Shown piece by piece: positions 1 through 64,000 of a DNA stretch of 64,000 nt (position 1 is its first letter; every line of letters begins with the position of its first letter). Where the stretch lies: NCBI RefSeq assembly GCF_000768685.1, contig NZ_AVPK01000001.1:620001-684000 (forward strand), given 5' to 3'. A program made the translations under genes and the position numbers. A model generated the notes under the pieces. That model had not been told where the DNA came from, did not search any database, and was given only the letters and a program-made list of their open reading frames with translations. The DNA is from Knoellia subterranea KCTC 19937 (GTDB lineage: Bacteria > Actinomycetota > Actinomycetes > Actinomycetales > Dermatophilaceae).

Positions 1-287
1 GCGCTCGACTTGAGGTCGGTGACGGTTTCCTCAAGGGGCTCGACGAGGGCCTCGCGCACGATGCGACGGGGGTCGTACTGACGGGGGTCGTACTGACGCC
101 AGTTGATGTCGTCGTAGTCCGGACCGAGTTGATCCTTGAGCTGCCCCTTGGCGCCCTCGGCCATGACCCGGGCCTTCTTGATGAACTGGGCCAGTTTCTG
201 CGCGTACTCCGGCAGTCGGTCGGGACCCAGCACGAAGACGGCGATGAGGGCAAGGAGCACAAACTCCCAGCCGTTGATGCCGATCAC
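1..287 (-). CDS. tatB: Sec-independent translocase subunit TatB (3' end outside window)
   Basis: Twin-arginine translocation component that forms the substrate receptor with TatC. The visible part has the family layout: a short N-terminal membrane segment (about residues 6-20), a Gly-Pro hinge (VLGPDRLPEY), then an amphipathic helix and a charged tail. The GTG start at 287-285 is supported by AGGAGG at 295-300 on the minus strand. A 15-bp tandem duplication gives two QYDPR units in the tail. It follows htrA in the same direction, 28 bp away, the order known from mycobacterial sigE loci. The stop codon lies beyond base 1. Confidence 0.85.
   Translation of the reverse strand, partial: MIGINGWEFVLLALIAVFVLGPDRLPEYAQKLAQFIKKARVMAEGAKGQLKDQLGPDYDDINWRQYDPRQYDPRRIVREALVEPLEETVTDLKSS
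66..95. repeat. 15-bp tandem duplication inside tatB
   Basis: Two perfect adjacent copies of a 15-bp unit (66-80 and 81-95) keep the frame and duplicate the pentapeptide QYDPR in the cytoplasmic tail of TatB. Confidence 0.9.
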
Positions 288-315
288 GCGTCGTCCTCCT
301 GGTGCGCCGGGCGCG

Positions 316-1830
316 TCAGTTGCTTCTGCCCTGGAGCACCATCTTGACATCCCGCGATGCGCCGTCGCGCACCACGGTCAGAGTCACGGTCGATCCGACC
401 GGCTTGGACCGGATCGCGACGACGAGTGCGTCCGGGTCGGCCATGGGTCGGCCCTCGAAAGCGGTGATGACATCGCCGGCCTTGAGGCCCGCCTTGTCGG
501 CCGGTCCACCCGGTGTGACGGCCGGGGTGTCCCCCGAGTCCGTCGCGATCCGCACACCCTCACCCTGGTACTCGCGGTCGAGCAGAACGCCGATGATCGG
601 GTGCTCGGCCTTGCCCGTCCGGATCAGCTGGTCCACGGTGATCTTGACCTGTGCACTGGGGATGGCGAAGCCCACGCCGATGTTGCCGCTCTGGCCACCG
701 ATCGCGTTGCCGGCCACCCGCGCGATGGCGGAGTTGATCCCGATGACCCGCCCCTCCATGTCGAGCAGGGGACCGCCCGAGTTGCCGGGGTTGATGGCCG
801 CGTCGGTCTGGATGGCGTTGATGAAGGACTGGTCGTTCGCCTCACCCGGCGTCACCGGTCGGTTGAGAGCGGAGATGATGCCGGTCGTGACCGTCGACTC
901 CAGGCCAAGCGGTGCGCCCACCGCGATGACGGGGTCGCCGACCACGACGGTGGTCGAGTCACCGAGGGGCAACGGCGTGAGGTCGGTGCGGTCCACCTTG
1001 AGCACGGCAAGGTCGTAGGAGACATCGCGTCCCACGATCTCGGCCTTGGACTGCTTCCCGTTGGTCAACACGACGGTGATCTCGCCACCGTTCGCAGCGG
1101 ACGAGACGACGTGGTTGTTGGTGACGATGTGTCCTTTGTCGTCGAGGACCCACCCCGAGCCGGTGCCGTCGCCATCAGCGGCCTCGACCCGAATCGTGAC
1201 CACGCTGGGGATCGCCTTGGCCGCGATGTTGGCCACGGACCCATCCGGCCGGGTCGTCGCGCCGGGACCCGGCTCCGGGGTCGCCCCCGAGGACACCGGG
1301 TCGAAGCCGTCCAGCCGGTCCGAAGACCCGAGCCACCCGCCGAGAAGCCCACCGCCGAGTCCGGCAAGAAGCGCAGTGAGGCCAGCGATGAGGAAGACGG
1401 CCAGCCACCCCGGGCCGCGCCGTTCGCGTGCCGGGGCGGCAGCGGGCGTCGACAAGGCATAGGGGTTGGCCGACGGGTCCTGATGGTGTGCGGTCGGTGC
1501 GGCGTACGAGCCCGGCGACGCGTAGGGGTTCGAGGTGGCGTGGGGGCCCGACGCGGCATACGGATTCTGTGCAGGAGGCGCGTACGGCGAGGGCGCGGCC
1601 TGGGTCGACCGATCCGACGGCTCGTGCGCCCAAGCGGTCCACGCAGTCTGGGCCGACGCCTCGGCCGACTCATCGACAGGGAGCCGCGGGGCCTGCCCCG
1701 GAGCCGGCCCGAACTCCTGGGTGCGGCTCAGATCGACCTCCAGAGTACGACTCAGGTCGACCTCCTCCGTGGGCTCGGGGTCGACATGGGGCCGGTCGGC
1801 GTCGTCGGGGCGTCCGCTGTCCTCGGTCAT
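316..1830 (-). CDS. htrA: HtrA/DegP-family membrane-anchored serine protease with PDZ domain
   Basis: Envelope quality-control protease of 504 aa. Residues 1-140 are a Pro/Ala/Tyr-rich cytoplasmic region with the heptapeptide EVDLSRT twice near the start. A membrane segment spans about 142-167. The trypsin-like domain carries the triad in TNNHVV (H240), YDLAVL (D273) and GNSGGP (S351). A PDZ domain occupies about the last 100 residues. The ATG at 1830 overlaps the TGA of the anti-sigma gene (ATGA), which decides the start over an upstream GTG at 1851. It is probably controlled by SigE as part of this operon. Confidence 0.92.
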   Translation of the reverse strand: MTEDSGRPDDADRPHVDPEPTEEVDLSRTLEVDLSRTQEFGPAPGQAPRLPVDESAEASAQTAWTAWAHEPSDRSTQAAPSPYAPPAQNPYAASGPHATSNPYASPGSYAAPTAHHQDPSANPYALSTPAAAPARERRGPGWLAVFLIAGLTALLAGLGGGLLGGWLGSSDRLDGFDPVSSGATPEPGPGATTRPDGSVANIAAKAIPSVVTIRVEAADGDGTGSGWVLDDKGHIVTNNHVVSSAANGGEITVVLTNGKQSKAEIVGRDVSYDLAVLKVDRTDLTPLPLGDSTTVVVGDPVIAVGAPLGLESTVTTGIISALNRPVTPGEANDQSFINAIQTDAAINPGNSGGPLLDMEGRVIGINSAIARVAGNAIGGQSGNIGVGFAIPSAQVKITVDQLIRTGKAEHPIIGVLLDREYQGEGVRIATDSGDTPAVTPGGPADKAGLKAGDVITAFEGRPMADPDALVVAIRSKPVGSTVTLTVVRDGASRDVKMVLQGRSN

Positions 1831-2414
1831 GCCCGAGATTCTGCCTCGCACACGACGAGGTTTCGAATGGAGGTGTCACTCACCCAGGTCGTCGACACGG
1901 TGCGGACCCGCGCACCGCTGGCGCCACCGGAGGGTGTGGCGACAGCCGGACGCGTCGTGGGCGACGGTCCACCCACCGACGTCACGGTCGTCGTCACCGA
2001 TCCGGTGCCGGCGAGGGTCAGGGTCCAGGCCACGGCCGCGGTGGCTCCGGCCGCCGCAGTCGCGATGGCAGCCGAGCGGAGCGGGCTGCGGTGCACCGGC
2101 GGTGCAGAGGGCGGCACCATCTCCAGGGGTGCACGCTCACGTGGTGCGCGCTCGCTCGTCTGGGCCATGGCCGGTCCGGTCATCGACGATGCGAGCGCGA
2201 CGAGTTGGGCGTGGAGGCTGCCGGGCATCGAGGGGCACCCCGTGGCGAGGAGCGACTGCAGTCGCCGCTCCCCCGCAACGGCGTGCTGGCAGGCCACGCA
2301 CGCGATGAGGTGTCGGTCCCACGCGTCGGTGCGCTGCACCGAGAGCTGGCCCGACACGTAGTCGGGGAGCTCGTCGAGGCGGCAGCGCTGCGAGGGACGC
2401 GACAGGTGGATCAC
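1827..2414 (-). CDS. Anti-sigma factor with zinc-binding HxxxCxxC motif (RseA-like)
   Basis: Likely membrane-anchored anti-sigma factor that holds the upstream-encoded SigE inactive. The N-terminal ZAS-type domain has H35-x3-C39-x2-C42. A hydrophobic Ala-rich stretch at about 113-137 could be one membrane span, followed by a short extracytoplasmic Ser/Thr/Pro-rich tail. The GTG start overlaps the sigE stop (GTGA) and its own stop overlaps the htrA start (ATGA), so the three genes look translationally coupled. Its position between sigE and htrA matches the mycobacterial sigE-rseA-htrA locus. Confidence 0.85.
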
Positions 2415-3061
2415 ACGGCACCCCGCGCGGGGGTGAGCACACCGGGGAGGCGGGTGGACGACGTGGTGGGCGCCTGACGAACCTCCGGTGCCCGGTGTGC
2501 CAGTGCCTCACGCAGCTGCGCACGGCCACGGTGGATGCGCGAACGCACCGTGCCGAGCTTGATGTCGAGCGTGGCCGCAATCTCCTCGTAGGACAGCCCC
2601 TCGATGTCACAGAGGACGACGGCCGCGCGGAAGTCGGGGGCGAGCGAGTCGAGGGCCCGCTGCACGTCGTCGTCGAAGTGGGTGTCCGTGTAGGTCTGCT
2701 CGGGACCGGCCTCGCGGCTGGGCAGGCGAGCCGCCGACTCGTCGGACAGAGCGTCGAAGCGGATGCGTTGCTTGCGGCGCATCTTGTCGAGGAAGACGTT
2801 GGTCGTGATGCGGTGCAGCCACCCCTCGAAGGTGCCGGGGCGGTAGGTGTGCAGGGACCGGAACACTCGGATGAACACGTCCTGGGTGAGGTCCTCGGCG
2901 TCGTGGACGTTGCCCGTCAGGCGGTAGGCCAAGCGGTAGACGCGCGCGGAGTGCTCCTCCACGATCTGCTCCCAGGTCGGCGGCGTCCACTCCCCCGTGG
3001 TCGCGCCCGCGTCGGTCGTCATCGTCGTCGTCCCCTGATCGGTGGCCATCTGGCTGTCCAT
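2411..3061 (-). CDS. sigE: ECF RNA polymerase sigma factor, SigE type
   Basis: Extracytoplasmic-function sigma factor of about 216 aa. Region 2 is clear ([20 protein letters not shown], then a tryptophan-containing core-binding segment and DKMRRKQR). Region 4 has the helix-turn-helix [20 protein letters not shown]. The reading frame stays open upstream to 3334, but the divergent methyltransferase and the promoter-like sequence make the ATG at 3061, or the ATG in MATDQ about 5 codons later, more likely. No good ribosome binding site is seen. It heads the sigE-anti-sigma-htrA operon and is expected to respond to envelope stress. Confidence 0.88.
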
Positions 3062-3071
3062 GTCATAGGTG

Positions 3072-3099
3072 TCTACGCGTCGGACCCGGGAAATGTTCC
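3072..3099 (-). promoter_or_regulatory. Candidate ECF (SigE-type) promoter for sigE
   Basis: On the minus strand GGAACA (3099-3094) and CGTAGA (3077-3072) are separated by 16 bp, resembling the GGAAC / CGT architecture of SigE-class promoters. It ends 10 bp before the chosen sigE start, so the factor may activate its own operon. Confidence 0.4.
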
Positions 3100-3149
3100 G
3101 GAGTTCCCTGTACGCCCCCTGTGAGTCCGCCCCGACCCCGACGCGCGAG

Positions 3150-3155
3150 TAGGGT
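3150..3155 (+). promoter_or_regulatory. -10 box TAGGGT, leaderless start for the O-methyltransferase
   Basis: TAGGGT ends 8 nt before the ATG at 3164, and no Shine-Dalgarno sequence is present, the arrangement of a leaderless actinobacterial promoter. Confidence 0.55.
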
Positions 3156-3163
3156 GAACGGCC

Positions 3164-3799
3164 ATGAGCACCCTCAAGCCCGCGAGCTGGTCGTACGCCG
3201 AGGACTTCGTTCCCGAGCCCGAGGTGATCGAACAGGCGCGCGCCCGCGGCCTCTCGTTCGAGGCCGCCACGCCGGTGGGGACCGGTGCAGGAGCCACCCT
3301 GCGATTGCTGACGGCCGCCATCGGCGCCAAGCACGTCATCGAGGTGGGCACGGGTGCCGGCACGTCAGGGTTGTGGCTCCTCGCCGGGATGCCCCAGGAC
3401 GGCGTCCTCACGACGATCGACATCTCCCCGGAGCACCAGACGGCCGCGCGCGAGGCCTACGCCGCGGCCGGCTATCCGACACAGCGCACCCGGGTCATCT
3501 CCGGCCGAGCGACGGACGTGCTGCCCCGCATGACCGACGGCGCCTACGACATGGTGCTCATCGACGCGGACAAGGCGAGCTACCCGGCATACGTCGAGCA
3601 TGGAATTCGGCTCCTGCGCAGCGGAGGCGTCCTGGCCCTCGACAACATGCTGTGGCACGACAAGGTGGCCGACCCGGCGGCACGCGACGCCGAGACGACG
3701 ACGCTGCGCGACCTCGGCAAGTCACTGCGCGACAACGACGAACTGCTGCCCGCGCTCCTGCCGGTGAGCGACGGACTGTTCATCGCCGTCAAGCGCTGA
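3164..3799 (+). CDS. SAM-dependent O-methyltransferase (family 3, CCoAOMT-like)
   Basis: Class I methyltransferase of 211 aa. The SAM-binding glycine motif is [15 protein letters not shown] (about residues 58-72), with the acidic strand-2 position in [10 protein letters not shown] and the metal-binding region around [12 protein letters not shown] and [11 protein letters not shown], typical of cation-dependent O-methyltransferases. The substrate is unknown. It is divergent from sigE, the same position as Rv1220c in mycobacteria (from memory), which hints at a conserved envelope or stress link. The stop lies 16 bp from the convergent YdhR-like gene. Confidence 0.85.
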
Positions 3800-3815
3800 A
3801 CGCCCCCTGAACGCT

Positions 3816-4181
3816 CTAGGCGTGGGCGTCGACCTTCGGGCCGGCGCCGCGACGGAACCCAGCAGGCCCCTCTGCGATGCCCACGACCTCGAACTCCTCC
3901 ACGAAGACGGGTGACGAGCCGATGAGTTCGGAGCCCTTCGACTCGGCCGCCGTCGCCTCGAACTCCTCGCGGAAGACCTTGCGCTCCTGCTCGCTGTCGA
4001 AGACGTAGGTGCCCTCGAACCACTCGCCCTCACGCATGCGCCAGACCTTGAAGGCGAGCCCGTCAAGGAACATGAAGCGGGCGATCGAGGTGCCCACGAC
4101 ATATTCACGCAGCCGATCCGGCGCGTCCTCGGGGGCGTTCTCGAGCGACCAGCGCACAGCCAGTCCGTATCCGGCGTTCAT
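3816..4181 (-). CDS. YdhR-like putative monooxygenase / ferredoxin-like fold protein
   Basis: A 121-aa protein resembling the YdhR family of small dimeric alpha-beta-barrel proteins: an N-terminal strand, then GLAFKVWRMREGEWFEGTYVF and a helix ending before a glutamate-rich strand. The ATG at 4181 overlaps the pepA stop (ATGA), supporting this start over a longer upstream frame. The true reaction is unknown; YdhR proteins were proposed as monooxygenases by structural analogy. Probably co-translated with pepA. Confidence 0.6.
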   Translation of the reverse strand: MNAGYGLAVRWSLENAPEDAPDRLREYVVGTSIARFMFLDGLAFKVWRMREGEWFEGTYVFDSEQERKVFREEFEATAAESKGSELIGSSPVFVEEFEVVGIAEGPAGFRRGAGPKVDAHA

Positions 4182-5692
4182 CGCAGACCTTCCAACCATC
4201 GCAACAGGAGTCGAGCACCGAACCCCGTTCCACCCTTGCCGTGGATTCCGGAGTCGACATCGGAACGGCCGGGGCCGGCGATGTCGAGATGGGCCCAACG
4301 ACGGTCCCCGACGAACTCGCGCAGGAACAGCGCCGCGGTGATCGACCCACCTCCGACCGAAGGTCCGATGTGGTTGATGTCGGCCACGTCGGACTCCAGT
4401 GCCCGACGGTAGGCCCGCACGAGCGGGAAGGGCCACAGCGTCTCACCTGCTGTCTCACCGGCCTCCCGCAACTGGACGGACAGGTCGTCGTCCGTGGCAT
4501 AGACCGGAGCCATCGAGCGGGCCAGCGCCACCCGCGCCGCACCGGTGAGCGTGGCGATGTCGATGACCACATCGGGGTCGAGCTCGGCATCGGCGTAGGC
4601 GAGCGCGTCCGCCAGGACGATGCGTCCCTCGGCGTCCGTGTTGCCGATTTCCGTCGTCGTCCCACCGAAGTGCGTCACGACGTCACCCGGCCGGTATGCC
4701 GCGCCGCTGACCATGTTCTCGGCGAGAGCGAGGAGTCCGGTCACCTTGACCGGAACGGCCAGGTCACGGCACGCGGCGAGCACCGCCAGGACGATGGCGG
4801 AGCCCGACATGTCGGTCTTCATCGCGAGCATGCCCTCGGCCGGCTTGACCTGGAGACCGCCCGAGTCGAACGTGATGCCCTTGCCGACGATGACCACGTG
4901 GGGAGTGTCTGCACCGGCACCCTCCGGGGTGTAGCCGAGCTGGACCAGGCGAGGTGGCGTCCCGGACCCGCCCCCCACCGCGAGGAGTCCGCCGAATCCG
5001 CCTGCGGCCAGGGACTTCTCGTCCCAGACCCGCACTTCGAGACCGTGCCGGGACGCAGCGGTCCGTGCCTGCCGCGCCATCCAGCCCGGGTTCTTGATGT
5101 TGGACGGAGTGTTGGCGAGGTTGCGCGCGATGATCGTCGCCCTGGCTCGGGAGACGGCGCGGGTGACCACGTCCTCCTCCACGTCGATGGCCACGATCGA
5201 CGTGGCGACCGTCGTGCCGGGGACCCATCCGTCGTTCGTGAGGCGAGCCGGTGCCCAGCCGCCCAGGACGGCCCCCTCGACGAAGGCTGCTTGGCCGGCT
5301 TCATCCGCCGACGGCGTCAGGAGGACGACCTGTGCGCGGCCGCGAGTGGCCCGGCCGGAGGCCGCGCCCGCCAGACGCAGGCCACCAGGTGTCCCGTCGC
5401 CGAGACCGACGAGCACGAGGGCGCGGGCGGCGTGCAGACCCGCGGGGAGTCGGACCACCGTCGACGCCCCCACGGACGTCGCCGGCTCGTGCGTCGCCAC
5501 CAGCTCGTCGGGATCGAAGCCGGCCGCCTCCAGTGCGGAGCGGACACCTGTCCCCCACGGGTCACCACCGGGTGAGACACCCAGGACCAGCGCGAGGTCG
5601 GACGGATCGAGGTCAGCCAGCACATCGGCGAGCGGACCGTCGGCAGCGGACCAGGTGGGCAGCAGGGGGGCGAGGAGATCTTCGACAGGCAC
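4178..5692 (-). CDS. pepA: Leucyl aminopeptidase (M17 cytosol aminopeptidase)
   Basis: Hexameric two-metal aminopeptidase of 504 aa that removes N-terminal residues from peptides. The C-terminal catalytic domain shows VGKGITFDSGG and MKTDMSGSA (about residues 265-295) and the family signature NTDAEGRIVLADAL (about 345). The N-terminal domain is the usual diverged macro-like region. The GTG at 5692 was chosen because a longer frame reads through a perfect terminator hairpin (5717-5750), and because TAGGGT lies 7 nt upstream of this GTG. Confidence 0.93.
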   Translation of the reverse strand: MPVEDLLAPLLPTWSAADGPLADVLADLDPSDLALVLGVSPGGDPWGTGVRSALEAAGFDPDELVATHEPATSVGASTVVRLPAGLHAARALVLVGLGDGTPGGLRLAGAASGRATRGRAQVVLLTPSADEAGQAAFVEGAVLGGWAPARLTNDGWVPGTTVATSIVAIDVEEDVVTRAVSRARATIIARNLANTPSNIKNPGWMARQARTAASRHGLEVRVWDEKSLAAGGFGGLLAVGGGSGTPPRLVQLGYTPEGAGADTPHVVIVGKGITFDSGGLQVKPAEGMLAMKTDMSGSAIVLAVLAACRDLAVPVKVTGLLALAENMVSGAAYRPGDVVTHFGGTTTEIGNTDAEGRIVLADALAYADAELDPDVVIDIATLTGAARVALARSMAPVYATDDDLSVQLREAGETAGETLWPFPLVRAYRRALESDVADINHIGPSVGGGSITAALFLREFVGDRRWAHLDIAGPGRSDVDSGIHGKGGTGFGARLLLRWLEGLR

Positions 5693-5699
5693 GTCCCCG

Positions 5700-5705
5700 A
5701 CCCTA
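5700..5705 (-). promoter_or_regulatory. -10 box TAGGGT, leaderless start for pepA
   Basis: TAGGGT on the minus strand ends 7 nt before the GTG at 5692, with no ribosome binding site between them. It sits just after the hairpin that ends the DUF3117 transcript. Confidence 0.55.
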
Positions 5706-5716
5706 CCCACCGACGC

Positions 5717-5750
5717 GAGAGGGCCCCCGCTCGATGGCGGGGGCCCTCTC
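5717..5750. terminator. Perfect 14-bp stem terminator between DUF3117 gene and pepA
   Basis: Arms GAGAGGGCCCCCGC (5717-5730) and its exact complement (5737-5750) enclose a 6-nt loop. It lies 21 bp after the DUF3117 stop and upstream of the pepA promoter. Confidence 0.8.
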
Positions 5751-5770
5751 GTCACGTCAGGATCTGACGG

Positions 5771-5947
5771 TCACTTCTTCAGCGCTTCGCAGTCGTCGAT
5801 GGCCTGACCCAACGCCCGCACCTCGTCCGGAGTCATCTCGACGACGAGACGGCCACCACCCTCCAGGGGCATGCGGAGCACGATGCCGCGACCCTCCTTG
5901 GTGACCTCGAGAGGGCCGTCGCCCGTCCTGGGCTTCATTGCCGCCAT
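5771..5947 (-). CDS. DUF3117 family small protein
   Basis: A 58-aa basic/acidic protein beginning MAAMKPRTGDGPLEV, with a GRGIVLRMPLEGGGRLVVE core and an acidic C-terminal helix. This small family is very conserved in Actinobacteria (Rv1211 in M. tuberculosis, from memory); its function is unknown. GAAGGGAA precedes the ATG. Monocistronic: a perfect terminator follows within 25 bp. Confidence 0.85.
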   Translation of the reverse strand: MAAMKPRTGDGPLEVTKEGRGIVLRMPLEGGGRLVVEMTPDEVRALGQAIDDCEALKK

Positions 5948-6068
5948 GGGTGTTCCCTTCGTTGCCGCGGCGCACAGTCGTGCGTCACGTGTTCGCGTCC
6001 CGGCGTTGGCGCACCGGTGTCCCGAACCATTATTCCTGCCTCGTCGGGAGGAACGAAATCCGGGTGCC

Positions 6069-7301
6069 TCACGGAGGCCGCGATCCCCACGGCGTGTAGG
6101 TCAACAGTGCACAGGTCCACCACACCAACCCACCGATGATCGGCACGAGCAGGATGGCGACCCGCCGTCGCCAGTGCCCAACGATGCTCTCGCCCGTCGA
6201 CGTGCGCATCGCCACGCTCGCGAGCAGCGCCGCGATCGGGAAGTCGAGGAGCAGAAATCTCCACATGCTCGTGATCGGCCGGACGACGGCGAAGAGGTAG
6301 AGCGGGTAGGCCACGGCCCACGCCCGCACCTCCACCGGGATCCATCGTCCGTGTCGTCCGAGGATGAGCGCGAGGTAGGTGCCGCACAGCGCGACGAGAA
6401 CGACCACGCCCAGAAGCCCGTGTGCACTCCACGCCCAGTCGAGCCACAGCACGAACGGCCCCGACGCAGGCTTCTGCCCCCACGCCTCCTGGACCTGGAA
6501 GAAGGCCGTCGGGATGCCGCTCACGACACCGGCGAACACCGGCCAGGCGATCCCGGACAGCCCGGTCACGACGAGCATCACCGCCGCCGAGAGTCGCTGC
6601 CCACGCAACGGCGCCACGCCGGCGGCGCGGTCCTCCCGCACCCGCACCACGAGGTGGATGAGTGCGGCACACCCCATCGCGGCAGCCACACCCCGGGTGA
6701 GGCCGAGCGGCAGCGCGAGAAGGGCGACAACGGCATACCGTCGCCTCATCAGGTACAGCAGCGAGGCGGCCACGAGCACGACCGCGAGCGGCTCGGTGTA
6801 GGGCTTGAGCATGACCCCGGTGGCCGGATAGAAGCACCAGAGGCACGCGGCGACGAGGGCCAGACGTTGGCGTCCGGGCTGGGGCTCGGCGTGCAGGCCG
6901 TGCCGGAACAACGCCCACACGAGGAGCGCCGCAACGCCACCGAGCACGACATTGAGGCCCACGGCTCCGACGGTGAACGGGATCCCGAGCGCCATGAGTG
7001 GGCGCACCAGGAAGGGGAACAAGGGATAGAAGGCCCACGCGCTGTAGGTGAGTCGTCCGGTGACCGGGTCAGCGGGGAGCGGAACCGGATAGCCCTGTGT
7101 CGCAACCGTTTCGTACCACTCGCCGTCCCACAACCCGATGAGGTCACCGACCGTCGGATCGAGGTGACCGACCCCCGCCGGGTTCTGGAACCACGTCGCT
7201 GCGATCCACAGGGCACCGAGCGCGACGAGTCGGGAGGCCACATAGACGATCAGGATCGCCCGGATGGGATGGTCGAGGGCGCGCCGCCCCAGCGCCGTCA
7301 T
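6069..7301 (-). CDS. PIG-V-like integral membrane mannosyltransferase
   Basis: A 410-aa polytopic protein with about ten hydrophobic helices. The GT-C-type first loop contains WDGEWYETVATQGYP, recalling the WD-acidic-Y motif of GPI mannosyltransferase PIG-V and its actinobacterial relatives. It probably transfers mannose from polyprenyl-phosphate-mannose to a lipid or envelope glycan outside the membrane. The ATG at 7301 overlaps the stop of the preceding membrane protein (ATGA). A longer frame running upstream to 9032 is a shadow of that preceding gene. Confidence 0.7.
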   Translation of the reverse strand: MTALGRRALDHPIRAILIVYVASRLVALGALWIAATWFQNPAGVGHLDPTVGDLIGLWDGEWYETVATQGYPVPLPADPVTGRLTYSAWAFYPLFPFLVRPLMALGIPFTVGAVGLNVVLGGVAALLVWALFRHGLHAEPQPGRQRLALVAACLWCFYPATGVMLKPYTEPLAVVLVAASLLYLMRRRYAVVALLALPLGLTRGVAAAMGCAALIHLVVRVREDRAAGVAPLRGQRLSAAVMLVVTGLSGIAWPVFAGVVSGIPTAFFQVQEAWGQKPASGPFVLWLDWAWSAHGLLGVVVLVALCGTYLALILGRHGRWIPVEVRAWAVAYPLYLFAVVRPITSMWRFLLLDFPIAALLASVAMRTSTGESIVGHWRRRVAILLVPIIGGLVWWTCALLTYTPWGSRPP

Positions 7302-9394
7302 CCGCGCAGTCCTCGCACGTCCCACACGAAGACGTCCTCGACCTGGGTCGGCTCCCCGAGGACCGTCGCGAGGGACTCGCGCAACGCGGTCGTCTCGGGC
7401 CGCGTCGGCAGCACGACAGCGTCGGTGCGCCACGCTCGGAGGTCGTCCTCGAACTGCTGACGTTGAGTGGCCGAAGCCGGCATCACGGCGTTCGCGGCAT
7501 TGACGTCGTAGAGCCACAGCGACAGGGCACGACGCCGCGCGCCGTACTGACCGCCGCGGTCCTCCTGCCCGTTGGGTCCGACGAAGTAGCCCTCGACCAG
7601 AGGGAACGCCATCGTGTCCGCCGCGAGCTGCCAGTCGAACGCGCGGGCGTCGACGATGTCCGGGGGTGGCACGGCCAGCACCGAGCCGCCGTGCGTCCAG
7701 TCCCGCCAGGCGTCCCCGGTGAAGAACGTCGGCACGGTCGGACGCGGATCCACCTGAAGGGGAGTGGGCAGGACGGGGAGCAGCGCGACGACAGCAGCGG
7801 CCGTGGCAATCCACCCACCGACACGCGGCCACCGATCGTCCCCTGACTCGGCGGCTGCTGCGGCCGACAACGGGGAGGCCTTCATCGCGGCGTCGATCCC
7901 GATGGCGAGCAGCCCGCCGATCGCCGGGATGGCGATCATGGCGAACCGGGTCGGCAGGACGTTCTCGAGGACGGGGAGTTCGTCGAGAAGCGACCACAGC
8001 GCAGGAATGCCGGTCGGTTGCCCGTGGAGCAGGACCTCCTCCCCCAGCGAGAGCCACGACGTCACGAGGACGACCGCCGCGAGCGCCCGCACGACCGGGC
8101 GTCGGAAGAGGGCGACGGCAATGACGACGGTGAGTACGAGGAGTGGCACCCCGAAGAAGGCGTTCTCCTCGGTCCGGTTCATCGACAGCGCCGCCGATGC
8201 CCACGGGTCGGCTCCGAAGGTGCGGGTCGCCCGACCCCACAGGGCGGCGAGGTCGTTGCCCCCGGGCGGGTGGTAGATCGAGGTGTAGCTCTGCGGCCCG
8301 AAGAACTGCCACCACAGCGGGAGCGCGACGACTGCGAGGCACAGGGCTGCTCCGATGCCGACGCCGGGCAGCAGACGGACGAGGTGGATCCGTCGGTGGA
8401 GCGCGAGCACGACGCCGGCCATGCCCATGCCGATCGCGGCGAGCAGCAGCGGCTCCTCGCCGATGAACAGTTGCCAGGTGACGAGCAGGCCCAGGACGAC
8501 ACCGTCCCGAACCCTCCGTCGGCCGCTCGCGAGCAGGAGGACACGGTCGACGATGACCGGGATGAGCACGAGGAAGATGAAGTTGGGGTGGCCGTTGGCG
8601 TGCGACACCATCGCCGGTGCGAACCCGGTGAACCAGCCGCCGATGGCGGACGCGGTGCGCCCCAGTCCTCGACGACGCAGGAACCAGAACCACGCCGCAG
8701 CGGTGCCCGCGAGACCGAGGAGCTCGACGACGAAGAAGGTCACGTGGGCGCTCGTCGCCAGAGTGAGTGGCGCGAGGGGCAGGCCGAGACCCGTGACGGC
8801 CGCATTGGCCATGAGGTTCACGCCGTCGGGGAAGTTCTGGCGGTCGCTGAAGAGCGGATTCGAGAAGCTCGCGACGTTGTGCGCCGACGCACCGAAGTAC
8901 CACTCGAACGCCTGGTGGTCCTGCACGCCCTGCGAGAGGTAGCCCGTGGACACGCGACCGACGAGCCCCGACAGCACGTGCAGCGCCGTCCCGAGATAGA
9001 CGGCCAGAACGAGGAGGTCGGGCCAGCGCCACGACACCCGTGTGGTCGTGATCGCGTCTCTCTCACCGGTTTTCGGCGTATGCCGTCCGCTCACCTCCTC
9101 TGCGCCCGTTTCCTGCGCAGTGGCCACCTCCGCCACGTCCGCCAACTCGACCGGCTCGCCGTCAGAGGTCGGGATGGGGGGCGCGGGGAGAAGATTCGAG
9201 CCGCCGCGAAGAAGGGCGTCATTGGCCGCGATCTGGGCGTCCAGGCGCCCGAGAACCTCGTCGACCCGGTCGGGTGGATAGCCCACGAACTGCAGCCGGA
9301 ACTCGCCGTGGTCCGGGTGTCGCCGCGCGAGGAACCACGCCAAGGTGCCGGCGACGAGCAGGACCGGAACGCTCAGGATGAGGGCCCAGGTCAT
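7298..9394 (-). CDS. Polytopic membrane protein with N-terminal TM plus DivIVA-like segment
   Basis: A 698-aa protein. Residues 1-20 form one membrane helix, followed by FRLQFVGYPPDRVDEVLGRL, which resembles the short DivIVA-domain motif, then a linker of about 60 residues. The linker contains an 18-bp copy of the scattered repeat, read here as SGRHT. From residue about 120 to 600 there are many hydrophobic helices like GT-C glycosyltransferases, and a soluble C-terminal region follows. The ATG at 9394 overlaps the stop of the SRPBCC gene. Function unrecognised; neighbours suggest envelope glycan assembly. Confidence 0.6.
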   Translation of the reverse strand: MTWALILSVPVLLVAGTLAWFLARRHPDHGEFRLQFVGYPPDRVDEVLGRLDAQIAANDALLRGGSNLLPAPPIPTSDGEPVELADVAEVATAQETGAEEVSGRHTPKTGERDAITTTRVSWRWPDLLVLAVYLGTALHVLSGLVGRVSTGYLSQGVQDHQAFEWYFGASAHNVASFSNPLFSDRQNFPDGVNLMANAAVTGLGLPLAPLTLATSAHVTFFVVELLGLAGTAAAWFWFLRRRGLGRTASAIGGWFTGFAPAMVSHANGHPNFIFLVLIPVIVDRVLLLASGRRRVRDGVVLGLLVTWQLFIGEEPLLLAAIGMGMAGVVLALHRRIHLVRLLPGVGIGAALCLAVVALPLWWQFFGPQSYTSIYHPPGGNDLAALWGRATRTFGADPWASAALSMNRTEENAFFGVPLLVLTVVIAVALFRRPVVRALAAVVLVTSWLSLGEEVLLHGQPTGIPALWSLLDELPVLENVLPTRFAMIAIPAIGGLLAIGIDAAMKASPLSAAAAAESGDDRWPRVGGWIATAAAVVALLPVLPTPLQVDPRPTVPTFFTGDAWRDWTHGGSVLAVPPPDIVDARAFDWQLAADTMAFPLVEGYFVGPNGQEDRGGQYGARRRALSLWLYDVNAANAVMPASATQRQQFEDDLRAWRTDAVVLPTRPETTALRESLATVLGEPTQVEDVFVWDVRGLRG
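9078..9095 (+). repeat. Scattered repeat GTATGCCGTCCGCTCACC, exact copy inside a gene
   Basis: Exact 18-bp copy within the linker of the polytopic membrane protein gene, where the minus strand reads SGRHT plus the next codon. Confidence 0.9.
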
Positions 9395-9810
9395 CGCGTC
9401 ACCGTGGCGATGCGGCGGACGACGGGCCCGAAGAGGAGAGGCCCGACGACGTCGCCGACACGACGGGTCAGCGGAGACAGCAGCTTCCCGCCGAACCACA
9501 GCTCCTCGGTCCAGGTCAGTCGCGAGCCGGCACCGGACGGCGAGACGACGCCCTCGGCCCAGCCGTGGATCGGGCCGGTCTTGTGCACCCGCCAGCGCAA
9601 CGGCGGCTCCCACTCGGCCACGACCATCGAGTCATCGAGGCGGACCGGGCCGAGCGTGGTTCGGACCGTGAAGGACCAGCCCTCGTGGGGCTCCCCGCCG
9701 TCCGTCCTCGTCGTGGTGAGAGGCACGGTGGCCGTGTGAGCGCCGAAGTCGACCGCCCGGGCCCAGAGTTCGGCCGGCGTCAGGGAGGACTCACCCGTGA
9801 CCGTGAACAT
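9391..9810 (-). CDS. SRPBCC / polyketide-cyclase-like protein
   Basis: A 139-aa single-domain protein with the strand pattern of the START/Bet v1-like fold: MFTVTGESSLTPAELWARAVDF at the start, a conserved central GWAEGVVSPSGAGSRLTWTEEL, and a long C-terminal helix with a hydrophobic VVGPLLFGPVVRR end. Such proteins bind hydrophobic ligands; the ligand is unknown. The start overlaps the upstream gene by 20 bp and the stop overlaps the downstream start by 4 bp, so it is part of the 10.1-6.1 kb operon. Confidence 0.65.
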   Translation of the reverse strand: MFTVTGESSLTPAELWARAVDFGAHTATVPLTTTRTDGGEPHEGWSFTVRTTLGPVRLDDSMVVAEWEPPLRWRVHKTGPIHGWAEGVVSPSGAGSRLTWTEELWFGGKLLSPLTRRVGDVVGPLLFGPVVRRIATVTR

Positions 9811-10099
9811 CGTCGGGCACCTCCACGTCGACGCGGCGGGTGAGTGCCTCCTCCTGCTCGGCCAGCCGGTCACGTCGCTCCTGGAGGGCGACGTCGACGG
9901 CGGCGGGCTCGTAGCCGTAGGCAGCGGTTCCGAGCGCCAGCTGGTCGACGTCACCGGCGGTGAGTTGCTCCGGCAGTTCCAGGGGCGGCTTCGAGGACGT
10001 CGCCTCGGCCATCCCGGCGAGGTCGAGTCGATCGGTCGCGACGAGAACCGTCACCGTGATGACGGTGACGGCGAGGAGTCCGAGGGCAACCCACTGCAC
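9791..10099 (-). CDS. Membrane-anchored DivIVA-domain-like protein
   Basis: A 102-aa protein: one membrane helix (about residues 3-22), then a linker and the segment LTAGDVDQLALGTAAYGYEPAAVDVALQERRDRL, which matches the DivIVA-domain pattern GY-x-P-x2-VD followed by coiled coil. The family has a member at the equivalent mycobacterial position (Rv1209, from memory). Possibly a scaffold at the septum or pole. GTG start with a leaderless -10 box 6 nt upstream. First gene of the membrane-protein operon. Confidence 0.6.
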   Translation of the reverse strand: MQWVALGLLAVTVITVTVLVATDRLDLAGMAEATSSKPPLELPEQLTAGDVDQLALGTAAYGYEPAAVDVALQERRDRLAEQEEALTRRVDVEVPDDVHGHG

Positions 10100-10105
10100 G
10101 CGTCG

Positions 10106-10111
10106 ATCCTA
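10106..10111 (-). promoter_or_regulatory. -10 box TAGGAT, leaderless start
   Basis: TAGGAT on the minus strand ends 6 nt before the GTG at 10099 of the DivIVA-like gene. Confidence 0.5.
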
Positions 10112-10128
10112 GGGTTCGTGGCCGAGGG

Positions 10129-10935
10129 TCACTCGGCGTGTGTGCCGGAACCCTCGGGTGCGTCGACCTCCCGTCCGCGATCGGCGGCGAGGATCGTGCC
10201 CACGGCCTCGTCGACATCGTCGGTGAGCGTGATGAGGTCGAGGTCCTTGGCGCTGATCGTTCCGGCGCCGAGGGCAGCGGACTTCAGCCAGTCGATCAGG
10301 CCCTGCCAATAGGTCGTTCCCATGAGGACGATGGGGAACGACGTCACCTTCTGGGTCTGCACGAGCGTGATGGCCTCGAAGAGCTCGTCGAGCGTGCCGA
10401 AGCCGCCGGGCAGGACGATGAAGCCCTGCGCGTACTTGACGAACATCGTCTTGCGGGCGAAGAAGTAGCGGAAGTTCACGCCCAGGTCGACGTACTCGTT
10501 GAGACCGGTCTCGAAGGGCAACTCGATCCCGAGCCCGACCGAGGTTCCACCCGCGCCGCAGGCACCCTTGTTGGCCGCCTCCATGGCGCCGGGTCCGCCA
10601 CCGGTGATCACGGCATACCCGGCGTGGACGAGAGCCGCGCCGACGCGCTCACCGAGCGCATAGGTGGGGTCGTCCGCCTTGGTCCGGGCCGAGCCGAAGA
10701 CGCTCACGGCCGGCCCGAGTTCGGCCAACGCGCCGAATCCCTCGACGAACTCGGACTGGATCCGCATCACGCGCCACGGGTCGGTGTGGACCCAGTCCGC
10801 CGGACCGCGGCTGTCGAGCAGGCGCTGGTCGGTCGTCGAGTCGGGCACCTTGGAGCGCCGCATGACAACGGGACCCTTGTAGTAGTCCTGCGTCGCGTCC
10901 CAGGGCTGTGGTGCGTCCTGCGCTGCATCAGTCAC
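10129..10935 (-). CDS. TIGR00730 / LOG-family Rossmann-fold protein
   Basis: A 268-aa protein of the LOG family (cytokinin riboside 5'-monophosphate phosphoribohydrolase-like, formerly misnamed lysine decarboxylase). It carries the two family signatures: TGGGPGAMEAANKGA (about residue 110) and LPGGFGTLDELFE (about residue 175), which form the nucleotide-binding and catalytic site. Bacterial members hydrolyse nucleoside monophosphates. Its place between the DivIVA-like gene and dapE matches the mycobacterial order. The GTG start is supported by TAGGTT 6 nt upstream. Confidence 0.88.
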   Translation of the reverse strand: MTDAAQDAPQPWDATQDYYKGPVVMRRSKVPDSTTDQRLLDSRGPADWVHTDPWRVMRIQSEFVEGFGALAELGPAVSVFGSARTKADDPTYALGERVGAALVHAGYAVITGGGPGAMEAANKGACGAGGTSVGLGIELPFETGLNEYVDLGVNFRYFFARKTMFVKYAQGFIVLPGGFGTLDELFEAITLVQTQKVTSFPIVLMGTTYWQGLIDWLKSAALGAGTISAKDLDLITLTDDVDEAVGTILAADRGREVDAPEGSGTHAE

Positions 10936-10941
10936 GGTGCC

Positions 10942-10947
10942 AACCTA
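10942..10947 (-). promoter_or_regulatory. -10 box TAGGTT, leaderless start for the LOG-family gene
   Basis: TAGGTT on the minus strand ends 6 nt before the GTG at 10935. It overlaps the last codons of dapE, so the gene has its own promoter inside the upstream reading frame. Confidence 0.5.
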
Positions 10948-12027
10948 GGCCAGCCACCTGAGCATGGCCGCCTCTGAGGACTGGAGCTGGTCGATCGGGC
11001 ATCGTTCCTCGTCGTGGTGGGCGAGGTTGGGGTCGCCCGGTCCGAAGTTCACGGCCGGGACGCCCATCGCCTGGAAGCGGGCGACGTCGGTCCACCCCTG
11101 CTTCGCGATGACGTCGACGCCGAGGGCCTCGACGAACGCACGGGCTGCCGGCAGGTCGAGCCCGGGTCGCGCGCCGCCGGCGTTGTCGGTCACGGCGAAG
11201 GTCAGGCCGTCGAAGACCTCGTGCATGTGCGCCACCGCCTCCTCCTCGCTGCGATCGGGGGCGTAGCGGTAGTTGACGGTCACCGTGCAGCGGTCGGGAA
11301 TGACGTTGCCGGCGATGCCGCCGCTGATGCCGACGGCGTTGAGCGCCTCGCGATACTCGAGCCCGTCGACCTCGACCGTCCGGGTCTCGTAGGCCGTGAG
11401 GCGGGTCAGGATCTCGGCCGCGTCGTGGATGGCGTTGTGGCCGTTCCACGGGCGGGCCGAGTGCGCCGCCGCACCCTTGGTGGTGAGGTCGATGCGGAGA
11501 GTTCCCTTGCACCCGCCCTCGATGATCGCCCCCGTCGGCTCGAGCAGCACGGCGAAGTCGGCGTCCTCGATGAGGTCGGGGCGCTGCTGCTGGATGTGGA
11601 GGAGGCCGTTGTGCTCGCTCTCGATCTCCTCACCTTCGTAGAACACGTAGGTGACGTCGCGGCTCGGCACGGGAACCGTTGCGGCGAGCCGGAGTTGGAC
11701 GGCGACGCCACCCTTCATGTCGACGGTGCCGCGGCCCCACAGGACCTCTCCCTCGCCGTCACCGCCGGGCAGGCGACGGGTCGGCAGGTTCGGCGGATCG
11801 GTGAGGGGGACGGTGTCGATGTGCCCCGCGAGGACGACGCGTTCGTCGTGTCCGAACTCGGTCCGGGCCACGACCGTGTTGCCGATCCGGGTCACCGTGA
11901 GGTGCTCGAGCGGTCGCAGGGCCTCTTCGATCGCGTCGGCGATCGTCGCCTCCCCCAGGCTCACGGACACGATGTCGCAGAGGGCTGCAGTGAGGGTGAC
12001 AACGTCGGAAGTGAGGTCGAGCGGCAT
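10945..12027 (-). CDS. dapE: Succinyl-diaminopimelate desuccinylase
   Basis: M20-family metalloenzyme of 360 aa releasing LL-diaminopimelate from its N-succinyl derivative in lysine and peptidoglycan synthesis. Metal ligands and motifs: VVLAGHIDTVP (His about 67), LWGRGTVDMKGG (Asp), FYEGEEIESE (catalytic Glu pair), and the dimerisation-domain HSARPWNGHNAIHDA. TAGGGT 7 nt upstream supports the ATG at 12027. dapD lies about 540 bp away on the other strand and dapC is also in this window. Confidence 0.92.
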   Translation of the reverse strand: MPLDLTSDVVTLTAALCDIVSVSLGEATIADAIEEALRPLEHLTVTRIGNTVVARTEFGHDERVVLAGHIDTVPLTDPPNLPTRRLPGGDGEGEVLWGRGTVDMKGGVAVQLRLAATVPVPSRDVTYVFYEGEEIESEHNGLLHIQQQRPDLIEDADFAVLLEPTGAIIEGGCKGTLRIDLTTKGAAAHSARPWNGHNAIHDAAEILTRLTAYETRTVEVDGLEYREALNAVGISGGIAGNVIPDRCTVTVNYRYAPDRSEEEAVAHMHEVFDGLTFAVTDNAGGARPGLDLPAARAFVEALGVDVIAKQGWTDVARFQAMGVPAVNFGPGDPNLAHHDEERCPIDQLQSSEAAMLRWLA

Positions 12028-12034
12028 ACGCGAA

Positions 12035-12040
12035 ACCCTA
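12035..12040 (-). promoter_or_regulatory. -10 box TAGGGT, leaderless start for dapE
   Basis: TAGGGT on the minus strand ends 7 nt before the ATG at 12027; no Shine-Dalgarno sequence is present. Confidence 0.55.
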
Positions 12041-12063
12041 CCGACGGAGGGTGAGCGCCGCGG

Positions 12064-12528
12064 TCAGGTGGGCCGGTCGAAGTCGGCACCACGACCGACC
12101 GCGAAGACGTCCAGCGTGATCTCGGCCGGGTTGCGCGGATTGAGGGTCGGCATGTCCCCCACCTTGCACTCGAGCAGTCCCCACATCATCTCGGCCGTGC
12201 TCGCCGGTGCCGCTGCCGCAGCGATGTCGAGATCCTTCCAGATCACGGCGAGGCGTATGCCGTCATGCCGAGTCACCCAGTGCCCGAAGGCGTCGTTGAA
12301 CGCGTCCCAGTTCGGACCGGCCCACTCGGGCAGGTCGAAGACCTCGTGCAGGTGGGCGTGGGCCTCCGCGCGAGTCGTCATCCGCGCGCCCTCGAGCACG
12401 ACCCGCTCGTAGTCCCACCTGTCGAGGAAGGCGTCGAGTTCTGGCTCGACGTCGGAGTGCACTCGCCACAGCGGACCGGAGGTCAGCCACGGCAACTCCG
12501 TCCGGATCGGGGGTCGCGGGAAGGGCAT
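12064..12528 (-). CDS. Barstar-domain (ribonuclease-inhibitor-like) protein
   Basis: A 154-aa protein whose central part (about residues 40-115) matches the barstar fold: [20 protein letters not shown], then the signature [19 protein letters not shown]. Barstar binds and neutralises barnase-type RNases. No barnase gene is adjacent, as is common for housekeeping barstar-like proteins in Actinobacteria. It may inhibit a secreted RNase or a related toxin encoded elsewhere. Divergent from dapD with only 36 bp between start codons. Confidence 0.75.
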
Positions 12529-12534
12529 GCAGGA

Positions 12535-12540
12535 AGCCTA
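12535..12540 (-). promoter_or_regulatory. -10 box TAGGCT, leaderless start for barstar-like gene
   Basis: TAGGCT on the minus strand ends 6 nt before the ATG at 12528. Confidence 0.5.
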
Positions 12541-12551
12541 GGTGCGGGCCC

Positions 12552-12557
12552 TAGGCT
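12552..12557 (+). promoter_or_regulatory. -10 box TAGGCT, leaderless start for dapD
   Basis: TAGGCT ends 7 nt before the dapD ATG at 12565. It faces the barstar -10 box 11 bp away, so the two divergent promoters overlap and may compete. Confidence 0.55.
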
Positions 12558-12564
12558 TGGCGTC

Positions 12565-13488
12565 ATGACTGCGCGCACCGCTCACGGCTTCGGCCTGCTC
12601 ACCCTTCATGGCGACAGCGTCCTCGACGCCTGGTTCCCGGCCCCTGCGCTGGGTGAGGTGGGCGACGCGCAGGAGCCCGAGGGTCTGGGCGCGCTGGCCG
12701 TGGCCGACGAGGCGCGCGGCGTGACTCGGGAGGTCCGCCAGGTCGAGATCGACCTCGATGCAGCGCCTGTCGACGCCGCAGACGCCTGGTTGCGCCTGCA
12801 CCTGCTGTCGCACCGTCTTGTCACGCCCAACTCGATCTCCCTCGACGGTCTCTTCGGTGCGCTCACCAATGTCGTGTGGACGAGTCAGGGCCCGTGCGCG
12901 GTCGAGGGTTTCGAGCTGACGCGTCTCGGGCTGTTGGCCCGCGGTCCGCTGCAGGTCTTCGGCATCGACAAGTTCCCGCGGATGACCGACTATGTCGTGC
13001 CGTCAGGTGTGCGCATCGCCGATGCCGACCGTGTGCGTCTGGGAGCCCACCTCGCCAGCGGGACGACCGTGATGCACGAGGGTTTCGTGAACTTCAACGC
13101 CGGGACACTCGGCGCCTCGATGGTGGAGGGCCGCATCTCCCAGGGCGTCGTCGTGGGTGATGGCTCCGACATCGGCGGCGGCGCCTCGACGATGGGCACC
13201 CTCTCCGGCGGCGGCACCGAACGGGTCTCCATCGGTGAGCGTTGCCTGCTGGGTGCCGAGTCGGGCCTCGGCATCGCCCTCGGCGACGACTGCGTGATCG
13301 AGGCGGGGCTCTACGTCACGGCCGGCACCAAGGTGACCCTGCCCGACGGCAAGGTGACCAAGGCCAGCGAGCTGTCCGGCCAGTCCAACCTGCTCTTCCT
13401 CCGCAACTCCGTCACCGGTGCGGTCGAGGCCCGCCCTCGTGACGGCCACGGCATCGTGCTGAACTCCGCGCTCCACGCGAACGACTGA
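12565..13488 (+). CDS. dapD: 2,3,4,5-tetrahydropyridine-2,6-dicarboxylate N-succinyltransferase
   Basis: Trimeric left-handed beta-helix acyltransferase of 307 aa that succinylates tetrahydrodipicolinate in the DAP/lysine pathway. The actinobacterial form is recognised by [20 protein letters not shown] and the following hexapeptide-repeat region ([33 protein letters not shown]). It acts upstream of dapC and dapE, both in this window. The stop TGA overlaps the next ATG by one base (TGATG), suggesting coupling to the downstream gene. Confidence 0.93.
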
Positions 13489-14372
13489 TGCGATCGACCC
13501 GCGGTGGGATCACCCTTGCCGAGGAGCAGCCCCCGCGGGGTGGCCCTCGGTGGATCGCGCGCGGGATCATCCTCTCGCTCGTCGCCCTCGTCGGGCTCGG
13601 CGCATGGTTCGGTGGGCGGAGCCTGGTGCTCGGCGTGCTCGGCCCGCGGTGCCAGGCCACCGCTGCGGGCAACTCGGTCGACTTCGACCCCGAACAAATG
13701 AGCAACGCGGCGACGATCACGGCCATCGCACTCAAGCGGGGGCTGCCCGCGCGGGCGGCGACCATCGCCCTCGCGACCGCCATCCAGGAGTCCAAGCTGC
13801 GCAACATCCGCTACGGCGACCGGGACTCCGTTGGCCTGTTCCAGCAGCGACCGTCACAGGGGTGGGGCACCGTCGAGGAGATCCTCGACCCGGAGTACTC
13901 CACCAACAAGTTCTATGACGCCCTGGTCAAGGTCGATGACTGGGAGAGCGCCACGATCACCGTCGTGGCCCAGAAGGTCCAGCGCAGTGCGTACCCCGAG
14001 GCCTATGCCGACCACGAGCAGGAGGGCCGCATCCTCGCCTCGACCCTCGCGGGCCACTCACCCCGGGGGTTCGGGTGCCGGCTCGACGACCCCCAGGGCG
14101 AGGCCGACGTGGCCATGGTCGAGCGACTGCTCACCAATGAGTACGACCTCAAGGCCGCCGGTGGGGACGGCACCCTCACGGTCACCGCACCGAGCGACCA
14201 GTTCGCGTGGTCGATCGCCGCATGGTCGGTGGCCAAGGCCGTGGACACCGGCATCACCGGCGTGACCGTCAGCGATCGCCGCTGGACCCGCAGCCGCGAC
14301 TCCGACGCCTGGACGTGGCAGACGACCGACTCCCCCGCGGGCACCCGACAGGTCGTCCTCCACCTCACCTGA
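13488..14372 (+). CDS. Membrane-anchored lysozyme-like (transglycosylase-fold) protein
   Basis: A 294-aa protein with one N-terminal membrane helix (about residues 21-45) and an extracytoplasmic domain. The segment AATIALATAIQESKLRNIRYGDRDSVGLFQQRPSQGWGT resembles the catalytic Glu and GLFQ region of lytic-transglycosylase/lysozyme-like folds found in actinobacterial wall proteins. The C-terminal 90 residues are not recognised. Homologues are sometimes labelled heavy-metal transporter, which this sequence does not support. Overlaps dapD by 1 bp. Confidence 0.55.
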   Translation: MRSTRGGITLAEEQPPRGGPRWIARGIILSLVALVGLGAWFGGRSLVLGVLGPRCQATAAGNSVDFDPEQMSNAATITAIALKRGLPARAATIALATAIQESKLRNIRYGDRDSVGLFQQRPSQGWGTVEEILDPEYSTNKFYDALVKVDDWESATITVVAQKVQRSAYPEAYADHEQEGRILASTLAGHSPRGFGCRLDDPQGEADVAMVERLLTNEYDLKAAGGDGTLTVTAPSDQFAWSIAAWSVAKAVDTGITGVTVSDRRWTRSRDSDAWTWQTTDSPAGTRQVVLHLT

Positions 14373-14390
14373 GCCACACCACTCCGAATT

Positions 14391-14414
14391 TGCACTTTGG
14401 AGCCATAAAGTGCA
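14391..14414. promoter_or_regulatory. Palindromic operator upstream of TetR-MMPL operon
   Basis: TGCACTTT (14391-14398) and AAAGTGCA (14407-14414) form a perfect inverted repeat with an 8-bp spacer. Another TGCACT follows at 14419-14424 next to the ATG at 14425. The size and place fit a TetR-family binding site for autoregulation. Confidence 0.55.
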
Positions 14415-14424
14415 CTCTTGCACT

Positions 14425-15006
14425 ATGGCCACTCAGAGTGCAACGTCCCGTCGAGAGCAAACCGCTCGTCGGATCTCGCGCTGCGCCCAGGAATTGGCCA
14501 TCGAGCACGGCTTCGACGGGTTCACCCTGGAAGAGCTCGCCGACCGGGCCGGAGTGTCGCGGCGAACCCTGTTCAACTACTTCCCCGGCAAGGAAGCGGC
14601 CGTCCTCGACAGCCCTGACTGCATCGGTCAGGACGACCTCGCGGTCTTCGTCGCAGGCGGCCCCGATGGCCACCTGCTGCGCGACCTCGGCCACCTCGTC
14701 GTGAGGATCCACACCCGCGAGGAACCCACCCACGAGGACTGGCACCGCATCCACGCTCTCTTCGAACGCAACCCGAGGCTCATCACGGTCGCCAAGGAAC
14801 GCTTCGAAGGCATGGTGGCCCAGGTCCGCGAGGCCATCGAAGAGCGCGAGGATCTGCCGCCCGGCCACGATCGCGCCCGGGTGGCCGTCGCCCTCATCGT
14901 CGGTCTCTTCCACAACGCGATGTCCACGTTCCTCCTCGACGAGGACCGCGACTTCCCCACCGACTTCATGGCTGGTGTCGACGAAGCCATCCGCCTCCTC
15001 GCCTGA
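14425..15006 (+). CDS. TetR-family transcriptional regulator
   Basis: A 193-aa TetR regulator. The N-terminal helix-turn-helix lies at about residues 33-60 (FTLEELADRAGVSRRTLFNYF). The C-terminal ligand-binding half is diverged, as usual. The ATG at 14425 was preferred to a GTG at 14410 because the latter lies inside the palindromic operator. It is followed 88 bp later by an MMPL exporter and probably represses that gene and itself. Confidence 0.85.
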   Translation: MATQSATSRREQTARRISRCAQELAIEHGFDGFTLEELADRAGVSRRTLFNYFPGKEAAVLDSPDCIGQDDLAVFVAGGPDGHLLRDLGHLVVRIHTREEPTHEDWHRIHALFERNPRLITVAKERFEGMVAQVREAIEEREDLPPGHDRARVAVALIVGLFHNAMSTFLLDEDRDFPTDFMAGVDEAIRLLA

Positions 15007-15094
15007 ACCGACCGCATCCCGCACGCGCACCAACCGTGCGCGGTCGTCGACGGCTCTACCACCCACACCACTCCACCAAGGGAGCAGCTTCGCC

Positions 15095-17446
15095 ATGGCG
15101 ACGTACCTGTATCGACTCGGCCGAACGGCATACCGCCGTTGGCCGTACTTCATCGCGGCCTGGCTCGTCGCGCTCGTCGCCATCGGCGGCGTGGCGACGA
15201 CGATCTCCAAGCCGATGATCGACAAGTTCTCCATCCCCGGCATCCCCTCCGAGCAGGCGCAGCAGCTCCAGCAGGAACTGTTCCCGCAGACCGGTGACGC
15301 GTTCGACCAGGCGACCGCCACGGTCGTCGTCGCGGCACCGGAGGGTCAGAAACTGTCCGACCCCACGAACGCCGCTGCCGTCGACGCCCTCATCGCCGAC
15401 CTCCGGGCCGTGCCGCAGATGCCGGCCGAAGGCACCCCCGGCGTGGCCCAACTCGTGAGTCCCGTCGCGGCTGCGGCCGGGCAGCGCGAGCAGATGCTCG
15501 CCGCAGCCGCGAAGCAGGGCACCCCTGCGGCACAGGCCGAGGCCAACGCCGCCGCCCTGTCGCCACTGAGCGCCGACGGCCGCATCGGCACGATGTCGTG
15601 GACCTTCGACGTCGCCACCATCACCGACGTCGAACCGGCCACGCAGGACGCCGTCCTCGCCGCCCTCGACACCGCGCGCGAGAAGGGCCTGACGGCCGAG
15701 GTCAACGGGGCGGGCATGCAGAGCTTCGCCCCGCCGGGTGGGACGTCCGAACTCATCGGCATCGCCATAGCCGCGCTCGTCCTCATCCTCACCTTCGGCT
15801 CGCTCGTCGCCGCGGGCCTGCCGCTGATCACCGCCGTGATCGGAGTGGGCATCGGCTCGCTGCTCGTCGTGGGCGCCACCGCGTTCTGGGACCTCGGCAC
15901 GATGACTCCGACCCTGGCCACGATGCTCGGACTCGCCGTCGGCATCGACTACGCCCTGTTCATCCTCAGCCGCTACCGCAGCGAACTGCGCCACACCGAC
16001 GACCGAGCCGAAGCCGCGGGCCGGGCCCTCGGCACCGCCGGGTCGGCCGTGGTCTTCGCTGGTCTCACCGTGATCATCGCCCTGTCGGCGCTCTCGCTCG
16101 TCCAGATCCCGTTCCTCACGACCATGGGCCTCGCCGCGGCCGTCACCGTCTTCATCGCCGTCCTCATCGCTCTCACCCTGACGCCGGCCATCCTCGGCCT
16201 GCTCAAGGGCAAGGCCTTCGCCGGTCGCGCCCGCAAGGAGAAGTCCGACGAGGGCGAGGTCGTCAACAACGGGGTCCGCTGGGCACGACTCATCGGGCGC
16301 GCCCCCGCCGTGGTCGCCGTTCTCGCCATCGTCGTGCTCGGCGCACTCGCCATCCCGATGAAGGACATGCACCTCGCCCTGCCCTCCGACTCCACCTCGC
16401 CCGTGGAGACGACTCAGCGCAAGGCCGCGGACCTCATGACCGAGGCATTCGGGGCCGGTCGCCAGGGGCCACTCGTGCTCGTCGTCGACGGGCGCGAGGT
16501 GTCCGACCCCGCTGCCCGCCCCGCGGCATACGGCGAAGTGGTGCAGTGGGCTGCCGGCCAGGGCGACGTCGCCAACGCCCAGATCGTGGGGATGAACGAG
16601 AACGGGACCGGCGCCCAGATCCTCATCACGCCGCAGAGCGGGCCCGACGACGAAGCCACATTGACGCTCCTCGAGGACCTGCGCAGCACGAGCGCCGACA
16701 TCGAGGCGCGCACCGGCACCACCGTCGGCGTCACGGGCCTCACCGCCATCCAGACCGACGTGTCGGAGAAGCTGCAGAGTGCGCTGCTCCCCTATTTGGC
16801 CGTCGTCGTGGGTCTGGCCTTCGTCCTGCTGATGATCGTGTTCCGCTCGATCCTCGTGCCCCTCACGGCCACCCTCGGGTTCCTCCTGTCCGTGCTGGCC
16901 ACGCTGGGTGCCACCGTCCTCGTCTTCCAAGAGGGCGTGGGTGGATTCTTCGATGGCGCACCGCTCATGAGCTTCATGCCGATCCTCGTCATCGGGATCG
17001 TCTTCGGGCTCGCCATGGACTACCAGGTGTTCCTGGTGACCCGGATGCGTGAGGCATTCGTCCACGGCGACAGCGCCCGTGACGCCGTCCTCGACGGGTT
17101 CCGTCACGGCGCCCGGGTCGTCGCGGCCGCGGCCGCCATCATGATCTCGGTCTTCGCCGCCTTCATGCTCCAGGACGAGCCGCTCATCCAGTCGATCGGT
17201 TTCGCCCTCGCGGCAGCCGTCTTCTTCGATGCGGTCATCGTCCGCATGACGCTCATCCCGGCGCTCATGTACCTCATGGGCGACAAGGCGTGGTGGCTTC
17301 CGCGGTGGCTCGACCGGATCCTCCCCGATGTCGACGTCGAGGGCGAGAAGCTCGGACGCCCGGGGCAGACGCCCGCCTCGGAGACGTTCGGGGGCATCGA
17401 CGAGCCGGCTGAGCGCGAGCTCGTCGGGGCGGGTCGAACGGACTGA
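15095..17446 (+). CDS. MMPL-family RND transporter
   Basis: A 783-aa exporter with two repeats, each with one N-terminal helix, a large extracytoplasmic domain and a five-helix bundle. The MMPL domains carry GLAVGIDYALFILSRYR (about residue 285) and GIVFGLAMDYQVFLVTRMRE (about residue 640), with the charged residues that couple proton flow. Relatives export lipids or drugs. GGGAG precedes the ATG at 15095. Likely regulated by the adjacent TetR protein. A 27-bp perfect hairpin begins one base after the stop. Confidence 0.9.
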   Translation: MATYLYRLGRTAYRRWPYFIAAWLVALVAIGGVATTISKPMIDKFSIPGIPSEQAQQLQQELFPQTGDAFDQATATVVVAAPEGQKLSDPTNAAAVDALIADLRAVPQMPAEGTPGVAQLVSPVAAAAGQREQMLAAAAKQGTPAAQAEANAAALSPLSADGRIGTMSWTFDVATITDVEPATQDAVLAALDTAREKGLTAEVNGAGMQSFAPPGGTSELIGIAIAALVLILTFGSLVAAGLPLITAVIGVGIGSLLVVGATAFWDLGTMTPTLATMLGLAVGIDYALFILSRYRSELRHTDDRAEAAGRALGTAGSAVVFAGLTVIIALSALSLVQIPFLTTMGLAAAVTVFIAVLIALTLTPAILGLLKGKAFAGRARKEKSDEGEVVNNGVRWARLIGRAPAVVAVLAIVVLGALAIPMKDMHLALPSDSTSPVETTQRKAADLMTEAFGAGRQGPLVLVVDGREVSDPAARPAAYGEVVQWAAGQGDVANAQIVGMNENGTGAQILITPQSGPDDEATLTLLEDLRSTSADIEARTGTTVGVTGLTAIQTDVSEKLQSALLPYLAVVVGLAFVLLMIVFRSILVPLTATLGFLLSVLATLGATVLVFQEGVGGFFDGAPLMSFMPILVIGIVFGLAMDYQVFLVTRMREAFVHGDSARDAVLDGFRHGARVVAAAAAIMISVFAAFMLQDEPLIQSIGFALAAAVFFDAVIVRMTLIPALMYLMGDKAWWLPRWLDRILPDVDVEGEKLGRPGQTPASETFGGIDEPAERELVGAGRTD

Positions 17447-17447
17447 A

Positions 17448-17507
17448 CCAACGGACACAGGTATGCCGGCCGCGGACTTTCGCGGCCGGCATACCTGTGT
17501 CCGTTGG
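17448..17507. terminator. Perfect 27-bp stem terminator built on the scattered repeat core
   Basis: Left arm 17448-17474 and right arm 17481-17507 are exact reverse complements around a 6-nt loop. Each arm contains GGTATGCCGGCCG, so the repeat word is present as an inverted pair. It starts one base after the MMPL stop, between two convergent genes. Confidence 0.85.
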
Positions 17508-17527
17508 CGGCGACCGGAGGACAACTG

Positions 17528-17562
17528 AAGGGTCCGGAGGGAAAGTAACCCTCCGGACCCTT
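17528..17562. terminator. Second 14-bp stem terminator, gltA side
   Basis: AAGGGTCCGGAGGG (17528-17541) pairs perfectly with 17549-17562 around a 7-nt loop. It lies 32 bp beyond the gltA stop. Together with the 27-bp hairpin it insulates the convergent MMPL and gltA genes. Confidence 0.8.
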
Positions 17563-17594
17563 CATGTCCCCTCATGGGGCGGGAATGTTGTGGC

Positions 17595-18893
17595 TCAGCG
17601 ACCGCTGATGGCGCGGTAGTCGCGCTCCGTCTCACCCGTGTAGATCTGACGCGGGCGACCGATCTTGGTGTCCGGGTCCTCGATCATCTCGCGCCACTGG
17701 GCGATCCAGCCGGGGAGGCGGCCCATCGCGAAGAGGACGGTGAACATCTTCGTCGGGAAGCCCATCGCCTTGTAGATGAGGCCCGTGTAGAAGTCGACGT
17801 TCGGGTAGAGCTTGCGCTCGATGAAGTAGTCGTCCTCGAGGGCGCGCTGCTCGAGCTGGAGGGCGATGTCGAGAAGCGGGTCGCGCACGCCGTCCTTGTT
17901 GAGGATGGTGTCGGTCGTCTTCTTGATGATGGCCGCGCGCGGGTCGTAGTTCTTGTAGACGCGGTGCCCGAAGCCCATGAGCTTCACGCCGTCTTCCTTG
18001 TTCTTCACCTTCTTGACGAAGGTGTCGACGTCGCCACCGTTCTGCAGGATGCCGTCGAGCATCTCGAGGACGGCCGAGTTGGCGCCACCGTGCAGCGGAC
18101 CGGAGAGGGCGTGGATGCCGGCCGACACCGAGTTGAAGAGGTTGGCGTGGGCCGAGCCGACGAGGCGCACCGTCGACGTCGAGCAGTTCTGCTCGTGGTC
18201 GGCGTGGAGGATGAGGAGCTGGTCGAGCGCCGTGACCATGTCGGGGTCGATGTCGTAGTCCGTCGCCGGGACACCGAACGTCATCCGCAGGAAGTTCTCC
18301 TGGAGCGAGAGGTTGTTGTCCGGGTAGAGGAACGGCTGACCGATGCTCTTCTTGTAGGCGTAGGCCGCGATCGTGGGCAGCTTGGCGAGGAGGCGGATCG
18401 TCGAGATCTCGACGTGCTCCGTGTCGAACGGGTCGAGGCTGTCCTGGTAGAAGGTGCCGAGCGCCGAGACGGCCGACGACAGGACGGGCATCGGGTGCGC
18501 GTCGCGGGGGAAGCCGTTGAAGAAGGCCTTGAGGTCCTCGTGCAGCATCGTGTGCTGGCGGACCCGCTCGGTGAACGCGTCGAGCTCGGTCTGGGTCGGG
18601 AGCTCCCCGTAGATCAGGAGGTAGGAGGTCTCGAGGAAGGTCGACTTCTCGGCGAGCTGCTCGATCGGGTAGCCGCGGTAGCGCAGGATGCCAGCGTCGC
18701 CGTCGATGTAGGTGATGGCGCTGTTGCACGAAGCCGTGTTGACGAACCCGATGTCCAGGGTCGTGTCACCGGTCTCCTTGAGCAGGGCGGAGATGTCGTA
18801 CCCGTTGTTGCCCTCGGTGGCCGTCTTCAGGGGGAAGGTCAGTTCCTTGTCGCGGACCGAGAAGGTCGCGCCAGCGGCTGCATCAGTGCTCAT
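17595..18893 (-). CDS. gltA: Citrate synthase
   Basis: TCA-cycle enzyme of 432 aa condensing oxaloacetate and acetyl-CoA. Active-site regions are present: SVSAGIHALSGPLHGGANSA (His), MGFGHRVYKNYDPRA (His) and LEQRALEDDYF (Asp). The length and the N-terminal beta-rich extension fit the hexameric type found in Actinobacteria and Proteobacteria. ATG at 18893 with GAAGAG upstream is preferred to a slightly longer frame from 18911. Terminated by the hairpin at 17528-17562. Confidence 0.95.
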   Translation of the reverse strand: MSTDAAAGATFSVRDKELTFPLKTATEGNNGYDISALLKETGDTTLDIGFVNTASCNSAITYIDGDAGILRYRGYPIEQLAEKSTFLETSYLLIYGELPTQTELDAFTERVRQHTMLHEDLKAFFNGFPRDAHPMPVLSSAVSALGTFYQDSLDPFDTEHVEISTIRLLAKLPTIAAYAYKKSIGQPFLYPDNNLSLQENFLRMTFGVPATDYDIDPDMVTALDQLLILHADHEQNCSTSTVRLVGSAHANLFNSVSAGIHALSGPLHGGANSAVLEMLDGILQNGGDVDTFVKKVKNKEDGVKLMGFGHRVYKNYDPRAAIIKKTTDTILNKDGVRDPLLDIALQLEQRALEDDYFIERKLYPNVDFYTGLIYKAMGFPTKMFTVLFAMGRLPGWIAQWREMIEDPDTKIGRPRQIYTGETERDYRAISGR

Positions 18894-18995
18894 CGTCTCT
18901 TCAATCCTCACGTCTCGGGCGAGCTCGCAGGTGGGCGTCGCTCGCGCACCAGTGACGCTACCTCAGACCTCCGCGACGGCGAAAAGAGTGTCCGT

Positions 18996-20144
18996 TCAGC
19001 CCGCGGAGAGCCGTTCGGCGGCAGCACTGATCCTCTCGTCCGATGCCGTGAGGGCGATGCGAACATGCTGCCCTCCGGCGGCGCCGTAGAACGTGCCCGG
19101 GGCCGCAAGGATTCCTCGGTCGGCGAGACGGTCGAGCGTCACCCAGGAGTCCTCGCCCGCGGTCGCCCAGAGATAGAGACCCGCCTCGCTGTGCGTGACC
19201 TCCAGTCCGAACGCGCGAACACCCGCCAGGAGGGTCTCCCGGCGCGCGGCGTAGACGGCCTTCTGCGCCTCGACGTGCGCGGAGTCGCCGACGGCCGCCG
19301 TGAGCGCCACCTGGACCGGCCACGGGACGATCATGCCCGCGTGCTTGCGGACCTCGAGGAGTTGACGAACCAGGCCCGGGTCGCCCGCGACGAACGCGGC
19401 GCGGTAGCCGGCGAGGTTGGACTGCTTCGAGAGGGAGTAGACACAGAGCAGGCCTTCGTGGGAGCCGCCCGTCACGCGCGGGTCAAGGATCGACGGCGTC
19501 GTGGGCGAGGTCTCGTCGCCGCGCTCAGCACGCCAGTCGAGTTCCGCGTAGCACTCGTCACTCGCCACGACCACCCCGTGCTGCCTCGCCCAGGACACGA
19601 CCTTGGCAAGGTGTTCGACACCGAGGACCTGACCCGTCGGGTTGGCAGGAGTGTTGAGCCACAACAGTTTTGGCGTCGTCGAGGGAGTCAACGGACCGAG
19701 CGCCGCAAGCCCGTCGACCAGCTGTGGCGTGGCACCGGCAAGCCGCGCGCCCACGTCGTAGGTGGGGTACGCGGCCGACGGAAAACCGACGATGTCACCG
19801 GGCCCGAGACCGAGCAGTGTCGGCAACCAGGCCACGAGCTCCTTGCTCCCCACGGTCGGGAGCACCCCGTCCGGGTCGACGGCCGGCACGCCGCGACGGT
19901 CGGCGAACCAGCGGGCCACCGCCTCACGCAGCGAGGGGGTCCCCCACGTCTGCGGATAACCCGGGGCGTCCGCGGCGGACCGCAGGGCCTCCTGGACGAC
20001 CTGCGGTGTCGGGTCGACCGGCGTGCCGACGGAGAGGTCAACGAGGCCGAGACCGTCCGCCGTGACAGCAGAACTCGCCCGCTCCTTGACCGGAGCGAGC
20101 GAGTCCCACGGGAAGTCGGGGAGTGAGAGACGAGCGGCGTTCAC
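18996..20144 (-). CDS. dapC: Succinyldiaminopimelate aminotransferase (DapC-type)
   Basis: PLP-dependent class I/II aminotransferase of 382 aa. The lysine that binds PLP is in CVYSLSKQSNLAGYRAAF, with the substrate-binding arginine in the C-terminal domain. An adjacent ferredoxin gene and the actinobacterial sequence style match DapC, which makes N-succinyl-LL-DAP; an aspartate or other aminotransferase cannot be excluded on sequence alone. GTG start. dapC-fdxA pairing is conserved in mycobacteria (Rv1178-Rv1177, from memory). Confidence 0.8.
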   Translation of the reverse strand: MNAARLSLPDFPWDSLAPVKERASSAVTADGLGLVDLSVGTPVDPTPQVVQEALRSAADAPGYPQTWGTPSLREAVARWFADRRGVPAVDPDGVLPTVGSKELVAWLPTLLGLGPGDIVGFPSAAYPTYDVGARLAGATPQLVDGLAALGPLTPSTTPKLLWLNTPANPTGQVLGVEHLAKVVSWARQHGVVVASDECYAELDWRAERGDETSPTTPSILDPRVTGGSHEGLLCVYSLSKQSNLAGYRAAFVAGDPGLVRQLLEVRKHAGMIVPWPVQVALTAAVGDSAHVEAQKAVYAARRETLLAGVRAFGLEVTHSEAGLYLWATAGEDSWVTLDRLADRGILAAPGTFYGAAGGQHVRIALTASDERISAAAERLSAG

Positions 20145-20157
20145 ACTGTTCCTTCTG

Positions 20158-20292
20158 TCGTGACTCCGCGGGCCCTTCCGGGCCTCGCTCCTTCGTCGCT
20201 CGTGTCCTCAGAACCCTGTCGTCACTCCGAACCCTCTGGTCGTGACTCCGCGGGCCCTTCCGGGCCTCGCTCCTTCGTCGCTCGTGTCCTCA
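20158..20292. repeat. 53-bp direct repeat pair, 82-bp period, between dapC and fdxA
   Basis: Two perfect 53-bp copies (20158-20210 and 20240-20292) are separated by 29 bp of unrelated sequence. Each contains the 14-mer CGCTCCTTCGTCGC and a near-palindromic GGGCCCTTCCGGGCC that could fold. The whole sits between the fdxA stop and the dapC start. No reading frame is evident. Confidence 0.85.
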
Positions 20293-20303
20293 CGCGCCTG
20301 TCA

Positions 20304-20630
20304 TCACTCCGTGTGCTCCTGCGGGGGCAGAGCCGCAATCAGCGGGTGGTCCTTGTTGATGAGGCCCATCTTGGCGGCGCCACCGGGGCTGCCGAGGTCG
20401 TCGAAGAACTCGACGTTGGCCTTGTAGTAGTCGGCCCACTGCTCAGGGGTGTCGTCCTCGTAGTAGATGGCCTCCACGGGGCACACGGGCTCACACGCAC
20501 CACAGTCGACGCACTCGTCGGGGTGGATGTAGAGCGATCGCTCACCTTCGTAGATGCAGTCGACCGGGCACTCCTCGATGCAGGCCTTGTCCTTGAGGTC
20601 AACACAAGGCTGCGCGATCACGTACGTCAT
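20304..20630 (-). CDS. fdxA: 7Fe-type ferredoxin
   Basis: A 108-aa electron carrier. Cysteines at 9, 17, 21 and 25 (CVDLKDKACIEECPVDC) and at 40, 43, 46 and 50 (CVDCGACEPVC) give the mixed [3Fe-4S]/[4Fe-4S] pattern of actinobacterial FdxA/FdxC, followed by the typical C-terminal extension. The ATG at 20630 follows TACTAT by 6 nt, a leaderless start, which excludes the longer frame reaching 20663. Confidence 0.92.
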   Translation of the reverse strand: MTYVIAQPCVDLKDKACIEECPVDCIYEGERSLYIHPDECVDCGACEPVCPVEAIYYEDDTPEQWADYYKANVEFFDDLGSPGGAAKMGLINKDHPLIAALPPQEHTE

Positions 20631-20636
20631 GCCGCC

Positions 20637-20642
20637 ATAGTA
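20637..20642 (-). promoter_or_regulatory. -10 box TACTAT, leaderless start for fdxA
   Basis: TACTAT on the minus strand ends 6 nt before the fdxA ATG. It overlaps both a GGCATAC repeat core (20640-20646) and the ATG of the divergent GNAT gene. Confidence 0.55.
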
Positions 20643-21703
20643 TGCCGAGCGTGCCCACGCCATTCGACGCCGTCCACATCGGCGCGCGCGTCGTCGTCAG
20701 ATCCCGCCTCGCCCCTGCCGGCGAAGCACCCCACGACGGCCCGTCGATGACGGACACCGTCGGCACCCTCGTCGCACGCGACGCAACGCGCGTCGTCGTC
20801 GCGACCCGCCACGGTGACGTCTCCATCCACCTCGACCGGATCGTCGCCGCCAAGGAGATCCCGCCGCGCCCCAGCCGCCGCGGAGCAGCCCACCTCGCAC
20901 CGACGGTCAGCGACCTCCAACGCATCTCCGGACCTTCGTGGGGCGCCCTCGAGCGCGAACACCTCGGGGACTGGGAACTGCGCGCGTCCGCCGGCTACAC
21001 CCAGCGCGGCAACTCCGTCCTCCCTGGCGGGGACCCGGGAATCCCGCTCACCGATGCGGTCGACGCGATCGAACGCTGGTATGCCGTCCGCGGACTTCCA
21101 GCGCGAGTGCAACTCGGCGGGCCGATCGGGTTCGACCCGGCCGGGGACCCGTTGGGGGCGGAGCTCCTGCGACGGAACTGGAGCGTTGGCAGCCTCACGC
21201 TGTGCCTCACGGCCCCGACGGAGCGCATTGCCTCCGCCGACCCCGGCGGCGCCGACGTCATCGTGTCCGCCGACGCGGGCCCCGAGTGGCTCGAGGCCCA
21301 TGCCACGACGCGCAGCGGCGCGGGCACACCCGCGGCCGTTGCGGTCATCACCGGCAGCCCGCGGCACCTGTTCGGCCAGATCCGGCCCGGCGGCGGGCTC
21401 TCGCAGAAGCTCGGGCTGCGCGACGCCGACGCAGCCGGCACGACGCCGATCGCCCTGGCCCGGCTCGGCATCGCGCACGGATGGGCCGGTCTGGGCGCGG
21501 TCTGGACGCACCCGGCATACCGAGGACGGGGTCACGCCGCCCACCTCACGGCGCGACTGGCAGCGGCAGCCCGGGAGGACGGCATCCACCTCATGCACCT
21601 CCAGGTGGAGGCGGACAACGCGACTGCCCTGGCGCTCTACGAGCGACTGGGCTTCGACCAGCACTCGAGCTACGTCTACCTCACCGCACCGGGCGGCAAC
21701 TGA
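20642..21703 (+). CDS. GNAT-family N-acetyltransferase with N-terminal beta-barrel-like domain
   Basis: A 353-aa protein. Residues about 10-80 form a small beta-rich domain (VGTLVARDATRVVVATRHGDVSIHLDRIVAAKEIP), seen in some actinobacterial acetyltransferases. The C-terminal third is a clear GNAT domain with the acetyl-CoA loop VWTHPAYRGRGHAAHLTARL and the closing NATALALYERLGF. Substrate unknown. Its start is only 11 bp from the divergent fdxA start. Confidence 0.8.
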   Translation: MPSVPTPFDAVHIGARVVVRSRLAPAGEAPHDGPSMTDTVGTLVARDATRVVVATRHGDVSIHLDRIVAAKEIPPRPSRRGAAHLAPTVSDLQRISGPSWGALEREHLGDWELRASAGYTQRGNSVLPGGDPGIPLTDAVDAIERWYAVRGLPARVQLGGPIGFDPAGDPLGAELLRRNWSVGSLTLCLTAPTERIASADPGGADVIVSADAGPEWLEAHATTRSGAGTPAAVAVITGSPRHLFGQIRPGGGLSQKLGLRDADAAGTTPIALARLGIAHGWAGLGAVWTHPAYRGRGHAAHLTARLAAAAREDGIHLMHLQVEADNATALALYERLGFDQHSSYVYLTAPGGN

Positions 21704-21707
21704 CGCC

Positions 21708-23423
21708 CTACTTCGCGTCGGGGTGCGTACAGGTGACGTCGTCCTCGGGGTTGTAGTGCGTGTTGAACGCCTGCGTGCGCACGGTGTTGCCGTTCTGCTT
21801 GAAGAATCGGGTCACGGTGACGTCGAAGCCGGGAGTCGGCGCCTGGGTGATGCAATCCGGCGAGGCGTCGGTGATCTTCTTGGGCTGGACGACGTTGCGG
21901 CGCGGGCTCTTGCTCGCGGTGATGTCCCACTTCTTCGTGCCGTAGAACGAGACGGTGACCTGCCCACCCGAGGAGTGGGCCCGGATGAGGATGCCACCGT
22001 CGGTCGTGTTGACCCAGCGGTTGTCCGGGTAGGGGTAGGAGATCGTCGCCTCGCGGCCCTCGGGGTATCGCGAGATGTAGAAGCCGTGTGCCATGTACTG
22101 CTTGAACTCGACGCCGGCGAAGAAGGCGGCGTTGAACAGCGTCGTCGACACCTGGGAGATGCCGCCTCCGTAGTTCTCGCTGAGCCGCCCGTCGGAGATG
22201 ACGCCACCCTTGGCGTAGCCCTTCTCGGGGGTGCGGCGCCCGAGAACCCCGTTGAGGCTGAACGTGCCACCCGGGGGGACGTACGTGCCGTTGAGGGTCC
22301 GCGCTGCGAGGCGGATGTTCGTGACCCGACCTCCGCCGTTCGCGTTGAAATAGGTCGTGAACGTCGAGATCTGCCCCTTGGGCAGTGTGGCCTTGGCCTC
22401 GTCAGTCGTGAACTCGGGCTGCGTGACGGTCACCGGGATCGTGGCGGCGCGGTCCTCGGAGGTCAGGGCCGCCGTCACGGGGGCGGCGATCTTGGTCGTG
22501 TCGAGCGCTACTCCCGTTTTGGCCGGGACGACGCTGGGCTGGCCGTTGGTGAAGGTCACAGTCGCGTCCTTCGCCTTCGTCGTCGCGTCGGCCCCGTCCG
22601 CCGCCTTGGTCACGGCAGCGATGAGAACCTTGTCGTCGAACTTCGGCGCGACCTTGCCCTCCGCGTCCGCGGGGAACGAGATGGCCGGGGCGAGGGTGGC
22701 CGCGCTGATGTCGAAGGTCTTGTCCCCGGCGCGCACGGCGATCGGGCCCGACATCGCCTTGTCGGCGAACTCCTTCTTGACCCGCTCCCACTCGGCGGCA
22801 GCGACTTTGGGGGTCGACTCCGCGACCGGCGTGACGAACGGGGCTGGACGGGGCCATGCCTCCGCGACGAGGTCAGTGGTCTTGTCGACGTCGACGGCCT
22901 GCCCCTTGACCGGCTGGGTGAGAGCCACCTTGCCGCCGGCGACCGAGAGCGAGCCCTCCTTGGGAGCGACGGCCAGGGCCTTCGCCGCTGTGCCGATCGC
23001 TGCCTTGAGCTTGTCCTCGTCGACCTGGGTGCGCAGGGGCTCGGTCACGCCGCCGGTGAGGTGGCCTATGACCTTTGCCGGGTTGAGGCTGAATCCGGTC
23101 AGCTCGCCGATCGAGGCGTCGACATCGATCCGCAGCCCCGCGTCGGCGGGAGTGATCGTCGTCGATTTGTCACCGGCCGTGAGGGTCACGGGGGCCTTGT
23201 CCTTCTCCGCCACCGCCGTGGCCAGGGCCTTGCGAGCGGCCGCCGGCTCCATGCCGCCGACCTGGACGCCACCGACCTTGGTGTCACTCGGCAGTCGACC
23301 GCTCGTCCACGCAGCCACGGCAACATAGGCACCGACGATCAGGACGAGGGCGCCGATGATGGCCGCAATGGCCCCCTTGCGGCGGCGCGACTCGGCCGGT
23401 TGGAGATCGAAGACGTCCGTCAT
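21708..23423 (-). CDS. VanW-family membrane protein with YoaR-like repeats
   Basis: A 571-aa protein with one N-terminal membrane helix (about residues 18-38) and a large extracytoplasmic part. Two diverged putative peptidoglycan-binding-like domains (about 50-340) precede the VanW domain (about 350-480), which includes GTFSLNGVLGRRTPEKGYA and GGGISQVSTTLFNAAFFAGV. VanW domains occur near the cell wall and in some vancomycin clusters, but no resistance genes are nearby. Convergent with the GNAT gene, only 4 bp apart. Confidence 0.85.
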   Translation of the reverse strand: MTDVFDLQPAESRRRKGAIAAIIGALVLIVGAYVAVAAWTSGRLPSDTKVGGVQVGGMEPAAARKALATAVAEKDKAPVTLTAGDKSTTITPADAGLRIDVDASIGELTGFSLNPAKVIGHLTGGVTEPLRTQVDEDKLKAAIGTAAKALAVAPKEGSLSVAGGKVALTQPVKGQAVDVDKTTDLVAEAWPRPAPFVTPVAESTPKVAAAEWERVKKEFADKAMSGPIAVRAGDKTFDISAATLAPAISFPADAEGKVAPKFDDKVLIAAVTKAADGADATTKAKDATVTFTNGQPSVVPAKTGVALDTTKIAAPVTAALTSEDRAATIPVTVTQPEFTTDEAKATLPKGQISTFTTYFNANGGGRVTNIRLAARTLNGTYVPPGGTFSLNGVLGRRTPEKGYAKGGVISDGRLSENYGGGISQVSTTLFNAAFFAGVEFKQYMAHGFYISRYPEGREATISYPYPDNRWVNTTDGGILIRAHSSGGQVTVSFYGTKKWDITASKSPRRNVVQPKKITDASPDCITQAPTPGFDVTVTRFFKQNGNTVRTQAFNTHYNPEDDVTCTHPDAK

Positions 23424-23457
23424 GGTGTTCCTTGCTCGGTTCGGGTGGATCGAAGGG

Positions 23458-23964
23458 TCAGGGCAGCTCGGAGTACTGTCCGCGGAAGTGTACGAGGGCA
23501 GCCTGCGGGTTGCTGCTCAAATGGGTGGCGTGCACGCCCGCGACGATGATGCTGTGGTCACCCGCGGCGTGCACGTCTCGGACCGTGCACTCCAGGGCTG
23601 CGAGGGCGCCGTCGAGCAGCGCCACCCCACTGGCGGTGCGGGTGTGGGGAGCACGGTCCAGCTGCCCCGGCAGGGGCCGCCCGGGCGTGGAGAACCACGC
23701 TGCGAGGGGTCGCTGGGCGGCCGACAGGATGCTCACGCCGAACCTGCCCGACGACAGCACCGCGTCGTGGAACCGGGCGTCGGTCTCGACACACACGAGG
23801 AGCAGCACGGGCTCGAGCGACACACTCGTCACCGAGTTTGCGGTGAGCGCATGGTCCTGACCGTCGGCCGTCGTCGTGAGCACCGAGATCCCCCGAGCCA
23901 GCCGGCCCATCGCGTGCCGATAGACGTCGACGTCGACCTCGCCCCCCTCCCCCGCGGCGATCAC
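23458..23964 (-). CDS. Flavin reductase-like FMN-binding protein
   Basis: A 168-aa flavin reductase-domain protein. It shows the family start VYRHAMGRLARGISVLTTTADGQDHALTANSVTSVSLEP and the core RFGVSILSAAQ. Such proteins reduce FMN with NAD(P)H for a partner monooxygenase, but no partner is adjacent. The GTG at 23964 overlaps the mshB stop (GTGA), fixing the start; longer frames upstream are shadows of mshB. Confidence 0.8.
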   Translation of the reverse strand: MIAAGEGGEVDVDVYRHAMGRLARGISVLTTTADGQDHALTANSVTSVSLEPVLLLVCVETDARFHDAVLSSGRFGVSILSAAQRPLAAWFSTPGRPLPGQLDRAPHTRTASGVALLDGALAALECTVRDVHAAGDHSIIVAGVHATHLSSNPQAALVHFRGQYSELP

Positions 23965-24827
23965 GTGCGCGCTCCCGACAGACCGGTCCGGACGCGACCA
24001 TCGCCGGGCACGAGGTCGCCCGTCGTCGGGTCGAGGCGCGCGTAGCCCTCGCGGCCCGCGAGCCGCGCGGCGATGTCGTTGGACAGGGCGTACCACCCGT
24101 CGAAGACGACCACCTGGGTCGCGTGGGCCCGCAGCGCGTCCTGCTGGTCCTCCACCACCGACGGGTCGACGACGTGGTGCGTCACGAGGTCGTCCTCCAC
24201 CACGGACGGTGCGACGGGATCGTTGGACGCGGGAACGGCATACCCACTGTTTGCAGGGACGTGTTCGGCGAGCCATGCGCGATCCTCCGCCACCCACGAA
24301 CGTGGGGTGAGAGCGACGAAAAGCGTTGGGGCAGAAGGGTTCTCGGCAAGCGCACCACGGACTGCGTCATGCACGCGGATGTGGTCGGGATGCCCGTAGC
24401 CACCTTCGCTGTCATAGGTGACGACGACGTCCGGTGCGATCCCGTCGATGGCCACGCGCATCGCCTCGGCGACCTCGATGAACTCGGCGCCGGCGAAGGC
24501 CCGCGGGTTCTCGAAGGCGAGAGACCCGACCATTCCCGAATCCCGGTATGTCGGTCGGTCACCTTCGCGATCGGCTCCCAGGAAGTGGTGGGTCACCCCC
24601 AGGACGGAGACGGCCCCGGCGAGCTCACCACGGCGGTGGTCGGCGAGCGGGTCACCCTCGGCGCCCTCGAGATGCGCGAGGTCGGCGGGGATCACCTCAC
24701 CTTCCTCACCGAGCGTGCAGGTGAGGACGTGCACATCGTCACCGGCGGCGACGTGGTGCAGGATCGCCACCCCGGTGGCGAGGGTCTCGTCGTCCGGGTG
24801 GGCGTGGACGAACAGGAGCCGGCTCAC
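23961..24827 (-). CDS. mshB: Mycothiol biosynthesis deacetylase MshB
   Basis: Zinc deacetylase of the PIG-L/LmbE family, 288 aa, removing acetyl from GlcNAc-inositol in mycothiol synthesis. The metal site is HAHPDDE near the N-terminus (H10, D12, D13) plus GHPDHIRVHD. The segment TCTLGEEGEVIPADLAHLEG is typical of MshB rather than of other LmbE proteins. The close relative Mca is the main alternative. The ATG overlaps the upstream stop (ATGA). Mycothiol marks the organism as an actinobacterium. Confidence 0.88.
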   Translation of the reverse strand: MSRLLFVHAHPDDETLATGVAILHHVAAGDDVHVLTCTLGEEGEVIPADLAHLEGAEGDPLADHRRGELAGAVSVLGVTHHFLGADREGDRPTYRDSGMVGSLAFENPRAFAGAEFIEVAEAMRVAIDGIAPDVVVTYDSEGGYGHPDHIRVHDAVRGALAENPSAPTLFVALTPRSWVAEDRAWLAEHVPANSGYAVPASNDPVAPSVVEDDLVTHHVVDPSVVEDQQDALRAHATQVVVFDGWYALSNDIAARLAGREGYARLDPTTGDLVPGDGRVRTGLSGART

Positions 24828-26626
24828 TGCCGAACCGCGATGTCGGCGAACTCGACGACGCCACCGATGACCTCGTTGGCGGAGAGGTTGCGGACGTCGC
24901 TGCCGGCGATGTAGAGCGCGCGGCGTTCGGCCAGTCCAATGTAGGCACCCTGCGTCTGGAGCTGGACGTCGAGGGCAGCCCAGGCGTCCTCGCGTTCGAC
25001 ACGGTCGGAGATCGTGTTGATCCGGGCGATCTCGGCATTGACCTTGGGGTCGTTGAAGTAGCCGTAGTCACGGCCCGGGCCGGCAGCGGAGACGTTGATC
25101 GAGCTGTCGAACAGGGCGGGGAAGATCGTGCTCGCCGAGGCACCGACGGGAGCCCAGTTCGACCAGAAGACGTCGTAGGCGCCGGCCGCCTCGGGCCGAC
25201 TGATCGTCGTGAAGTACTCGTCCTTGAGGGGCGTGACGGTCGGCGCGAAACCGGCCTCGGTCCAGCCGGCGACGAGCGAGGCCATGGCCTTGTCGGCAAC
25301 GGGACTCGAGCGGTAGGCCACCCGGATCGGCACGGGAATCGTCAGACCAGCCTTGCCCAGCAGCACCTTGGCCTCACCAGCGCGACCGCCGGTGCCCGCG
25401 TCGAGCGGGTCCTCGGTGTGCGAGGCCGGCAGGGCCGACGGGATGAGTGAGGTGGTCGGCCGACTCGTCGCGCCACCACCGAGCGCGGTGACATAGGCAG
25501 CGCGATTGGTGGCAACGGATAGCGCCTGCCGGGCCTCGATCTTGGCGAAGGTCGGGCTCTTGTAGTTGGGGACGAGGTAGTCGACGAGACCCGTGCCGGC
25601 CGTCACGGACCGCTCCTTGAGCGCGTCGACGGTGAGGACGTGCTGCTGGATCGCCGGGGGCGCCGAACCGAGCGCCACCGCGGCTCGCGAGTTGTCCCCA
25701 TCGGCCATGATCTGCTGGGCGACGGTCTGCGTCTCGATGCCCTCTTGGTACTCGATCCGGTCCGGGTAGGCCTTGCGGACCTCATCGGTGGATGCGGACC
25801 AGTGAGGGTTGCGGACCCACGCGCCACCGGTCGAGGTGCGCCACGGGGCAGAGAGCTTGTAGGGGCCGTTGGAGAAGACGGTGAACGTGCCGTCGCCCAT
25901 CTTGTCGGCCGACTTCTTGAAGGGCGCGAAGGCCGGCTGGGCGACCATCTCGTTGAAGTCGCTCACGGGCGAACTCAGCGTGAAGGTGATCGTCTTGCCC
26001 CGGCACGACACGGCCTTGTCGAAGGCTGCCTGGCCAGCGGCGGCATAAGGACCCCCGGCGTAGGGGCCGGCATACACGGAGCCGCCGTTGGGCTGCTTCG
26101 CCACGCCGAGGACCGCGAGCGCGTCGGTCGAGCCGCCGGTGATGACCGACGTCGCAAAGGTCCTCGAGATGCCGTAGCTGACGTCCTCGCAGGTGACCGG
26201 GCTGCCGTCCTCCCACGCGACACCGTCGCGCAGCGTGAACGTCCAGGACTTGAGGTCCTGGCTGGGCGTGCCCGTGTCGGTCGCGAGATCCCCGACGAGT
26301 CGCGACTGGTTGCGCGGGTCGGTGCTCGGTTGATAGGCGGTCAGCGTGCGCAAGAAGATCCGGCCGGCGAAGGCCGCGTCGTCACGTGAACCGATGCGCT
26401 GGGGGTCCCAACTCAGGACCGGTCCGAGCGAGAGAGCCTTGAGCGTGCCGCCGCGCTCGTCCGTGCGGTCGTGGGCAGCGGCCACCGACGGGTTCTCCGC
26501 CTCGTCGTTGCCGCCGAACACGGCGAAGGAGGCGGCCGCCACGATGGCGGCCGCCACCAGTGCAGCGACGACGACCCAGAGTCGACTCCGCTGAGGTCGG
26601 CGTTGCCTTCTGGACTCGATGCTCAC
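24824..26626 (-). CDS. LpqW-like family 5 solute-binding protein, membrane-anchored
   Basis: A 600-aa protein with the fold of ABC family 5 peptide-binding proteins. It begins with a basic stretch and one membrane helix (about residues 15-38) but has no lipobox cysteine, so it appears anchored by its helix rather than by lipid. No permease genes are next to it. The position between typA and mshB is that of LpqW (Rv1166, from memory), which regulates lipomannan/lipoarabinomannan synthesis in mycobacteria. GGGGGAG precedes the GTG at 26626. Confidence 0.7.
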   Translation of the reverse strand: MSIESRRQRRPQRSRLWVVVAALVAAAIVAAASFAVFGGNDEAENPSVAAAHDRTDERGGTLKALSLGPVLSWDPQRIGSRDDAAFAGRIFLRTLTAYQPSTDPRNQSRLVGDLATDTGTPSQDLKSWTFTLRDGVAWEDGSPVTCEDVSYGISRTFATSVITGGSTDALAVLGVAKQPNGGSVYAGPYAGGPYAAAGQAAFDKAVSCRGKTITFTLSSPVSDFNEMVAQPAFAPFKKSADKMGDGTFTVFSNGPYKLSAPWRTSTGGAWVRNPHWSASTDEVRKAYPDRIEYQEGIETQTVAQQIMADGDNSRAAVALGSAPPAIQQHVLTVDALKERSVTAGTGLVDYLVPNYKSPTFAKIEARQALSVATNRAAYVTALGGGATSRPTTSLIPSALPASHTEDPLDAGTGGRAGEAKVLLGKAGLTIPVPIRVAYRSSPVADKAMASLVAGWTEAGFAPTVTPLKDEYFTTISRPEAAGAYDVFWSNWAPVGASASTIFPALFDSSINVSAAGPGRDYGYFNDPKVNAEIARINTISDRVEREDAWAALDVQLQTQGAYIGLAERRALYIAGSDVRNLSANEVIGGVVEFADIAVRQ

Positions 26627-26640
26627 GGACTCCCCCAGGA

Positions 26641-28548
26641 TCAGGCCTTGCGGTTGCGGGCCGCCGTGCGGCCACGGATCGTCTGGTCGAGCTCGACCTT
26701 GCGGATGCGCACGGCGTCGGGCGTGACCTCGACGCACTCGTCCTCACGGCAGAACTCCAGCGACTGCTCGAGGCTGAGCTTGCGCGGAGGGACGACCTTC
26801 TCGAAGTTGTCGGCCGAGGAGGCGCGCACGTTGGTGAGCTTCTTCTCCTTGGTGATGTTGACGTCCATGTCGTCGGCGCGGGAGTTCTCGCCGACGATCA
26901 TGCCCTCGTAGACCTCGGTGGCCGGCTCGACGAAGAGGGTGCCGCGCTCCTGGAGGTTGACCATCGCGTAGGACGTGACCGGCCCCGAGCGGTCGGCGAC
27001 GAGCGAGCCCGACGTGCGGGTCGTGATCGTGCCGAACCACGGCTCGTAGTCCTCGAAGACGTGGTGGGCGATGCCCGCGCCACGGGTCTCGGTGAGGAAC
27101 TCGGTGCGGAAGCCGATGAGCCCACGCGACGGGACGAGGAACTCCATGCGGACCCAGCCGGTGCCGTGGTTGGTCATCTGCTCCATGCGTCCCTTGCGGG
27201 CGGCGAGGAGCTGGGTGATGGCGCCGAGGTACTCGTCCGGGGTGTCGATGGTGAGGCGCTCGACCGGCTCGTGCAGCTTGCCGTCGACCTGCTTGGTGAC
27301 GACCTGCGGCTTGCCGACGGTGAGCTCGTAGCCCTCGCGGCGCATCTGCTCGACGAGGATCGCGAGCGCGAGCTCGCCACGGCCCTGGACCTCCCAGGCG
27401 TCGGGGCGCTCGGTCGGCAGGACGCGCAGCGACACGTTGCCGACGAGCTCCTTGTCGAGGCGGTCCTTGACCATGCGGGCGGTGACCTTGGTGCCCTTGG
27501 TCGCACCGCGACCCACGAGCGGGCTCGTGTTGGTGCCGATGGTCATGGAGATCGCGGGCTCGTCGACCGTGATGACGGGGAGCGGCAGCGGGTTCTCGGC
27601 GTCGGCGATGGTGTCGCCGATCATGATCTCGGGGATGCCGGCGATGGCGATGATGTCACCGGGGCGGGCGGACTGACCCTCCTCGAGCGGCTTGCGCTCG
27701 AGGGCCTCGGTCATGAGCAGCTCGGTGATCTTGACCTTCTCGATCGAGCCGTCGTGCTTGCACCACGCGACCTGCTGGCCCTTCTTGATCTCGCCGTTGT
27801 GCACGCGCAGCAGGGCGAGGCGGCCGAGGAAGTTGGAGGCGTCGAGGTTGGTGACGTGCGCCTGCAGCGGGGCCTCGGTGTCGTACTTCGGCGCCGGGAT
27901 GGTGCCGATGATCGTCGAGAAGAGCGCGGTCATGTCCTCGCCGCCGGGCAGTCCGCCGTTCTCGGGGCGCTCGAGCGACGCGCGGCCGTTCTTGGCCGAG
28001 GCGTAGACGATCGGGAACTCGATCTGCTCCTCGGATGCGTCGAGGTCGATGAAGAGCTCGTAGACCTCGTCGACGACCTCCTGGATGCGGGAGTCCGGAC
28101 GGTCGACCTTGTTGATGCAGAGGATGACCGGCATCTTGGCCGCGAGGGCCTTGCGCAGGACGAAGCGGGTCTGGGGCAGCGGGCCCTCGGACGCGTCGAC
28201 GAGGAGGACGACGCCGTCGACCATGGAGAGGCCGCGCTCGACCTCGCCACCGAAGTCGGCGTGGCCGGGGGTGTCGATGATGTTGATCGTCAGGCCGTCG
28301 GTGAGGCCGGCGTCCGTCGCGGCCTTGCCGGCGTAGTGGACGGCCGTGTTCTTGGCGAGAATGGTGATGCCCTTCTCGCGTTCGAGGTCTCCGGAGTCCA
28401 TGACGCGCTCGCCAGTGGTCTCGACGGTGGCTCGTTCGGCGAAGGCTCCGGCCTCCCAGAGCATCTTGTCGACCAGCGTGGTCTTTCCGTGGTCGACGTG
28501 CGCGACGATGGCGACGTTACGGATGTCGTCGCGAGTAGTGATGGGCAT
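26641..28548 (-). CDS. typA: Translational GTPase TypA/BipA
   Basis: Ribosome-associated GTPase of 635 aa. Motifs: P-loop AHVDHGKTT (about residues 15-23), effector-region and DxxG segment [16 protein letters not shown], and NKVDRPD. These are followed by domain II, EF-G-like domains III and V, and the TypA-specific C-terminus with [16 protein letters not shown]. The start ATG at 28548 ([11 protein letters not shown]) is set by the first GTPase strand. It lies 14 bp upstream of the LpqW-like gene. Confidence 0.95.
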
Positions 28549-28573
28549 GATGCCCAGTCTCTCAGGGAATCGG

Positions 28574-29011
28574 TCAGGCGCGAAAACGAGCGGCGAAGGC
28601 GTCGATGATCGGCAGGTCCGCCGGAAGCCAGCGCACGGCATACAGGTCGTCGAGGCGAAGCCAGCGGAGCTCGTCGTGGTCCTCGATCGGTGCGGGGACG
28701 CCGTCGGTCACCGTCGCGACGAAGACGGACATCGCGTATGCCGTCCCCAACGGCCAGCGACCATCGTCCAGCGGGCCGTCGATCCGGTCCGCGACGGCAA
28801 TGGTGACCCCGAGTTCCTCGCGAATCTCCCGGTGCAGGGCCGTGGCGAGGTCCTCCCCCGGGTCGACCTTGCCCCCGGGGAACTCCCATCCACCGGCAAG
28901 CTCGGGCGGCTCCGTGCGCCGGGCGGCGAGCAGCGCTGACGGCTCGGCCAGGTCGTCGACGATGGCCGCTGCGACGACCTCGATGGGTGCCTTCTCCGGA
29001 TGGGGGCTCAC
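28574..29011 (-). CDS. NUDIX hydrolase (MutT-like)
   Basis: A 145-aa single NUDIX domain with the intact box [23 protein letters not shown] (split over about residues 45-67), which coordinates Mg2+ for pyrophosphate cleavage. The [17 protein letters not shown] context is typical of MutT/8-oxo-dGTP-type enzymes; the substrate is not proven. GTG start. Codes LYAVRW and TAYAMS using the repeat core, two copies 99 bp apart in opposite orientations. Confidence 0.85.
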
Positions 29012-29089
29012 GCCGCACGTCCTCCTGCCGTTCGGGTCTCACTCCGATAAACAATGACGATCTGCGGTCGACCGGCGCATGAATGTCGC

Positions 29090-29095
29090 TAGGGT
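29090..29095 (+). promoter_or_regulatory. -10 box TAGGGT upstream of the peptide ABC operon
   Basis: TAGGGT at 29090-29095 gives an expected leader of about 105 nt before the binding-protein ATG at 29206. The leader is GC-rich and could fold, but no known riboswitch was recognised. Confidence 0.4.
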
Positions 29096-29205
29096 CAACC
29101 CACTCGCGCAGTGAAGCACGTCACGGAGGTGTGCTGCGCGGGTCCGTCCCACCCTGCGGGGGGTCAACCGTGGCCCTCGAGGTTCGCACATCAAGCGAGG
29201 TATTC

Positions 29206-30876
29206 ATGAAGTTCACGCGGAAGGCGGCGCCCGCCGCAGTGGCGGCACTCGCCCTCACTCTCACCGCATGCGCCCAGTCCGACCGGGACACCGGGGACGA
29301 CGCCGCCAGCGGCGGCGACGTCAAGGACACGATCACGTTCGGTGCGGCAGGCGCGCCCGAACTCTTCGACCCCTTCTACGCCACGGACGGCGAGACGTTC
29401 CGCGTCACCCGCCAGATGATGGAAGGCCTCGTCGGCATCAAGCCCGGCACCGCCGAGATCGAGCCCGAGCTCGCCACGAGCTGGGAGCCGTCCGCCGATG
29501 GCAAGGAGTGGACCTTCAAGCTCCGCGAGGGCGTGAAGTTCTGGGACGGCGAGCCGTTCAACGCCGAGGCCGTCTGCTACAACTTCGAGCGCATGTTCGA
29601 CCAGAACGAGGTCGCCGCCGGTGGCCCCGCTGGCTACTGGGCCGACGTCATGGGTTCGTTCAAGTCCGATGCCGCCAACGCGCTCTACCAGAGCTGCGCG
29701 GCGAGCGACGACATGACCGCGGTCGTCAAGATCAGCCGCTCGACGTCGAAGTTCCCGACGGCCCTCTCGCTCGACTCCTTCTCGATGCAGTCGCCGAAGG
29801 CGCTCAAGGAGGGTGACGCCAACAACGTCACCAAGCAGGGTGAGGGCTTCGGCTACCCGGCCTACTCCAAGAACCCGGTCGGCACCGGCCCCTACAAGCT
29901 CGACAAGTACGACGAGGCCAACAAGACCGTCACCCTCGTCCGCAACGACGACTACTGGGGCGACAAGGCCAAGACCGCCAAGCTCGTCTTCAAGATCATC
30001 CCGGACGAGGCCACGCGTCGTCAGGAGCTCGAGGCCGGCAGCATCGACGGCTACGACCTCCCGAACCCCGCTGACTGGGGCGGCCTGAAGTCCTCCGGCA
30101 ACAACGTCCTCGTGCGTCCGGCGTTCAACATCCTCTACATGGGTCTCAACCCGGAGAAGAACCCGAAGCTCAAGGACCTCAAGGTTCGCCAGGCGCTCTA
30201 CTACGCCCTCAACCGCGACCAGCTCGTCAAGACCCAGCTCCCCGAGGGCGCCACGGTCGCGACGCAGTTCATGCCCGACACCGTCTCCGGCTACAACAAG
30301 GGCCTCCAGCCCTACGCCTACGACGTCGAGAAGGCCAAGTCGCTCCTCAAGGAGGCCGGCGCCGAGGGCATGACTCTCCAGTTCGCCTACCCGTCCGAGG
30401 TGTCGCGCCCCTACATGCCGAACCCGCAGAAGATCTACGAGGCCCTGCGTGCAGACCTCGAGGCCGTCGGCATCAAGGTCACCGTCGTCACCGCTCCGTG
30501 GAACGGTGGCTACCTCGACACCGTCGACAACGGCGGCTACGACGCGTGGCTGCTCGGCTGGACCGGTGACTACGACTCGCCGGACAACTTCATCGGCACG
30601 TTCTTCGCCAACCTCAAGGCGAACGACTTCCACACCTCGGCGACGTCCTACGGCGCCCAGCTGTCGAAGGACCTCACGGACGCCGACGCCATTGTCGACG
30701 AGACCGAGCGCGCTGCCGCCTACGAGAAGATCAACCAGCAGATCATGGAGCAGGACCTGCCGGGTCTGGCGATCAGCCACTCCCCGCCGGCCCTCGTGGT
30801 CAGCAACAAGGTCAAGGACCTCGTTGCCAGCCCGCTGACCGCTGAGACGTTCGCTTCGGTGACCGTTTCCAAGTGA
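29206..30876 (+). CDS. ABC transporter family 5 substrate-binding lipoprotein (peptide type)
   Basis: A 556-aa lipoprotein with a signal peptide and lipobox ending LTAC (C22), then an Asp/Gly-rich spacer and the SBP_bac_5 fold. Typical phrases are ELATSWEPSADGKEWTFKLR, GVKFWDGEPFNAEAVCYNFE and NPVGTGPYKLDKY. It captures dipeptides, oligopeptides or similar solutes for the following permeases and ATPases. GCGAGG precedes the ATG at 29206. A strong hairpin separates it from the permease gene, probably keeping its mRNA more abundant. Confidence 0.9.
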   Translation: MKFTRKAAPAAVAALALTLTACAQSDRDTGDDAASGGDVKDTITFGAAGAPELFDPFYATDGETFRVTRQMMEGLVGIKPGTAEIEPELATSWEPSADGKEWTFKLREGVKFWDGEPFNAEAVCYNFERMFDQNEVAAGGPAGYWADVMGSFKSDAANALYQSCAASDDMTAVVKISRSTSKFPTALSLDSFSMQSPKALKEGDANNVTKQGEGFGYPAYSKNPVGTGPYKLDKYDEANKTVTLVRNDDYWGDKAKTAKLVFKIIPDEATRRQELEAGSIDGYDLPNPADWGGLKSSGNNVLVRPAFNILYMGLNPEKNPKLKDLKVRQALYYALNRDQLVKTQLPEGATVATQFMPDTVSGYNKGLQPYAYDVEKAKSLLKEAGAEGMTLQFAYPSEVSRPYMPNPQKIYEALRADLEAVGIKVTVVTAPWNGGYLDTVDNGGYDAWLLGWTGDYDSPDNFIGTFFANLKANDFHTSATSYGAQLSKDLTDADAIVDETERAAAYEKINQQIMEQDLPGLAISHSPPALVVSNKVKDLVASPLTAETFASVTVSK

Positions 30877-30911
30877 TCCGCGTGAGGTGACGTCGTCCAC
30901 CTCATCGGCAA

Positions 30912-30953
30912 GACTGTGGCCGTCCCAGCAGCGTCGCTGGGACGGCCACAGTC
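30912..30953 (+). terminator. Perfect 18-bp stem between binding protein and permease genes
   Basis: GACTGTGGCCGTCCCAGC (30912-30929) and its exact complement (30936-30953) surround a 6-nt loop. No T-run follows. It may act as partial terminator or mRNA-stabilising stem within the operon. Confidence 0.75.
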
Positions 30954-30976
30954 ACGAGTGAAGGAGATCCACACCC

Positions 30977-31987
30977 GTGCTCAGATTCATCATCCGGCGA
31001 CTGATCCAGATGGTCGGGGTTGTCATCGTCCTCTCGGCCCTGGTCTTCGCCTGGCTCAAGGTCCTGCCCGGAGGCACCGTCGGTGCCCTCCTCGGCGAGC
31101 GGGCCACTCCGGAGCGGCGCGCCGCCATGGAGAAGGCACTCGGCCTCGACCAGCCGATCTACGTCCAGTACTGGGAGTTCGTGAAGCGCGCGGTCCGCGG
31201 TGAGTTCGGCGCCAGCACGTCGGTCCAGCCGGGCACCGACGCCATGGACGTCTTCCTCACCCGCTTCCCCGCCACGATCGAACTGGCCGTCTGCGCCCTC
31301 GTCATCGCGGTGCTGCTCGGTGTGCCGCTCGGCTACCTGGCAGCGCGCCGCCGGGCCTCGTGGTTCGACAACGTCTCGATCGTCAGCTCACTCGTGGGCA
31401 TCGCGGTCCCGGTCTTCTTCCTCGCGTTCATGCTCCAGTACGTCTTCGCCGTCAAGCTGCACTGGCTCCCGGTCTCCGGGCGACAGGATCCCGACGTCAA
31501 CGGCACCCGGGTCACGGGCTTCTTCATCCTCGACGGGCTGCTCACGCGAGAGTTCGATGCGTCCTGGAACGCGATCAAACACCTCATCCTGCCGTCGATC
31601 GCACTGGCGACGATTCCTTTCGCCGTGGTCTTCCGGATCACCCGCGCGTCGGTGCTGGAGGTCCTCGACGAGGACTACGTCCGCACCGCCGAGTCCAAGG
31701 GACTCACGAACCGCGTCATCCGCGGCCGCCACGTCCTGCGCAACGCCCTGCTGCCCGTGGTGACGACGATCGGCCTGCAGACCGGTGGCCTCCTCGTCGG
31801 GGCCGTCCTGACCGAGCGGGTCTTCTCCTGGGGGGGCCTGGGCGATGCCCTCGCCCTCGCATTCACGAGACGTGACTACGCGGTCCTCCAGGTCTGCATC
31901 CTCATGGCGACAGTCACCTTCGTCGTCGTCAATCTGTTGGTCGACATCGCGTATGCCGTGATCGACCCCCGAGTGCGGACGAGGTGA
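30977..31987 (+). CDS. ABC transporter permease, DppB/OppB type
   Basis: A 336-aa inner-membrane permease with six helices. It has the family start LRFIIRRLIQMVGVVIVLSALVF, the FGASTSVQPGTDAMDVF segment, and the EAA loop DYVRTAESKGLTNRVIRGRHVLRNAL that contacts the ATPases. GTG start with AAGGAG 10 nt upstream. It overlaps the next permease by 4 bp (GTGA). Confidence 0.92.
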   Translation: MLRFIIRRLIQMVGVVIVLSALVFAWLKVLPGGTVGALLGERATPERRAAMEKALGLDQPIYVQYWEFVKRAVRGEFGASTSVQPGTDAMDVFLTRFPATIELAVCALVIAVLLGVPLGYLAARRRASWFDNVSIVSSLVGIAVPVFFLAFMLQYVFAVKLHWLPVSGRQDPDVNGTRVTGFFILDGLLTREFDASWNAIKHLILPSIALATIPFAVVFRITRASVLEVLDEDYVRTAESKGLTNRVIRGRHVLRNALLPVVTTIGLQTGGLLVGAVLTERVFSWGGLGDALALAFTRRDYAVLQVCILMATVTFVVVNLLVDIAYAVIDPRVRTR

Positions 31988-33024
31988 GTCGCGTGCCCAA
32001 CCCCCTGAACCCGCGCAGCAAGAAGGACCGCATCGACGCGCTCGCCGCGAGCGCCGGCGACCCCGCCACCACCGGTTCGTCCGGTGGCGGCACCGTCGGT
32101 GGCACAACGGCGGTCGCGACCATCGACGACGCCGGCCACGTCGAGGAGACCGCCGGTGTCTCCCTCTTCGCCAGCGCCTGGAGCCGGCTGCGTCGCAACC
32201 CGGTCTTCCTCATCGGACTGGGCATCACGGGAGCCTTCGTGCTGCTCGCGATCTTCGCGCCGTGGATCGCTCCGCACGACCCGGCGGCCCGCCTGCTGCT
32301 CGATGAGATCCGCCCCCAGTCCAACCCGATCCCGGCGGCTCGCGAGGGCTTCCCGCTCGGCGCCGACAACATCGGGCGAGACATCTTCTCGCGACTCATC
32401 GTCGGCAGCCGCCAGACCCTGCTCGTCGGTGTCATGGCCACCTTCTTCGGCCTCGTCGGCGGTCTCACGCTCGGCACGATCGCCGGTGCCTTCGGCGGCT
32501 GGGTGGACTCGGTCGTCATGCGCGTCGTCGACGTCATGCTCTCGATCCCGTCGCTGCTCCTGGCCTTCTCCATCGCGGCCATCGCGGCGCGGCCGAGCCA
32601 GTGGACGGTGATCATCGCCATCGCGGTCGTGCAGGTCCCGATCTTTGCCCGGCTGCTCCGCGGCTCGATGCTCGCCCAACGAGCCAGCGATCACGTCCTG
32701 GCGGCCAGGGCCCTCGGCGTCAAGGAGTCGGCCATCGTGTTCCGGCACATGCTGCCGAACTCGCTCGGTCCGGTGATCGTCCAGTCGACGCTCGTCGTCG
32801 CGACGTCGATCATCGACGCCGCCGCCCTGTCCTTCCTCGGTCTCGGCAACCCCGACGACCGCAAGCCCGAGTGGGGCCAGATGCTGGGCGCCTCCCAGCA
32901 GTTCATCTACGACCACCCTGCCCTCGCGGTCTGGCCGGCGCTGTGCATCATCGTCGTCGCCCTCGGCTTCACCCTCATGGGTGAGTCGCTGCGTGAGGCC
33001 CTCGACCCCAAGAGCCGGAGGTGA
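31984..33024 (+). CDS. ABC transporter permease, DppC/OppC type
   Basis: A 346-aa partner permease. About 60 residues of low-complexity Ala/Gly/Thr precede the first helix (LIGLGITGAFVLLAIFAPWIAP), longer than usual for the family. The EAA loop is DHVLAARALGVKESAIVFRHMLPN. The GTG start overlaps the previous stop and is followed by the ATPase pair. Confidence 0.92.
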   Translation: MSRVPNPLNPRSKKDRIDALAASAGDPATTGSSGGGTVGGTTAVATIDDAGHVEETAGVSLFASAWSRLRRNPVFLIGLGITGAFVLLAIFAPWIAPHDPAARLLLDEIRPQSNPIPAAREGFPLGADNIGRDIFSRLIVGSRQTLLVGVMATFFGLVGGLTLGTIAGAFGGWVDSVVMRVVDVMLSIPSLLLAFSIAAIAARPSQWTVIIAIAVVQVPIFARLLRGSMLAQRASDHVLAARALGVKESAIVFRHMLPNSLGPVIVQSTLVVATSIIDAAALSFLGLGNPDDRKPEWGQMLGASQQFIYDHPALAVWPALCIIVVALGFTLMGESLREALDPKSRR

Positions 33025-33031
33025 GTGTCCG

Positions 33032-34053
33032 ATGACCGACACCCTCAGCACCAGCCAGCCCCACCCCCGCAGTGACAGCGACGAACCGCTGCTCTCGGTG
33101 CGCGACCTCACGGTCACGTTCCAACGCGCCGGTGACGAGCCGTTCGTGGCCGTCGATGGCGTGAGCTTCGACCTGCGTCCCGGTGACACGCTCGGCATCG
33201 TCGGGGAGTCCGGGTCCGGCAAGTCGGTGACGTCGCTCGCGATCATGGGGCTCCTCCCCGAGCGTGGCGTGCGCGTCACCGGTGAGGTCCTCTACAACGG
33301 TCAGGACCTGCTCAAGCTGAGCCCGACCCAGATGCGTGACCGACGTGGCGCCGAGCTCGGCATGATCTTCCAGGATCCGCTGTCGTCGCTGAATCCCGTT
33401 GTCCCCATTGGGCTTCAGGTCACCGAGGTCCTCGAGCGTCACCGCGGGCTCTCCCGCAAGGCCGCGATGCCTCTGGCCAAGGAGATGCTCGACCGCGTCG
33501 GCATCCCGGACCCGGATCGACGCCTCAAGGACTACCCGCACCAGCTGTCCGGTGGCATGCGCCAGCGAGCCCTCATCGCCATGGCCCTGGCCGCCGAGCC
33601 GCGCGTCCTCATCGCGGACGAGCCGACGACGGCACTCGACGTGACGATCCAGGCGCAGATCCTCGCGGTCCTCAAGGACCTCGTCGAGGACACCGGCACG
33701 GCGCTCATCATGATCACCCACGACCTCGGAGTCGTGGCAGGGCTCGTCGACACGGTCAACGTCATGTATGCCGGACGCGTCGTCGAGCGGGCGGCTCGCC
33801 ACCCGCTCTTCGCCGAACCCCGCCACCCCTACACGGCTGGGCTGTTGGCCTCGATCCCCCGACTGGATGGCTCGCGGGGCGAACGCCTGCAGCCCATCCC
33901 GGGCTCGGTCGCCGACAACCTGCCGTGGACGAGCGCGTGCGCGTTCGCACCGCGGTGTTCGCAGCCCATCGACCAGTGCCGCGCGCAGACCCCGGAGCTC
34001 GTCCAGCACGACGACCGGGCACTGCGCTGCTTCAACCCCATGGAGGTGACCCG

Positions 34054-34057
<4 letters not shown>
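33032..34057 (+). CDS. ABC transporter ATP-binding protein, DppD/OppD type
   Basis: A 341-aa ATPase. Walker A is GESGSGKS, the signature is [15 protein letters not shown] and Walker B is [14 protein letters not shown], followed by the H-loop histidine in [10 protein letters not shown]. The C-terminal oligopeptide-transporter domain has the cysteine cluster [14 protein letters not shown] that can bind an Fe-S cluster in relatives. GGAGGTGAG precedes the ATG at 33032. Confidence 0.93.
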
Positions 34058-35211
<1,154 letters not shown>

Positions 35212-35250
35212 GCCCAGCGCATCGCTGAGCGGTGCTCGTCTCCACCAAAC

Positions 35251-35307
35251 GACCGGTTGTGGGCCGAGGCGACCAGTTCGGGCTGGTTGCCTCGGCCACA
35301 ACTGGTC
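35251..35307. terminator. Imperfect long hairpin after the peptide ABC operon
   Basis: GACCGGTTGTGGGCCGAGGC (35251-35270) pairs with 35289-35307 with a few mismatches around an 18-nt loop. It lies 39 bp after the last ABC gene and upstream of the pterin dehydratase gene. Confidence 0.6.
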
Positions 35308-35379
35308 GTCTCGGGGTTGGTGGCCACCGGTAGGCGCGCCTTGCTGGACGGGTTGGCCCGAGAGCGCGAGGCTGGCCCC

Positions 35380-35688
35380 ATGAGCCGCCGACTGACCGAC
35401 GAAGAGATCGAGCGCCAGCTCGCCGACCTGACCCTGTGGACGCGTGAGGGCGATGCCATCGTCGCCGACATCGAGGCACCCGACTTCCCGGCAGCGATCC
35501 GCATCGTCGCCGAAGCGGCCGAGGTCGCCGAGGAGATGAACCACCACCCCGACATCGACATCCGGTGGCGGCGCACGCACTGGCTCCTCACGACGCACGA
35601 CGCCGGCGGGCTCACCCAGCTCGACATCGAGCAGGCCCACCGCATCACCGAGATCGCCCGGCGCGAAGGTGTCACCGTCGGTGAGTGA
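35380..35688 (+). CDS. Pterin-4a-carbinolamine dehydratase-like protein
   Basis: A 102-aa protein matching the PCD/DCoH family, with the active-site region AEEMNHHPDIDIRWRRTHWLLTTHDAGGLTQLD (split around residues 48-85). The enzyme dehydrates 4a-hydroxy-tetrahydropterin; in bacteria without phenylalanine hydroxylase the role is unclear. GCGAGG precedes the ATG. Its end overlaps the start of the VIT-family gene. Confidence 0.85.
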   Translation: MSRRLTDEEIERQLADLTLWTREGDAIVADIEAPDFPAAIRIVAEAAEVAEEMNHHPDIDIRWRRTHWLLTTHDAGGLTQLDIEQAHRITEIARREGVTVGE

Positions 35689-36403
35689 CGCAGCCCGGAT
35701 CCTCGCGGAGCACGACGAGCCCCACGACGCAACGATCGGTGAGCGCCTCAACTGGCTGCGGGCCGGCGTGCTCGGCGCCAATGACGGCATCGTCTCGACC
35801 GCAGGCATCGTCATCGGTGTGGCCGCCGCGACGACGGAGCGTTCGACGATCCTCACGGCCGGCCTGGCCGGTCTCGCAGCGGGTGCCATGAGCATGGCGG
35901 TCGGTGAGTACGTCTCGGTGAGCACGCAACGGGACACCGAGAAGGCCCTGCTCGCCAAGGAGCGGCGAGAGCTGCGAGAAGAGCCCGAGGCCGAACTCGA
36001 GGAACTCACCGCGCTGTATGCCGACAAGGGCCTCACCCCCGAGTTGGCGCACGAGGTGGCGGTCCAGCTCACCGAACACGATGCGCTGGCAGCTCATGCC
36101 GAGACCGAGCTCGGCATCGACCCCGAGGCGCTGACGAACCCGTGGCACGCGGCCTGGGCCTCGTTCATCTCGTTCACCCTCGGAGCACTCGTGCCGCTGC
36201 TCGCGGTGCTGCTCGTGCCGGTCTCCGCGCGCGTGCCCGTCACGGTCGTCGCCGTCGTCGTCGCTCTCCTCGGCAGTGGTTGGCTCAGCGCCCGGCTCGG
36301 GTCCGCACCGGCCTGGCCCGCGGTGCGCCGCAACGTCGTCGGAGGACTCATCGCGATGGCCGTCACCTATGCCATCGGCTCGCTCGTCGGGACGCAGGTG
36401 TGA
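35681..36403 (+). CDS. VIT1/CCC1-family transporter
   Basis: A roughly 240-aa membrane protein of the vacuolar iron transporter family. The first helices carry GERLNWLRAGVLGANDGIVSTAGIVIGVAAA and LAAGAMSMAVGEYVSVSTQRDTEK, the family hallmark. A charged cytoplasmic segment follows, then three C-terminal helices. It probably moves Fe2+ or Mn2+. The start is uncertain: GTG at 35681 has GAAGG upstream, while GTG at 35669 is the alternative. It overlaps the neighbours on both sides. Confidence 0.88.
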   Translation: MSDAARILAEHDEPHDATIGERLNWLRAGVLGANDGIVSTAGIVIGVAAATTERSTILTAGLAGLAAGAMSMAVGEYVSVSTQRDTEKALLAKERRELREEPEAELEELTALYADKGLTPELAHEVAVQLTEHDALAAHAETELGIDPEALTNPWHAAWASFISFTLGALVPLLAVLLVPVSARVPVTVVAVVVALLGSGWLSARLGSAPAWPAVRRNVVGGLIAMAVTYAIGSLVGTQV

Positions 36404-37095
36404 GCCGCTTCCTCGTCATCCAGCACGAGCCCGAGGCCCCGGGCGGCTGGTTGGCCGAACGATGGCTCGAGCAGGGCATTCGTCTCGACACCGTGCGCGG
36501 CGACCTCGGTGACGCCATCCCCGCACGGCTCGAACACGACGCGCTCGTGGTGCTCGGTGGGGCGGCGAATGCCGACGAGGACGACCGCTACGGATGGCTC
36601 GCCCCCACCAAGGCACTCATCCGCGCAACGGTCGCGGACGGCCTACCCGTGTTGGGTGTCTGCCTGGGTCACCAGCTCATGGCGGTCGCCCTCGGGGGCG
36701 CGGTCATCCGCAACCCCAGTGGGCGCACGAGTGGCCTGATTCCGTTGTCGCTCACTGCGATTGGCGCGTCGGACCCACTGCTCGAAGGTCTGGCGGGGAG
36801 CGTCGTCGTGCAATACAACGGCGACATCGTGAGCCGCCTGCCCGAGGGTGCCGAGAGCCTGGCGACCGCGCCGGACGGTTCGGTGCAGGCGGCCCGATTC
36901 GGTGAGCGGTCCTGGGGCGTGCAGTTCCATCCCGAGACCACGCCGGAGATCTTCAAGGGGTGGATGGCGAACTTCTCGCCCGAGGCGCACGAGGCGCCGA
37001 ACTCGCCGGCGGTGTGGTTGGCCGAGATGGAGTCGGCGCGGGAGGCGTCCCGATCAGTGGGGTATGCCGTCGCGGACGGCTTCGCGTCGGCCTGA
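36400..37095 (+). CDS. Class I glutamine amidotransferase-like protein
   Basis: A 231-aa stand-alone GATase1 domain. The nucleophile elbow is LPVLGVCLGHQLMA (Cys about 87), and the His-Glu pair lies in WGVQFHPETTPE. It resembles the GuaA-glutaminase-like proteins that act on gamma-glutamyl compounds; the real substrate is unknown. The GTG overlaps the preceding stop (GTGA), so it is cotranslated with the VIT-family gene. Confidence 0.82.
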   Translation: MSRFLVIQHEPEAPGGWLAERWLEQGIRLDTVRGDLGDAIPARLEHDALVVLGGAANADEDDRYGWLAPTKALIRATVADGLPVLGVCLGHQLMAVALGGAVIRNPSGRTSGLIPLSLTAIGASDPLLEGLAGSVVVQYNGDIVSRLPEGAESLATAPDGSVQAARFGERSWGVQFHPETTPEIFKGWMANFSPEAHEAPNSPAVWLAEMESAREASRSVGYAVADGFASA

Positions 37096-37138
37096 GAGTC
37101 GAGCGCCTGCCACGGGGTGGTGCCGTGACGCGCGCCGG

Positions 37139-39277
37139 TCAGTCCCCGGCCGTCGCCCGGAACAGCACCTCCGCGAACTCCGATTGCATGGCCTGTTCCA
37201 GCGAGATCGGCTCGCCATCGGGGCCGGCGAGCGGGAGGCGCCAGTTGGGGTACTCATCATCGGTGCCCGGCTGGTTGATGGCCCGCCGGTCGCCCACGAC
37301 ATCGGCCAGCGCGACGGCGCGCAGGACGCTCGGCGTGTGGCCGAGCCAGCGGTGCATCGCCTCGATGACCGAGGGATTCCCGGCGGCGGGCTCCAGCCAA
37401 CCGCGGGCCACGAGCGCGTCCCGGACCTTGGCGAGCGACTGCTCCTCGTGGGCCCGCTCCTCCTCGACCGGACGGGTGAGCAGCCCGAGGCGCTCCCGGA
37501 TCGCGACGTGCTCGAGAGCGAGGAAGCCAGCCGTGGGAGGCAGATCGTGGGTCGTCACCGACGAAAGGCAGAGCTCGCGATAGTTCTCCGGCGGCGTGGG
37601 CTGGTCGTCGGTGTTCTCGAACCACATGATGCTGGTGCCGAGGACGCCGCGCTCCAACAGGTAGTCGCGCGCGATGGCCGGGACGACCCCGAGGTCCTCG
37701 CCGATGACGACAGCGCCCGCGCGCTGGGCCTCCAGACAGAGGATGCCGATGAGGGCCTCGTGGTCGTAGGTGACGTAGGTGCCGTCGGCGGGTGTCAAAC
37801 CCTCACCCTCCGGGATCCACCACAACCGGAAGAGGCCGATGACGTGGTCGACCCGGACGCCGCCGGAATCGCGCAGCACCGTGCGGACCATGTCGCGGAA
37901 GGGCGCGTAGCCGAGTTCGGCAAGACGCTCCGGGTGCCACGGAGGCTGCGACCAGTTCTGCCCGAGCTGGTTGAACTGGTCCGGAGGCGCGCCGACCGTG
38001 ACGCCCTTGGCCAGCGCGTCCGCCAGTCCCCACGAGTCAGCGCCCTCGGGGTGCACGCCCACGGCGAGGTCGTGCACGATCCCCAGGGACATGCCGGCGC
38101 TCTTGGCCTCGCGCTGCACCTCGCCGAGCTGACGGTCGAGCAGCCACTGCAACCACATGTGGAAGTTCACGAGATCCTCTTGCGACGCGGCGAATTCGGC
38201 CACCGCCGGGCTCGAGGGATCGTGGTACTCGCTCGGCCACTCCGTCCACGGCAGTCCGTGACGCTCCGCCAGCGCACACCACGTCGCGAAGGTCGCGAGA
38301 CCCTCCCCCTCGAGTTCGCGGTAGCGGTCGAAGTCACGCGCCCGCCGCCCGTCGAGTCCGACGGCGTGGATCAGGCCCAGGGCCTCACGCTTCGCGGCCC
38401 ACGCCGCGTCACGGTCGATCGTGTCGGCCGCGTTGAGGGCACGCGCGGTCGCAGCGAGCTCCTCGATCTTGCTCCGCGCGGGGGCACCCAGCTGCACGAG
38501 CTCGGGGATGCCCTCGATCCGCAGGTAGATCGGGTTGACGAAGCGGCGGGTCGTCGGGAGGTAGGGCGACTCCTCCATGGGCGCCACGGGCTCCGCGGCG
38601 TGCAAGGGATTGATGAGGACGAACTCCGCGCCGACGTCGCCGGCCGCCCACGACGCGAGGTCGGCGAGGTCCCCGAGATCGCCGATGCCCCACGAGGTCG
38701 CCGAACGCGCCTGGTAGATCTGCGTCATGAGTCCGGTCGCGCCCCCGTGCCGGAGCACCTCGGGGAGCTCGAGCCGACCTGGCGTGACGACGAGGGTCGA
38801 CACGGCGGTGCCCTCGGTCACCGCCGGCTGGTCGAGGTGAGCCACGATGCGGTGCCACCCGAGCGGGAGATCGCCGGGCAGTTCGAAGGTGGCCTCGCCG
38901 ATCAGCCGACCGTCGATCTCGCGCGGATGGACCCACCGATCGACCTGCTGCACCTCGCGCGAGGACCCGTCCTCGAGCTCGACCGTGAGGGTGATCGCTC
39001 CCCCATCGGGCACGTGGGCGTGGACCCACGGAGTCCAGCCCTCACGGCATACAACGGTGGCAGGAAGGGTGCGCCGCCACGGACGGTTCTCTGCGTCGGC
39101 AAGGGAAGCCGCCACGGCCTCCTCACTGCTCGCGTCGACGCCGAGCGCGGCCAGGACGGTCCGCAGGGAGGCGTCACCGATGACGGTGTGGGTGCCCTTC
39201 CAGTCGTGAAAGTCGGTGGCCACTCCGTGCGCGCGGGCAAGGGCGACGAGGGTGTCGGAAGGCGCGACCGGGGTCAT
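37139..39277 (-). CDS. malQ: 4-alpha-glucanotransferase (amylomaltase, GH77)
   Basis: A 712-aa glucan disproportionating enzyme acting on maltodextrins and glycogen. The GH77 core has the nucleophile region GVRVDHVIGLFRLWW (about residue 475), acid/base Glu in IGEDLGVVP (about 522) and the third carboxylate in VTTHDLPP (about 574). The first 150 residues form the extra N-terminal beta domain common in actinobacterial MalQ. No other maltose genes are adjacent. Confidence 0.93.
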   Translation of the reverse strand: MTPVAPSDTLVALARAHGVATDFHDWKGTHTVIGDASLRTVLAALGVDASSEEAVAASLADAENRPWRRTLPATVVCREGWTPWVHAHVPDGGAITLTVELEDGSSREVQQVDRWVHPREIDGRLIGEATFELPGDLPLGWHRIVAHLDQPAVTEGTAVSTLVVTPGRLELPEVLRHGGATGLMTQIYQARSATSWGIGDLGDLADLASWAAGDVGAEFVLINPLHAAEPVAPMEESPYLPTTRRFVNPIYLRIEGIPELVQLGAPARSKIEELAATARALNAADTIDRDAAWAAKREALGLIHAVGLDGRRARDFDRYRELEGEGLATFATWCALAERHGLPWTEWPSEYHDPSSPAVAEFAASQEDLVNFHMWLQWLLDRQLGEVQREAKSAGMSLGIVHDLAVGVHPEGADSWGLADALAKGVTVGAPPDQFNQLGQNWSQPPWHPERLAELGYAPFRDMVRTVLRDSGGVRVDHVIGLFRLWWIPEGEGLTPADGTYVTYDHEALIGILCLEAQRAGAVVIGEDLGVVPAIARDYLLERGVLGTSIMWFENTDDQPTPPENYRELCLSSVTTHDLPPTAGFLALEHVAIRERLGLLTRPVEEERAHEEQSLAKVRDALVARGWLEPAAGNPSVIEAMHRWLGHTPSVLRAVALADVVGDRRAINQPGTDDEYPNWRLPLAGPDGEPISLEQAMQSEFAEVLFRATAGD

Positions 39278-39326
39278 GCCCCCATACTGCCCGAATCACC
39301 CGCCTCTCCTTTTACGGGTTACCCGC

Positions 39327-39375
39327 TAAAGGGGTCCGGAGCGAGGGAACTGTTCCCTTGTTCCGGACCCCCTTG
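39327..39375. terminator. Hairpin between malQ promoter side and symporter stop
   Basis: AAAGGGGTCCGGAGCGAGGG and the following bases pair with 39353-39375 with one or two mismatches. It serves as terminator of the minus-strand symporter transcript, 37 bp after its stop. Confidence 0.7.
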
Positions 39376-39392
39376 TCTTGCTCAGGCGGTCG

Positions 39393-39411
39393 GGTATGCC
39401 GGCCGCTCACC
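39393..39411 (+). repeat. Scattered repeat, one mismatch, abutting the symporter stop codon
   Basis: GGTATGCCGGCCGCTCACC ends exactly where the symporter stop codon begins (39412). Confidence 0.85.
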
Positions 39412-41058
39412 TCACGGGCTCGGCGTCACCTCGTGCGGGGTGGCGGGGAGCTTCTCGACGCGCGGGTCACCGGCGTCGGCGAAGTAGTCACCCTTGATCG
39501 TCTCGTCGGTGCCGTTGGACACCTTCATCGCGTTGAGCGCGACGCTGATGATCGCGGCGACGACAAGGTTGATGACGAACGCCGTCAGGGCGATGTAGCC
39601 CATCTGCGCGATGCCGGGGATGTTCGCGAGCGAGCCGCCGAAGTGGCTACCGGTGACCGGGTTGACGACGTTGTAGGCCTGCCACGTGCCGTAGACCATG
39701 CCGACAGCCCAGCCAACGAGCAGACCCCAGCGGTGGAACCACTTGGTGTAGAGGCCGAACACGATCGCCGGGAACGTCTGGAGGATCCAGATGCCACCGA
39801 GGAGCTGGAAGTTGATCGCGTTCTGCTTGTCGAGCAGGAGGACGAAGACGAGCGCGAACGCCTTGACGACGAGCGAGACGAGCTTGGAGACCTTGGCCTC
39901 CTGGGCCGGGCTCGCATTCGGGGCGATCCACTCCTTGTAGATGTTGCGCGTGAACGTGTTCGCCGCCGCGATCGACATGATCGCCGCGGGGACGAGGGCG
40001 CCGATGGCGATGGCCGCGAACGCGATGCCCGCGAACCAGTCGGGGAACATGTCCTCGAACAGCTGCGGGATGACGAGCTGCGCGTTGGGCTTGCCGTCGA
40101 GGCCGACGGGCTTGGTGCCCGCGGCGATCGCGACCCAGCCCAGGAGGGCGAGCAGGCCGAGGACGAACGAGTATGCCGGCAGGATCGAGGCGTTGCGCCG
40201 GATCGTGTTGCGGCTGCTCGCGGACAAGGTCGCCGTGATCGAGTGCGGGTACATGAAGAGCGCGAGCGCCGAACCGAGGCCGAGCGTCGCGTAGGCCCAC
40301 ATCTGGGTGCTGCCCGGGACGAACGCTCCCGTCGGCTTGCCGGTCGCCTCGTTGACCGTCGTCATCTTCTCCTGAGCGGCACCGAAGATGCTGTCCCAGC
40401 CGCCGACCTTCGAGGGCAGGTAGATGATCGCGACGATGATCACGAGGTAGATGAGCGTGTCCTTGACGAACGCGATGACCGCGGGGGCGCGCAGGCCGCT
40501 GCTGTAGGTGTAGGCCGCGAGCAGCGCGAACGCGATGAAGAGCGGCGCGTCCTTGGCGACCCAGTTGCTGCCGCCGCCGAGACCGACGACCTCGAGAACG
40601 GCCTGGATGCCGACGAGCTGCAGCGCGATGTAGGGCATCGTCGCGAGGAACCCGGTGATGGCCACGGCGAGGGAGAGCTCACGGCTGCCGTAGCGACCGC
40701 GCACGAAGTCCGCCGGAGTGACATAGCCGTGCCGGTGGCTGACCGACCACAACCGCGCCATGAACACGAAGATGATCGGGTAGAGCACGATCGTGTACGG
40801 CACGGCGAAGAAGCCGGCGACGGCGCCCGTTGCGAACATCGCCGCCGGGACGGCGACGAACGTGTATGCCGTGTAGAGGTCGCCTCCCAGGAGGAACCAC
40901 GTCACCCAGGTGCCGAACGAACGACCACCGAGGCCCCACTCGTCGAGGGACTCCATGCTGCTGGGTCGGCGCCAGCGCGTGGCCATGAAGCCCATGATGG
41001 TGACGACGCCGAAAAGAAGGACGAGGACGACGAGCGCCGTCCAGTTGATGCCGCTCAT
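39412..41058 (-). CDS. Sodium:solute symporter (monocarboxylate/acetate type, MctC-like)
   Basis: A 548-aa SSS-family transporter with about 13 helices. The N-terminal region SLDEWGLGGRSFGTWVTWFLLGGDLYTAYTF (in part) and a C-terminal IAAANTFTRNIYKEWI are typical of the acetate/pyruvate branch. A small DUF3311 protein is encoded just upstream and overlaps it by 4 bp, the usual two-gene arrangement for MctP/MctC-type monocarboxylate uptake in Actinobacteria. Confidence 0.88.
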   Translation of the reverse strand: MSGINWTALVVLVLLFGVVTIMGFMATRWRRPSSMESLDEWGLGGRSFGTWVTWFLLGGDLYTAYTFVAVPAAMFATGAVAGFFAVPYTIVLYPIIFVFMARLWSVSHRHGYVTPADFVRGRYGSRELSLAVAITGFLATMPYIALQLVGIQAVLEVVGLGGGSNWVAKDAPLFIAFALLAAYTYSSGLRAPAVIAFVKDTLIYLVIIVAIIYLPSKVGGWDSIFGAAQEKMTTVNEATGKPTGAFVPGSTQMWAYATLGLGSALALFMYPHSITATLSASSRNTIRRNASILPAYSFVLGLLALLGWVAIAAGTKPVGLDGKPNAQLVIPQLFEDMFPDWFAGIAFAAIAIGALVPAAIMSIAAANTFTRNIYKEWIAPNASPAQEAKVSKLVSLVVKAFALVFVLLLDKQNAINFQLLGGIWILQTFPAIVFGLYTKWFHRWGLLVGWAVGMVYGTWQAYNVVNPVTGSHFGGSLANIPGIAQMGYIALTAFVINLVVAAIISVALNAMKVSNGTDETIKGDYFADAGDPRVEKLPATPHEVTPSP

Positions 41059-41396
41059 CGGGCGCCTCCCTCGGCGTCGAAGGGGTTGCCGTCGTGGAGG
41101 TCGGTGTCCGTGGAGTCACCGATGGAGGGGCCGCGGGCATCCGTCATCGGACGGTGCGGGCGGGCCTTGAGCACGAGCCGGTAGGCCGTGTACGTCATCG
41201 CCGAGCACAGGAACACCCAGAGGAACTGGTACCAGATGAAGAAGGGGAAGCCCCACAGCTTCGGCTCGACCTTGGCGTAGGAGCTGACCCACATCAGGGC
41301 GATGATCGGAATGGCGAGCAGCACCCCGGCTGCGGCGACCAGCCCCTTGTTCGCCGGTGGGACCGTGTCGTGGTCCACGACCTCGGGTTCGTCCAC
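41055..41396 (-). CDS. DUF3311 small membrane subunit of the symporter
   Basis: A 113-aa protein with two helices (about residues 18-36 and 50-70) and a polar tail. It matches the DUF3311 proteins that accompany SSS monocarboxylate transporters (WGFPFFIWYQFLWVFL). GTG start at 41396 preceded by AGAGGTG. It probably stabilises or completes the symporter, by analogy with YhdT/PanF-type pairs. Confidence 0.82.
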   Translation of the reverse strand: MDEPEVVDHDTVPPANKGLVAAAGVLLAIPIIALMWVSSYAKVEPKLWGFPFFIWYQFLWVFLCSAMTYTAYRLVLKARPHRPMTDARGPSIGDSTDTDLHDGNPFDAEGGAR

Positions 41397-41551
41397 GAGA
41401 ACACCTCTCTTGTCTTGACGCCGCGCGCGGCATTGCGCACAGCGAGTCGAGACCTTAGAGGGCTGTGTGGCGTGCGCCACTCCGACGCAGCGTGGATCGG
41501 TCAGCGGTAACTCCTTTGCGCCGAGCGGCACGAGTCGGCGACCCTTGGGCC

Positions 41552-41773
41552 ATGGGCATACCTGAGGGCTTCGATTGGTCCGAGCGCAAGGACGGCAGCG
41601 TCGTCATCACGCACCACGGCGCGGTGGCAACGGTGTTGCGCGGGCGCCGGGCCGCGGACTTCGTCGAGGACGTGGAGGCGGGTGACGACCAGGAGCTCAT
41701 GGCCCGGGTCACCGGCAACTACAAGCACGGCAACGAGCGCACAGCCAAAAACCACCCCCGCAACCGCCGCTGA
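41552..41773 (+). CDS. Small conserved actinobacterial protein of unknown function
   Basis: A 73-aa basic protein: MGIPEGFDWSERKDGSVVIT at the start and the C-terminal GNYKHGNERTAKNHPRNRR. The conserved final segment is familiar from short actinobacterial hypothetical proteins. Nothing indicates a membrane or metal-binding role. Divergent from the DUF3311-symporter pair and followed by a strong hairpin at 41791. Confidence 0.6.
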   Translation: MGIPEGFDWSERKDGSVVITHHGAVATVLRGRRAADFVEDVEAGDDQELMARVTGNYKHGNERTAKNHPRNRR

Positions 41774-41790
41774 AACTCGACTTGCCTTCC

Positions 41791-41834
41791 CGGTCCTTGG
41801 AAAGGCGTCACCGGTGACGCCTTGGCAAGGACCG
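41791..41834. terminator. 44-bp hairpin at the border of the accessory block
   Basis: Outer arms CGGTCCTTG / CAAGGACCG and inner arms AGGCGTCA / TGACGCCT around a CCGG centre form a nearly perfect palindrome, located between the small basic protein gene and higA stops. Confidence 0.75.
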
Positions 41835-41863
41835 TGTTGCCAGCGCGTTGGTGCCTGTCCTGG

Positions 41864-42184
41864 CTACGCGGTCTGCAACGGCGCGATCGCGGCGACCTGA
41901 TCGCGCAGCGCGCGCCGCTCCAGCCGGAGCTCGTAGTTCGACTGCAGGTTCATCCAGAACTCCTCCGATGTCCCGAAGTAGCGGGCCAGACGGATGGCAG
42001 TGTCCGCGGTGATGCCGCGCTTGCCGTGCACGATCTCGTTGATCCGCCGCGGCGGCACCCCGATCGACACCGCGAGCTTGTTCTGCGTGATCCCGAAGCC
42101 CTCGATGAAGTCCTCCATCAGGATCTCTCCCGGGTGGATCGGCTCGATCTGGTCGGCCTCAGTGGTAGTCGACAAGTTCGACAT
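41864..42184 (-). CDS. higA: HigA/VapI-family antitoxin (XRE helix-turn-helix)
   Basis: A 106-aa antitoxin. IEPIHPGEILMEDFIEGFGITQNKLAVSIGVPP (in part) and the helix-turn-helix around INEIVHGKRGITADTAIRLARYF are hallmark HigA features. The ATG at 42184 is chosen over 42199 because GGAGGTG lies 6 nt upstream. The start overlaps the end of the higB reading frame by 26 bp. HigA binds the toxin and represses the operon, but here the toxin frame is broken. Confidence 0.88.
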   Translation of the reverse strand: MSNLSTTTEADQIEPIHPGEILMEDFIEGFGITQNKLAVSIGVPPRRINEIVHGKRGITADTAIRLARYFGTSEEFWMNLQSNYELRLERRALRDQVAAIAPLQTA

Positions 42185-42441
42185 CTTCCGCACCTCCATC
42201 TCTCCAGACGAAGCAGATGCGCCACTGCGCGTTGACTCGAATGCTGTGCTGACCGCGACGGTCACCGACGAGCCGCTCCAGACGGTTTCCCGGTGGGATC
42301 CGGAGGTCCTCGACGTCCTTCGCCGCATGGAGAACTTCCAGCTTCCGCAGGGGTGGCCCGCTGTACGGTCCGGTCGACGCGCTTGACGTACTGCTCGTGC
42401 CAGATGCGCTCGGTGTCCTTGCTCCCGAACGATCGGATCAC
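42159..42441 (-). pseudogene. higB: Frameshifted HigB/RelE-type toxin
   Basis: Reading from a GTG at 42441, the minus strand gives VIRSFGSKDTERIWHEQYVK and onward, as in HigB toxins. After RVDRTVQRAT the frame breaks at a run of four C (plus-strand G4 at 42350-42353). Skipping one base restores LRKLEVLHAAKDVEDLRI, GNRLERLVGDRRGQHSIRVN and QWRICFVWRDGG, ending VDYH and TGA at 42159. All expected HigB motifs survive across the two frames, so one extra base separates it from an intact toxin. Recent inactivation, programmed slippage or a sequencing error would all look like this. Confidence 0.8.
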
Positions 42442-42448
42442 GCGATCA

Positions 42449-42485
42449 GAATATAACGCTCGGCGTCAATAACGCTAGACGTTAA
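42449..42485. promoter_or_regulatory. Candidate higBA promoter/operator
   Basis: An AT-rich island between divergent frames has two TAACGCT direct repeats (42454-42460, 42470-42476) and the interrupted palindrome AACGCTAGACGTT. Binding sites of this style are expected for HigA autoregulation just upstream of the higB start. Confidence 0.45.
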
Positions 42486-42525
42486 ACCGGAACTCCACCG
42501 CATTCCGGCACATACCAACCTCTTC

Positions 42526-43035
42526 TCACGACTGTCCACGGGCAGCGCACCACTGGAGTCCGCCCGGGCTGATCCAGCGTGGTGTTGTTCTTGCGTAGGT
42601 ATCGAAGTCACTGCCGAACCGATCCCGGAGCAGCGCTTCCTCCACGGGGATCTGCAGTCGGTCGATGGCTGCGACGAACAGCATTGCGGCGAGCAATGCC
42701 ATGGGCGACCGGCGCAGCAACGCATGAGAGATCAGAATGCCGGCCATCCCCACATACATCGGATTGCGAGTGACCCGGTTTGGCCCGGACGTGACGAGGG
42801 AAGCAGCGCCGACTTCGACTGGATTGACCGTCGTCCGCTGCCTGCGGAACTCAGCAATCGCCCCCGTGATGCTCCACACCGACCCTGCCAGGAAGATCCC
42901 CGCCAGCACGCTTGACGCCTTCGTCACTGGACGCCCTCTTCCCGACAGGCGTTGGATCGCGAGCACGGCGGCGGCCAAAGGGACCGGCGGCAAGGGCAAG
43001 CGCGACGCAAGCCTGTTCGGTGATGCATCGATCAT
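42526..43035 (-). CDS. Isoprenylcysteine methyltransferase-like membrane protein
   Basis: A 169-aa protein of the ICMT/PEMT-type membrane methyltransferase fold: four or five helices and the conserved SGPNRVTRNPMYVGMAGILI plus EEALLRDRFGSDFDTYARTTPRWI at the C-terminus, which bind SAM. Substrate unknown; relatives are often found beside metal-resistance genes. ATG at 43035 with GGGGG upstream is preferred to ATG 43041. It follows the metal ATPase by 43 bp. Confidence 0.8.
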   Translation of the reverse strand: MIDASPNRLASRLPLPPVPLAAAVLAIQRLSGRGRPVTKASSVLAGIFLAGSVWSITGAIAEFRRQRTTVNPVEVGAASLVTSGPNRVTRNPMYVGMAGILISHALLRRSPMALLAAMLFVAAIDRLQIPVEEALLRDRFGSDFDTYARTTPRWISPGGLQWCAARGQS

Positions 43036-43078
43036 CACCATCCCCCTTGTCTGTTCTCGTTGGCGCTCTCCTGCGTCG

Positions 43079-44992
43079 TCATGAGGCGACCTTCCGTGTG
43101 CGCGAGGCACGGAGGCCATTGAGGATGACAATGACCTCGGCGATCTCGTGGACGAGGACGACCGCCGCGAGTCCGAGAACACCGAAGAGCGCCAGCGGCA
43201 GCAATACCGCGATGATGAGCAACGACAGGAGGATGTTCTGGTTGATGATTCGTCGTCCCCGTAGTGCGTGATCGAACGCGCGGGGAATGAGGCGAAGATC
43301 ATGGCCTGTGAAGGCAACATCGGCAGACTCGATCGCGGCATCCGATCCGGTCGCGCCCATCGCGATACCGATGTCGGAGGCGGCCAGCGCCGGGGCGTCG
43401 TTGATGCCGTCGCCGATCATCGCGACCGAGCCGTTCCTGGTCAGCTCCGCGATCGCGGCAGCCTTGTCCTCGGGGCGCAGCTCGGCGCGCACATCCTCGA
43501 TACCGGCCTGTTTTGCCAGCGCCCTTGCGGTGCGGGCGTTGTCTCCGGTGAGCATGGTCACCTCGAAGCCTTGGGCAGCGAGGGTGCTCACGACTTCGGG
43601 GACCTCGGGGCGCAGCTCGTCACGCACGCCGATCGCGGCGACCGCCTTCCCCTCGCGGTGCACGACCACGACGGTCATGCCCTGCTCCTCTAGGCTCGCG
43701 ACCTGGTCGCCGAACTGACCGGCGTCGAGCCAGCGGGGGTTGCCGACAGTGATCCGCGCCCCGTCCAGAGTCCCTTCGATGCCGTGCCCGGCCTGCTCGG
43801 TCACGCCGCCGGCTGCGGGGGCACCGGGGGCGGCGGCGGTGATCGCGGCAGCCAGGGGGTGGGTGCTGTGCTGCTCCAGCGCAGCTGCCCAGGCAAGTGC
43901 CTGGGCTTCCGCGACGCCGTCGACGGTGAGGACCGCGGTAACGGCGGGCTCGTTGCGGGTGAGGGTGCCGGTCTTGTCGACGGCGACGTGGCGGATCGTA
44001 CCGAACCGCTCGAACACCGCGCCGGACTTGATGATCACGCCGAACTTGCTCGCCGAACCGATCGCCGCGACCACGGTGAGCGGCACCGATATCGCCAGCG
44101 CGCACGGAGAGGCCGCCACAAGCACGACGAGGGCTCGCGTGATCCACAGCTCCGGGTCGCCGAGCAGCGATCCGACCAGGGCGACCAGAGCTGCGAGGAC
44201 CAGCACGCCGGGGACGAGAGGGCGGGCGATGCGCTCCGCGAGGCGGGCGCGTTCGCCCTTCTCCGCCTGCGCCTGCTCGACGAGCTCGACGATCGTCGTC
44301 AGCGAGTTGTCCGTACCTGCCGCGGTCGTCTCGACCTCCAGGACCCCGGCGGTGTTGATCGCCCCGGCCGACACTGCGTCTCCGGGCTCGACCTCGACCG
44401 GGATCGACTCACCGGTGATCGCGGAGGTGTCGAGGCTTGAGCGCCCGGACCGGACGATCCCGTCTGTCGCGATCCGCTCGCCGGGGCGCACGAGCATGAT
44501 CTGGCCGATAGCGAGATCCTTCGCCGCGATCTCGACAGAGGCACCATCGCGTCGGACAGTCGCGGTGTCGGGAACGAGCTTGAGCAGCGCCCGCAGCCCG
44601 CCGCGGGCGCGGTCCATGGCCTTGTCCTCCAGCGCCTCGGCGATCGAGTAGAGGAAGGCCAGCGCGGCGGCCTCCTCGACGTAGCCGAGGATGATCGCGC
44701 CGACGGCGCTGATCGTCATCAGCAAGCCGATGCCGAGTTTGCGCTTGGTGACAAGGTTCCGGATCGCGCCGGGCACGAACGTCGACGCGCCCAGCAGCAG
44801 GCCGGCCCAGAACAGCACCAGCGCCGAGATCTCGAGGCCGGACCAATCGAAGATCAGACCGGCCAGGAACGCGACACCGGAGAAGACCGGCACCATGATC
44901 CCGCGGTCCCCCCACCAGGGCCGACCCGCTTCATCGATCTCCTCGCCCGCCGTGCTGGCCGGCTCGTGCTCGCAGGCACACGCCGCGCTCAC
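43079..44992 (-). CDS. P1B-type heavy-metal-exporting ATPase
   Basis: A 637-aa metal-transport ATPase. The phosphorylation motif is VDKTGTLTRN (Asp about 337), the membrane metal motif is ASPCALAISVP (about 290) and the last helix has HEIAEVIVILNGLRASR. SPC instead of CPC in the membrane points to the Co/Zn/Cd/Pb-handling branch rather than copper. The N-terminus has ACACEHEP instead of a full HMA domain. The GTG overlaps the stop of its CmtR-like regulator (GTGA), so metal induction is likely. Confidence 0.9.
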   Translation of the reverse strand: MSAACACEHEPASTAGEEIDEAGRPWWGDRGIMVPVFSGVAFLAGLIFDWSGLEISALVLFWAGLLLGASTFVPGAIRNLVTKRKLGIGLLMTISAVGAIILGYVEEAAALAFLYSIAEALEDKAMDRARGGLRALLKLVPDTATVRRDGASVEIAAKDLAIGQIMLVRPGERIATDGIVRSGRSSLDTSAITGESIPVEVEPGDAVSAGAINTAGVLEVETTAAGTDNSLTTIVELVEQAQAEKGERARLAERIARPLVPGVLVLAALVALVGSLLGDPELWITRALVVLVAASPCALAISVPLTVVAAIGSASKFGVIIKSGAVFERFGTIRHVAVDKTGTLTRNEPAVTAVLTVDGVAEAQALAWAAALEQHSTHPLAAAITAAAPGAPAAGGVTEQAGHGIEGTLDGARITVGNPRWLDAGQFGDQVASLEEQGMTVVVVHREGKAVAAIGVRDELRPEVPEVVSTLAAQGFEVTMLTGDNARTARALAKQAGIEDVRAELRPEDKAAAIAELTRNGSVAMIGDGINDAPALAASDIGIAMGATGSDAAIESADVAFTGHDLRLIPRAFDHALRGRRIINQNILLSLLIIAVLLPLALFGVLGLAAVVLVHEIAEVIVILNGLRASRTRKVAS

Positions 44993-45348
44993 GCGTCAGC
45001 CCCCGCACCGCAGCAGCCAGGGACCATGCATGTCGAGTCCACGCAAGGCGCGTGCTCATCGACAGCCAACGTCACATCAACCAGTGCGACGAGCGCAGCG
45101 GCGAGGTGAGGATCAGCGATCTCATAGCGGGTCTGGCGGCCCTCAGGTTCAGCGACCACAATGCCGCAGTCACGGAGGCAGGTCAGGTGGTTCGACACAT
45201 TCGAGCGCGTCAGCTCCAGCTCACGCGAGAGCACGGCCGGGTAGCTTGGGCCGCTGAGGAGAGTCATCAGGATCCGGGACCGCGTCGGGTCCGCCATCGA
45301 CCGACCGAGCCGGTTCATGACGTCAAGACGTGAAGCAATAGTCAGCAT
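44989..45348 (-). CDS. cmtR: CmtR-type ArsR/SmtB cadmium-lead sensing repressor
   Basis: A 119-aa winged-helix repressor. The DNA-recognition helix is LTRSNVSNHLTCLRDCG. Cysteines at 57, 61 and 102 coincide with the three Cd/Pb ligands reported for M. tuberculosis CmtR. An extra tail, CMVPGCCGAG, adds three cysteines. It is cotranscribed with the P1B ATPase and probably releases the promoter when Cd or Pb binds. ATG with TATAGT 7 nt upstream. Confidence 0.9.
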   Translation of the reverse strand: MLTIASRLDVMNRLGRSMADPTRSRILMTLLSGPSYPAVLSRELELTRSNVSNHLTCLRDCGIVVAEPEGRQTRYEIADPHLAAALVALVDVTLAVDEHAPCVDSTCMVPGCCGAGADA

Positions 45349-45375
45349 GCACTGAACTATACAGTAAGTACTGAC
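45349..45375 (-). promoter_or_regulatory. cmtR promoter with operator-like repeats
   Basis: The -10 box TATAGT (minus strand, 45361-45356) ends 7 nt before the ATG. ACTG and CAGT half sites flank it as an interrupted palindrome (ACTGTATAGTTCAGT), with a further CAGTACTTACTG upstream. An ArsR-family repressor would be expected to bind here. Confidence 0.5.
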
Positions 45376-45451
45376 CAGTCTTCGACGTGGCGGCCCTCCG
45401 CATCAGACCGTAACAACAGCACACCCGACTCGCTACGTGGGCGTGCAGAGG

Positions 45452-46537
45452 TTAAAGCGCAAAACGAAACTCCACGACGTCGCCATCGGCCATGACGTAG
45501 TCCTTGCCCTCGAGGCGCGCCTTGCCTGCAGCCTTCACCGCAGCCATCGAGCCCTGCTCGTCGAGGTCCGTGAACGACACGACCTCGGCCTTGATGAAGC
45601 CCTTCTCGAAGTCGGTGTGGATGACACCGGCCGCCTGCGGAGCGGTCCACCCCTGGCGGATCGTCCACGCACGCGACTCCTTCGGGCCGGCCGTCAGGTA
45701 CGTCTGCAGACCGAGCGTGTGGAAGCCGGTGCGCGCCAGCTGGTTCAGCCCGGACTCGGTCGCCCCGAACCCCTCGAGCATCTCCTGTGCGTCCTCCGGA
45801 GACATCTCCATGAGGTCCATCTCGAGCTTGGCGTTCAGGAAGACAGCATCAGCGGGCGCGACGAGCGAACGCAGCGACGCGTGCAGGTCGGCATCCGCGA
45901 GCTGGTCCTCGTCGAGGTTGAACACGTAGATGAACGGCTTGGTCGTCAGCAGACCCAGGTCACGCGCCATGGCGAGGTCGACACCGGCAGCCGACCCACC
46001 GGCATACAGGGTCGTTCCGGCCTCCAACACCTTCTGGGCCGCCAGCGCGTTGTCGAGCAACGGCTTGGACTCCTTCTTGATCCGCGACTCCTTCTCGAGG
46101 CGGGCGACCGCCTTCTCGAGGGTCTGGAGGTCGGCGAGGATCAGCTCGGTGTGGATCGTCTCGATGTCACTCTGGGGCGACACCTTGCCGTCGACGTGGA
46201 CGACGTCGCCGTCCTCGAACGCGCGCACCACCTGGCAGATCGCGTCCGCCTCGCGGATGTTGGCGAGGAACTTGTTACCCAGGCCCTCACCCTCGGACGC
46301 GCCGCGCACGATGCCGGCGATGTCGACGAAGGACACCGTCGCGGGCAGGATGCGCTCCGAGCCGAAGATCTCGGCGAGCCGCGTGAGTCGCGCGTCCGGC
46401 AGCGGGACGACGCCGACGTTGGGCTCGATCGTCGCGAACGGGTAGTTCGCGGCAAGGACGTTGTTCTTGGTCAGGGCGTTGAACATCGTCGACTTGCCGA
46501 CGTTGGGGAGCCCGACGATTCCGATGGTGAGTGCCAC
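45452..46537 (-). CDS. ychF: Redox-regulated OBG-type ATPase YchF
   Basis: Universally conserved 361-aa P-loop protein of the YchF/OLA1 group. P-loop GLPNVGKST (about residues 8-16), switch region FVDIAGIVRGASEGEGLGN and the C-terminal TGS-like domain (TAPQAAGVIHTDFEKGFIKAEV) are diagnostic. It hydrolyses ATP rather than GTP and associates with ribosomes. GTG start. Marks the return to conserved backbone after the metal block. Confidence 0.95.
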   Translation of the reverse strand: MALTIGIVGLPNVGKSTMFNALTKNNVLAANYPFATIEPNVGVVPLPDARLTRLAEIFGSERILPATVSFVDIAGIVRGASEGEGLGNKFLANIREADAICQVVRAFEDGDVVHVDGKVSPQSDIETIHTELILADLQTLEKAVARLEKESRIKKESKPLLDNALAAQKVLEAGTTLYAGGSAAGVDLAMARDLGLLTTKPFIYVFNLDEDQLADADLHASLRSLVAPADAVFLNAKLEMDLMEMSPEDAQEMLEGFGATESGLNQLARTGFHTLGLQTYLTAGPKESRAWTIRQGWTAPQAAGVIHTDFEKGFIKAEVVSFTDLDEQGSMAAVKAAGKARLEGKDYVMADGDVVEFRFAL

Positions 46538-46549
46538 GGGAACAGGAGT

Positions 46550-46774
46550 CTACTGGCGTGCGGACCGTGCCCGTGCCATCCGTCGGACGACCCAGACGCC
46601 CAGGGCCCCCACCGCGAGCCCCACCACGGTCGACACCGCATAGATGCCAGCGGCTCCCCCGTCGCCCTGACCGAGCGCGTAGAGCAGCGCCGCGAGGCTG
46701 ACGAAGACCCACACCACCACGAAGGCCACGACGAGCAGCCCCAACAGCAGACCGAAGAACTTCCCGGCGCTCAC
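46550..46774 (-). CDS. Small two-helix membrane protein
   Basis: A 74-aa protein with hydrophobic helices at about residues 6-30 and 42-62 and a basic C-terminal tail. No family recognised. GTG overlaps the stop of the NUDIX gene (GTGA), so it is likely co-translated with it. Confidence 0.5.
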   Translation of the reverse strand: MSAGKFFGLLLGLLVVAFVVVWVFVSLAALLYALGQGDGGAAGIYAVSTVVGLAVGALGVWVVRRMARARSARQ

Positions 46775-47304
46775 GCGAGACTCCCCGGCTTCTCGCTGTT
46801 CTCCAAATACATCGGGTATGCCGTTCGCTCGCCTTCCAGGACCTGCTGCAGCATTCGCGCGGTGTAGGGCGCGACGTGGTCGGGGATGTCCGCGGGTGCC
46901 ACCCAGTGGACGGCCTTGAGCTCCCGCTTGAGGAGGGTGAGGTCGTCGGTGAATGTGGCGGGAACGGCGCCGAGGTCGAAGAGGAAGAGGACCGCGTCGT
47001 CCCAACCGCGCCACGGAGGCAACCAGTTGACGGTGACGAGTCCCTCGACGTTGACAGTGGCGCTGAGCTCCTCGCTGATCTCGCGCACGACGCAGGCAGC
47101 CGGCGACTCCTTGGGGTCCACCACTCCCCCGGGCAGGTCCCATTCCGACTTGTAGGTCAGCTCGCACAACAGGATCTCGCCACGCTCGTTGCGGAGCAGG
47201 CCCTGGGCGATGTTGCGCTTGCGCGGCAGCTTCGCGTTGAGGATGTGGATGAACGAGCGCCGTCCAGCCTCCGTCGACATGTCGGGGCGTGAGCGATCGG
47301 CCAT
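46771..47304 (-). CDS. NUDIX hydrolase with GERTAY-containing C-terminus
   Basis: A 177-aa NUDIX protein. The box is GGVVDPKESPAACVVREISEEL (split around residues 58-80). The N-terminus FIHILNAKLPRKRNIAQGLL and the C-terminal helix are outside the core. GERTAY near the C-terminus (about residue 159) is encoded by a variant of the scattered repeat. ATG preceded by TAGGCT at 6 nt. Confidence 0.82.
   Translation of the reverse strand: MADRSRPDMSTEAGRRSFIHILNAKLPRKRNIAQGLLRNERGEILLCELTYKSEWDLPGGVVDPKESPAACVVREISEELSATVNVEGLVTVNWLPPWRGWDDAVLFLFDLGAVPATFTDDLTLLKRELKAVHWVAPADIPDHVAPYTARMLQQVLEGERTAYPMYLENSEKPGSLA
46815..46833 (+). repeat. Scattered repeat, two mismatches, inside the NUDIX gene
   Basis: GGTATGCCGTTCGCTCGCC; both differences from consensus are synonymous for the encoded GERTAY. 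Confidence 0.8.
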
Positions 47305-47310
47305 GCGGCG

Positions 47311-47316
47311 AGCCTA
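47311..47316 (-). promoter_or_regulatory. -10 box TAGGCT, leaderless start for the NUDIX gene
   Basis: TAGGCT on the minus strand ends 6 nt before the ATG at 47304. Confidence 0.5.
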
Positions 47317-47357
47317 CCTACCGGTCGTTGTCGGACCCGGCTGGCACGGTGTGACAC

Positions 47358-48560
47358 ATGAATCCGTGGATCGCGTTGGTGGGCGGCATCGTCATCGGTG
47401 CGCTGACGGCATACCTGCTTCTCAGGCAGGCGTATGCCGTCCGCGCGGCTTCCGCTGTCACCGAACGCGACCTGCTGCGTGAGCGAGTCGTCGACCTCGA
47501 GGCCTCGCTGGCGGAGGACCTGGAGACGGCCTCACTGCTGGCGCCGCTGCGTGACGCTCTGGGTCGGGTCGAGCGTCAGGTCGGCGTGCTGGAGCGCGAC
47601 CGGGTGCAGCAGTTCGGGGCGATTCGTGCCGTCATGGGGCGCGTCGAGTCGGAGGCGCAGGAGCTCGGCCGCCAGACGCAGTCCCTGGCCGGATCACTGC
47701 GTTCGTCGTCGGTGCGCGGATCGTGGGGCGAGGTGCAGCTCCGCCGCGTCCTCGAGGCCTCGGGCATGCTCGCCCGCTGCGACTTCGATGAGCAGGTGCG
47801 GGCGCGGAGTCGGCACGACCGTGAGGTGCGGCCCGACGTAGTCGTGCGCCTGCCCGGCGACCGAGTCCTCGTCGTCGACGCAAAGGCCCCGATGGCGGCC
47901 TTCCTCGATGCCCAGACCGACGGTCTGGGCGAGGACGAACGTGCCGAACTTCTGGGCGACCATGCGCGCGCCCTCCGGCAGCACGTCCACGCGCTGTCGG
48001 CCAAGGACTACTGGTCGGCGTTCGACGCGACGCCGGAGATGGTCGTCTGCTTCGTGCCGAGCGACGCGATGCTCGCGGCTGCACTGGCCGCGGATCCGGG
48101 GCTGCACGAGCGAGCCATGGCGTCGCGGGTCGTGCTCGTCGGGCCCGGCGCGCTGTTGGCACTGCTGCGGACTGTCGCGTTCGGGTGGCAGCAGGACTCG
48201 CTCTCGACGAGTGCCCGAGAACTGCTCGCGCTCGGCCAGGAGCTCTATCGCCGGCTCGCGACGCTCGGCACGCACACGGCCAAGATGGGCCGCTCGTTGC
48301 ACGCATCGGTCGAGGCCTACAACCAGTTCGTCGGGGCGCTCGAGTCGCGTGTGCTCGTGACCGCTCGCCGGATGCATGATCTCGACCTCGTGTCGGACGA
48401 CCTGCCCGAGCTCGGTCCGCTGGAGACCGGGCCGCGCGTCCTCACGGCCCTCGAGCTCATCGAGGCAGTCACCGACGAGGACGCCCGTCCGGAGCTGCTC
48501 CCCGACGTGCCACGCCGGCTCGAGGACCGAACGCGTCGCGCGGCCGACGACGCCGGCTGA
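47358..48560 (+). CDS. rmuC: DNA recombination protein RmuC
   Basis: A 400-aa RmuC-family protein: N-terminal membrane helix (about residues 4-22), coiled coil, then the nuclease-like core with RSSSVRGSWGEVQLRRVLEASGML, DVVVRLPGDRVLVVDAKAPMAAFLDA and the C-terminal KMGRSLHASVEAYNQFVGALESRVL. RmuC limits inversions at short inverted repeats in E. coli. The membrane-helix region contains two inverted copies of the repeat core within 31 bp. A perfect hairpin follows. Confidence 0.9.
   Translation: MNPWIALVGGIVIGALTAYLLLRQAYAVRAASAVTERDLLRERVVDLEASLAEDLETASLLAPLRDALGRVERQVGVLERDRVQQFGAIRAVMGRVESEAQELGRQTQSLAGSLRSSSVRGSWGEVQLRRVLEASGMLARCDFDEQVRARSRHDREVRPDVVVRLPGDRVLVVDAKAPMAAFLDAQTDGLGEDERAELLGDHARALRQHVHALSAKDYWSAFDATPEMVVCFVPSDAMLAAALAADPGLHERAMASRVVLVGPGALLALLRTVAFGWQQDSLSTSARELLALGQELYRRLATLGTHTAKMGRSLHASVEAYNQFVGALESRVLVTARRMHDLDLVSDDLPELGPLETGPRVLTALELIEAVTDEDARPELLPDVPRRLEDRTRRAADDAG
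47407..47440. repeat. Inverted pair of repeat cores at the start of rmuC
   Basis: GACGGCATACCTGC (from 47405) faces GCAGGCGTATGCCGTC 6 nt later. The two arms are complementary except for a 2-base insertion, and together encode part of the N-terminal helix. Confidence 0.7.
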
Positions 48561-48573
48561 CGCCGAGCAACGT

Positions 48574-48625
48574 CTTGCCCTCTTGGGACACACTCGCCGG
48601 CGCTCGCGTGTCCCAAGAGGGCAAG
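48574..48625. terminator. Perfect 18-bp stem between rmuC and VOC gene
   Basis: CTTGCCCTCTTGGGACAC (48574-48591) pairs exactly with 48608-48625 around a 16-nt loop. It serves both convergent genes. Confidence 0.8.
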
Positions 48626-48657
48626 AAGTCGGTGCGTGTGAGTGGCTGGCTAGCCGA

Positions 48658-49059
48658 TCACTGCGCGTACTGCGGGTCGGTCGGCTCGACCCACTGCACG
48701 AGCTGGTAGGTGACGCCGTTGGGGTCTGCCATCTGGAAGTAGCGCTCACCCCACGGCTCGGTCTCGATCGGCGTGACGATCTCGACGCCGGCCTCCTGCA
48801 GGCGGGCGTAGTCGGCGTCGATGTCCTCGACGGTGAAGACGACGAGCAGCCCGTCGGCCTTTCCCGCCGCAGACGCCGGCTTGAAGGTCGGCAAGCCCGT
48901 GGCCAGGTAGATGAGGTTCATGCCCGCCTCGGGGTGCGCGAGGGAGGCGAACCCGTCTGCGGCCATCTCCTCGGTGAATCCGAGGAACTGCCTTGCCCAC
49001 GATGCCGAGGCCTCGACGTCCGGGACATTGAGCGAGATGGCGGTGCTGGTGATCTGCAT
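48658..49059 (-). CDS. VOC (glyoxalase/bleomycin-resistance fold) protein
   Basis: A 133-aa vicinal-oxygen-chelate protein with two beta-alpha-beta-beta-beta units: MQITSTAISLNVPDVEASASWARQFLGF and later the DPNGVTYQLVQWV end. Substrate unknown. ATG at 49059 with AGGAGG 5 nt upstream. It is divergent from a TetR-family gene across a palindromic operator, so it is probably that regulator's target. Confidence 0.85.
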   Translation of the reverse strand: MQITSTAISLNVPDVEASASWARQFLGFTEEMAADGFASLAHPEAGMNLIYLATGLPTFKPASAAGKADGLLVVFTVEDIDADYARLQEAGVEIVTPIETEPWGERYFQMADPNGVTYQLVQWVEPTDPQYAQ

Positions 49060-49142
49060 GGGGCCTCCTGCTGACTGGGTGGGGGTGTGGGTGGACTGGC
49101 TCACTGACAAGCGGACTCCTGTGATCGTGGGCGGTTCTTACA

Positions 49143-49171
49143 TTGTACATCGTACGGTGTACTACGTACAA
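49143..49171. promoter_or_regulatory. GTAC-rich palindromic operator between VOC and TetR genes
   Basis: The 29-bp segment begins TTGTAC and ends GTACAA, with two further GTAC steps symmetrically placed, forming an imperfect dyad. It lies 25 bp before the TetR ATG and 84 bp from the divergent VOC start. Confidence 0.6.
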
Positions 49172-49195
49172 CAAGCCTGTGCCAGACTCATTCCC

Positions 49196-49972
49196 ATGGC
49201 ACCCGAGAGCACCACCGCGACCGGATCCGGTGAACCCAGCCGGACGCTCGCCCTCCTCTGGGGCGACCCCTCTGCGGCTCCGCGCCGCAAGGGCCCCGGG
49301 CGCTCGGTCACTGTCGAGCAGGTCGTCGATGCCGCGATCGCGTTGGCCGACGATCAGGGACTCGGCGCGGTGACGATGCGCGCCGTCGCCGAACGCGTCG
49401 GGGTCTCGGCGATGTCGGTCTACACGTACGTCCCGGGCAAGGCCGAGCTGCTCGACCTCATGGTCGACGCCCTCTATCTCCGGATGGAGCGCCCTGCTTG
49501 GCGCCGGTCGCTGTGGCGCACCCGCCTCACCAAGGTCGCCGAGGCCAACCGTCAGCTCCTCACCGAGCACCCCTGGCTCACCGAGGTCGCAGCACTGAGC
49601 CGCCCTCCACTGGGCCCCGGCGTCATGGCGAAGTACGAGCACGAGCTGGCCGCTTTCGACGACACCGGACTGTCCGACCTCGACATCGACGCCGCCCTCA
49701 CCTACCTCCTCGGGTTCGTGCAGTCGCACGCCCGGTCGGCCCATGACGCAGCCCGGGCCACCACCGACACGGCGATGAGCGACGCCCAGTGGTGGGAGGC
49801 CAACCAACCCATCCTCGCGCGGGCCTTCGACCCAGAAGCCTACCCGCGCAGCGTGCGGGTTGGCTCAGCTTCCGGCGAAGCGCAGGGCAGCGCGTGGAGC
49901 GACGAACGGGCCTGGCGCTTCGGCCTGGCCCGCACCCTCGACGGCCTCGCCGCCCTCATCGACGGCGACTGA
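49196..49972 (+). CDS. TetR-family regulator with TetR_C-type domain
   Basis: A 258-aa regulator. After about 35 variable residues comes the helix-turn-helix (VTMRAVAERVGVSAMSVYTYVPGKAELLDLMVD). The larger C-terminal domain resembles the TetR_C_1 ligand-binding region of tetracycline-type repressors. It probably binds the adjacent GTAC-rich operator and controls itself and the VOC gene. ATG at 49196 is the first start after the operator. Confidence 0.85.
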   Translation: MAPESTTATGSGEPSRTLALLWGDPSAAPRRKGPGRSVTVEQVVDAAIALADDQGLGAVTMRAVAERVGVSAMSVYTYVPGKAELLDLMVDALYLRMERPAWRRSLWRTRLTKVAEANRQLLTEHPWLTEVAALSRPPLGPGVMAKYEHELAAFDDTGLSDLDIDAALTYLLGFVQSHARSAHDAARATTDTAMSDAQWWEANQPILARAFDPEAYPRSVRVGSASGEAQGSAWSDERAWRFGLARTLDGLAALIDGD

Positions 49973-50010
49973 GGCCGGCACGCCCATCCGAGGTGGGGCG
50001 GTACGACGAC

Positions 50011-50029
50011 GGTGAGCGGACGGCATACC
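50011..50029 (-). repeat. Scattered repeat, exact 19-bp copy upstream of the FrnE-like gene
   Basis: GGTGAGCGGACGGCATACC, identical to consensus, in the 101-bp gap between the TetR stop and the FrnE-like start. Not coding. Confidence 0.9.
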
Positions 50030-50073
50030 GGCTCGTCAGGAAATTTTCCGACGACCAGATGGTTGAACTTTCC

Positions 50074-50787
50074 ATGAAGGTGGACGTCTGGTCTGACATT
50101 GCCTGCCCGTGGTGCTACATCGGCAAGCGCCGCTTCGAGGGTGCCCTCGCACAGTTCCCCCACCGGGAGTCCGTGGAGGTGACGTGGCACAGCTACCAGC
50201 TCGACCCGTCGCTGCCCGAGCACTACGACGGGACCGAGCTCGACTACCTCGAGACCCGCAAGGGCATGCCGCGCGAGCGCGTGCAGCAGATGTTCGACCA
50301 CGTCACCGAGGTGGCGGCCGGCGAGGGACTGGCCTACGACTTCGGCTCGGTCGTCGTCGCCAACAGCCAGCGCGGGCACGAACTCATCCACTTCGCGGCC
50401 GGCAGGGGGCGACAGGACGAGGCCAAGGAGGCACTCCTGTCAGCGCACTTCGAGCACGGTGAGGACATCGGCGAGGTCGAGACCCTCGTCCGCGTCGGGG
50501 AGTCCATCGGACTCCAGGGCGACGAGATCCGCTCCGCTCTCGACGCCGGCACGTACACCCAGGCCGTCCGCGACGACATCGCGGACGCTCGCCGTTACGG
50601 CATCTCGGGCGTGCCGTTCTTCGTCATCGACGAGAAGTACGGCGTGAGCGGTGCGCAGCCCTCGGAGGTGTTCGGTCAGGTGCTCGACCAGGCCTGGCGC
50701 GAGTCCAACCCGTTGACGATGGTCGGCAGCCCCAGCGCACAGGGCGGGGACGACGTGGCGTGCGGACCGGACGGCTGCGCCATTTGA
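50074..50787 (+). CDS. DsbA-family FrnE-like oxidoreductase
   Basis: A 237-aa thioredoxin-fold protein of the FrnE/2-hydroxychromene-isomerase-like group. The redox motif is CPWC at residues 11-14, and the cis-proline loop is SGVPFFVIDEKYGVSGAQP. It has no signal peptide, so it acts in the cytoplasm, and ends with CGPDGCAI, a second cysteine pair found in actinobacterial members. Start could be ATG 50059 (5 residues longer); the family usually begins MKVD. Confidence 0.88.
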   Translation: MKVDVWSDIACPWCYIGKRRFEGALAQFPHRESVEVTWHSYQLDPSLPEHYDGTELDYLETRKGMPRERVQQMFDHVTEVAAGEGLAYDFGSVVVANSQRGHELIHFAAGRGRQDEAKEALLSAHFEHGEDIGEVETLVRVGESIGLQGDEIRSALDAGTYTQAVRDDIADARRYGISGVPFFVIDEKYGVSGAQPSEVFGQVLDQAWRESNPLTMVGSPSAQGGDDVACGPDGCAI

Positions 50788-50818
50788 CGCAGCCCTCGTG
50801 GGTGCGCCGACCACGTGC

Positions 50819-50837
50819 GGCGAGCGGACGGCATACC
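50819..50837 (-). repeat. Scattered repeat, one mismatch, between FrnE-like gene and ispH
   Basis: GGCGAGCGGACGGCATACC lies in the 76-bp gap between two convergent stops. Non-coding. Confidence 0.88.
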
Positions 50838-50863
50838 GGAATCCCGCGAACGGGACCGGCGGA

Positions 50864-51889
50864 TCAGTGGAGCGAGCCGGCCTCGGCGAACGCGCCGTCG
50901 TGGCGCATCTTGTCGGACATCCCAGCGGCCTTGAGGTCCCGACGGATCTCGTTGGGCAGCGAGAACATCAGCGACTCCTCGGCCGCGACGACGGGCTTGA
51001 CGTCCTCGAACCCGTGCTCCGCGAGGTAGTCCAGCACCCCACGCACGAGGATCTCCGGCACGGACGCACCCGACGTGACACCCACCGTCGCGACGCCGTC
51101 GAGCCACGACTCGTCGATCTCCTCGGCATAGTCGACGAGGTGACCGGCCTTCGACCCGTGCTCGAGCGCGACCTCGACGAGGCGCACCGAGTTCGAGGAG
51201 TTGCGCGAGCCGACGACGATCATGAGGTCGCACTCGGGAGCCATGTGCTTGACCGCGAGCTGGCGGTTCTGCGTGGCGTAGCAGATGTCGTCACTCGGCG
51301 GATCCTGCAGCGACGGGAACTTCTCGCGCAGGCGACGCACCGTCTCCATCGTCTCGTCGACGGAGAGCGTCGTCTGGGAGAGCCACACGACCTTGTCGGG
51401 GTCGCGGACCTCGACGTTGGCGACGTCATCGGGACCGTCGACGAGCGTGATGTGCTCGGGCGCCTCACCGGACGTGCCCACGACCTCTTCGTGACCCTCG
51501 TGGCCGATGAGGAGGATGTCGTAATCGTCGCTCGCGAAGCGCACGGCCTCGCGGTGGACCTTGGTCACGAGCGGACAGGTCGCATCGATGGTCTTGAGAC
51601 CGAGGGCCTTGGCCTCCTCGTGGACGACCGGGGCGACGCCGTGGGCGCTGAAGATCACGGTCGCGCCCTCGGGCACCTCGTCCGTCTCCTCGACGAAGAT
51701 CGCGCCGCGCTTCTCGAGCGTCGTCACGACGTGCTTGTTGTGCACGATCTCCTTGCGCACATAGACCGGCGGGCCGTAGAGCTCGAGCGCCTTCTCGACC
51801 GTGACGACCGCCCGGTCGACGCCGGCGCAGTAGCCGCGGGGCGCGGCGAGGAGCACACGCTTGGTGGCCTGGTCAGTCATGGCGGTCAT
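50864..51889 (-). CDS. ispH: 4-hydroxy-3-methylbut-2-enyl diphosphate reductase
   Basis: Last enzyme of the MEP isoprenoid pathway, 341 aa, an Fe-S reductase giving IPP and DMAPP. The three cluster cysteines are in [22 protein letters not shown] and [24 protein letters not shown] completes the family pattern. Of three close ATGs, 51889 is chosen since TACGAT lies 7 nt upstream. A frame open upstream to 53344 is only antisense to xseA. Confidence 0.94.
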
Positions 51890-51896
51890 GTGCTCC

Positions 51897-51902
51897 ATCG
51901 TA
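51897..51902 (-). promoter_or_regulatory. -10 box TACGAT, leaderless start for ispH
   Basis: TACGAT on the minus strand ends 7 nt before the ATG at 51889. Confidence 0.5.
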
Positions 51903-51937
51903 CGGGCGCACCTTGGCGCTTCCTGAATGCCGTTCCT

Positions 51938-51955
51938 GTATGCCGTCCGCTCGCC
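51938..51955 (+). repeat. Scattered repeat, one mismatch, between ispH and xseA
   Basis: GTATGCCGTCCGCTCGCC lies in the divergent gap between the ispH and xseA starts. Non-coding. Confidence 0.88.
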
Positions 51956-52033
51956 TCCCGTTGCGTCCGCACCTTTGGGGTCAGAGCGACAGCCTCGCCG
52001 AGGATGTCGGCCGGGCAGTGTTGACTGGCCCGC

Positions 52034-53257
52034 ATGACCCTTCCGGAGCGGGCTGCGGACACCACGGCCGAGTCGCCGTGGCCCGTGCGCCTGCTGTCGA
52101 TGAAGATCGCGGACTACGTCGAGAAGATGTCCGTCGTTTGGGTCGAGGGGCAGGTCGTGCAGCTCAACCGCCGACCGGGAGCGCGGACGGCCTATCTCAC
52201 GCTGCGCGATGCCGACGTCGACATGTCCCTGTCCGTGTCGATCCAGGTCAACGCCCTCGATGCGATGGCCGCCCCGGTGACCGAGGGTCTGCGAGTGGTC
52301 GTGCAGGTCAAGCCGTCCTTCTGGACCCAGCGCGGGACGCTGACGATGGACGGTCGCCAGATCCGGCCGGTGGGAGTGGGTGAACTGCTGGCCCGGATCG
52401 AGTACCTCAAGCGCAATCTCGCGAGCGAGGGCCTGTTCGACGCCGACCGCAAGAAGCCGCTGCCCTTCCTGCCGCGCCGGATCGGCCTCATCTGCGGACG
52501 TGCCTCCGCCGCGGAGAAGGACGTCGTCGAGAACACGCGCCGTCGCTGGCCGACCGCACAGTTCGAGATCCGCCAGGTGGCGGTGCAGGGAACGAGCGCC
52601 GTCACGGAGGTGAGTGAGGCACTCGCCGAGCTGGACGACATACCTGATGTTGATGTCATCGTCATCGCGCGCGGCGGTGGAGGCGTCGAGGACCTGCTTC
52701 CGTTCAGCAACGAGGCCCTGCTCCGCGCGGTGGCCGCGGCCCACACGCCGGTGGTGAGCGCCATCGGTCACGACGTCGACACTCCCCTGCTCGACCTCGT
52801 GGCCGATCACCGCGCGTCGACCCCGACGGACGCGGCGAAGGCGATCGTGCCGGACGCCGAGCGCGAGCACCAGATCGTCGAGGTCGCCCGGGCTCGCGCA
52901 CGGCGGGCACTCGAGGGACGCCTCCACCACGAGCGTCGGCGCCTCGTCGAACTGCGCTCCCGTCCGGTGCTCGCCGACCCCGGGGCGTTCGTCCGCGTGC
53001 AGCGTGAAGTGGTCGGTGCGATGCGCGATCGGGCGCACCGCCGGATCGAGACCCTCGTGCACCGTCACCAGGACGGGGTGCGCCACCTGCGAGCGCAGGT
53101 GCGGACGCTGTCGCCGCAGTCGACGCTGGACCGCGGCTACGCGATCGTGCAGCGCGTCGACGGCACGGTCGTGCACGACCCGGACGACCTCGAGGTGGCC
53201 GAGTTGCTGCGGGTCACCGTGGCTCGCGGCGACTTCGGTGTCCGGACTCAGGGCTAG
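52034..53257 (+). CDS. xseA: Exodeoxyribonuclease VII large subunit
   Basis: A 407-aa nuclease subunit degrading single-stranded DNA. The N-terminal OB fold ([15 protein letters not shown]) is followed by the catalytic domain with [36 protein letters not shown] and [27 protein letters not shown] (in part). The C-terminal coiled coil binds XseB, encoded 10 bp downstream. Confidence 0.94.
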
Positions 53258-53260
53258 GGT
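53255..53260 (+). promoter_or_regulatory. -10 box TAGGGT, leaderless start for xseB
   Basis: TAGGGT overlaps the last xseA codon and ends 7 nt before the xseB ATG, so xseB may have its own leaderless transcript inside the pair. Confidence 0.5.
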
Positions 53261-53267
53261 GCTCGGC

Positions 53268-53525
53268 ATGGCCAAGGACACCCCGCAGCCCGAGACCACC
53301 GCTGATGACGCAGCGTCACCGGAGACCGCTACCGATGACGCCAACGCCGACGTGGCCGAGATGAGCTACGAGGCGGCGCGCGACGAGCTGGTCGACATCG
53401 TGGCGCGGCTCGAGAACGGTCAGGTCGGGCTCGAGGACAGCATGGGCCTGTGGCAGCGCGGCGAGGCGCTGGCTGCGCACTGCGCGCAGTGGCTCGACGA
53501 GGCCGAGGCCAAGCTCAAGGACTGA
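53268..53525 (+). CDS. xseB: Exodeoxyribonuclease VII small subunit
   Basis: An 85-aa helical subunit. After about 30 acidic residues comes the conserved [41 protein letters not shown] (split across the helix pair). It binds the XseA coiled coil. Confidence 0.92.
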
Positions 53526-53558
53526 CCCCTCAGGTCTGGCAGACGCCCGCACATGACG

Positions 53559-53608
53559 CGGAAATCGTGGATCGTTCCGGTTGCAACCGGGACGATCCAC
53601 GATTTCCG
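53559..53608. terminator. 50-bp near-perfect palindrome between xseB and DUF4245 gene
   Basis: Outer arms CGGAAATCGTGGATCGT (53559-53575) match 53592-53608 exactly, and the inner TCCGGTTGCAACCGGG continues with one mismatch. Convergent-gene bidirectional terminator. Confidence 0.8.
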
Positions 53609-53625
53609 GGCAAGGTGGGCTCAGG

Positions 53626-54264
53626 TCAGGGCTTGACCGGGCCGAGGTGCTCGGCCACGAGAGCCATCTCCTCGAACGAGCCGGTGCCCGTGAGGAGCGT
53701 CGTCATCTCACCGGAGCCGGTGCGCCGGTCGAGCATGCTGTTCTGGACCTTGCCGCCGCGTTCGTACTTGATCCAGGTGACGTCACCGATCGTGACCTCA
53801 CCGATCCGGCGGGCGCGGTTCGTCTGGGCCTCGACCCATCCACGGGTCGCGTCACGGGTCTGCTCCACCGCGACATAGGTACCCGCAGGCGACTGGTAGC
53901 CCGCGTGCCACGTCATGAGCTTGTCCGTGCTCCGGACATAGCGGGCACTCGTCGTGCGCCAGCCCTCGGGCAGGTCGATCGCCTCCGAGATGGGCCAGCC
54001 ACTGTCCTCCGCCACCTGGACCGCAGTGCCATGCACGTCGACCACCGGACCGCCGAGGGTGTTGACCCGCGGCGTCATGAACCAGATGAGCGCCATGAGC
54101 GCACCGATGACGATGAGGGACCGCACCATGTTGGGCGTCGACCCCATCGAATAGCTGCTCTTGCGCGGGGTGGCCTGCGACGTGGTCGGCGCGGTGCCCT
54201 GCGATGCGGTGCTCTGCGACGCGTCGCTCGGCTCGTCGGTGGCGCTGGTCGGGGTGGTGCTCAC
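53626..54264 (-). CDS. DUF4245 family membrane-anchored protein
   Basis: A 212-aa protein with a Ser/Thr/Ala-rich N-terminus, one membrane helix (about residues 47-66) and an extracytoplasmic domain containing LPEGWRTTSARYVRSTDKLMTWHAGY. The family is conserved beside glpX in Actinobacteria (Rv1100 position, from memory); its function is unknown. The start is uncertain; GTG at 54264 has GGAGGG immediately before it. Confidence 0.75.
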   Translation of the reverse strand: MSTTPTSATDEPSDASQSTASQGTAPTTSQATPRKSSYSMGSTPNMVRSLIVIGALMALIWFMTPRVNTLGGPVVDVHGTAVQVAEDSGWPISEAIDLPEGWRTTSARYVRSTDKLMTWHAGYQSPAGTYVAVEQTRDATRGWVEAQTNRARRIGEVTIGDVTWIKYERGGKVQNSMLDRRTGSGEMTTLLTGTGSFEEMALVAEHLGPVKP

Positions 54265-54313
54265 CCCTCCATGGTCGCTGATGACCGTGCGAATCGCCGT
54301 ATCGGGTCGGCGA

Positions 54314-54319
54314 TAGAGT
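54314..54319 (+). promoter_or_regulatory. -10 box TAGAGT upstream of glpX operon
   Basis: TAGAGT lies 63 nt before the glpX ATG, leaving room for the AGGAAGACAGG region near the start codon. Expected to drive glpX-pfkB-fum-carbonic anhydrase. Confidence 0.4.
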
Positions 54320-54382
54320 CGGGGCCGCAGGGGTCCGACCCCGATCCCGACTTCGCGCCACGCCCAGGAAGACAGGTTCCTC

Positions 54383-55381
54383 ATGCCCGACGCCCCGTCC
54401 ACGAACGTCCCCGACCGCAACCTCGCGCTCGAGCTCGTCCGGGTCACCGAGGCCGCCGCCATGGCCGGTGGCCGCTGGGTGGGGCGGGGTGACAAGAACC
54501 GGGCCGACGGCGCAGCGGTGGAAGCCATGCGCACGCTCCTGACGACCGTCGAGATGCGCGGCACCGTCGTCATCGGTGAGGGCGAGAAGGACAACGCCCC
54601 CATGCTCTTCAACGGCGAGCAGGTCGGCAGCGGCTCCGGCCCCGAGGTGGACGTCGCCGTGGACCCGATCGACGGGACCACCCTCACCGCCAAGGGCATG
54701 CCCAACGCGATCGCCGTCATGGCCGTGAGCGACCGCGGCTCGATGTATGACCCGAGCGCCGTCTTCTACATGGACAAGCTCGTCGCCGGCCCCGAGGTCG
54801 CCGACGTCGTCGACATCCGCCTCCCCGTCGCCGAGAACGTCCGCCGGATCGCCAAGGCCAAGAAGGAGAGCCCCGAGGACGTCACGGTCGTCATGCTCGA
54901 CCGCCCACGCCACGAGAAGCTCGCCCAGGACGTTCGCGAGAGCGGCGCCCGGATCAAGCTCATCTCCGACGGCGACGTCGCCGGCGCCATCTCCGCTGCG
55001 CGTGAGACGACCGGCATCGACCTGCTGCTCGGTGTGGGCGGCACCCCCGAGGGCATCATCACCGCCTGCGCCATCAAGTGCCTCGGCGGCGTCATCCAGG
55101 GTCGCCTCTGGCCGCAGGACGACGACGAGCGCCAGAAGGCCATCGACGCCGGACACGACCTCGACCGCGTCCTCACCACCCACGACCTCGTCACCGGCGA
55201 CAACTGCTTCTTCGTGGCGACCGGCATCACCGACGGCGAACTCCTCCAGGGCGTGCGCTACGGACGGGGCCGCGCGACGACGAACTCCATCGTCATGCGC
55301 AGCCGCTCCGGCACGGTCCGCGTCATCGAGAGCCACCACGTCCTCGACCGCATGGGCGAGCTCTACCTGGGACACCGCTGA
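54383..55381 (+). CDS. glpX: Fructose-1,6-bisphosphatase class II
   Basis: Gluconeogenic phosphatase of 332 aa. Class II motifs: [33 protein letters not shown] (metal site) and [20 protein letters not shown]. The usual FBPase of Actinobacteria. Its TGA overlaps the next ATG by one base. Confidence 0.94.
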
Positions 55382-56302
55382 TGCAGCCAGTGCTCGTCGT
55401 CGGTGAAACGCTCGTCGACATCGTCCACACGCCCGACGGGCAGGTGAGCGAGCACGTCGGCGGCTCCCCCGCGAACGTCGCCATGGGAGTGGCCCGCCTC
55501 GGACACGACACCTCCCTGGCCACCACGCTCGGGGATGACGAGCACGGTCGACAGTGCCGCGAGCAGATCACCGACCACGGGGTCGTCATCGAGAACCTCG
55601 ACGCGGGTTCACACGCGACGTCGACGGCTGCCGCGACGATCGACGACTCGGGCGCGGCCACCTACGACTTCGACCTGCACTGGAAACTCCACCCCGTCGC
55701 GGACCTCGGCGCCTTCGGACACGTCCACACGGGCTCGATCGCCGCGACGCTCACCCCCGGCGCGGAGGTCGTGGCGCAGACGCTCACCGAGGCACGGGCG
55801 CACGCGACGGTCTCCTACGACCCCAACGCCCGGCCGAGCATCATGGGCGAACCCGACACCGTCCGCCCGCAGATCGAGTCGCTCATCGCGTTGAGCGATG
55901 TTGTCAAGGCGAGCGAGGACGACACCGAATGGCTGTATGCCGGCCGCTCGCTTCCCGACGTCATGGCCGCCTGGGGTGCCCTGGGACCGAGCCTCGTCGT
56001 GGTCACCCGGGGCGGCGACGGTGTCGCCTACCGCGTCACTGCCACGGGTGAATTCGGAGAGGCCCCCACCCGCGCCGAGTCGGTGGCCGACACCGTCGGC
56101 GCCGGCGACTCCTTCATGGCCGGCCTGATCTCCGGCCTGCTCGATGCCGGCCTGCTCGGCGATGCCGACGCCCGTGACCGCCTCGCCGCGAGTTCGCTCG
56201 CCGACGTCGAGGGCGCCATCAGTCGAGCACTTGCCACGAGCGCGATCACGGTCGGGCACGCTGGGGCCTACGCACCAACCCGAGAGGAAATCGAGAAGGA
56301 CC

Positions 56303-56310
<8 letters not shown>
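55381..56310 (+). CDS. PfkB-family carbohydrate kinase
   Basis: A 309-aa ribokinase-fold sugar kinase. The N-terminal signature is [15 protein letters not shown] and the C-terminal anion hole/catalytic motif [13 protein letters not shown] (Asp base). It is closest in style to fructokinases, but the sugar is not determined. Overlaps glpX by 1 bp and the fumarase gene by 8 bp. Confidence 0.86.
55935..55952 (+). repeat. Diverged scattered repeat inside the PfkB gene
   Basis: GTATGCCGGCCGCTCGCT, encoding YAGRS(L), three mismatches from consensus. Confidence 0.6.
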
Positions 56311-58014
<1,704 letters not shown>

Positions 58015-58018
<4 letters not shown>

Positions 58019-58530
58019 GCGACAACGCAACTGCCACACCCGAATTCGACGACCTGCTGGAGGCCAACCGCGCCTTCGCGGACGACTTCACGCTGGGTGG
58101 CTTCGACGGTGTCGCGCACGCCGGCGTCGCCCTCGTCACCTGCATGGACTCGCGGATCGACCCGCTCGGCATGCTCGGCCTCAAGCCGGGTGACGCCAAG
58201 ATCTTCCGCAATCCCGGAGGTCGCGTCACCGCAGCGGCGCTCGAGGCGCTCGTCCTCGGCGTCCACCTCCTCGGCGTCGAGCGCATCCTCGTCGTGCCGC
58301 ACACCCGCTGCGCCATGACGAAGTACTCCGAGACGGAGCTGCGCGAGGTCATCGGCGAGAAGGCCGGGGCCGACGCCTCGTGGCAGGGGTTCCACGTCAT
58401 CGCCGACCAGGACGCGGCCCTGAAGGCAGATGTCATGGCAGTGCGGTCACACCCCCTCATCCCCGACACGATCGCCGTTGGCGGGTTCATGTACGACGTC
58501 GACTCCGGACTCCTCGACCGCCGCGCTTGA
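58015..58530 (+). CDS. Beta-class carbonic anhydrase
   Basis: A 171-aa zinc enzyme for CO2/bicarbonate. Zinc and catalytic motifs are TCMDSRID (Cys, Asp-Arg dyad) and VVPHTRCAM (His, Cys). The residue after the second Cys is Ala where most have Gly. The GTG start overlaps the fumarase stop (GTGA), so it is translationally coupled to a decarboxylation-linked TCA gene set. Confidence 0.9.
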
Positions 58531-58589
58531 GGCGGGTTCGGGAAGTGACTCACGTCCGTAGCGCGACGCGCGCTCAGTCGCTCCGCCCA

Positions 58590-58664
58590 GCGGGATCGGG
58601 TGGTGCGCTTGTCGCGCTCAGTCGCTCCTTCGTCGCGAACGCACGACAAGCGCACCACCCGATC
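58590..58664. repeat. 23-bp perfect inverted repeat with 29-nt loop
   Basis: Arms 58590-58612 and 58642-58664 are exact complements. The loop contains CGCTCCTTCGTCGC, the same 14-mer as in the 53-bp repeats at 20.2 kb. The element follows the carbonic anhydrase stop by 60 bp and could terminate that operon. Confidence 0.85.
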
Positions 58665-58692
58665 CCCAATACGGAATGACTGAGGTGAAGGC

Positions 58693-59538
58693 ATGTCGGT
58701 GAGGGTCGTGGGGCTGAACGTGCATCCGGTGAAGAGCACGGCGATTCGACCGGTCGCCTCGGCTGCTGTCGAGCGGGCGGGGTTCGCCGGGGATCGGCGG
58801 TGGATGGTCGTCGACCAGCAGGGGACTCTTGTGTCGGCGCGGGAGTGCCACGCGCTGTTCCGGATCGAGGCGGACACACCTGAAACCGACGCGTCCGTGC
58901 CGGGTGGTTTGCGGTTGAGGGCTCCCGGGGTCGAGGACCTTCTCGTCGGCAATGCGGCCGGTGCGGAGGTGGCAGTGCGGCTGCAACGGCACCACCTGGT
59001 CGGAGGGCTGGTGTCGGCCGAGGCGGACGAGTGGATTCGCCATGCCGCAGGACGCTCGGACGTGCGGCTCGTGCGGTGCGTCGATCCCACGGCCCGGGCA
59101 CTCAACCCGGCGTTCAGTCGGGAAGGGGACCACACGGCATACGCCGATGGTTATCCGGTGACGCTCGCGAGCCTGCGCTCGCTCGCCCGGCTCAACGACT
59201 GGATCGCCGAGGGCGCGGTCGAGCGCGGCGAGGAGCTGCCCGAGCCACTGCCGATCGAACGGTTTCGCCCCAACGTCGTCATCGACGGGGATCTCGAGGC
59301 GTTCGTCGAGGACACGTGGGGGACGGTCCGGCTCGGCGAGGTGACGTTCCGGGTCGCGAAGCCGGTCGACCGCTGCGTCATGACGACGATCGACGTCGAG
59401 TCGTTGACGACGGGCAAGGAACCTGTGAGAACCCTTGCGCGACACCGGCGTTGGGACGGCGCGACGTGGTTCGCGATCCAGCTCATCCCCGACGGGACGG
59501 GCGTCGTCAACGTCGGCGACGACGTCAAGCCCGCCTGA
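58693..59538 (+). CDS. MOSC-domain protein with beta-barrel N-terminus
   Basis: A 281-aa protein of the MOSC_N-MOSC type related to mARC/YcbX enzymes that bind molybdenum cofactor. The N-terminal domain starts VRVVGLNVHPVKS. The MOSC part has RFRPNVVIDG and the conserved cysteine in KPVDRCVMTTIDVE (ligand to Mo). GAGGTGAAGG precedes the ATG. Substrates of relatives are N-oxygenated compounds. Confidence 0.88.
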   Translation: MSVRVVGLNVHPVKSTAIRPVASAAVERAGFAGDRRWMVVDQQGTLVSARECHALFRIEADTPETDASVPGGLRLRAPGVEDLLVGNAAGAEVAVRLQRHHLVGGLVSAEADEWIRHAAGRSDVRLVRCVDPTARALNPAFSREGDHTAYADGYPVTLASLRSLARLNDWIAEGAVERGEELPEPLPIERFRPNVVIDGDLEAFVEDTWGTVRLGEVTFRVAKPVDRCVMTTIDVESLTTGKEPVRTLARHRRWDGATWFAIQLIPDGTGVVNVGDDVKPA

Positions 59539-59540
59539 CC

Positions 59541-59600
59541 GATCCACTTCTTGCGCTGGTGGGACATGCGCGCGTGTCCCACCCGCGCAATCAGTGGATC
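59541..59600. terminator. Interrupted 60-bp palindrome between MOSC and NAD(P)-binding genes
   Basis: GATCCA...TGGATC ends, TTGCGC/GCGCAA and GTGGGACA/TGTCCCAC segments pair in order, with two internal loops. It overlaps the stop of the minus-strand gene. Confidence 0.65.
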
Positions 59601-60249
59601 AGGTGGGGCGCAGGGCGTCCGCGATAGGGGTCGTCCCGTTGTTGAAGGCGATTGTGCGCCGCGCGAATCCGCGGTGTTCGATGACGTATGCCGCGACGCT
59701 CGCCACGTCGTCCCGGCTCACCCGCCAGCTCGTGACGCCTTCGCCGACTTCGAGGTGACCCGTTCCCGCGTCGTCCGTGAGGGTGCTCGGAGCGAGGATC
59801 GTCCAGACGAGGTCGGTCTCGCGGAGGTGGGCGTCGGCGTCTGACTTGGCCTGCGCGTACGTGAAGAACGAATTGTCCTCTGGCACACCGTGATCCGGCC
59901 CGGCACCGAAGTAGGACACCATGACGTAGCGCGGCACACCCGCTGCCAGGCAGGCCTCCATGGACCGGATCGCCGCGTCGCGGTCGACGGCGATCGTGCG
60001 CTCGGGGTTGCCTCCCCCAGCACCAGCGGACCACACGACGACGTCGGCTCCGGAGAGGGCATCGGCCATCTCGTCGACGGAGAGGTACTCGACGTCGAGA
60101 ACGGCCGGATGGGCCCCGACGTCCTCGATGTCGGGGCCCTGCTCGGGGTCGCGCACCCACGAGGTCACGACGTGACCGTTGTCGGACAGGAGGCGGGCCA
60201 GGCGCAGAGCGATCTTGCCGTGCCCGCCGATGATCGTGACTGCCGCCAT
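59599..60249 (-). CDS. NAD(P)-binding atypical short-chain dehydrogenase
   Basis: A 216-aa Rossmann protein with IIGGHGKIALRLARLL at the N-terminus, followed by ADVVVWSAGAG and YVMVSYFGAG, matching the SDR_a5/NAD(P)H-binding (YwnB-like) proteins. The role is unknown. It lies two bases after the ohr stop, suggesting a shared oxidative-stress transcript. Confidence 0.82.
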   Translation of the reverse strand: MAAVTIIGGHGKIALRLARLLSDNGHVVTSWVRDPEQGPDIEDVGAHPAVLDVEYLSVDEMADALSGADVVVWSAGAGGGNPERTIAVDRDAAIRSMEACLAAGVPRYVMVSYFGAGPDHGVPEDNSFFTYAQAKSDADAHLRETDLVWTILAPSTLTDDAGTGHLEVGEGVTSWRVSRDDVASVAAYVIEHRGFARRTIAFNNGTTPIADALRPT

Positions 60250-60251
60250 GC

Positions 60252-60680
60252 TCAGGAGGTGCGGACGCTGATGGTCACGTCGATGTTGCCGCGGGTGGCC
60301 TTGGAGTACGGGCACGCCTGGTGCGCGGCGTTGACGAGCTCGTGAGCCGTCGCCTCGTCCACCCCGGGGATGACGGCCTCGAGCGCCACCGCGAGCCCGA
60401 CACCCGTGTCGGTGCGGCCGAGGGTGACGCTGGCCGTCACGGTGGACTCGCTGACATCGAGGCCCTCGTTGGCAGCAACGGAGATGAGGGCGTTGCCGAA
60501 ACACGCGGAGTAGCCGGCCGCGAAGAGGGTCTCGGGATTCGCCTTGGGGTTGGACTTGCTCCCCGGCTTGCCGAGGACGAGGTCGATGACTCCGTCCTCA
60601 CTCGTGACGTGTCCCTGACGCCCGCCCTTGGCCGTGGCAGCAGTGACGTAGAGGGGCGTGGTGATCGCTTCGTAGGGCAT
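60252..60680 (-). CDS. ohr: Organic hydroperoxide resistance protein (OsmC/Ohr)
   Basis: A 142-aa thiol peroxidase of the Ohr subgroup. The catalytic pair is C60 (GYSACFGNAL) and C123 (HQACPYSKATRGNIDV). It reduces organic hydroperoxides using lipoylated proteins in known cases. The ATG at 60680 gives the standard family length; a long frame upstream is antisense to the GH1 gene. Confidence 0.92.
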   Translation of the reverse strand: MPYEAITTPLYVTAATAKGGRQGHVTSEDGVIDLVLGKPGSKSNPKANPETLFAAGYSACFGNALISVAANEGLDVSESTVTASVTLGRTDTGVGLAVALEAVIPGVDEATAHELVNAAHQACPYSKATRGNIDVTISVRTS

Positions 60681-60713
60681 GGGAACACCCTGCCGCACGA
60701 ACCCGGCCAGCAC

Positions 60714-60719
60714 TAGGTT
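60714..60719 (+). promoter_or_regulatory. -10 box TAGGTT, leaderless start for the GH1 gene
   Basis: TAGGTT ends 6 nt before the ATG at 60726. Confidence 0.5.
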
Positions 60720-60725
60720 GGGTTC

Positions 60726-62120
60726 ATGACGTTCGAGACCAGATTCCCCGACGGGTTCCTCTGGGGAGCCGCCACCGCGTCCTTCCAGATCGAGGGTTCG
60801 ACCACTGCCGACGGTCGCGGGCCGTCCATCTGGGACACCTTCTGCGACATCGAGGGCAACGTCATCAACAAGGACACCGGCGACCCAGCCTGCGATCACT
60901 ACCGGCGCATGCCGGAGGACGTCGCCCTCATGAAGGAGCTCGGGCTCGACGCCTATCGCTTCTCCGTCGCCTGGCCACGGGTCATCCCGACCGGGGTGGG
61001 GGCGGTCAACGCAGCGGGCCTCGACTTCTACAGCCGACTCGTGGATGAGTTGCTGGACAACGGAATTCGCCCCTTCGTGACGCTCTATCACTGGGACCTC
61101 CCCCAGACCCTGGACGACCGGGGCGGCTGGCTCAACCGCGAGATCAAGGACTGGTTCGCGGAGTACACCGGCGTCGTGGTGGACGCTCTCGGCGACCGCG
61201 TGAAGAACTGGACGACCCTCAACGAGCCGTGGTGCTCCTCGCTCCTCGGCTACTCCCTCGGCCACCATGCACCCGGCCACACCGACCCCGTCGAGGGGCT
61301 CATTGCCGCACACCACCTCATGCTCGCCCATGGCACCGCCGTCCCGATCATCCGCGAGAAGTGCCCCGACGCGCAGGTGTCGATCACGCTCAACCCCTCC
61401 CAGGTGTGGGGTCCGGACGAGCCGACCGACGACCCGACGGACACTCCGAACGACGCCGACGCCGACGCCATCCGTCGGGCCGACAACATCTACAACGGCA
61501 TCTTCTTCGGCCCGCTCTTCCACGGCGCCTACCCGCAGAGCCTGCTGGACGACACCGCCCACCTCACCGACCACTCATGGATCCACGACGGCGACCTCGA
61601 GGTCATCAACGCGCCGCTCGACAACTTGGGCGTGAACAACTACTTCCCCACCCGCGTCCGCCATGTCGACGGTGCCGTGCAACCCCTCCCCGGCCTCGAC
61701 GGCGTCGAGGACGTCGCCCCTCGCCCACCGCTCACCGACATGGGCTGGGAGATCTCACCGCAGGGCCACCACGACATCCTCATGCGCTCGGCGCAGGAGT
61801 GCGGCCTGCCCGTCTACATCACCGAGAACGGCTCTGCCTGGCCGGACGAGGTCGACACCGGCCCCGAAGGTGCGGCGGTCCACGACGGTGAGCGGACGGC
61901 ATACCTGCATGGTCATCTGGACGCCGTCAGGCGAGCGATCGACGACGGCGCCGACATCCGCGGCTACTTCGCGTGGTCGCTCATGGACAACTTCGAGTGG
62001 GCGTTCGGCTACAGCAAGCGGTTCGGCATCGTCCACGTGGACTACGACACCCAGGTGCGCACGATCAAGGACTCCGGGCGGGAGTACGCCCGGATCATCG
62101 CGGCCCACCACGGAGAATGA
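60726..62120 (+). CDS. GH1 beta-glucosidase
   Basis: A 464-aa cytoplasmic glycoside hydrolase cleaving beta-glucosides. Acid/base E167 in TLNEPW and nucleophile E367 in ITENGS are intact. The N-terminal FPDGFLWGAATASFQIEG is the second family signature. No signal peptide. The segment GERTAYLHGHL, where relatives have a D-x2-R-x2-YL-x2-HL pattern, is encoded by an exact 19-bp copy of the scattered repeat. Confidence 0.93.
   Translation: MTFETRFPDGFLWGAATASFQIEGSTTADGRGPSIWDTFCDIEGNVINKDTGDPACDHYRRMPEDVALMKELGLDAYRFSVAWPRVIPTGVGAVNAAGLDFYSRLVDELLDNGIRPFVTLYHWDLPQTLDDRGGWLNREIKDWFAEYTGVVVDALGDRVKNWTTLNEPWCSSLLGYSLGHHAPGHTDPVEGLIAAHHLMLAHGTAVPIIREKCPDAQVSITLNPSQVWGPDEPTDDPTDTPNDADADAIRRADNIYNGIFFGPLFHGAYPQSLLDDTAHLTDHSWIHDGDLEVINAPLDNLGVNNYFPTRVRHVDGAVQPLPGLDGVEDVAPRPPLTDMGWEISPQGHHDILMRSAQECGLPVYITENGSAWPDEVDTGPEGAAVHDGERTAYLHGHLDAVRRAIDDGADIRGYFAWSLMDNFEWAFGYSKRFGIVHVDYDTQVRTIKDSGREYARIIAAHHGE
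61887..61905 (-). repeat. Scattered repeat, exact 19-bp copy inside the GH1 gene
   Basis: GGTGAGCGGACGGCATACC, in frame as GERTAY plus the first base of the next codon. Confidence 0.9.
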
Positions 62121-62176
62121 CTGGCCGGCTGAGTCGGTGAGGTCACGATTCGGAGGTCGCACCGCCGAAACAGTGG

Positions 62177-62202
62177 GTATGCCGTCCGCGGCTGGGTAGG
62201 GT
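62177..62202 (+). promoter_or_regulatory. Promoter region of amino-acid ABC operon with a repeat 12-mer
   Basis: TAGGGT (62197-62202) is a likely -10 box, giving a leader of about 50 nt with AAGGAG before the GTG. The repeat word GTATGCCGTCCG (62177-62188) occupies the -35/spacer region. Confidence 0.45.
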
Positions 62203-62255
62203 CGGCGCCAGTCGGTGTGGGTCGACCACGCCAACCTCTCACCAAGGAGTACCCC

Positions 62256-63092
62256 GTGAGCACCTCACGCACCCGCCGCGCCGGCGCCTTTGCCGCCTTG
62301 GCCCTCGTCTCCACCCTCGCCCTGGCCGCTTGCGGTTCCAGCGACGACGGTGGCTCGGACGCCGGCGCCACCAACGCCAGCGGCATCACCACGCTCGAGT
62401 CCGGAAAGCTCAAGGTCTGCACGCACCTGTCCTACAAGCCCTTCCAGTTCAAGGAGGGCTCGGACGTCGTCGGGTTCGACGTCGACCTCATGGACCTCGT
62501 CGCGAAGAAGCTCGGCCTCGAGCAGGAGATCGTCGACATCGACTTCGCCCAGATCACGTCCGGCGCCGTCTTCGCGGCGAAGAAGTGTGACGCCGCTGCC
62601 GCCGGTACGACCATCACGGACGAGCGCAAGAAGGCCATCCTCTTCTCCGACCCGTACTTCGACGCCACCCAGGCGCTCATAGTCAAGAAGGGCTCCGGCA
62701 TCACCGACCTGGCCGGCCTCAAGGGCAAGAAGCTGGGCGTCCAGACCGACACGACCGGTCAGTCGTACGCCGAGGAAAACAAGGGCGCCAACGGCTACGA
62801 GGTCGTCGTCTTCGACGACCTGTCGACCGAGATGGCGGGCGTCCTCGCCGGCCGTGTCGACGGTGCCGTCAACGACAACGGCGTCGTCTACGACTACGCC
62901 AAGGACAACCCGACGACCGAGGTCGTCAAGGAGTTCGACACGGGCGAGCAGTACGGCCTGATGTTCAAGCTCAACGACCCGAACGGCCAGAAGCTCGCCG
63001 ACACCGCCAACGAGGTCATCAAGGCCGCGCAGACGGACGGCACCTACAACACGATCTACAAGAAGTGGTTCGGGGTCGACGCCCCCAAGTGA
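62256..63092 (+). CDS. ABC transporter family 3 substrate-binding lipoprotein (polar amino acid)
   Basis: A 278-aa lipoprotein with lipobox LAAC (C26). SBP_bac_3 fold: KVCTHLSYKPFQFKEGSDVVGFDVDL and later ITDERKKAILFSDPYF and YNTIYKKWFG. It binds polar amino acids, maybe glutamate, glutamine or cystine, for the next permease. GTG with AAGGAG. A 10-bp GC stem separates it from the permease gene. Confidence 0.9.
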   Translation: MSTSRTRRAGAFAALALVSTLALAACGSSDDGGSDAGATNASGITTLESGKLKVCTHLSYKPFQFKEGSDVVGFDVDLMDLVAKKLGLEQEIVDIDFAQITSGAVFAAKKCDAAAAGTTITDERKKAILFSDPYFDATQALIVKKGSGITDLAGLKGKKLGVQTDTTGQSYAEENKGANGYEVVVFDDLSTEMAGVLAGRVDGAVNDNGVVYDYAKDNPTTEVVKEFDTGEQYGLMFKLNDPNGQKLADTANEVIKAAQTDGTYNTIYKKWFGVDAPK

Positions 63093-63109
63093 CCCTTCCC
63101 TGACGTCGG

Positions 63110-63144
63110 GGGCGGCGGTACGGTTTCGACCGGCCGCCGCCCCT
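63110..63144 (+). terminator. GC-rich hairpin between binding protein and permease
   Basis: GGGGCGGCGG (63110-63119) pairs with CCGCCGCCCC (63135-63144). No T-run follows. Similar in place to the hairpin at 30912 in the peptide ABC operon. Confidence 0.6.
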
Positions 63145-63182
63145 CGGCGTTGTGGCAGCCCGCCCCGTAGCCCGGAGGACCC

Positions 63183-64000
63183 ATGAGCACCACTGCAACA
63201 TCCGAGACGCCGGCCCCCGTGAAGAACAAGCTCTCACCGCGCCGGCGAGCACAACGCATTCGATGGATCCAGTACGCCGTCCTGGTGCTGGTTGTGCTCG
63301 CGCTGATCCTGACAGTGGACTGGAAGGCCGTTCACACCAGCTTCTTCAATGCCGAGGACATCAAGCTCACCTTCACGTCGGGTCTGGGCACCGCCGTGAA
63401 GAACACCTTGCTCTACACGGTCGGGGCCTTCGTCATCGGTTTGATCCTTGGCACGATCCTTGCCCTGATGCGACTGTCGTCGGTGGGGCCCTACCGCTGG
63501 ATCGCGACCGCGTGGATCGAGTTCTTCCGCGGACTCCCCGCCCTTCTGGTCCTGCTGGTGTTCGGCACCCTCTCCATCCCCTTCCCGGGTCTGGTCATCC
63601 CCTTCGATCCCTACGGAACGGTCTGGCTCGGACTGGGCATCGTCGCGTCGGCCTACATGGCCGAGACCATTCGCGCCGGCATCCAAGCCGTCTCCAAGGG
63701 ACAAGTGGAAGCCGCTCGGTCACTCGGCATGACGGCTGGTGCAGCCACCCGCAAGGTCGTGCTGCCCCAGGCGCTGCGAGTCGTCATTCCGCCGCTGACC
63801 AACGAGCTCATCCTGCTCATCAAGGACTCCTCGCTCGTCTTCATCCTCGGCATCTCTGCCGGCGGCTTCGAGCTCACGAAGTACGGACGTGACCTCGGCA
63901 ACCAGACCGCGAGCCTCACGCCGCTCACCGTGGCCGGACTGTGCTACCTGTTCATCACCTTGCCGCTGTCCCTCCTCGTCCGCCGCATGGAAGCCCGTCA
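63183..64000 (+). CDS. Amino-acid ABC transporter permease (3' end outside window)
   Basis: HisM/GlnP-type permease. After about 25 basic residues come five helices and the EAA loop VEAARSLGMTAGAATRKVVLPQALR, then IKDSSLVFILGI, a family hallmark. ATG preceded by GGAGG. The frame runs off the window end, and an ATPase gene would be expected next. Confidence 0.9.
   Translation, partial: MSTTATSETPAPVKNKLSPRRRAQRIRWIQYAVLVLVVLALILTVDWKAVHTSFFNAEDIKLTFTSGLGTAVKNTLLYTVGAFVIGLILGTILALMRLSSVGPYRWIATAWIEFFRGLPALLVLLVFGTLSIPFPGLVIPFDPYGTVWLGLGIVASAYMAETIRAGIQAVSKGQVEAARSLGMTAGAATRKVVLPQALRVVIPPLTNELILLIKDSSLVFILGISAGGFELTKYGRDLGNQTASLTPLTVAGLCYLFITLPLSLLVRRMEAR

Follow-up and report, generated by a model that had tools for sequence, protein, structure and literature searches.

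To our knowledge, uptake sequences are established only in two Gram-negative families, and competent Gram-positive bacteria are commonly regarded as unselective in the DNA they import. Sequence-specific receptors of such DNA uptake sequences (DUS/USS) are ComP and, as proposed, PpdA/ComN, and the USS of Pasteurellaceae occurs about once per kb or two. Neisseriaceae carry their DUS in thousands of copies, with intergenic inverted pairs, dialects within the family and members without DUS, according to parts of PMC3630211. As set out in sections of PMC12616744, Pasteurellaceae have two USS types in one family, Hin-USS (AAGTGCGGT) and Apl-USS (ACAAGCGGT), which follow the family tree. In Micrococcus luteus, deletion of comEC abolishes transformation, and the apparatus includes Flp pili (PMC4322843, in excerpt).

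The window, a 64,000-nucleotide stretch of the Knoellia genome analysed here as a whole, contains exactly ten copies of the 12-mer GTATGCCGTCCG, six on the plus and four on the minus strand, compared to 0.00 in 100 dinucleotide shuffles. A preliminary description had given the same number and orientations, an expectation far below one and nine of the ten start positions, whereas the tenth lies at 57645 and not at 57655. Its count of about 43 cores (GTATGCC or GGCATAC) agreed with our recount of 43, but the six or seven that it expected by chance were an overestimate, as shuffling yielded 2.12 (largest shuffle, 6), making the real excess larger. Because 42 of the 43 cores continue with G, the repeating unit is the 8-mer GTATGCCG, present 42 times in the window; the 12-mer, originally taken as the repeated word, holds as a favoured longer form, but only 8 bp form the conserved unit. 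Two copies (17461 and 17487) lie within a terminator-like hairpin, as the earlier account of an inverted pair in a terminator had it, with a predicted RNA fold of -62.1 kcal/mol (z -12.59). The 12-mers and cores listed are exact matches to GTATGCCGTCCG and GTATGCCG, respectively.

1554..1561, minus strand, core
3585..3592, minus strand, core
4694..4701, plus strand, core
6731..6738, minus strand, core
9078..9089, plus strand, 12-mer containing the core
10611..10618, minus strand, core
12022..12029, minus strand, core
12255..12262, plus strand, core
15126..15133, minus strand, core
16524..16531, minus strand, core
17448..17507, no strand, terminator-like hairpin: inverted repeat, 28-bp stem and 4-base loop (predicted fold), two cores head to head (pair analysis, RNA fold)
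17461..17468, plus strand, core in hairpin
17487..17494, minus strand, core in hairpin
20640..20647, plus strand, core
21079..21090, plus strand, 12-mer
21513..21520, minus strand, core
24236..24243, minus strand, core
26068..26075, minus strand, core
28636..28643, minus strand, core
28736..28743, plus strand, core
31951..31958, plus strand, core
33766..33773, plus strand, core
34087..34098, minus strand, 12-mer
36016..36023, plus strand, core
37062..37069, plus strand, core
39045..39052, minus strand, core
39394..39401, plus strand, core
40171..40178, plus strand, core
40864..40871, plus strand, core
46000..46007, minus strand, core
46816..46823, plus strand, core
47407..47414, minus strand, core, inverted pair with 47432 (close-pair analysis)
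47432..47443, plus strand, 12-mer, inverted pair with 47407 (close-pair analysis)
50017..50028, minus strand, 12-mer
50825..50836, minus strand, 12-mer
51938..51949, plus strand, 12-mer
55935..55942, plus strand, core
56352..56359, minus strand, core
57645..57656, plus strand, 12-mer (57655 in the preliminary description)
59135..59142, minus strand, core
59686..59693, plus strand, core
61893..61904, minus strand, 12-mer
62177..62188, plus strand, 12-mer

Across the 3.57-Mb Knoellia genome, GTATGCCG occurs 2,444 times (1,233 and 1,211 by strand), or once per 1.46 kb and 45-fold more often than the reversed word (54; 22 and 32), and GTATGCCGTCCG is found 408 times (202 and 206) versus 0 (0 and 0) for its reversed control. 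In a 464-kb sample comprising the window and 20 stretches of 20 kb, GTATGCCG was the most over-represented 8-mer, with 293 copies versus 13.2 expected under an order-3 Markov model (about 22-fold); counts near Markov level, one of two outcomes named beforehand as speaking against the initial reading, were thus absent. Strand totals were balanced over the 81 word-bearing genomes described below (84,296 vs 84,411). Orientation relative to replication, the direction of which was inferred from GC skew alone and with weak skew in these stretches, was likewise even, both for the 293 Knoellia copies (145 vs 148) and for G129, in which 20 stretches spread around its one contig were examined (136 vs 135). 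This is in accordance with the earlier view that the signal is not strand-skewed, and by GC skew there was no bias between origin and terminus of the kind associated with KOPS/FtsK. Sites were present in every one of the 20 stretches taken along one chromosome, and the spacing of GTATGCCG was evener than random (CV 0.87 vs simulated 1.01 +/- 0.06, with 0.5% of simulations as low). Close pairs were inverted in 15 of 16 cases; their number was not in excess (16 vs 13.4 by chance), and orientation alone departed from chance.

The 293 copies comprised 235 coding, 54 non-coding and 4 gene-edge sites, confirming a spread both within and between genes, although these and the following codon counts rest on a home-made gene caller with visible errors, for instance in parts of L145. 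Synonymous codon choice is bent towards GTATGCCG in five frames, and the word overrides codon usage: TAT made up 88/104 codons in word context versus 313/1802 elsewhere, GTA 24/29 versus 638/13216, ATA 28/53 versus 125/4296, GCA 70/101 versus 1342/16841, and CAT 14/19 versus 831/3647. The same bending was strong in all six other word-bearing genomes sampled, whereas codon choice was near expectation in five of five genomes without the word. Between species, GTATGCCG was identical at 55 of 66 aligned sites, compared to 9,333 of 30,298 composition-matched 8-mers, and conservation above background was confined to its 8 bases. Because it ends there, a mobile repeat does not account for the copies; this was the second outcome that had been named as adverse, and so neither of the two occurred.

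At least 500 copies of GTATGCCG were present in 81 of 149 Knoellia-family genomes, and in 0 of 354 and 0 of 392 non-family genomes of an order and a phylum sample, respectively (739 different genomes together, with the word at chance level). Close genera were at chance level, too. Among five other genera sampled, GTATGCCG was the top 8-mer in two; an overlapping 8-mer equalled it in one and outranked it, leaving it second, in the remaining two. In each of two word-bearing genera (g25 and g35), a single member lacks the word, and six genomes (G083, G084, G010, G058, G041 and G125), samples of which (60-113 kb) yielded no word of any kind, show it to be dispensable. On a ComEC tree, the plus/minus label for GTATGCCG changed eight times, a figure that mixes losses and replacements, since G016, G040, G144 and, by kinship, Janibacter indicus have other words and were labelled minus.

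Words also differ within the family. The letters following GTATGCCG vary among genera, and the Janibacter clade, lacking GTATGCCG, has CGAAGGGGG instead, with 1,265 to 1,939 copies in 11/11 genomes compared to 11-30 for the control and 11-80 in other genomes. Samples of single genomes suggest three variant words, GGATGCCG in g17, GTACGCCG in g40 and GTACGGCG in G069. Of these, GTACGCCG also occurred 20 times in 60 kb of G069, with rare codons at 13/38 versus 3.3; the codon test is noisy, giving 22/56 versus 12.2 for GGATGCCG in G083 and 8/20 versus 2.4 for GTACGGCG in G084, where density was at background. Three further candidates were rejected: TACCAGGGCAACCG in G040 looked strong until it was traced to a tandem repeat within one gene, and neither GCTGCGCAA in G125 (rare codons 2/5 vs 0.4 expected) nor the palindromic GGACGTCC in G010 (8/32 vs 6.1) had clear codon support.

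Of the competence genes proposed for checking (comEA, comEC and type IV pilins), Knoellia has comEA and comEC, along with genes for a Tad/Flp pilus; wordless genomes have such genes as well. Knoellia encodes ComEA, ComEC, TadA, TadB-like, DUF4244 Flp-like and TadE-like proteins, some scoring below curated cut-offs, and has two tad clusters. Neither ComEC (PF03772; 145/149 family genomes), the TIGR03816 pilin (146/149, 136 over cut-off), CpaB (TIGR03177; 140/149 at E 0.001, 27/149, with and without the word, over cut-off) nor PilT (TIGR01420; over cut-off in 2/149) separated word-bearing from wordless genomes, and the helicase-linked tad cluster was found by tblastn in both kinds among 20 loci; thus, no gene of this set followed the word. 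As PilT exceeded the cut-off in only two genomes, the apparatus is not the type IVa pilus known from the classic uptake-sequence systems. The two TadE-like pilins of Knoellia were detected by tblastn in 9/10 and 8/10 word-bearing loci and in 6/10 and 5/10 of the remaining loci; the trend is weak, and relatedness confounds it. No report of natural transformation in these species was found in the literature searched.

Based on these sequence patterns, GTATGCCG is likely to be a DNA uptake sequence recognised by a Tad-pilus system for natural transformation in Knoellia's actinobacterial family. Abundance, strand balance, codon bending, conservation, inverted pairs, family restriction and clade replacement together form a DUS signature with dialects, supporting the uptake-sequence pattern first proposed for this DNA. 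As in the DUS/USS systems, a short word recurs about once per 1-2 kb, far above Markov expectation, equally in both orientations without replichore skew, in genic and intergenic copies with inverted pairs that form hairpins (one pair folded), with dialects inside the family and in hosts with transformation machinery, which itself does not discriminate by word. We infer binding, uptake preference, receptor identity and competence itself. Points that weigh against this reading are the machinery genes, none of which tracks the word, the scarcity of PilT hits above cut-off, a close-pair number no higher than chance, the genomes whose samples yielded no word and the want of transformation reports. 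A receptor at the cell surface would bind the word, extended to about GTATGCCGTCCGCTCNCCT wherever coding permits, on extracellular double-stranded DNA; the likeliest candidates are a minor pilin belonging to a Tad/Flp-type pilus and ComEA, a membrane protein that binds DNA. The pilus and ComEA would bring the DNA in, and ComEC would pass one strand into the cell for recombination. Word-bearing DNA would be taken up more often, so that new copies spread by molecular drive, while recombination with relatives' DNA would restore old ones; such biased uptake would act in both orientations, within and between genes.

Other readings are less probable. The site of a DNA methyltransferase, a restriction or BREX-like defence system or a nucleoid/segregation protein could be a non-palindromic 8-bp target with copies in all 20 stretches of a chromosome; however, restriction sites are usually avoided rather than enriched, and the lack of strand bias, chance levels in close genera and non-family genomes, and substitution by an unrelated word in relatives make this reading unlikely. 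A Chi-like hotspot, at which an 8-mer stops or redirects the break-processing helicase-nuclease and thereby promotes repair, is quite improbable. Chi sites are, like GTATGCCG, short non-palindromic octamers spread densely through genes, and strong conservation at orthologous sites would also fit. Yet Chi works one way and is skewed to the leading strand, which the even orientation by (weak) GC skew does not match, and neither the wordless members of g25 and g35, the switch to CGAAGGGGG nor inverted close pairs are expected of it. Although some copies make hairpins, a REP/MITE-like repeat family or a codon-usage by-product has next to no likelihood, given that no longer element with defined ends accompanies the 8 conserved bases, post-word letters vary between genera, most copies lie in called genes and the word overrides codon usage. 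The methylase, nucleoid-protein and REP-like alternatives of the preliminary description are thereby weakened.

For a DNA uptake sequence in this branch of bacteria, no earlier report was found in the literature searched. On balance, we favour an independent evolution of an uptake-sequence system in Actinobacteria via the Tad/Flp pilus, with the variants GTATGCCG, GGATGCCG, GTACGCCG and GTACGGCG and one outright clade-wide replacement (CGAAGGGGG); if so, receptor specificity can jump while more than 1,000 genome places are rewritten. A high-GC Gram-positive family carrying strand-balanced words by the thousand, variants, absences and a replacement would allow the origin of such tags, their spread (biased uptake vs selection) and their change to be tested independently. 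Word-bearing Knoellia, Terrabacter, Humibacillus, Ornithinimicrobium, Phycicoccus and Janibacter are predicted to be naturally transformable, now or recently, and the word would be a tag to add in genetic work on such strains.

Among known systems, Micrococcus luteus, which is transformed by way of Flp/Tad pili, resembles Knoellia in having ComEA, ComEC and two tad clusters; the term 'uptake sequence' occurs 0 times in PMC4322843. Pasteurellaceae, as far as the sections of PMC12616744 describe them, similarly have a short word over-represented genome-wide, with more than one type per family; word and bacteria are unrelated to those of Knoellia, and the two USS types have a common inner core, whereas CGAAGGGGG and GTATGCCG have none. 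The AT-DUS of Neisseriaceae, 5'-AT-GCCGTCTGAA-3', has ATGCCGTC-x-G in common with the Knoellia 12-mer. We set aside shared descent and consider this likeness probably a coincidence because the invariant parts differ: all Neisseriaceae dialects keep a CTG core, whereas Knoellia's family keeps GTATGCCG and varies the tail. Knoellia is, moreover, a monoderm actinobacterium from a family with PilT-type ATPases over cut-off in just the two genomes, and while the Neisseriaceae receptor is ComP, no ComP-like receptor was identified in Knoellia. Nevertheless, the word of Knoellia shares with the DUS, as portrayed in the cited parts of PMC3630211, its thousands of copies, inverted pairs, dialects and family members that lack it.

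The ten 12-mers listed in the preliminary description were all recovered in the window, one of them starting at 57645 rather than at 57655, and its estimate of about 43 seven-base cores matched our count of 43, of which 42 read GTATGCCG (hereafter the word). Genome-wide, the 12-mer occurred 408 times and the 8-mer 2,444 times, compared with 0 and 54 occurrences of the respective controls, in which the letters are in reversed order. In a 464-kb sample of this Knoellia genome (the window plus 20 further stretches), GTATGCCG was the most over-represented 8-mer, with 293 copies where an order-3 Markov model predicts 13.2. Copies were evenly divided between strands, both in this sample (145 on the G-rich vs 148 on the C-rich strand) and in 20 stretches round the single contig of genome G129 (136 vs 135), and forward and reverse copies summed over 81 genomes amounted to 84,296 and 84,411. 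Spacing was slightly more even than random (CV 0.87; 1.01 +/- 0.06 in simulations, 0.5% of which were as low), and genes held 0.57 copies per kb, compared with 0.72 to 1.44 per kb in intergenic DNA. Neighbours at most 80 bp apart numbered 16, close to the chance level of 13.4; 15 of these 16 were inverted and several appeared hairpin-like by eye, while the hairpin at 17448-17507 of the window had a predicted folding energy of -62.1 kcal/mol.

The repeated unit is a DNA word and not a protein feature. Based on gene calls by a simple script of our own, which underlie all coding and codon counts, the less-used codon that spells the word was preferred in five of six frames, against usage elsewhere in the 464-kb sample: TAT (88/104 in word context vs 313/1,802 elsewhere), GTA (24/29 vs 638/13,216), CAT (14/19 vs 831/3,647), ATA (28/53 vs 125/4,296), and GCA (70/101 vs 1,342/16,841). 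Pooled motif codons were likewise used in 198 of 300 cases in a second Knoellia (41.9 expected), 47 of 77 in Terrabacter (5.5), 43 of 67 in Humibacillus (4.1), and 79/96, 69/84, and 29/48 in three further genera (4.2, 15.0, and 2.8). Five word-less genomes used the motif codon about as often as expected (0/15, 0/15, 0/35, 2/20, and 5/70, with 0.9, 2.5, 2.9, 1.1, and 6.2 expected, respectively).

When the window's genome was compared with two further members of Knoellia (aligned DNA 80.7% and 79.9% identical), the word was identical at 55/66 and 42/56 aligned sites, vs 9,333/30,298 and 7,524/26,446 for background 8-mers with three A/T. Sites where just one of the two compared genomes had the word numbered 11 and 16 in one comparison and 14 and 17 in the other. 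Conservation of the eight letters ranged from 0.86 to 1.00 per position, compared with about 0.82 by base, and was lowest for the fourth (T; 0.86 and 0.88), while the flanks displayed only the three-base rhythm of genes. The tail TCCGC followed 19 of 54 non-coding but 25 of 235 coding copies, indicating that the longer word of the preliminary description is a favoured form where coding permits. Among the one-base neighbours of GTATGCCGTCCGC, only the change of the ninth base from T to G was at all common (13 vs 46 exact copies).

Within the family Dermatophilaceae, 81 of 149 genomes, spanning 30 of 53 genera, held at least 500 copies, 15 held 130 to 499, and 53 held 7 to 111 (cut-offs of our own choice). 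The ratio of word to reversed control in the high group was 2.5 to 50.5, and two genera (g25 and g35) had both high and low members. High counts were found in 13 of 17 named genomes, picked among 80 loci.

Copies of the word and of the reversed control in named genomes
Knoellia remsis: 3,277 copies; control 276
Phycicoccus elongatus: 2,614 copies; control 80
Intrasporangium oryzae: 2,765 copies; control 357
Humibacillus xanthopallidus: 3,225 copies; control 439
Terrabacter sp. Root85: 2,300 copies; control 237
Ornithinimicrobium tianjinense: 1,758 copies; control 29
Arsenicicoccus bolidensis: 1,660 copies; control 578
Janibacter indicus: 18 copies (low); control 12
Intrasporangium flavum: 66 copies (low); control 21
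Dermacoccus abyssi: 46 copies (low); control 28
uncultured Phycicoccus: 35 copies (low); control 7

Family-high counts were reached by none of 354 non-family genomes sampled from the order (largest 180) and by none of 392 sampled from the phylum, 7 of them also in the order sample; the phylum maximum was 386 copies in a 7.5-Mb genome (control 176). A 1.8-Mb genome from another family of the phylum (G422) had a high ratio, 161 copies vs 30 reversed. Family members grouped as one clade (100/99) in a 41-row ComEC tree; judging from the tree and the word counts, the family also includes Ornithinimicrobium and Dermacoccus. The word label required 8 changes on this tree, at least 6 of them on well-supported branches, and the basal lineages of the family, whose order the tree does not resolve, include carriers.

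De novo word counts on stretches of genomes lacking GTATGCCG brought up CGAAGGGGG in G144 (loci L177-L180, L054, and L153), a sister of Janibacter indicus in the ComEC tree (100/100). All 11 genomes of genera g37 and g38 carried it in strand-balanced numbers (1,265 to 1,939 copies; reversed control 11 to 30) and held 7 to 41 copies of GTATGCCG; in the remaining 138 family genomes CGAAGGGGG reached 11 to 80 copies. In G144 its density was 36 per 100 kb, and rare codons were used in 34 of 40 cases in its context (7.2 expected). Among the genomes sampled, CGAAGGGGG appears to be a replacement word in the Janibacter clade. Three one- or two-base variants of GTATGCCG are candidates, each sampled in a single genome: GGATGCCG in G016 (22 in 33 kb; rare codons 11/14 vs 1.3 expected; L051, L164), GTACGCCG in G040 (80 in 113 kb; 24/53 vs 4.3; L181-L184, L052, L158), and GTACGGCG in G069 (38 in 60 kb; 18/43 vs 3.9; L245, L246, L148). 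Their density was 63 to 71 per 100 kb, compared with 63 for GTATGCCG in Knoellia. No convincing word emerged from the 60-113 kb sampled in each of G083, G084, G010, G058, G041, and G125.

Two further sequences were noted. The palindrome GGACGTCC was about six-fold over expectation in G010, with 21 sites against 3.5 expected over 113 kb (L173-L176, L050, L156). CAGGGCAA of G040, whose counts resembled those of a scattered word, was rejected as one, as about 19 tandem-like copies of a unit lie at L183 18910-19560; the unit holding it reads mostly TACCAGGGCAACCG.

Regarding machinery, ComEA (SLBB and helix-hairpin-helix domains) adjoins ComEC in the window's genome. A helicase-linked tad cluster (L145) comprises Ssd/CpaE, TIGR03819 TadA, a TadB-like protein, DUF4244 (Flp-like), TadE of the Rv3655c type, and TIGR03816; Ssd and the TadB-like protein fell below curated cut-offs, as did ComEA and ComEC in NCBIfam. 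In a second cluster (L040), TadA was found and CpaB exceeded its cut-off, the remaining genes being named by eye. A sortase-domain gene (L145 8363-9136; over the Pfam cut-off, under the NCBIfam cut-off for class F sortase) lies between the TadB-like and Flp-like genes, a gap that is shorter in a second Knoellia (L146). Three genomes (G025, G108, and G005; L033-L035) differ from other family members in having a type IVa pilus ATPase of the PilT type, which exceeds the cut-off in two and is fragmented in the third. In Micrococcus luteus, according to PMC4322843 and PMC6370729, comEC deletion abolishes transformation and the apparatus includes Flp pili. Almost every family genome had ComEC and the TIGR03816 pilin, and the examined loci had the tad cluster, irrespective of the word; these genes therefore account for the possibility of uptake, not for its specificity.

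A reading of the word as a restriction or methylation site lacks support, and Chi, KOPS, and REP readings each failed on a tested feature. We infer that the word is probably a DNA uptake signal. Among the matches listed in open literature (excluding preprints and with few subscription journals; titles and starts of abstracts), spanning uptake sequences in Actinobacteria/Actinomycetota, the 12-mer, natural transformation or DNA uptake in Intrasporangiaceae, and competence in Knoellia, we found no report of such a word, which does not prove absence. The Neisseria AT-DUS ATGCCGTCTGAA shares ATGCCGTC-x-G with the Knoellia 12-mer GTATGCCGTCCG (window 9078-9089 and the other 12-mers); this likeness is probably a coincidence, because the invariant parts differ. 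The many copies on either strand, the overriding of codon preference, the inverted pairs, the dialects within the family, and the absence from whole clades agree with published descriptions of DNA uptake sequences in Neisseriaceae (PMC3630211) and of uptake signal sequences in Pasteurellaceae (PMC12616744, PMC1626085, and PMC7811141).
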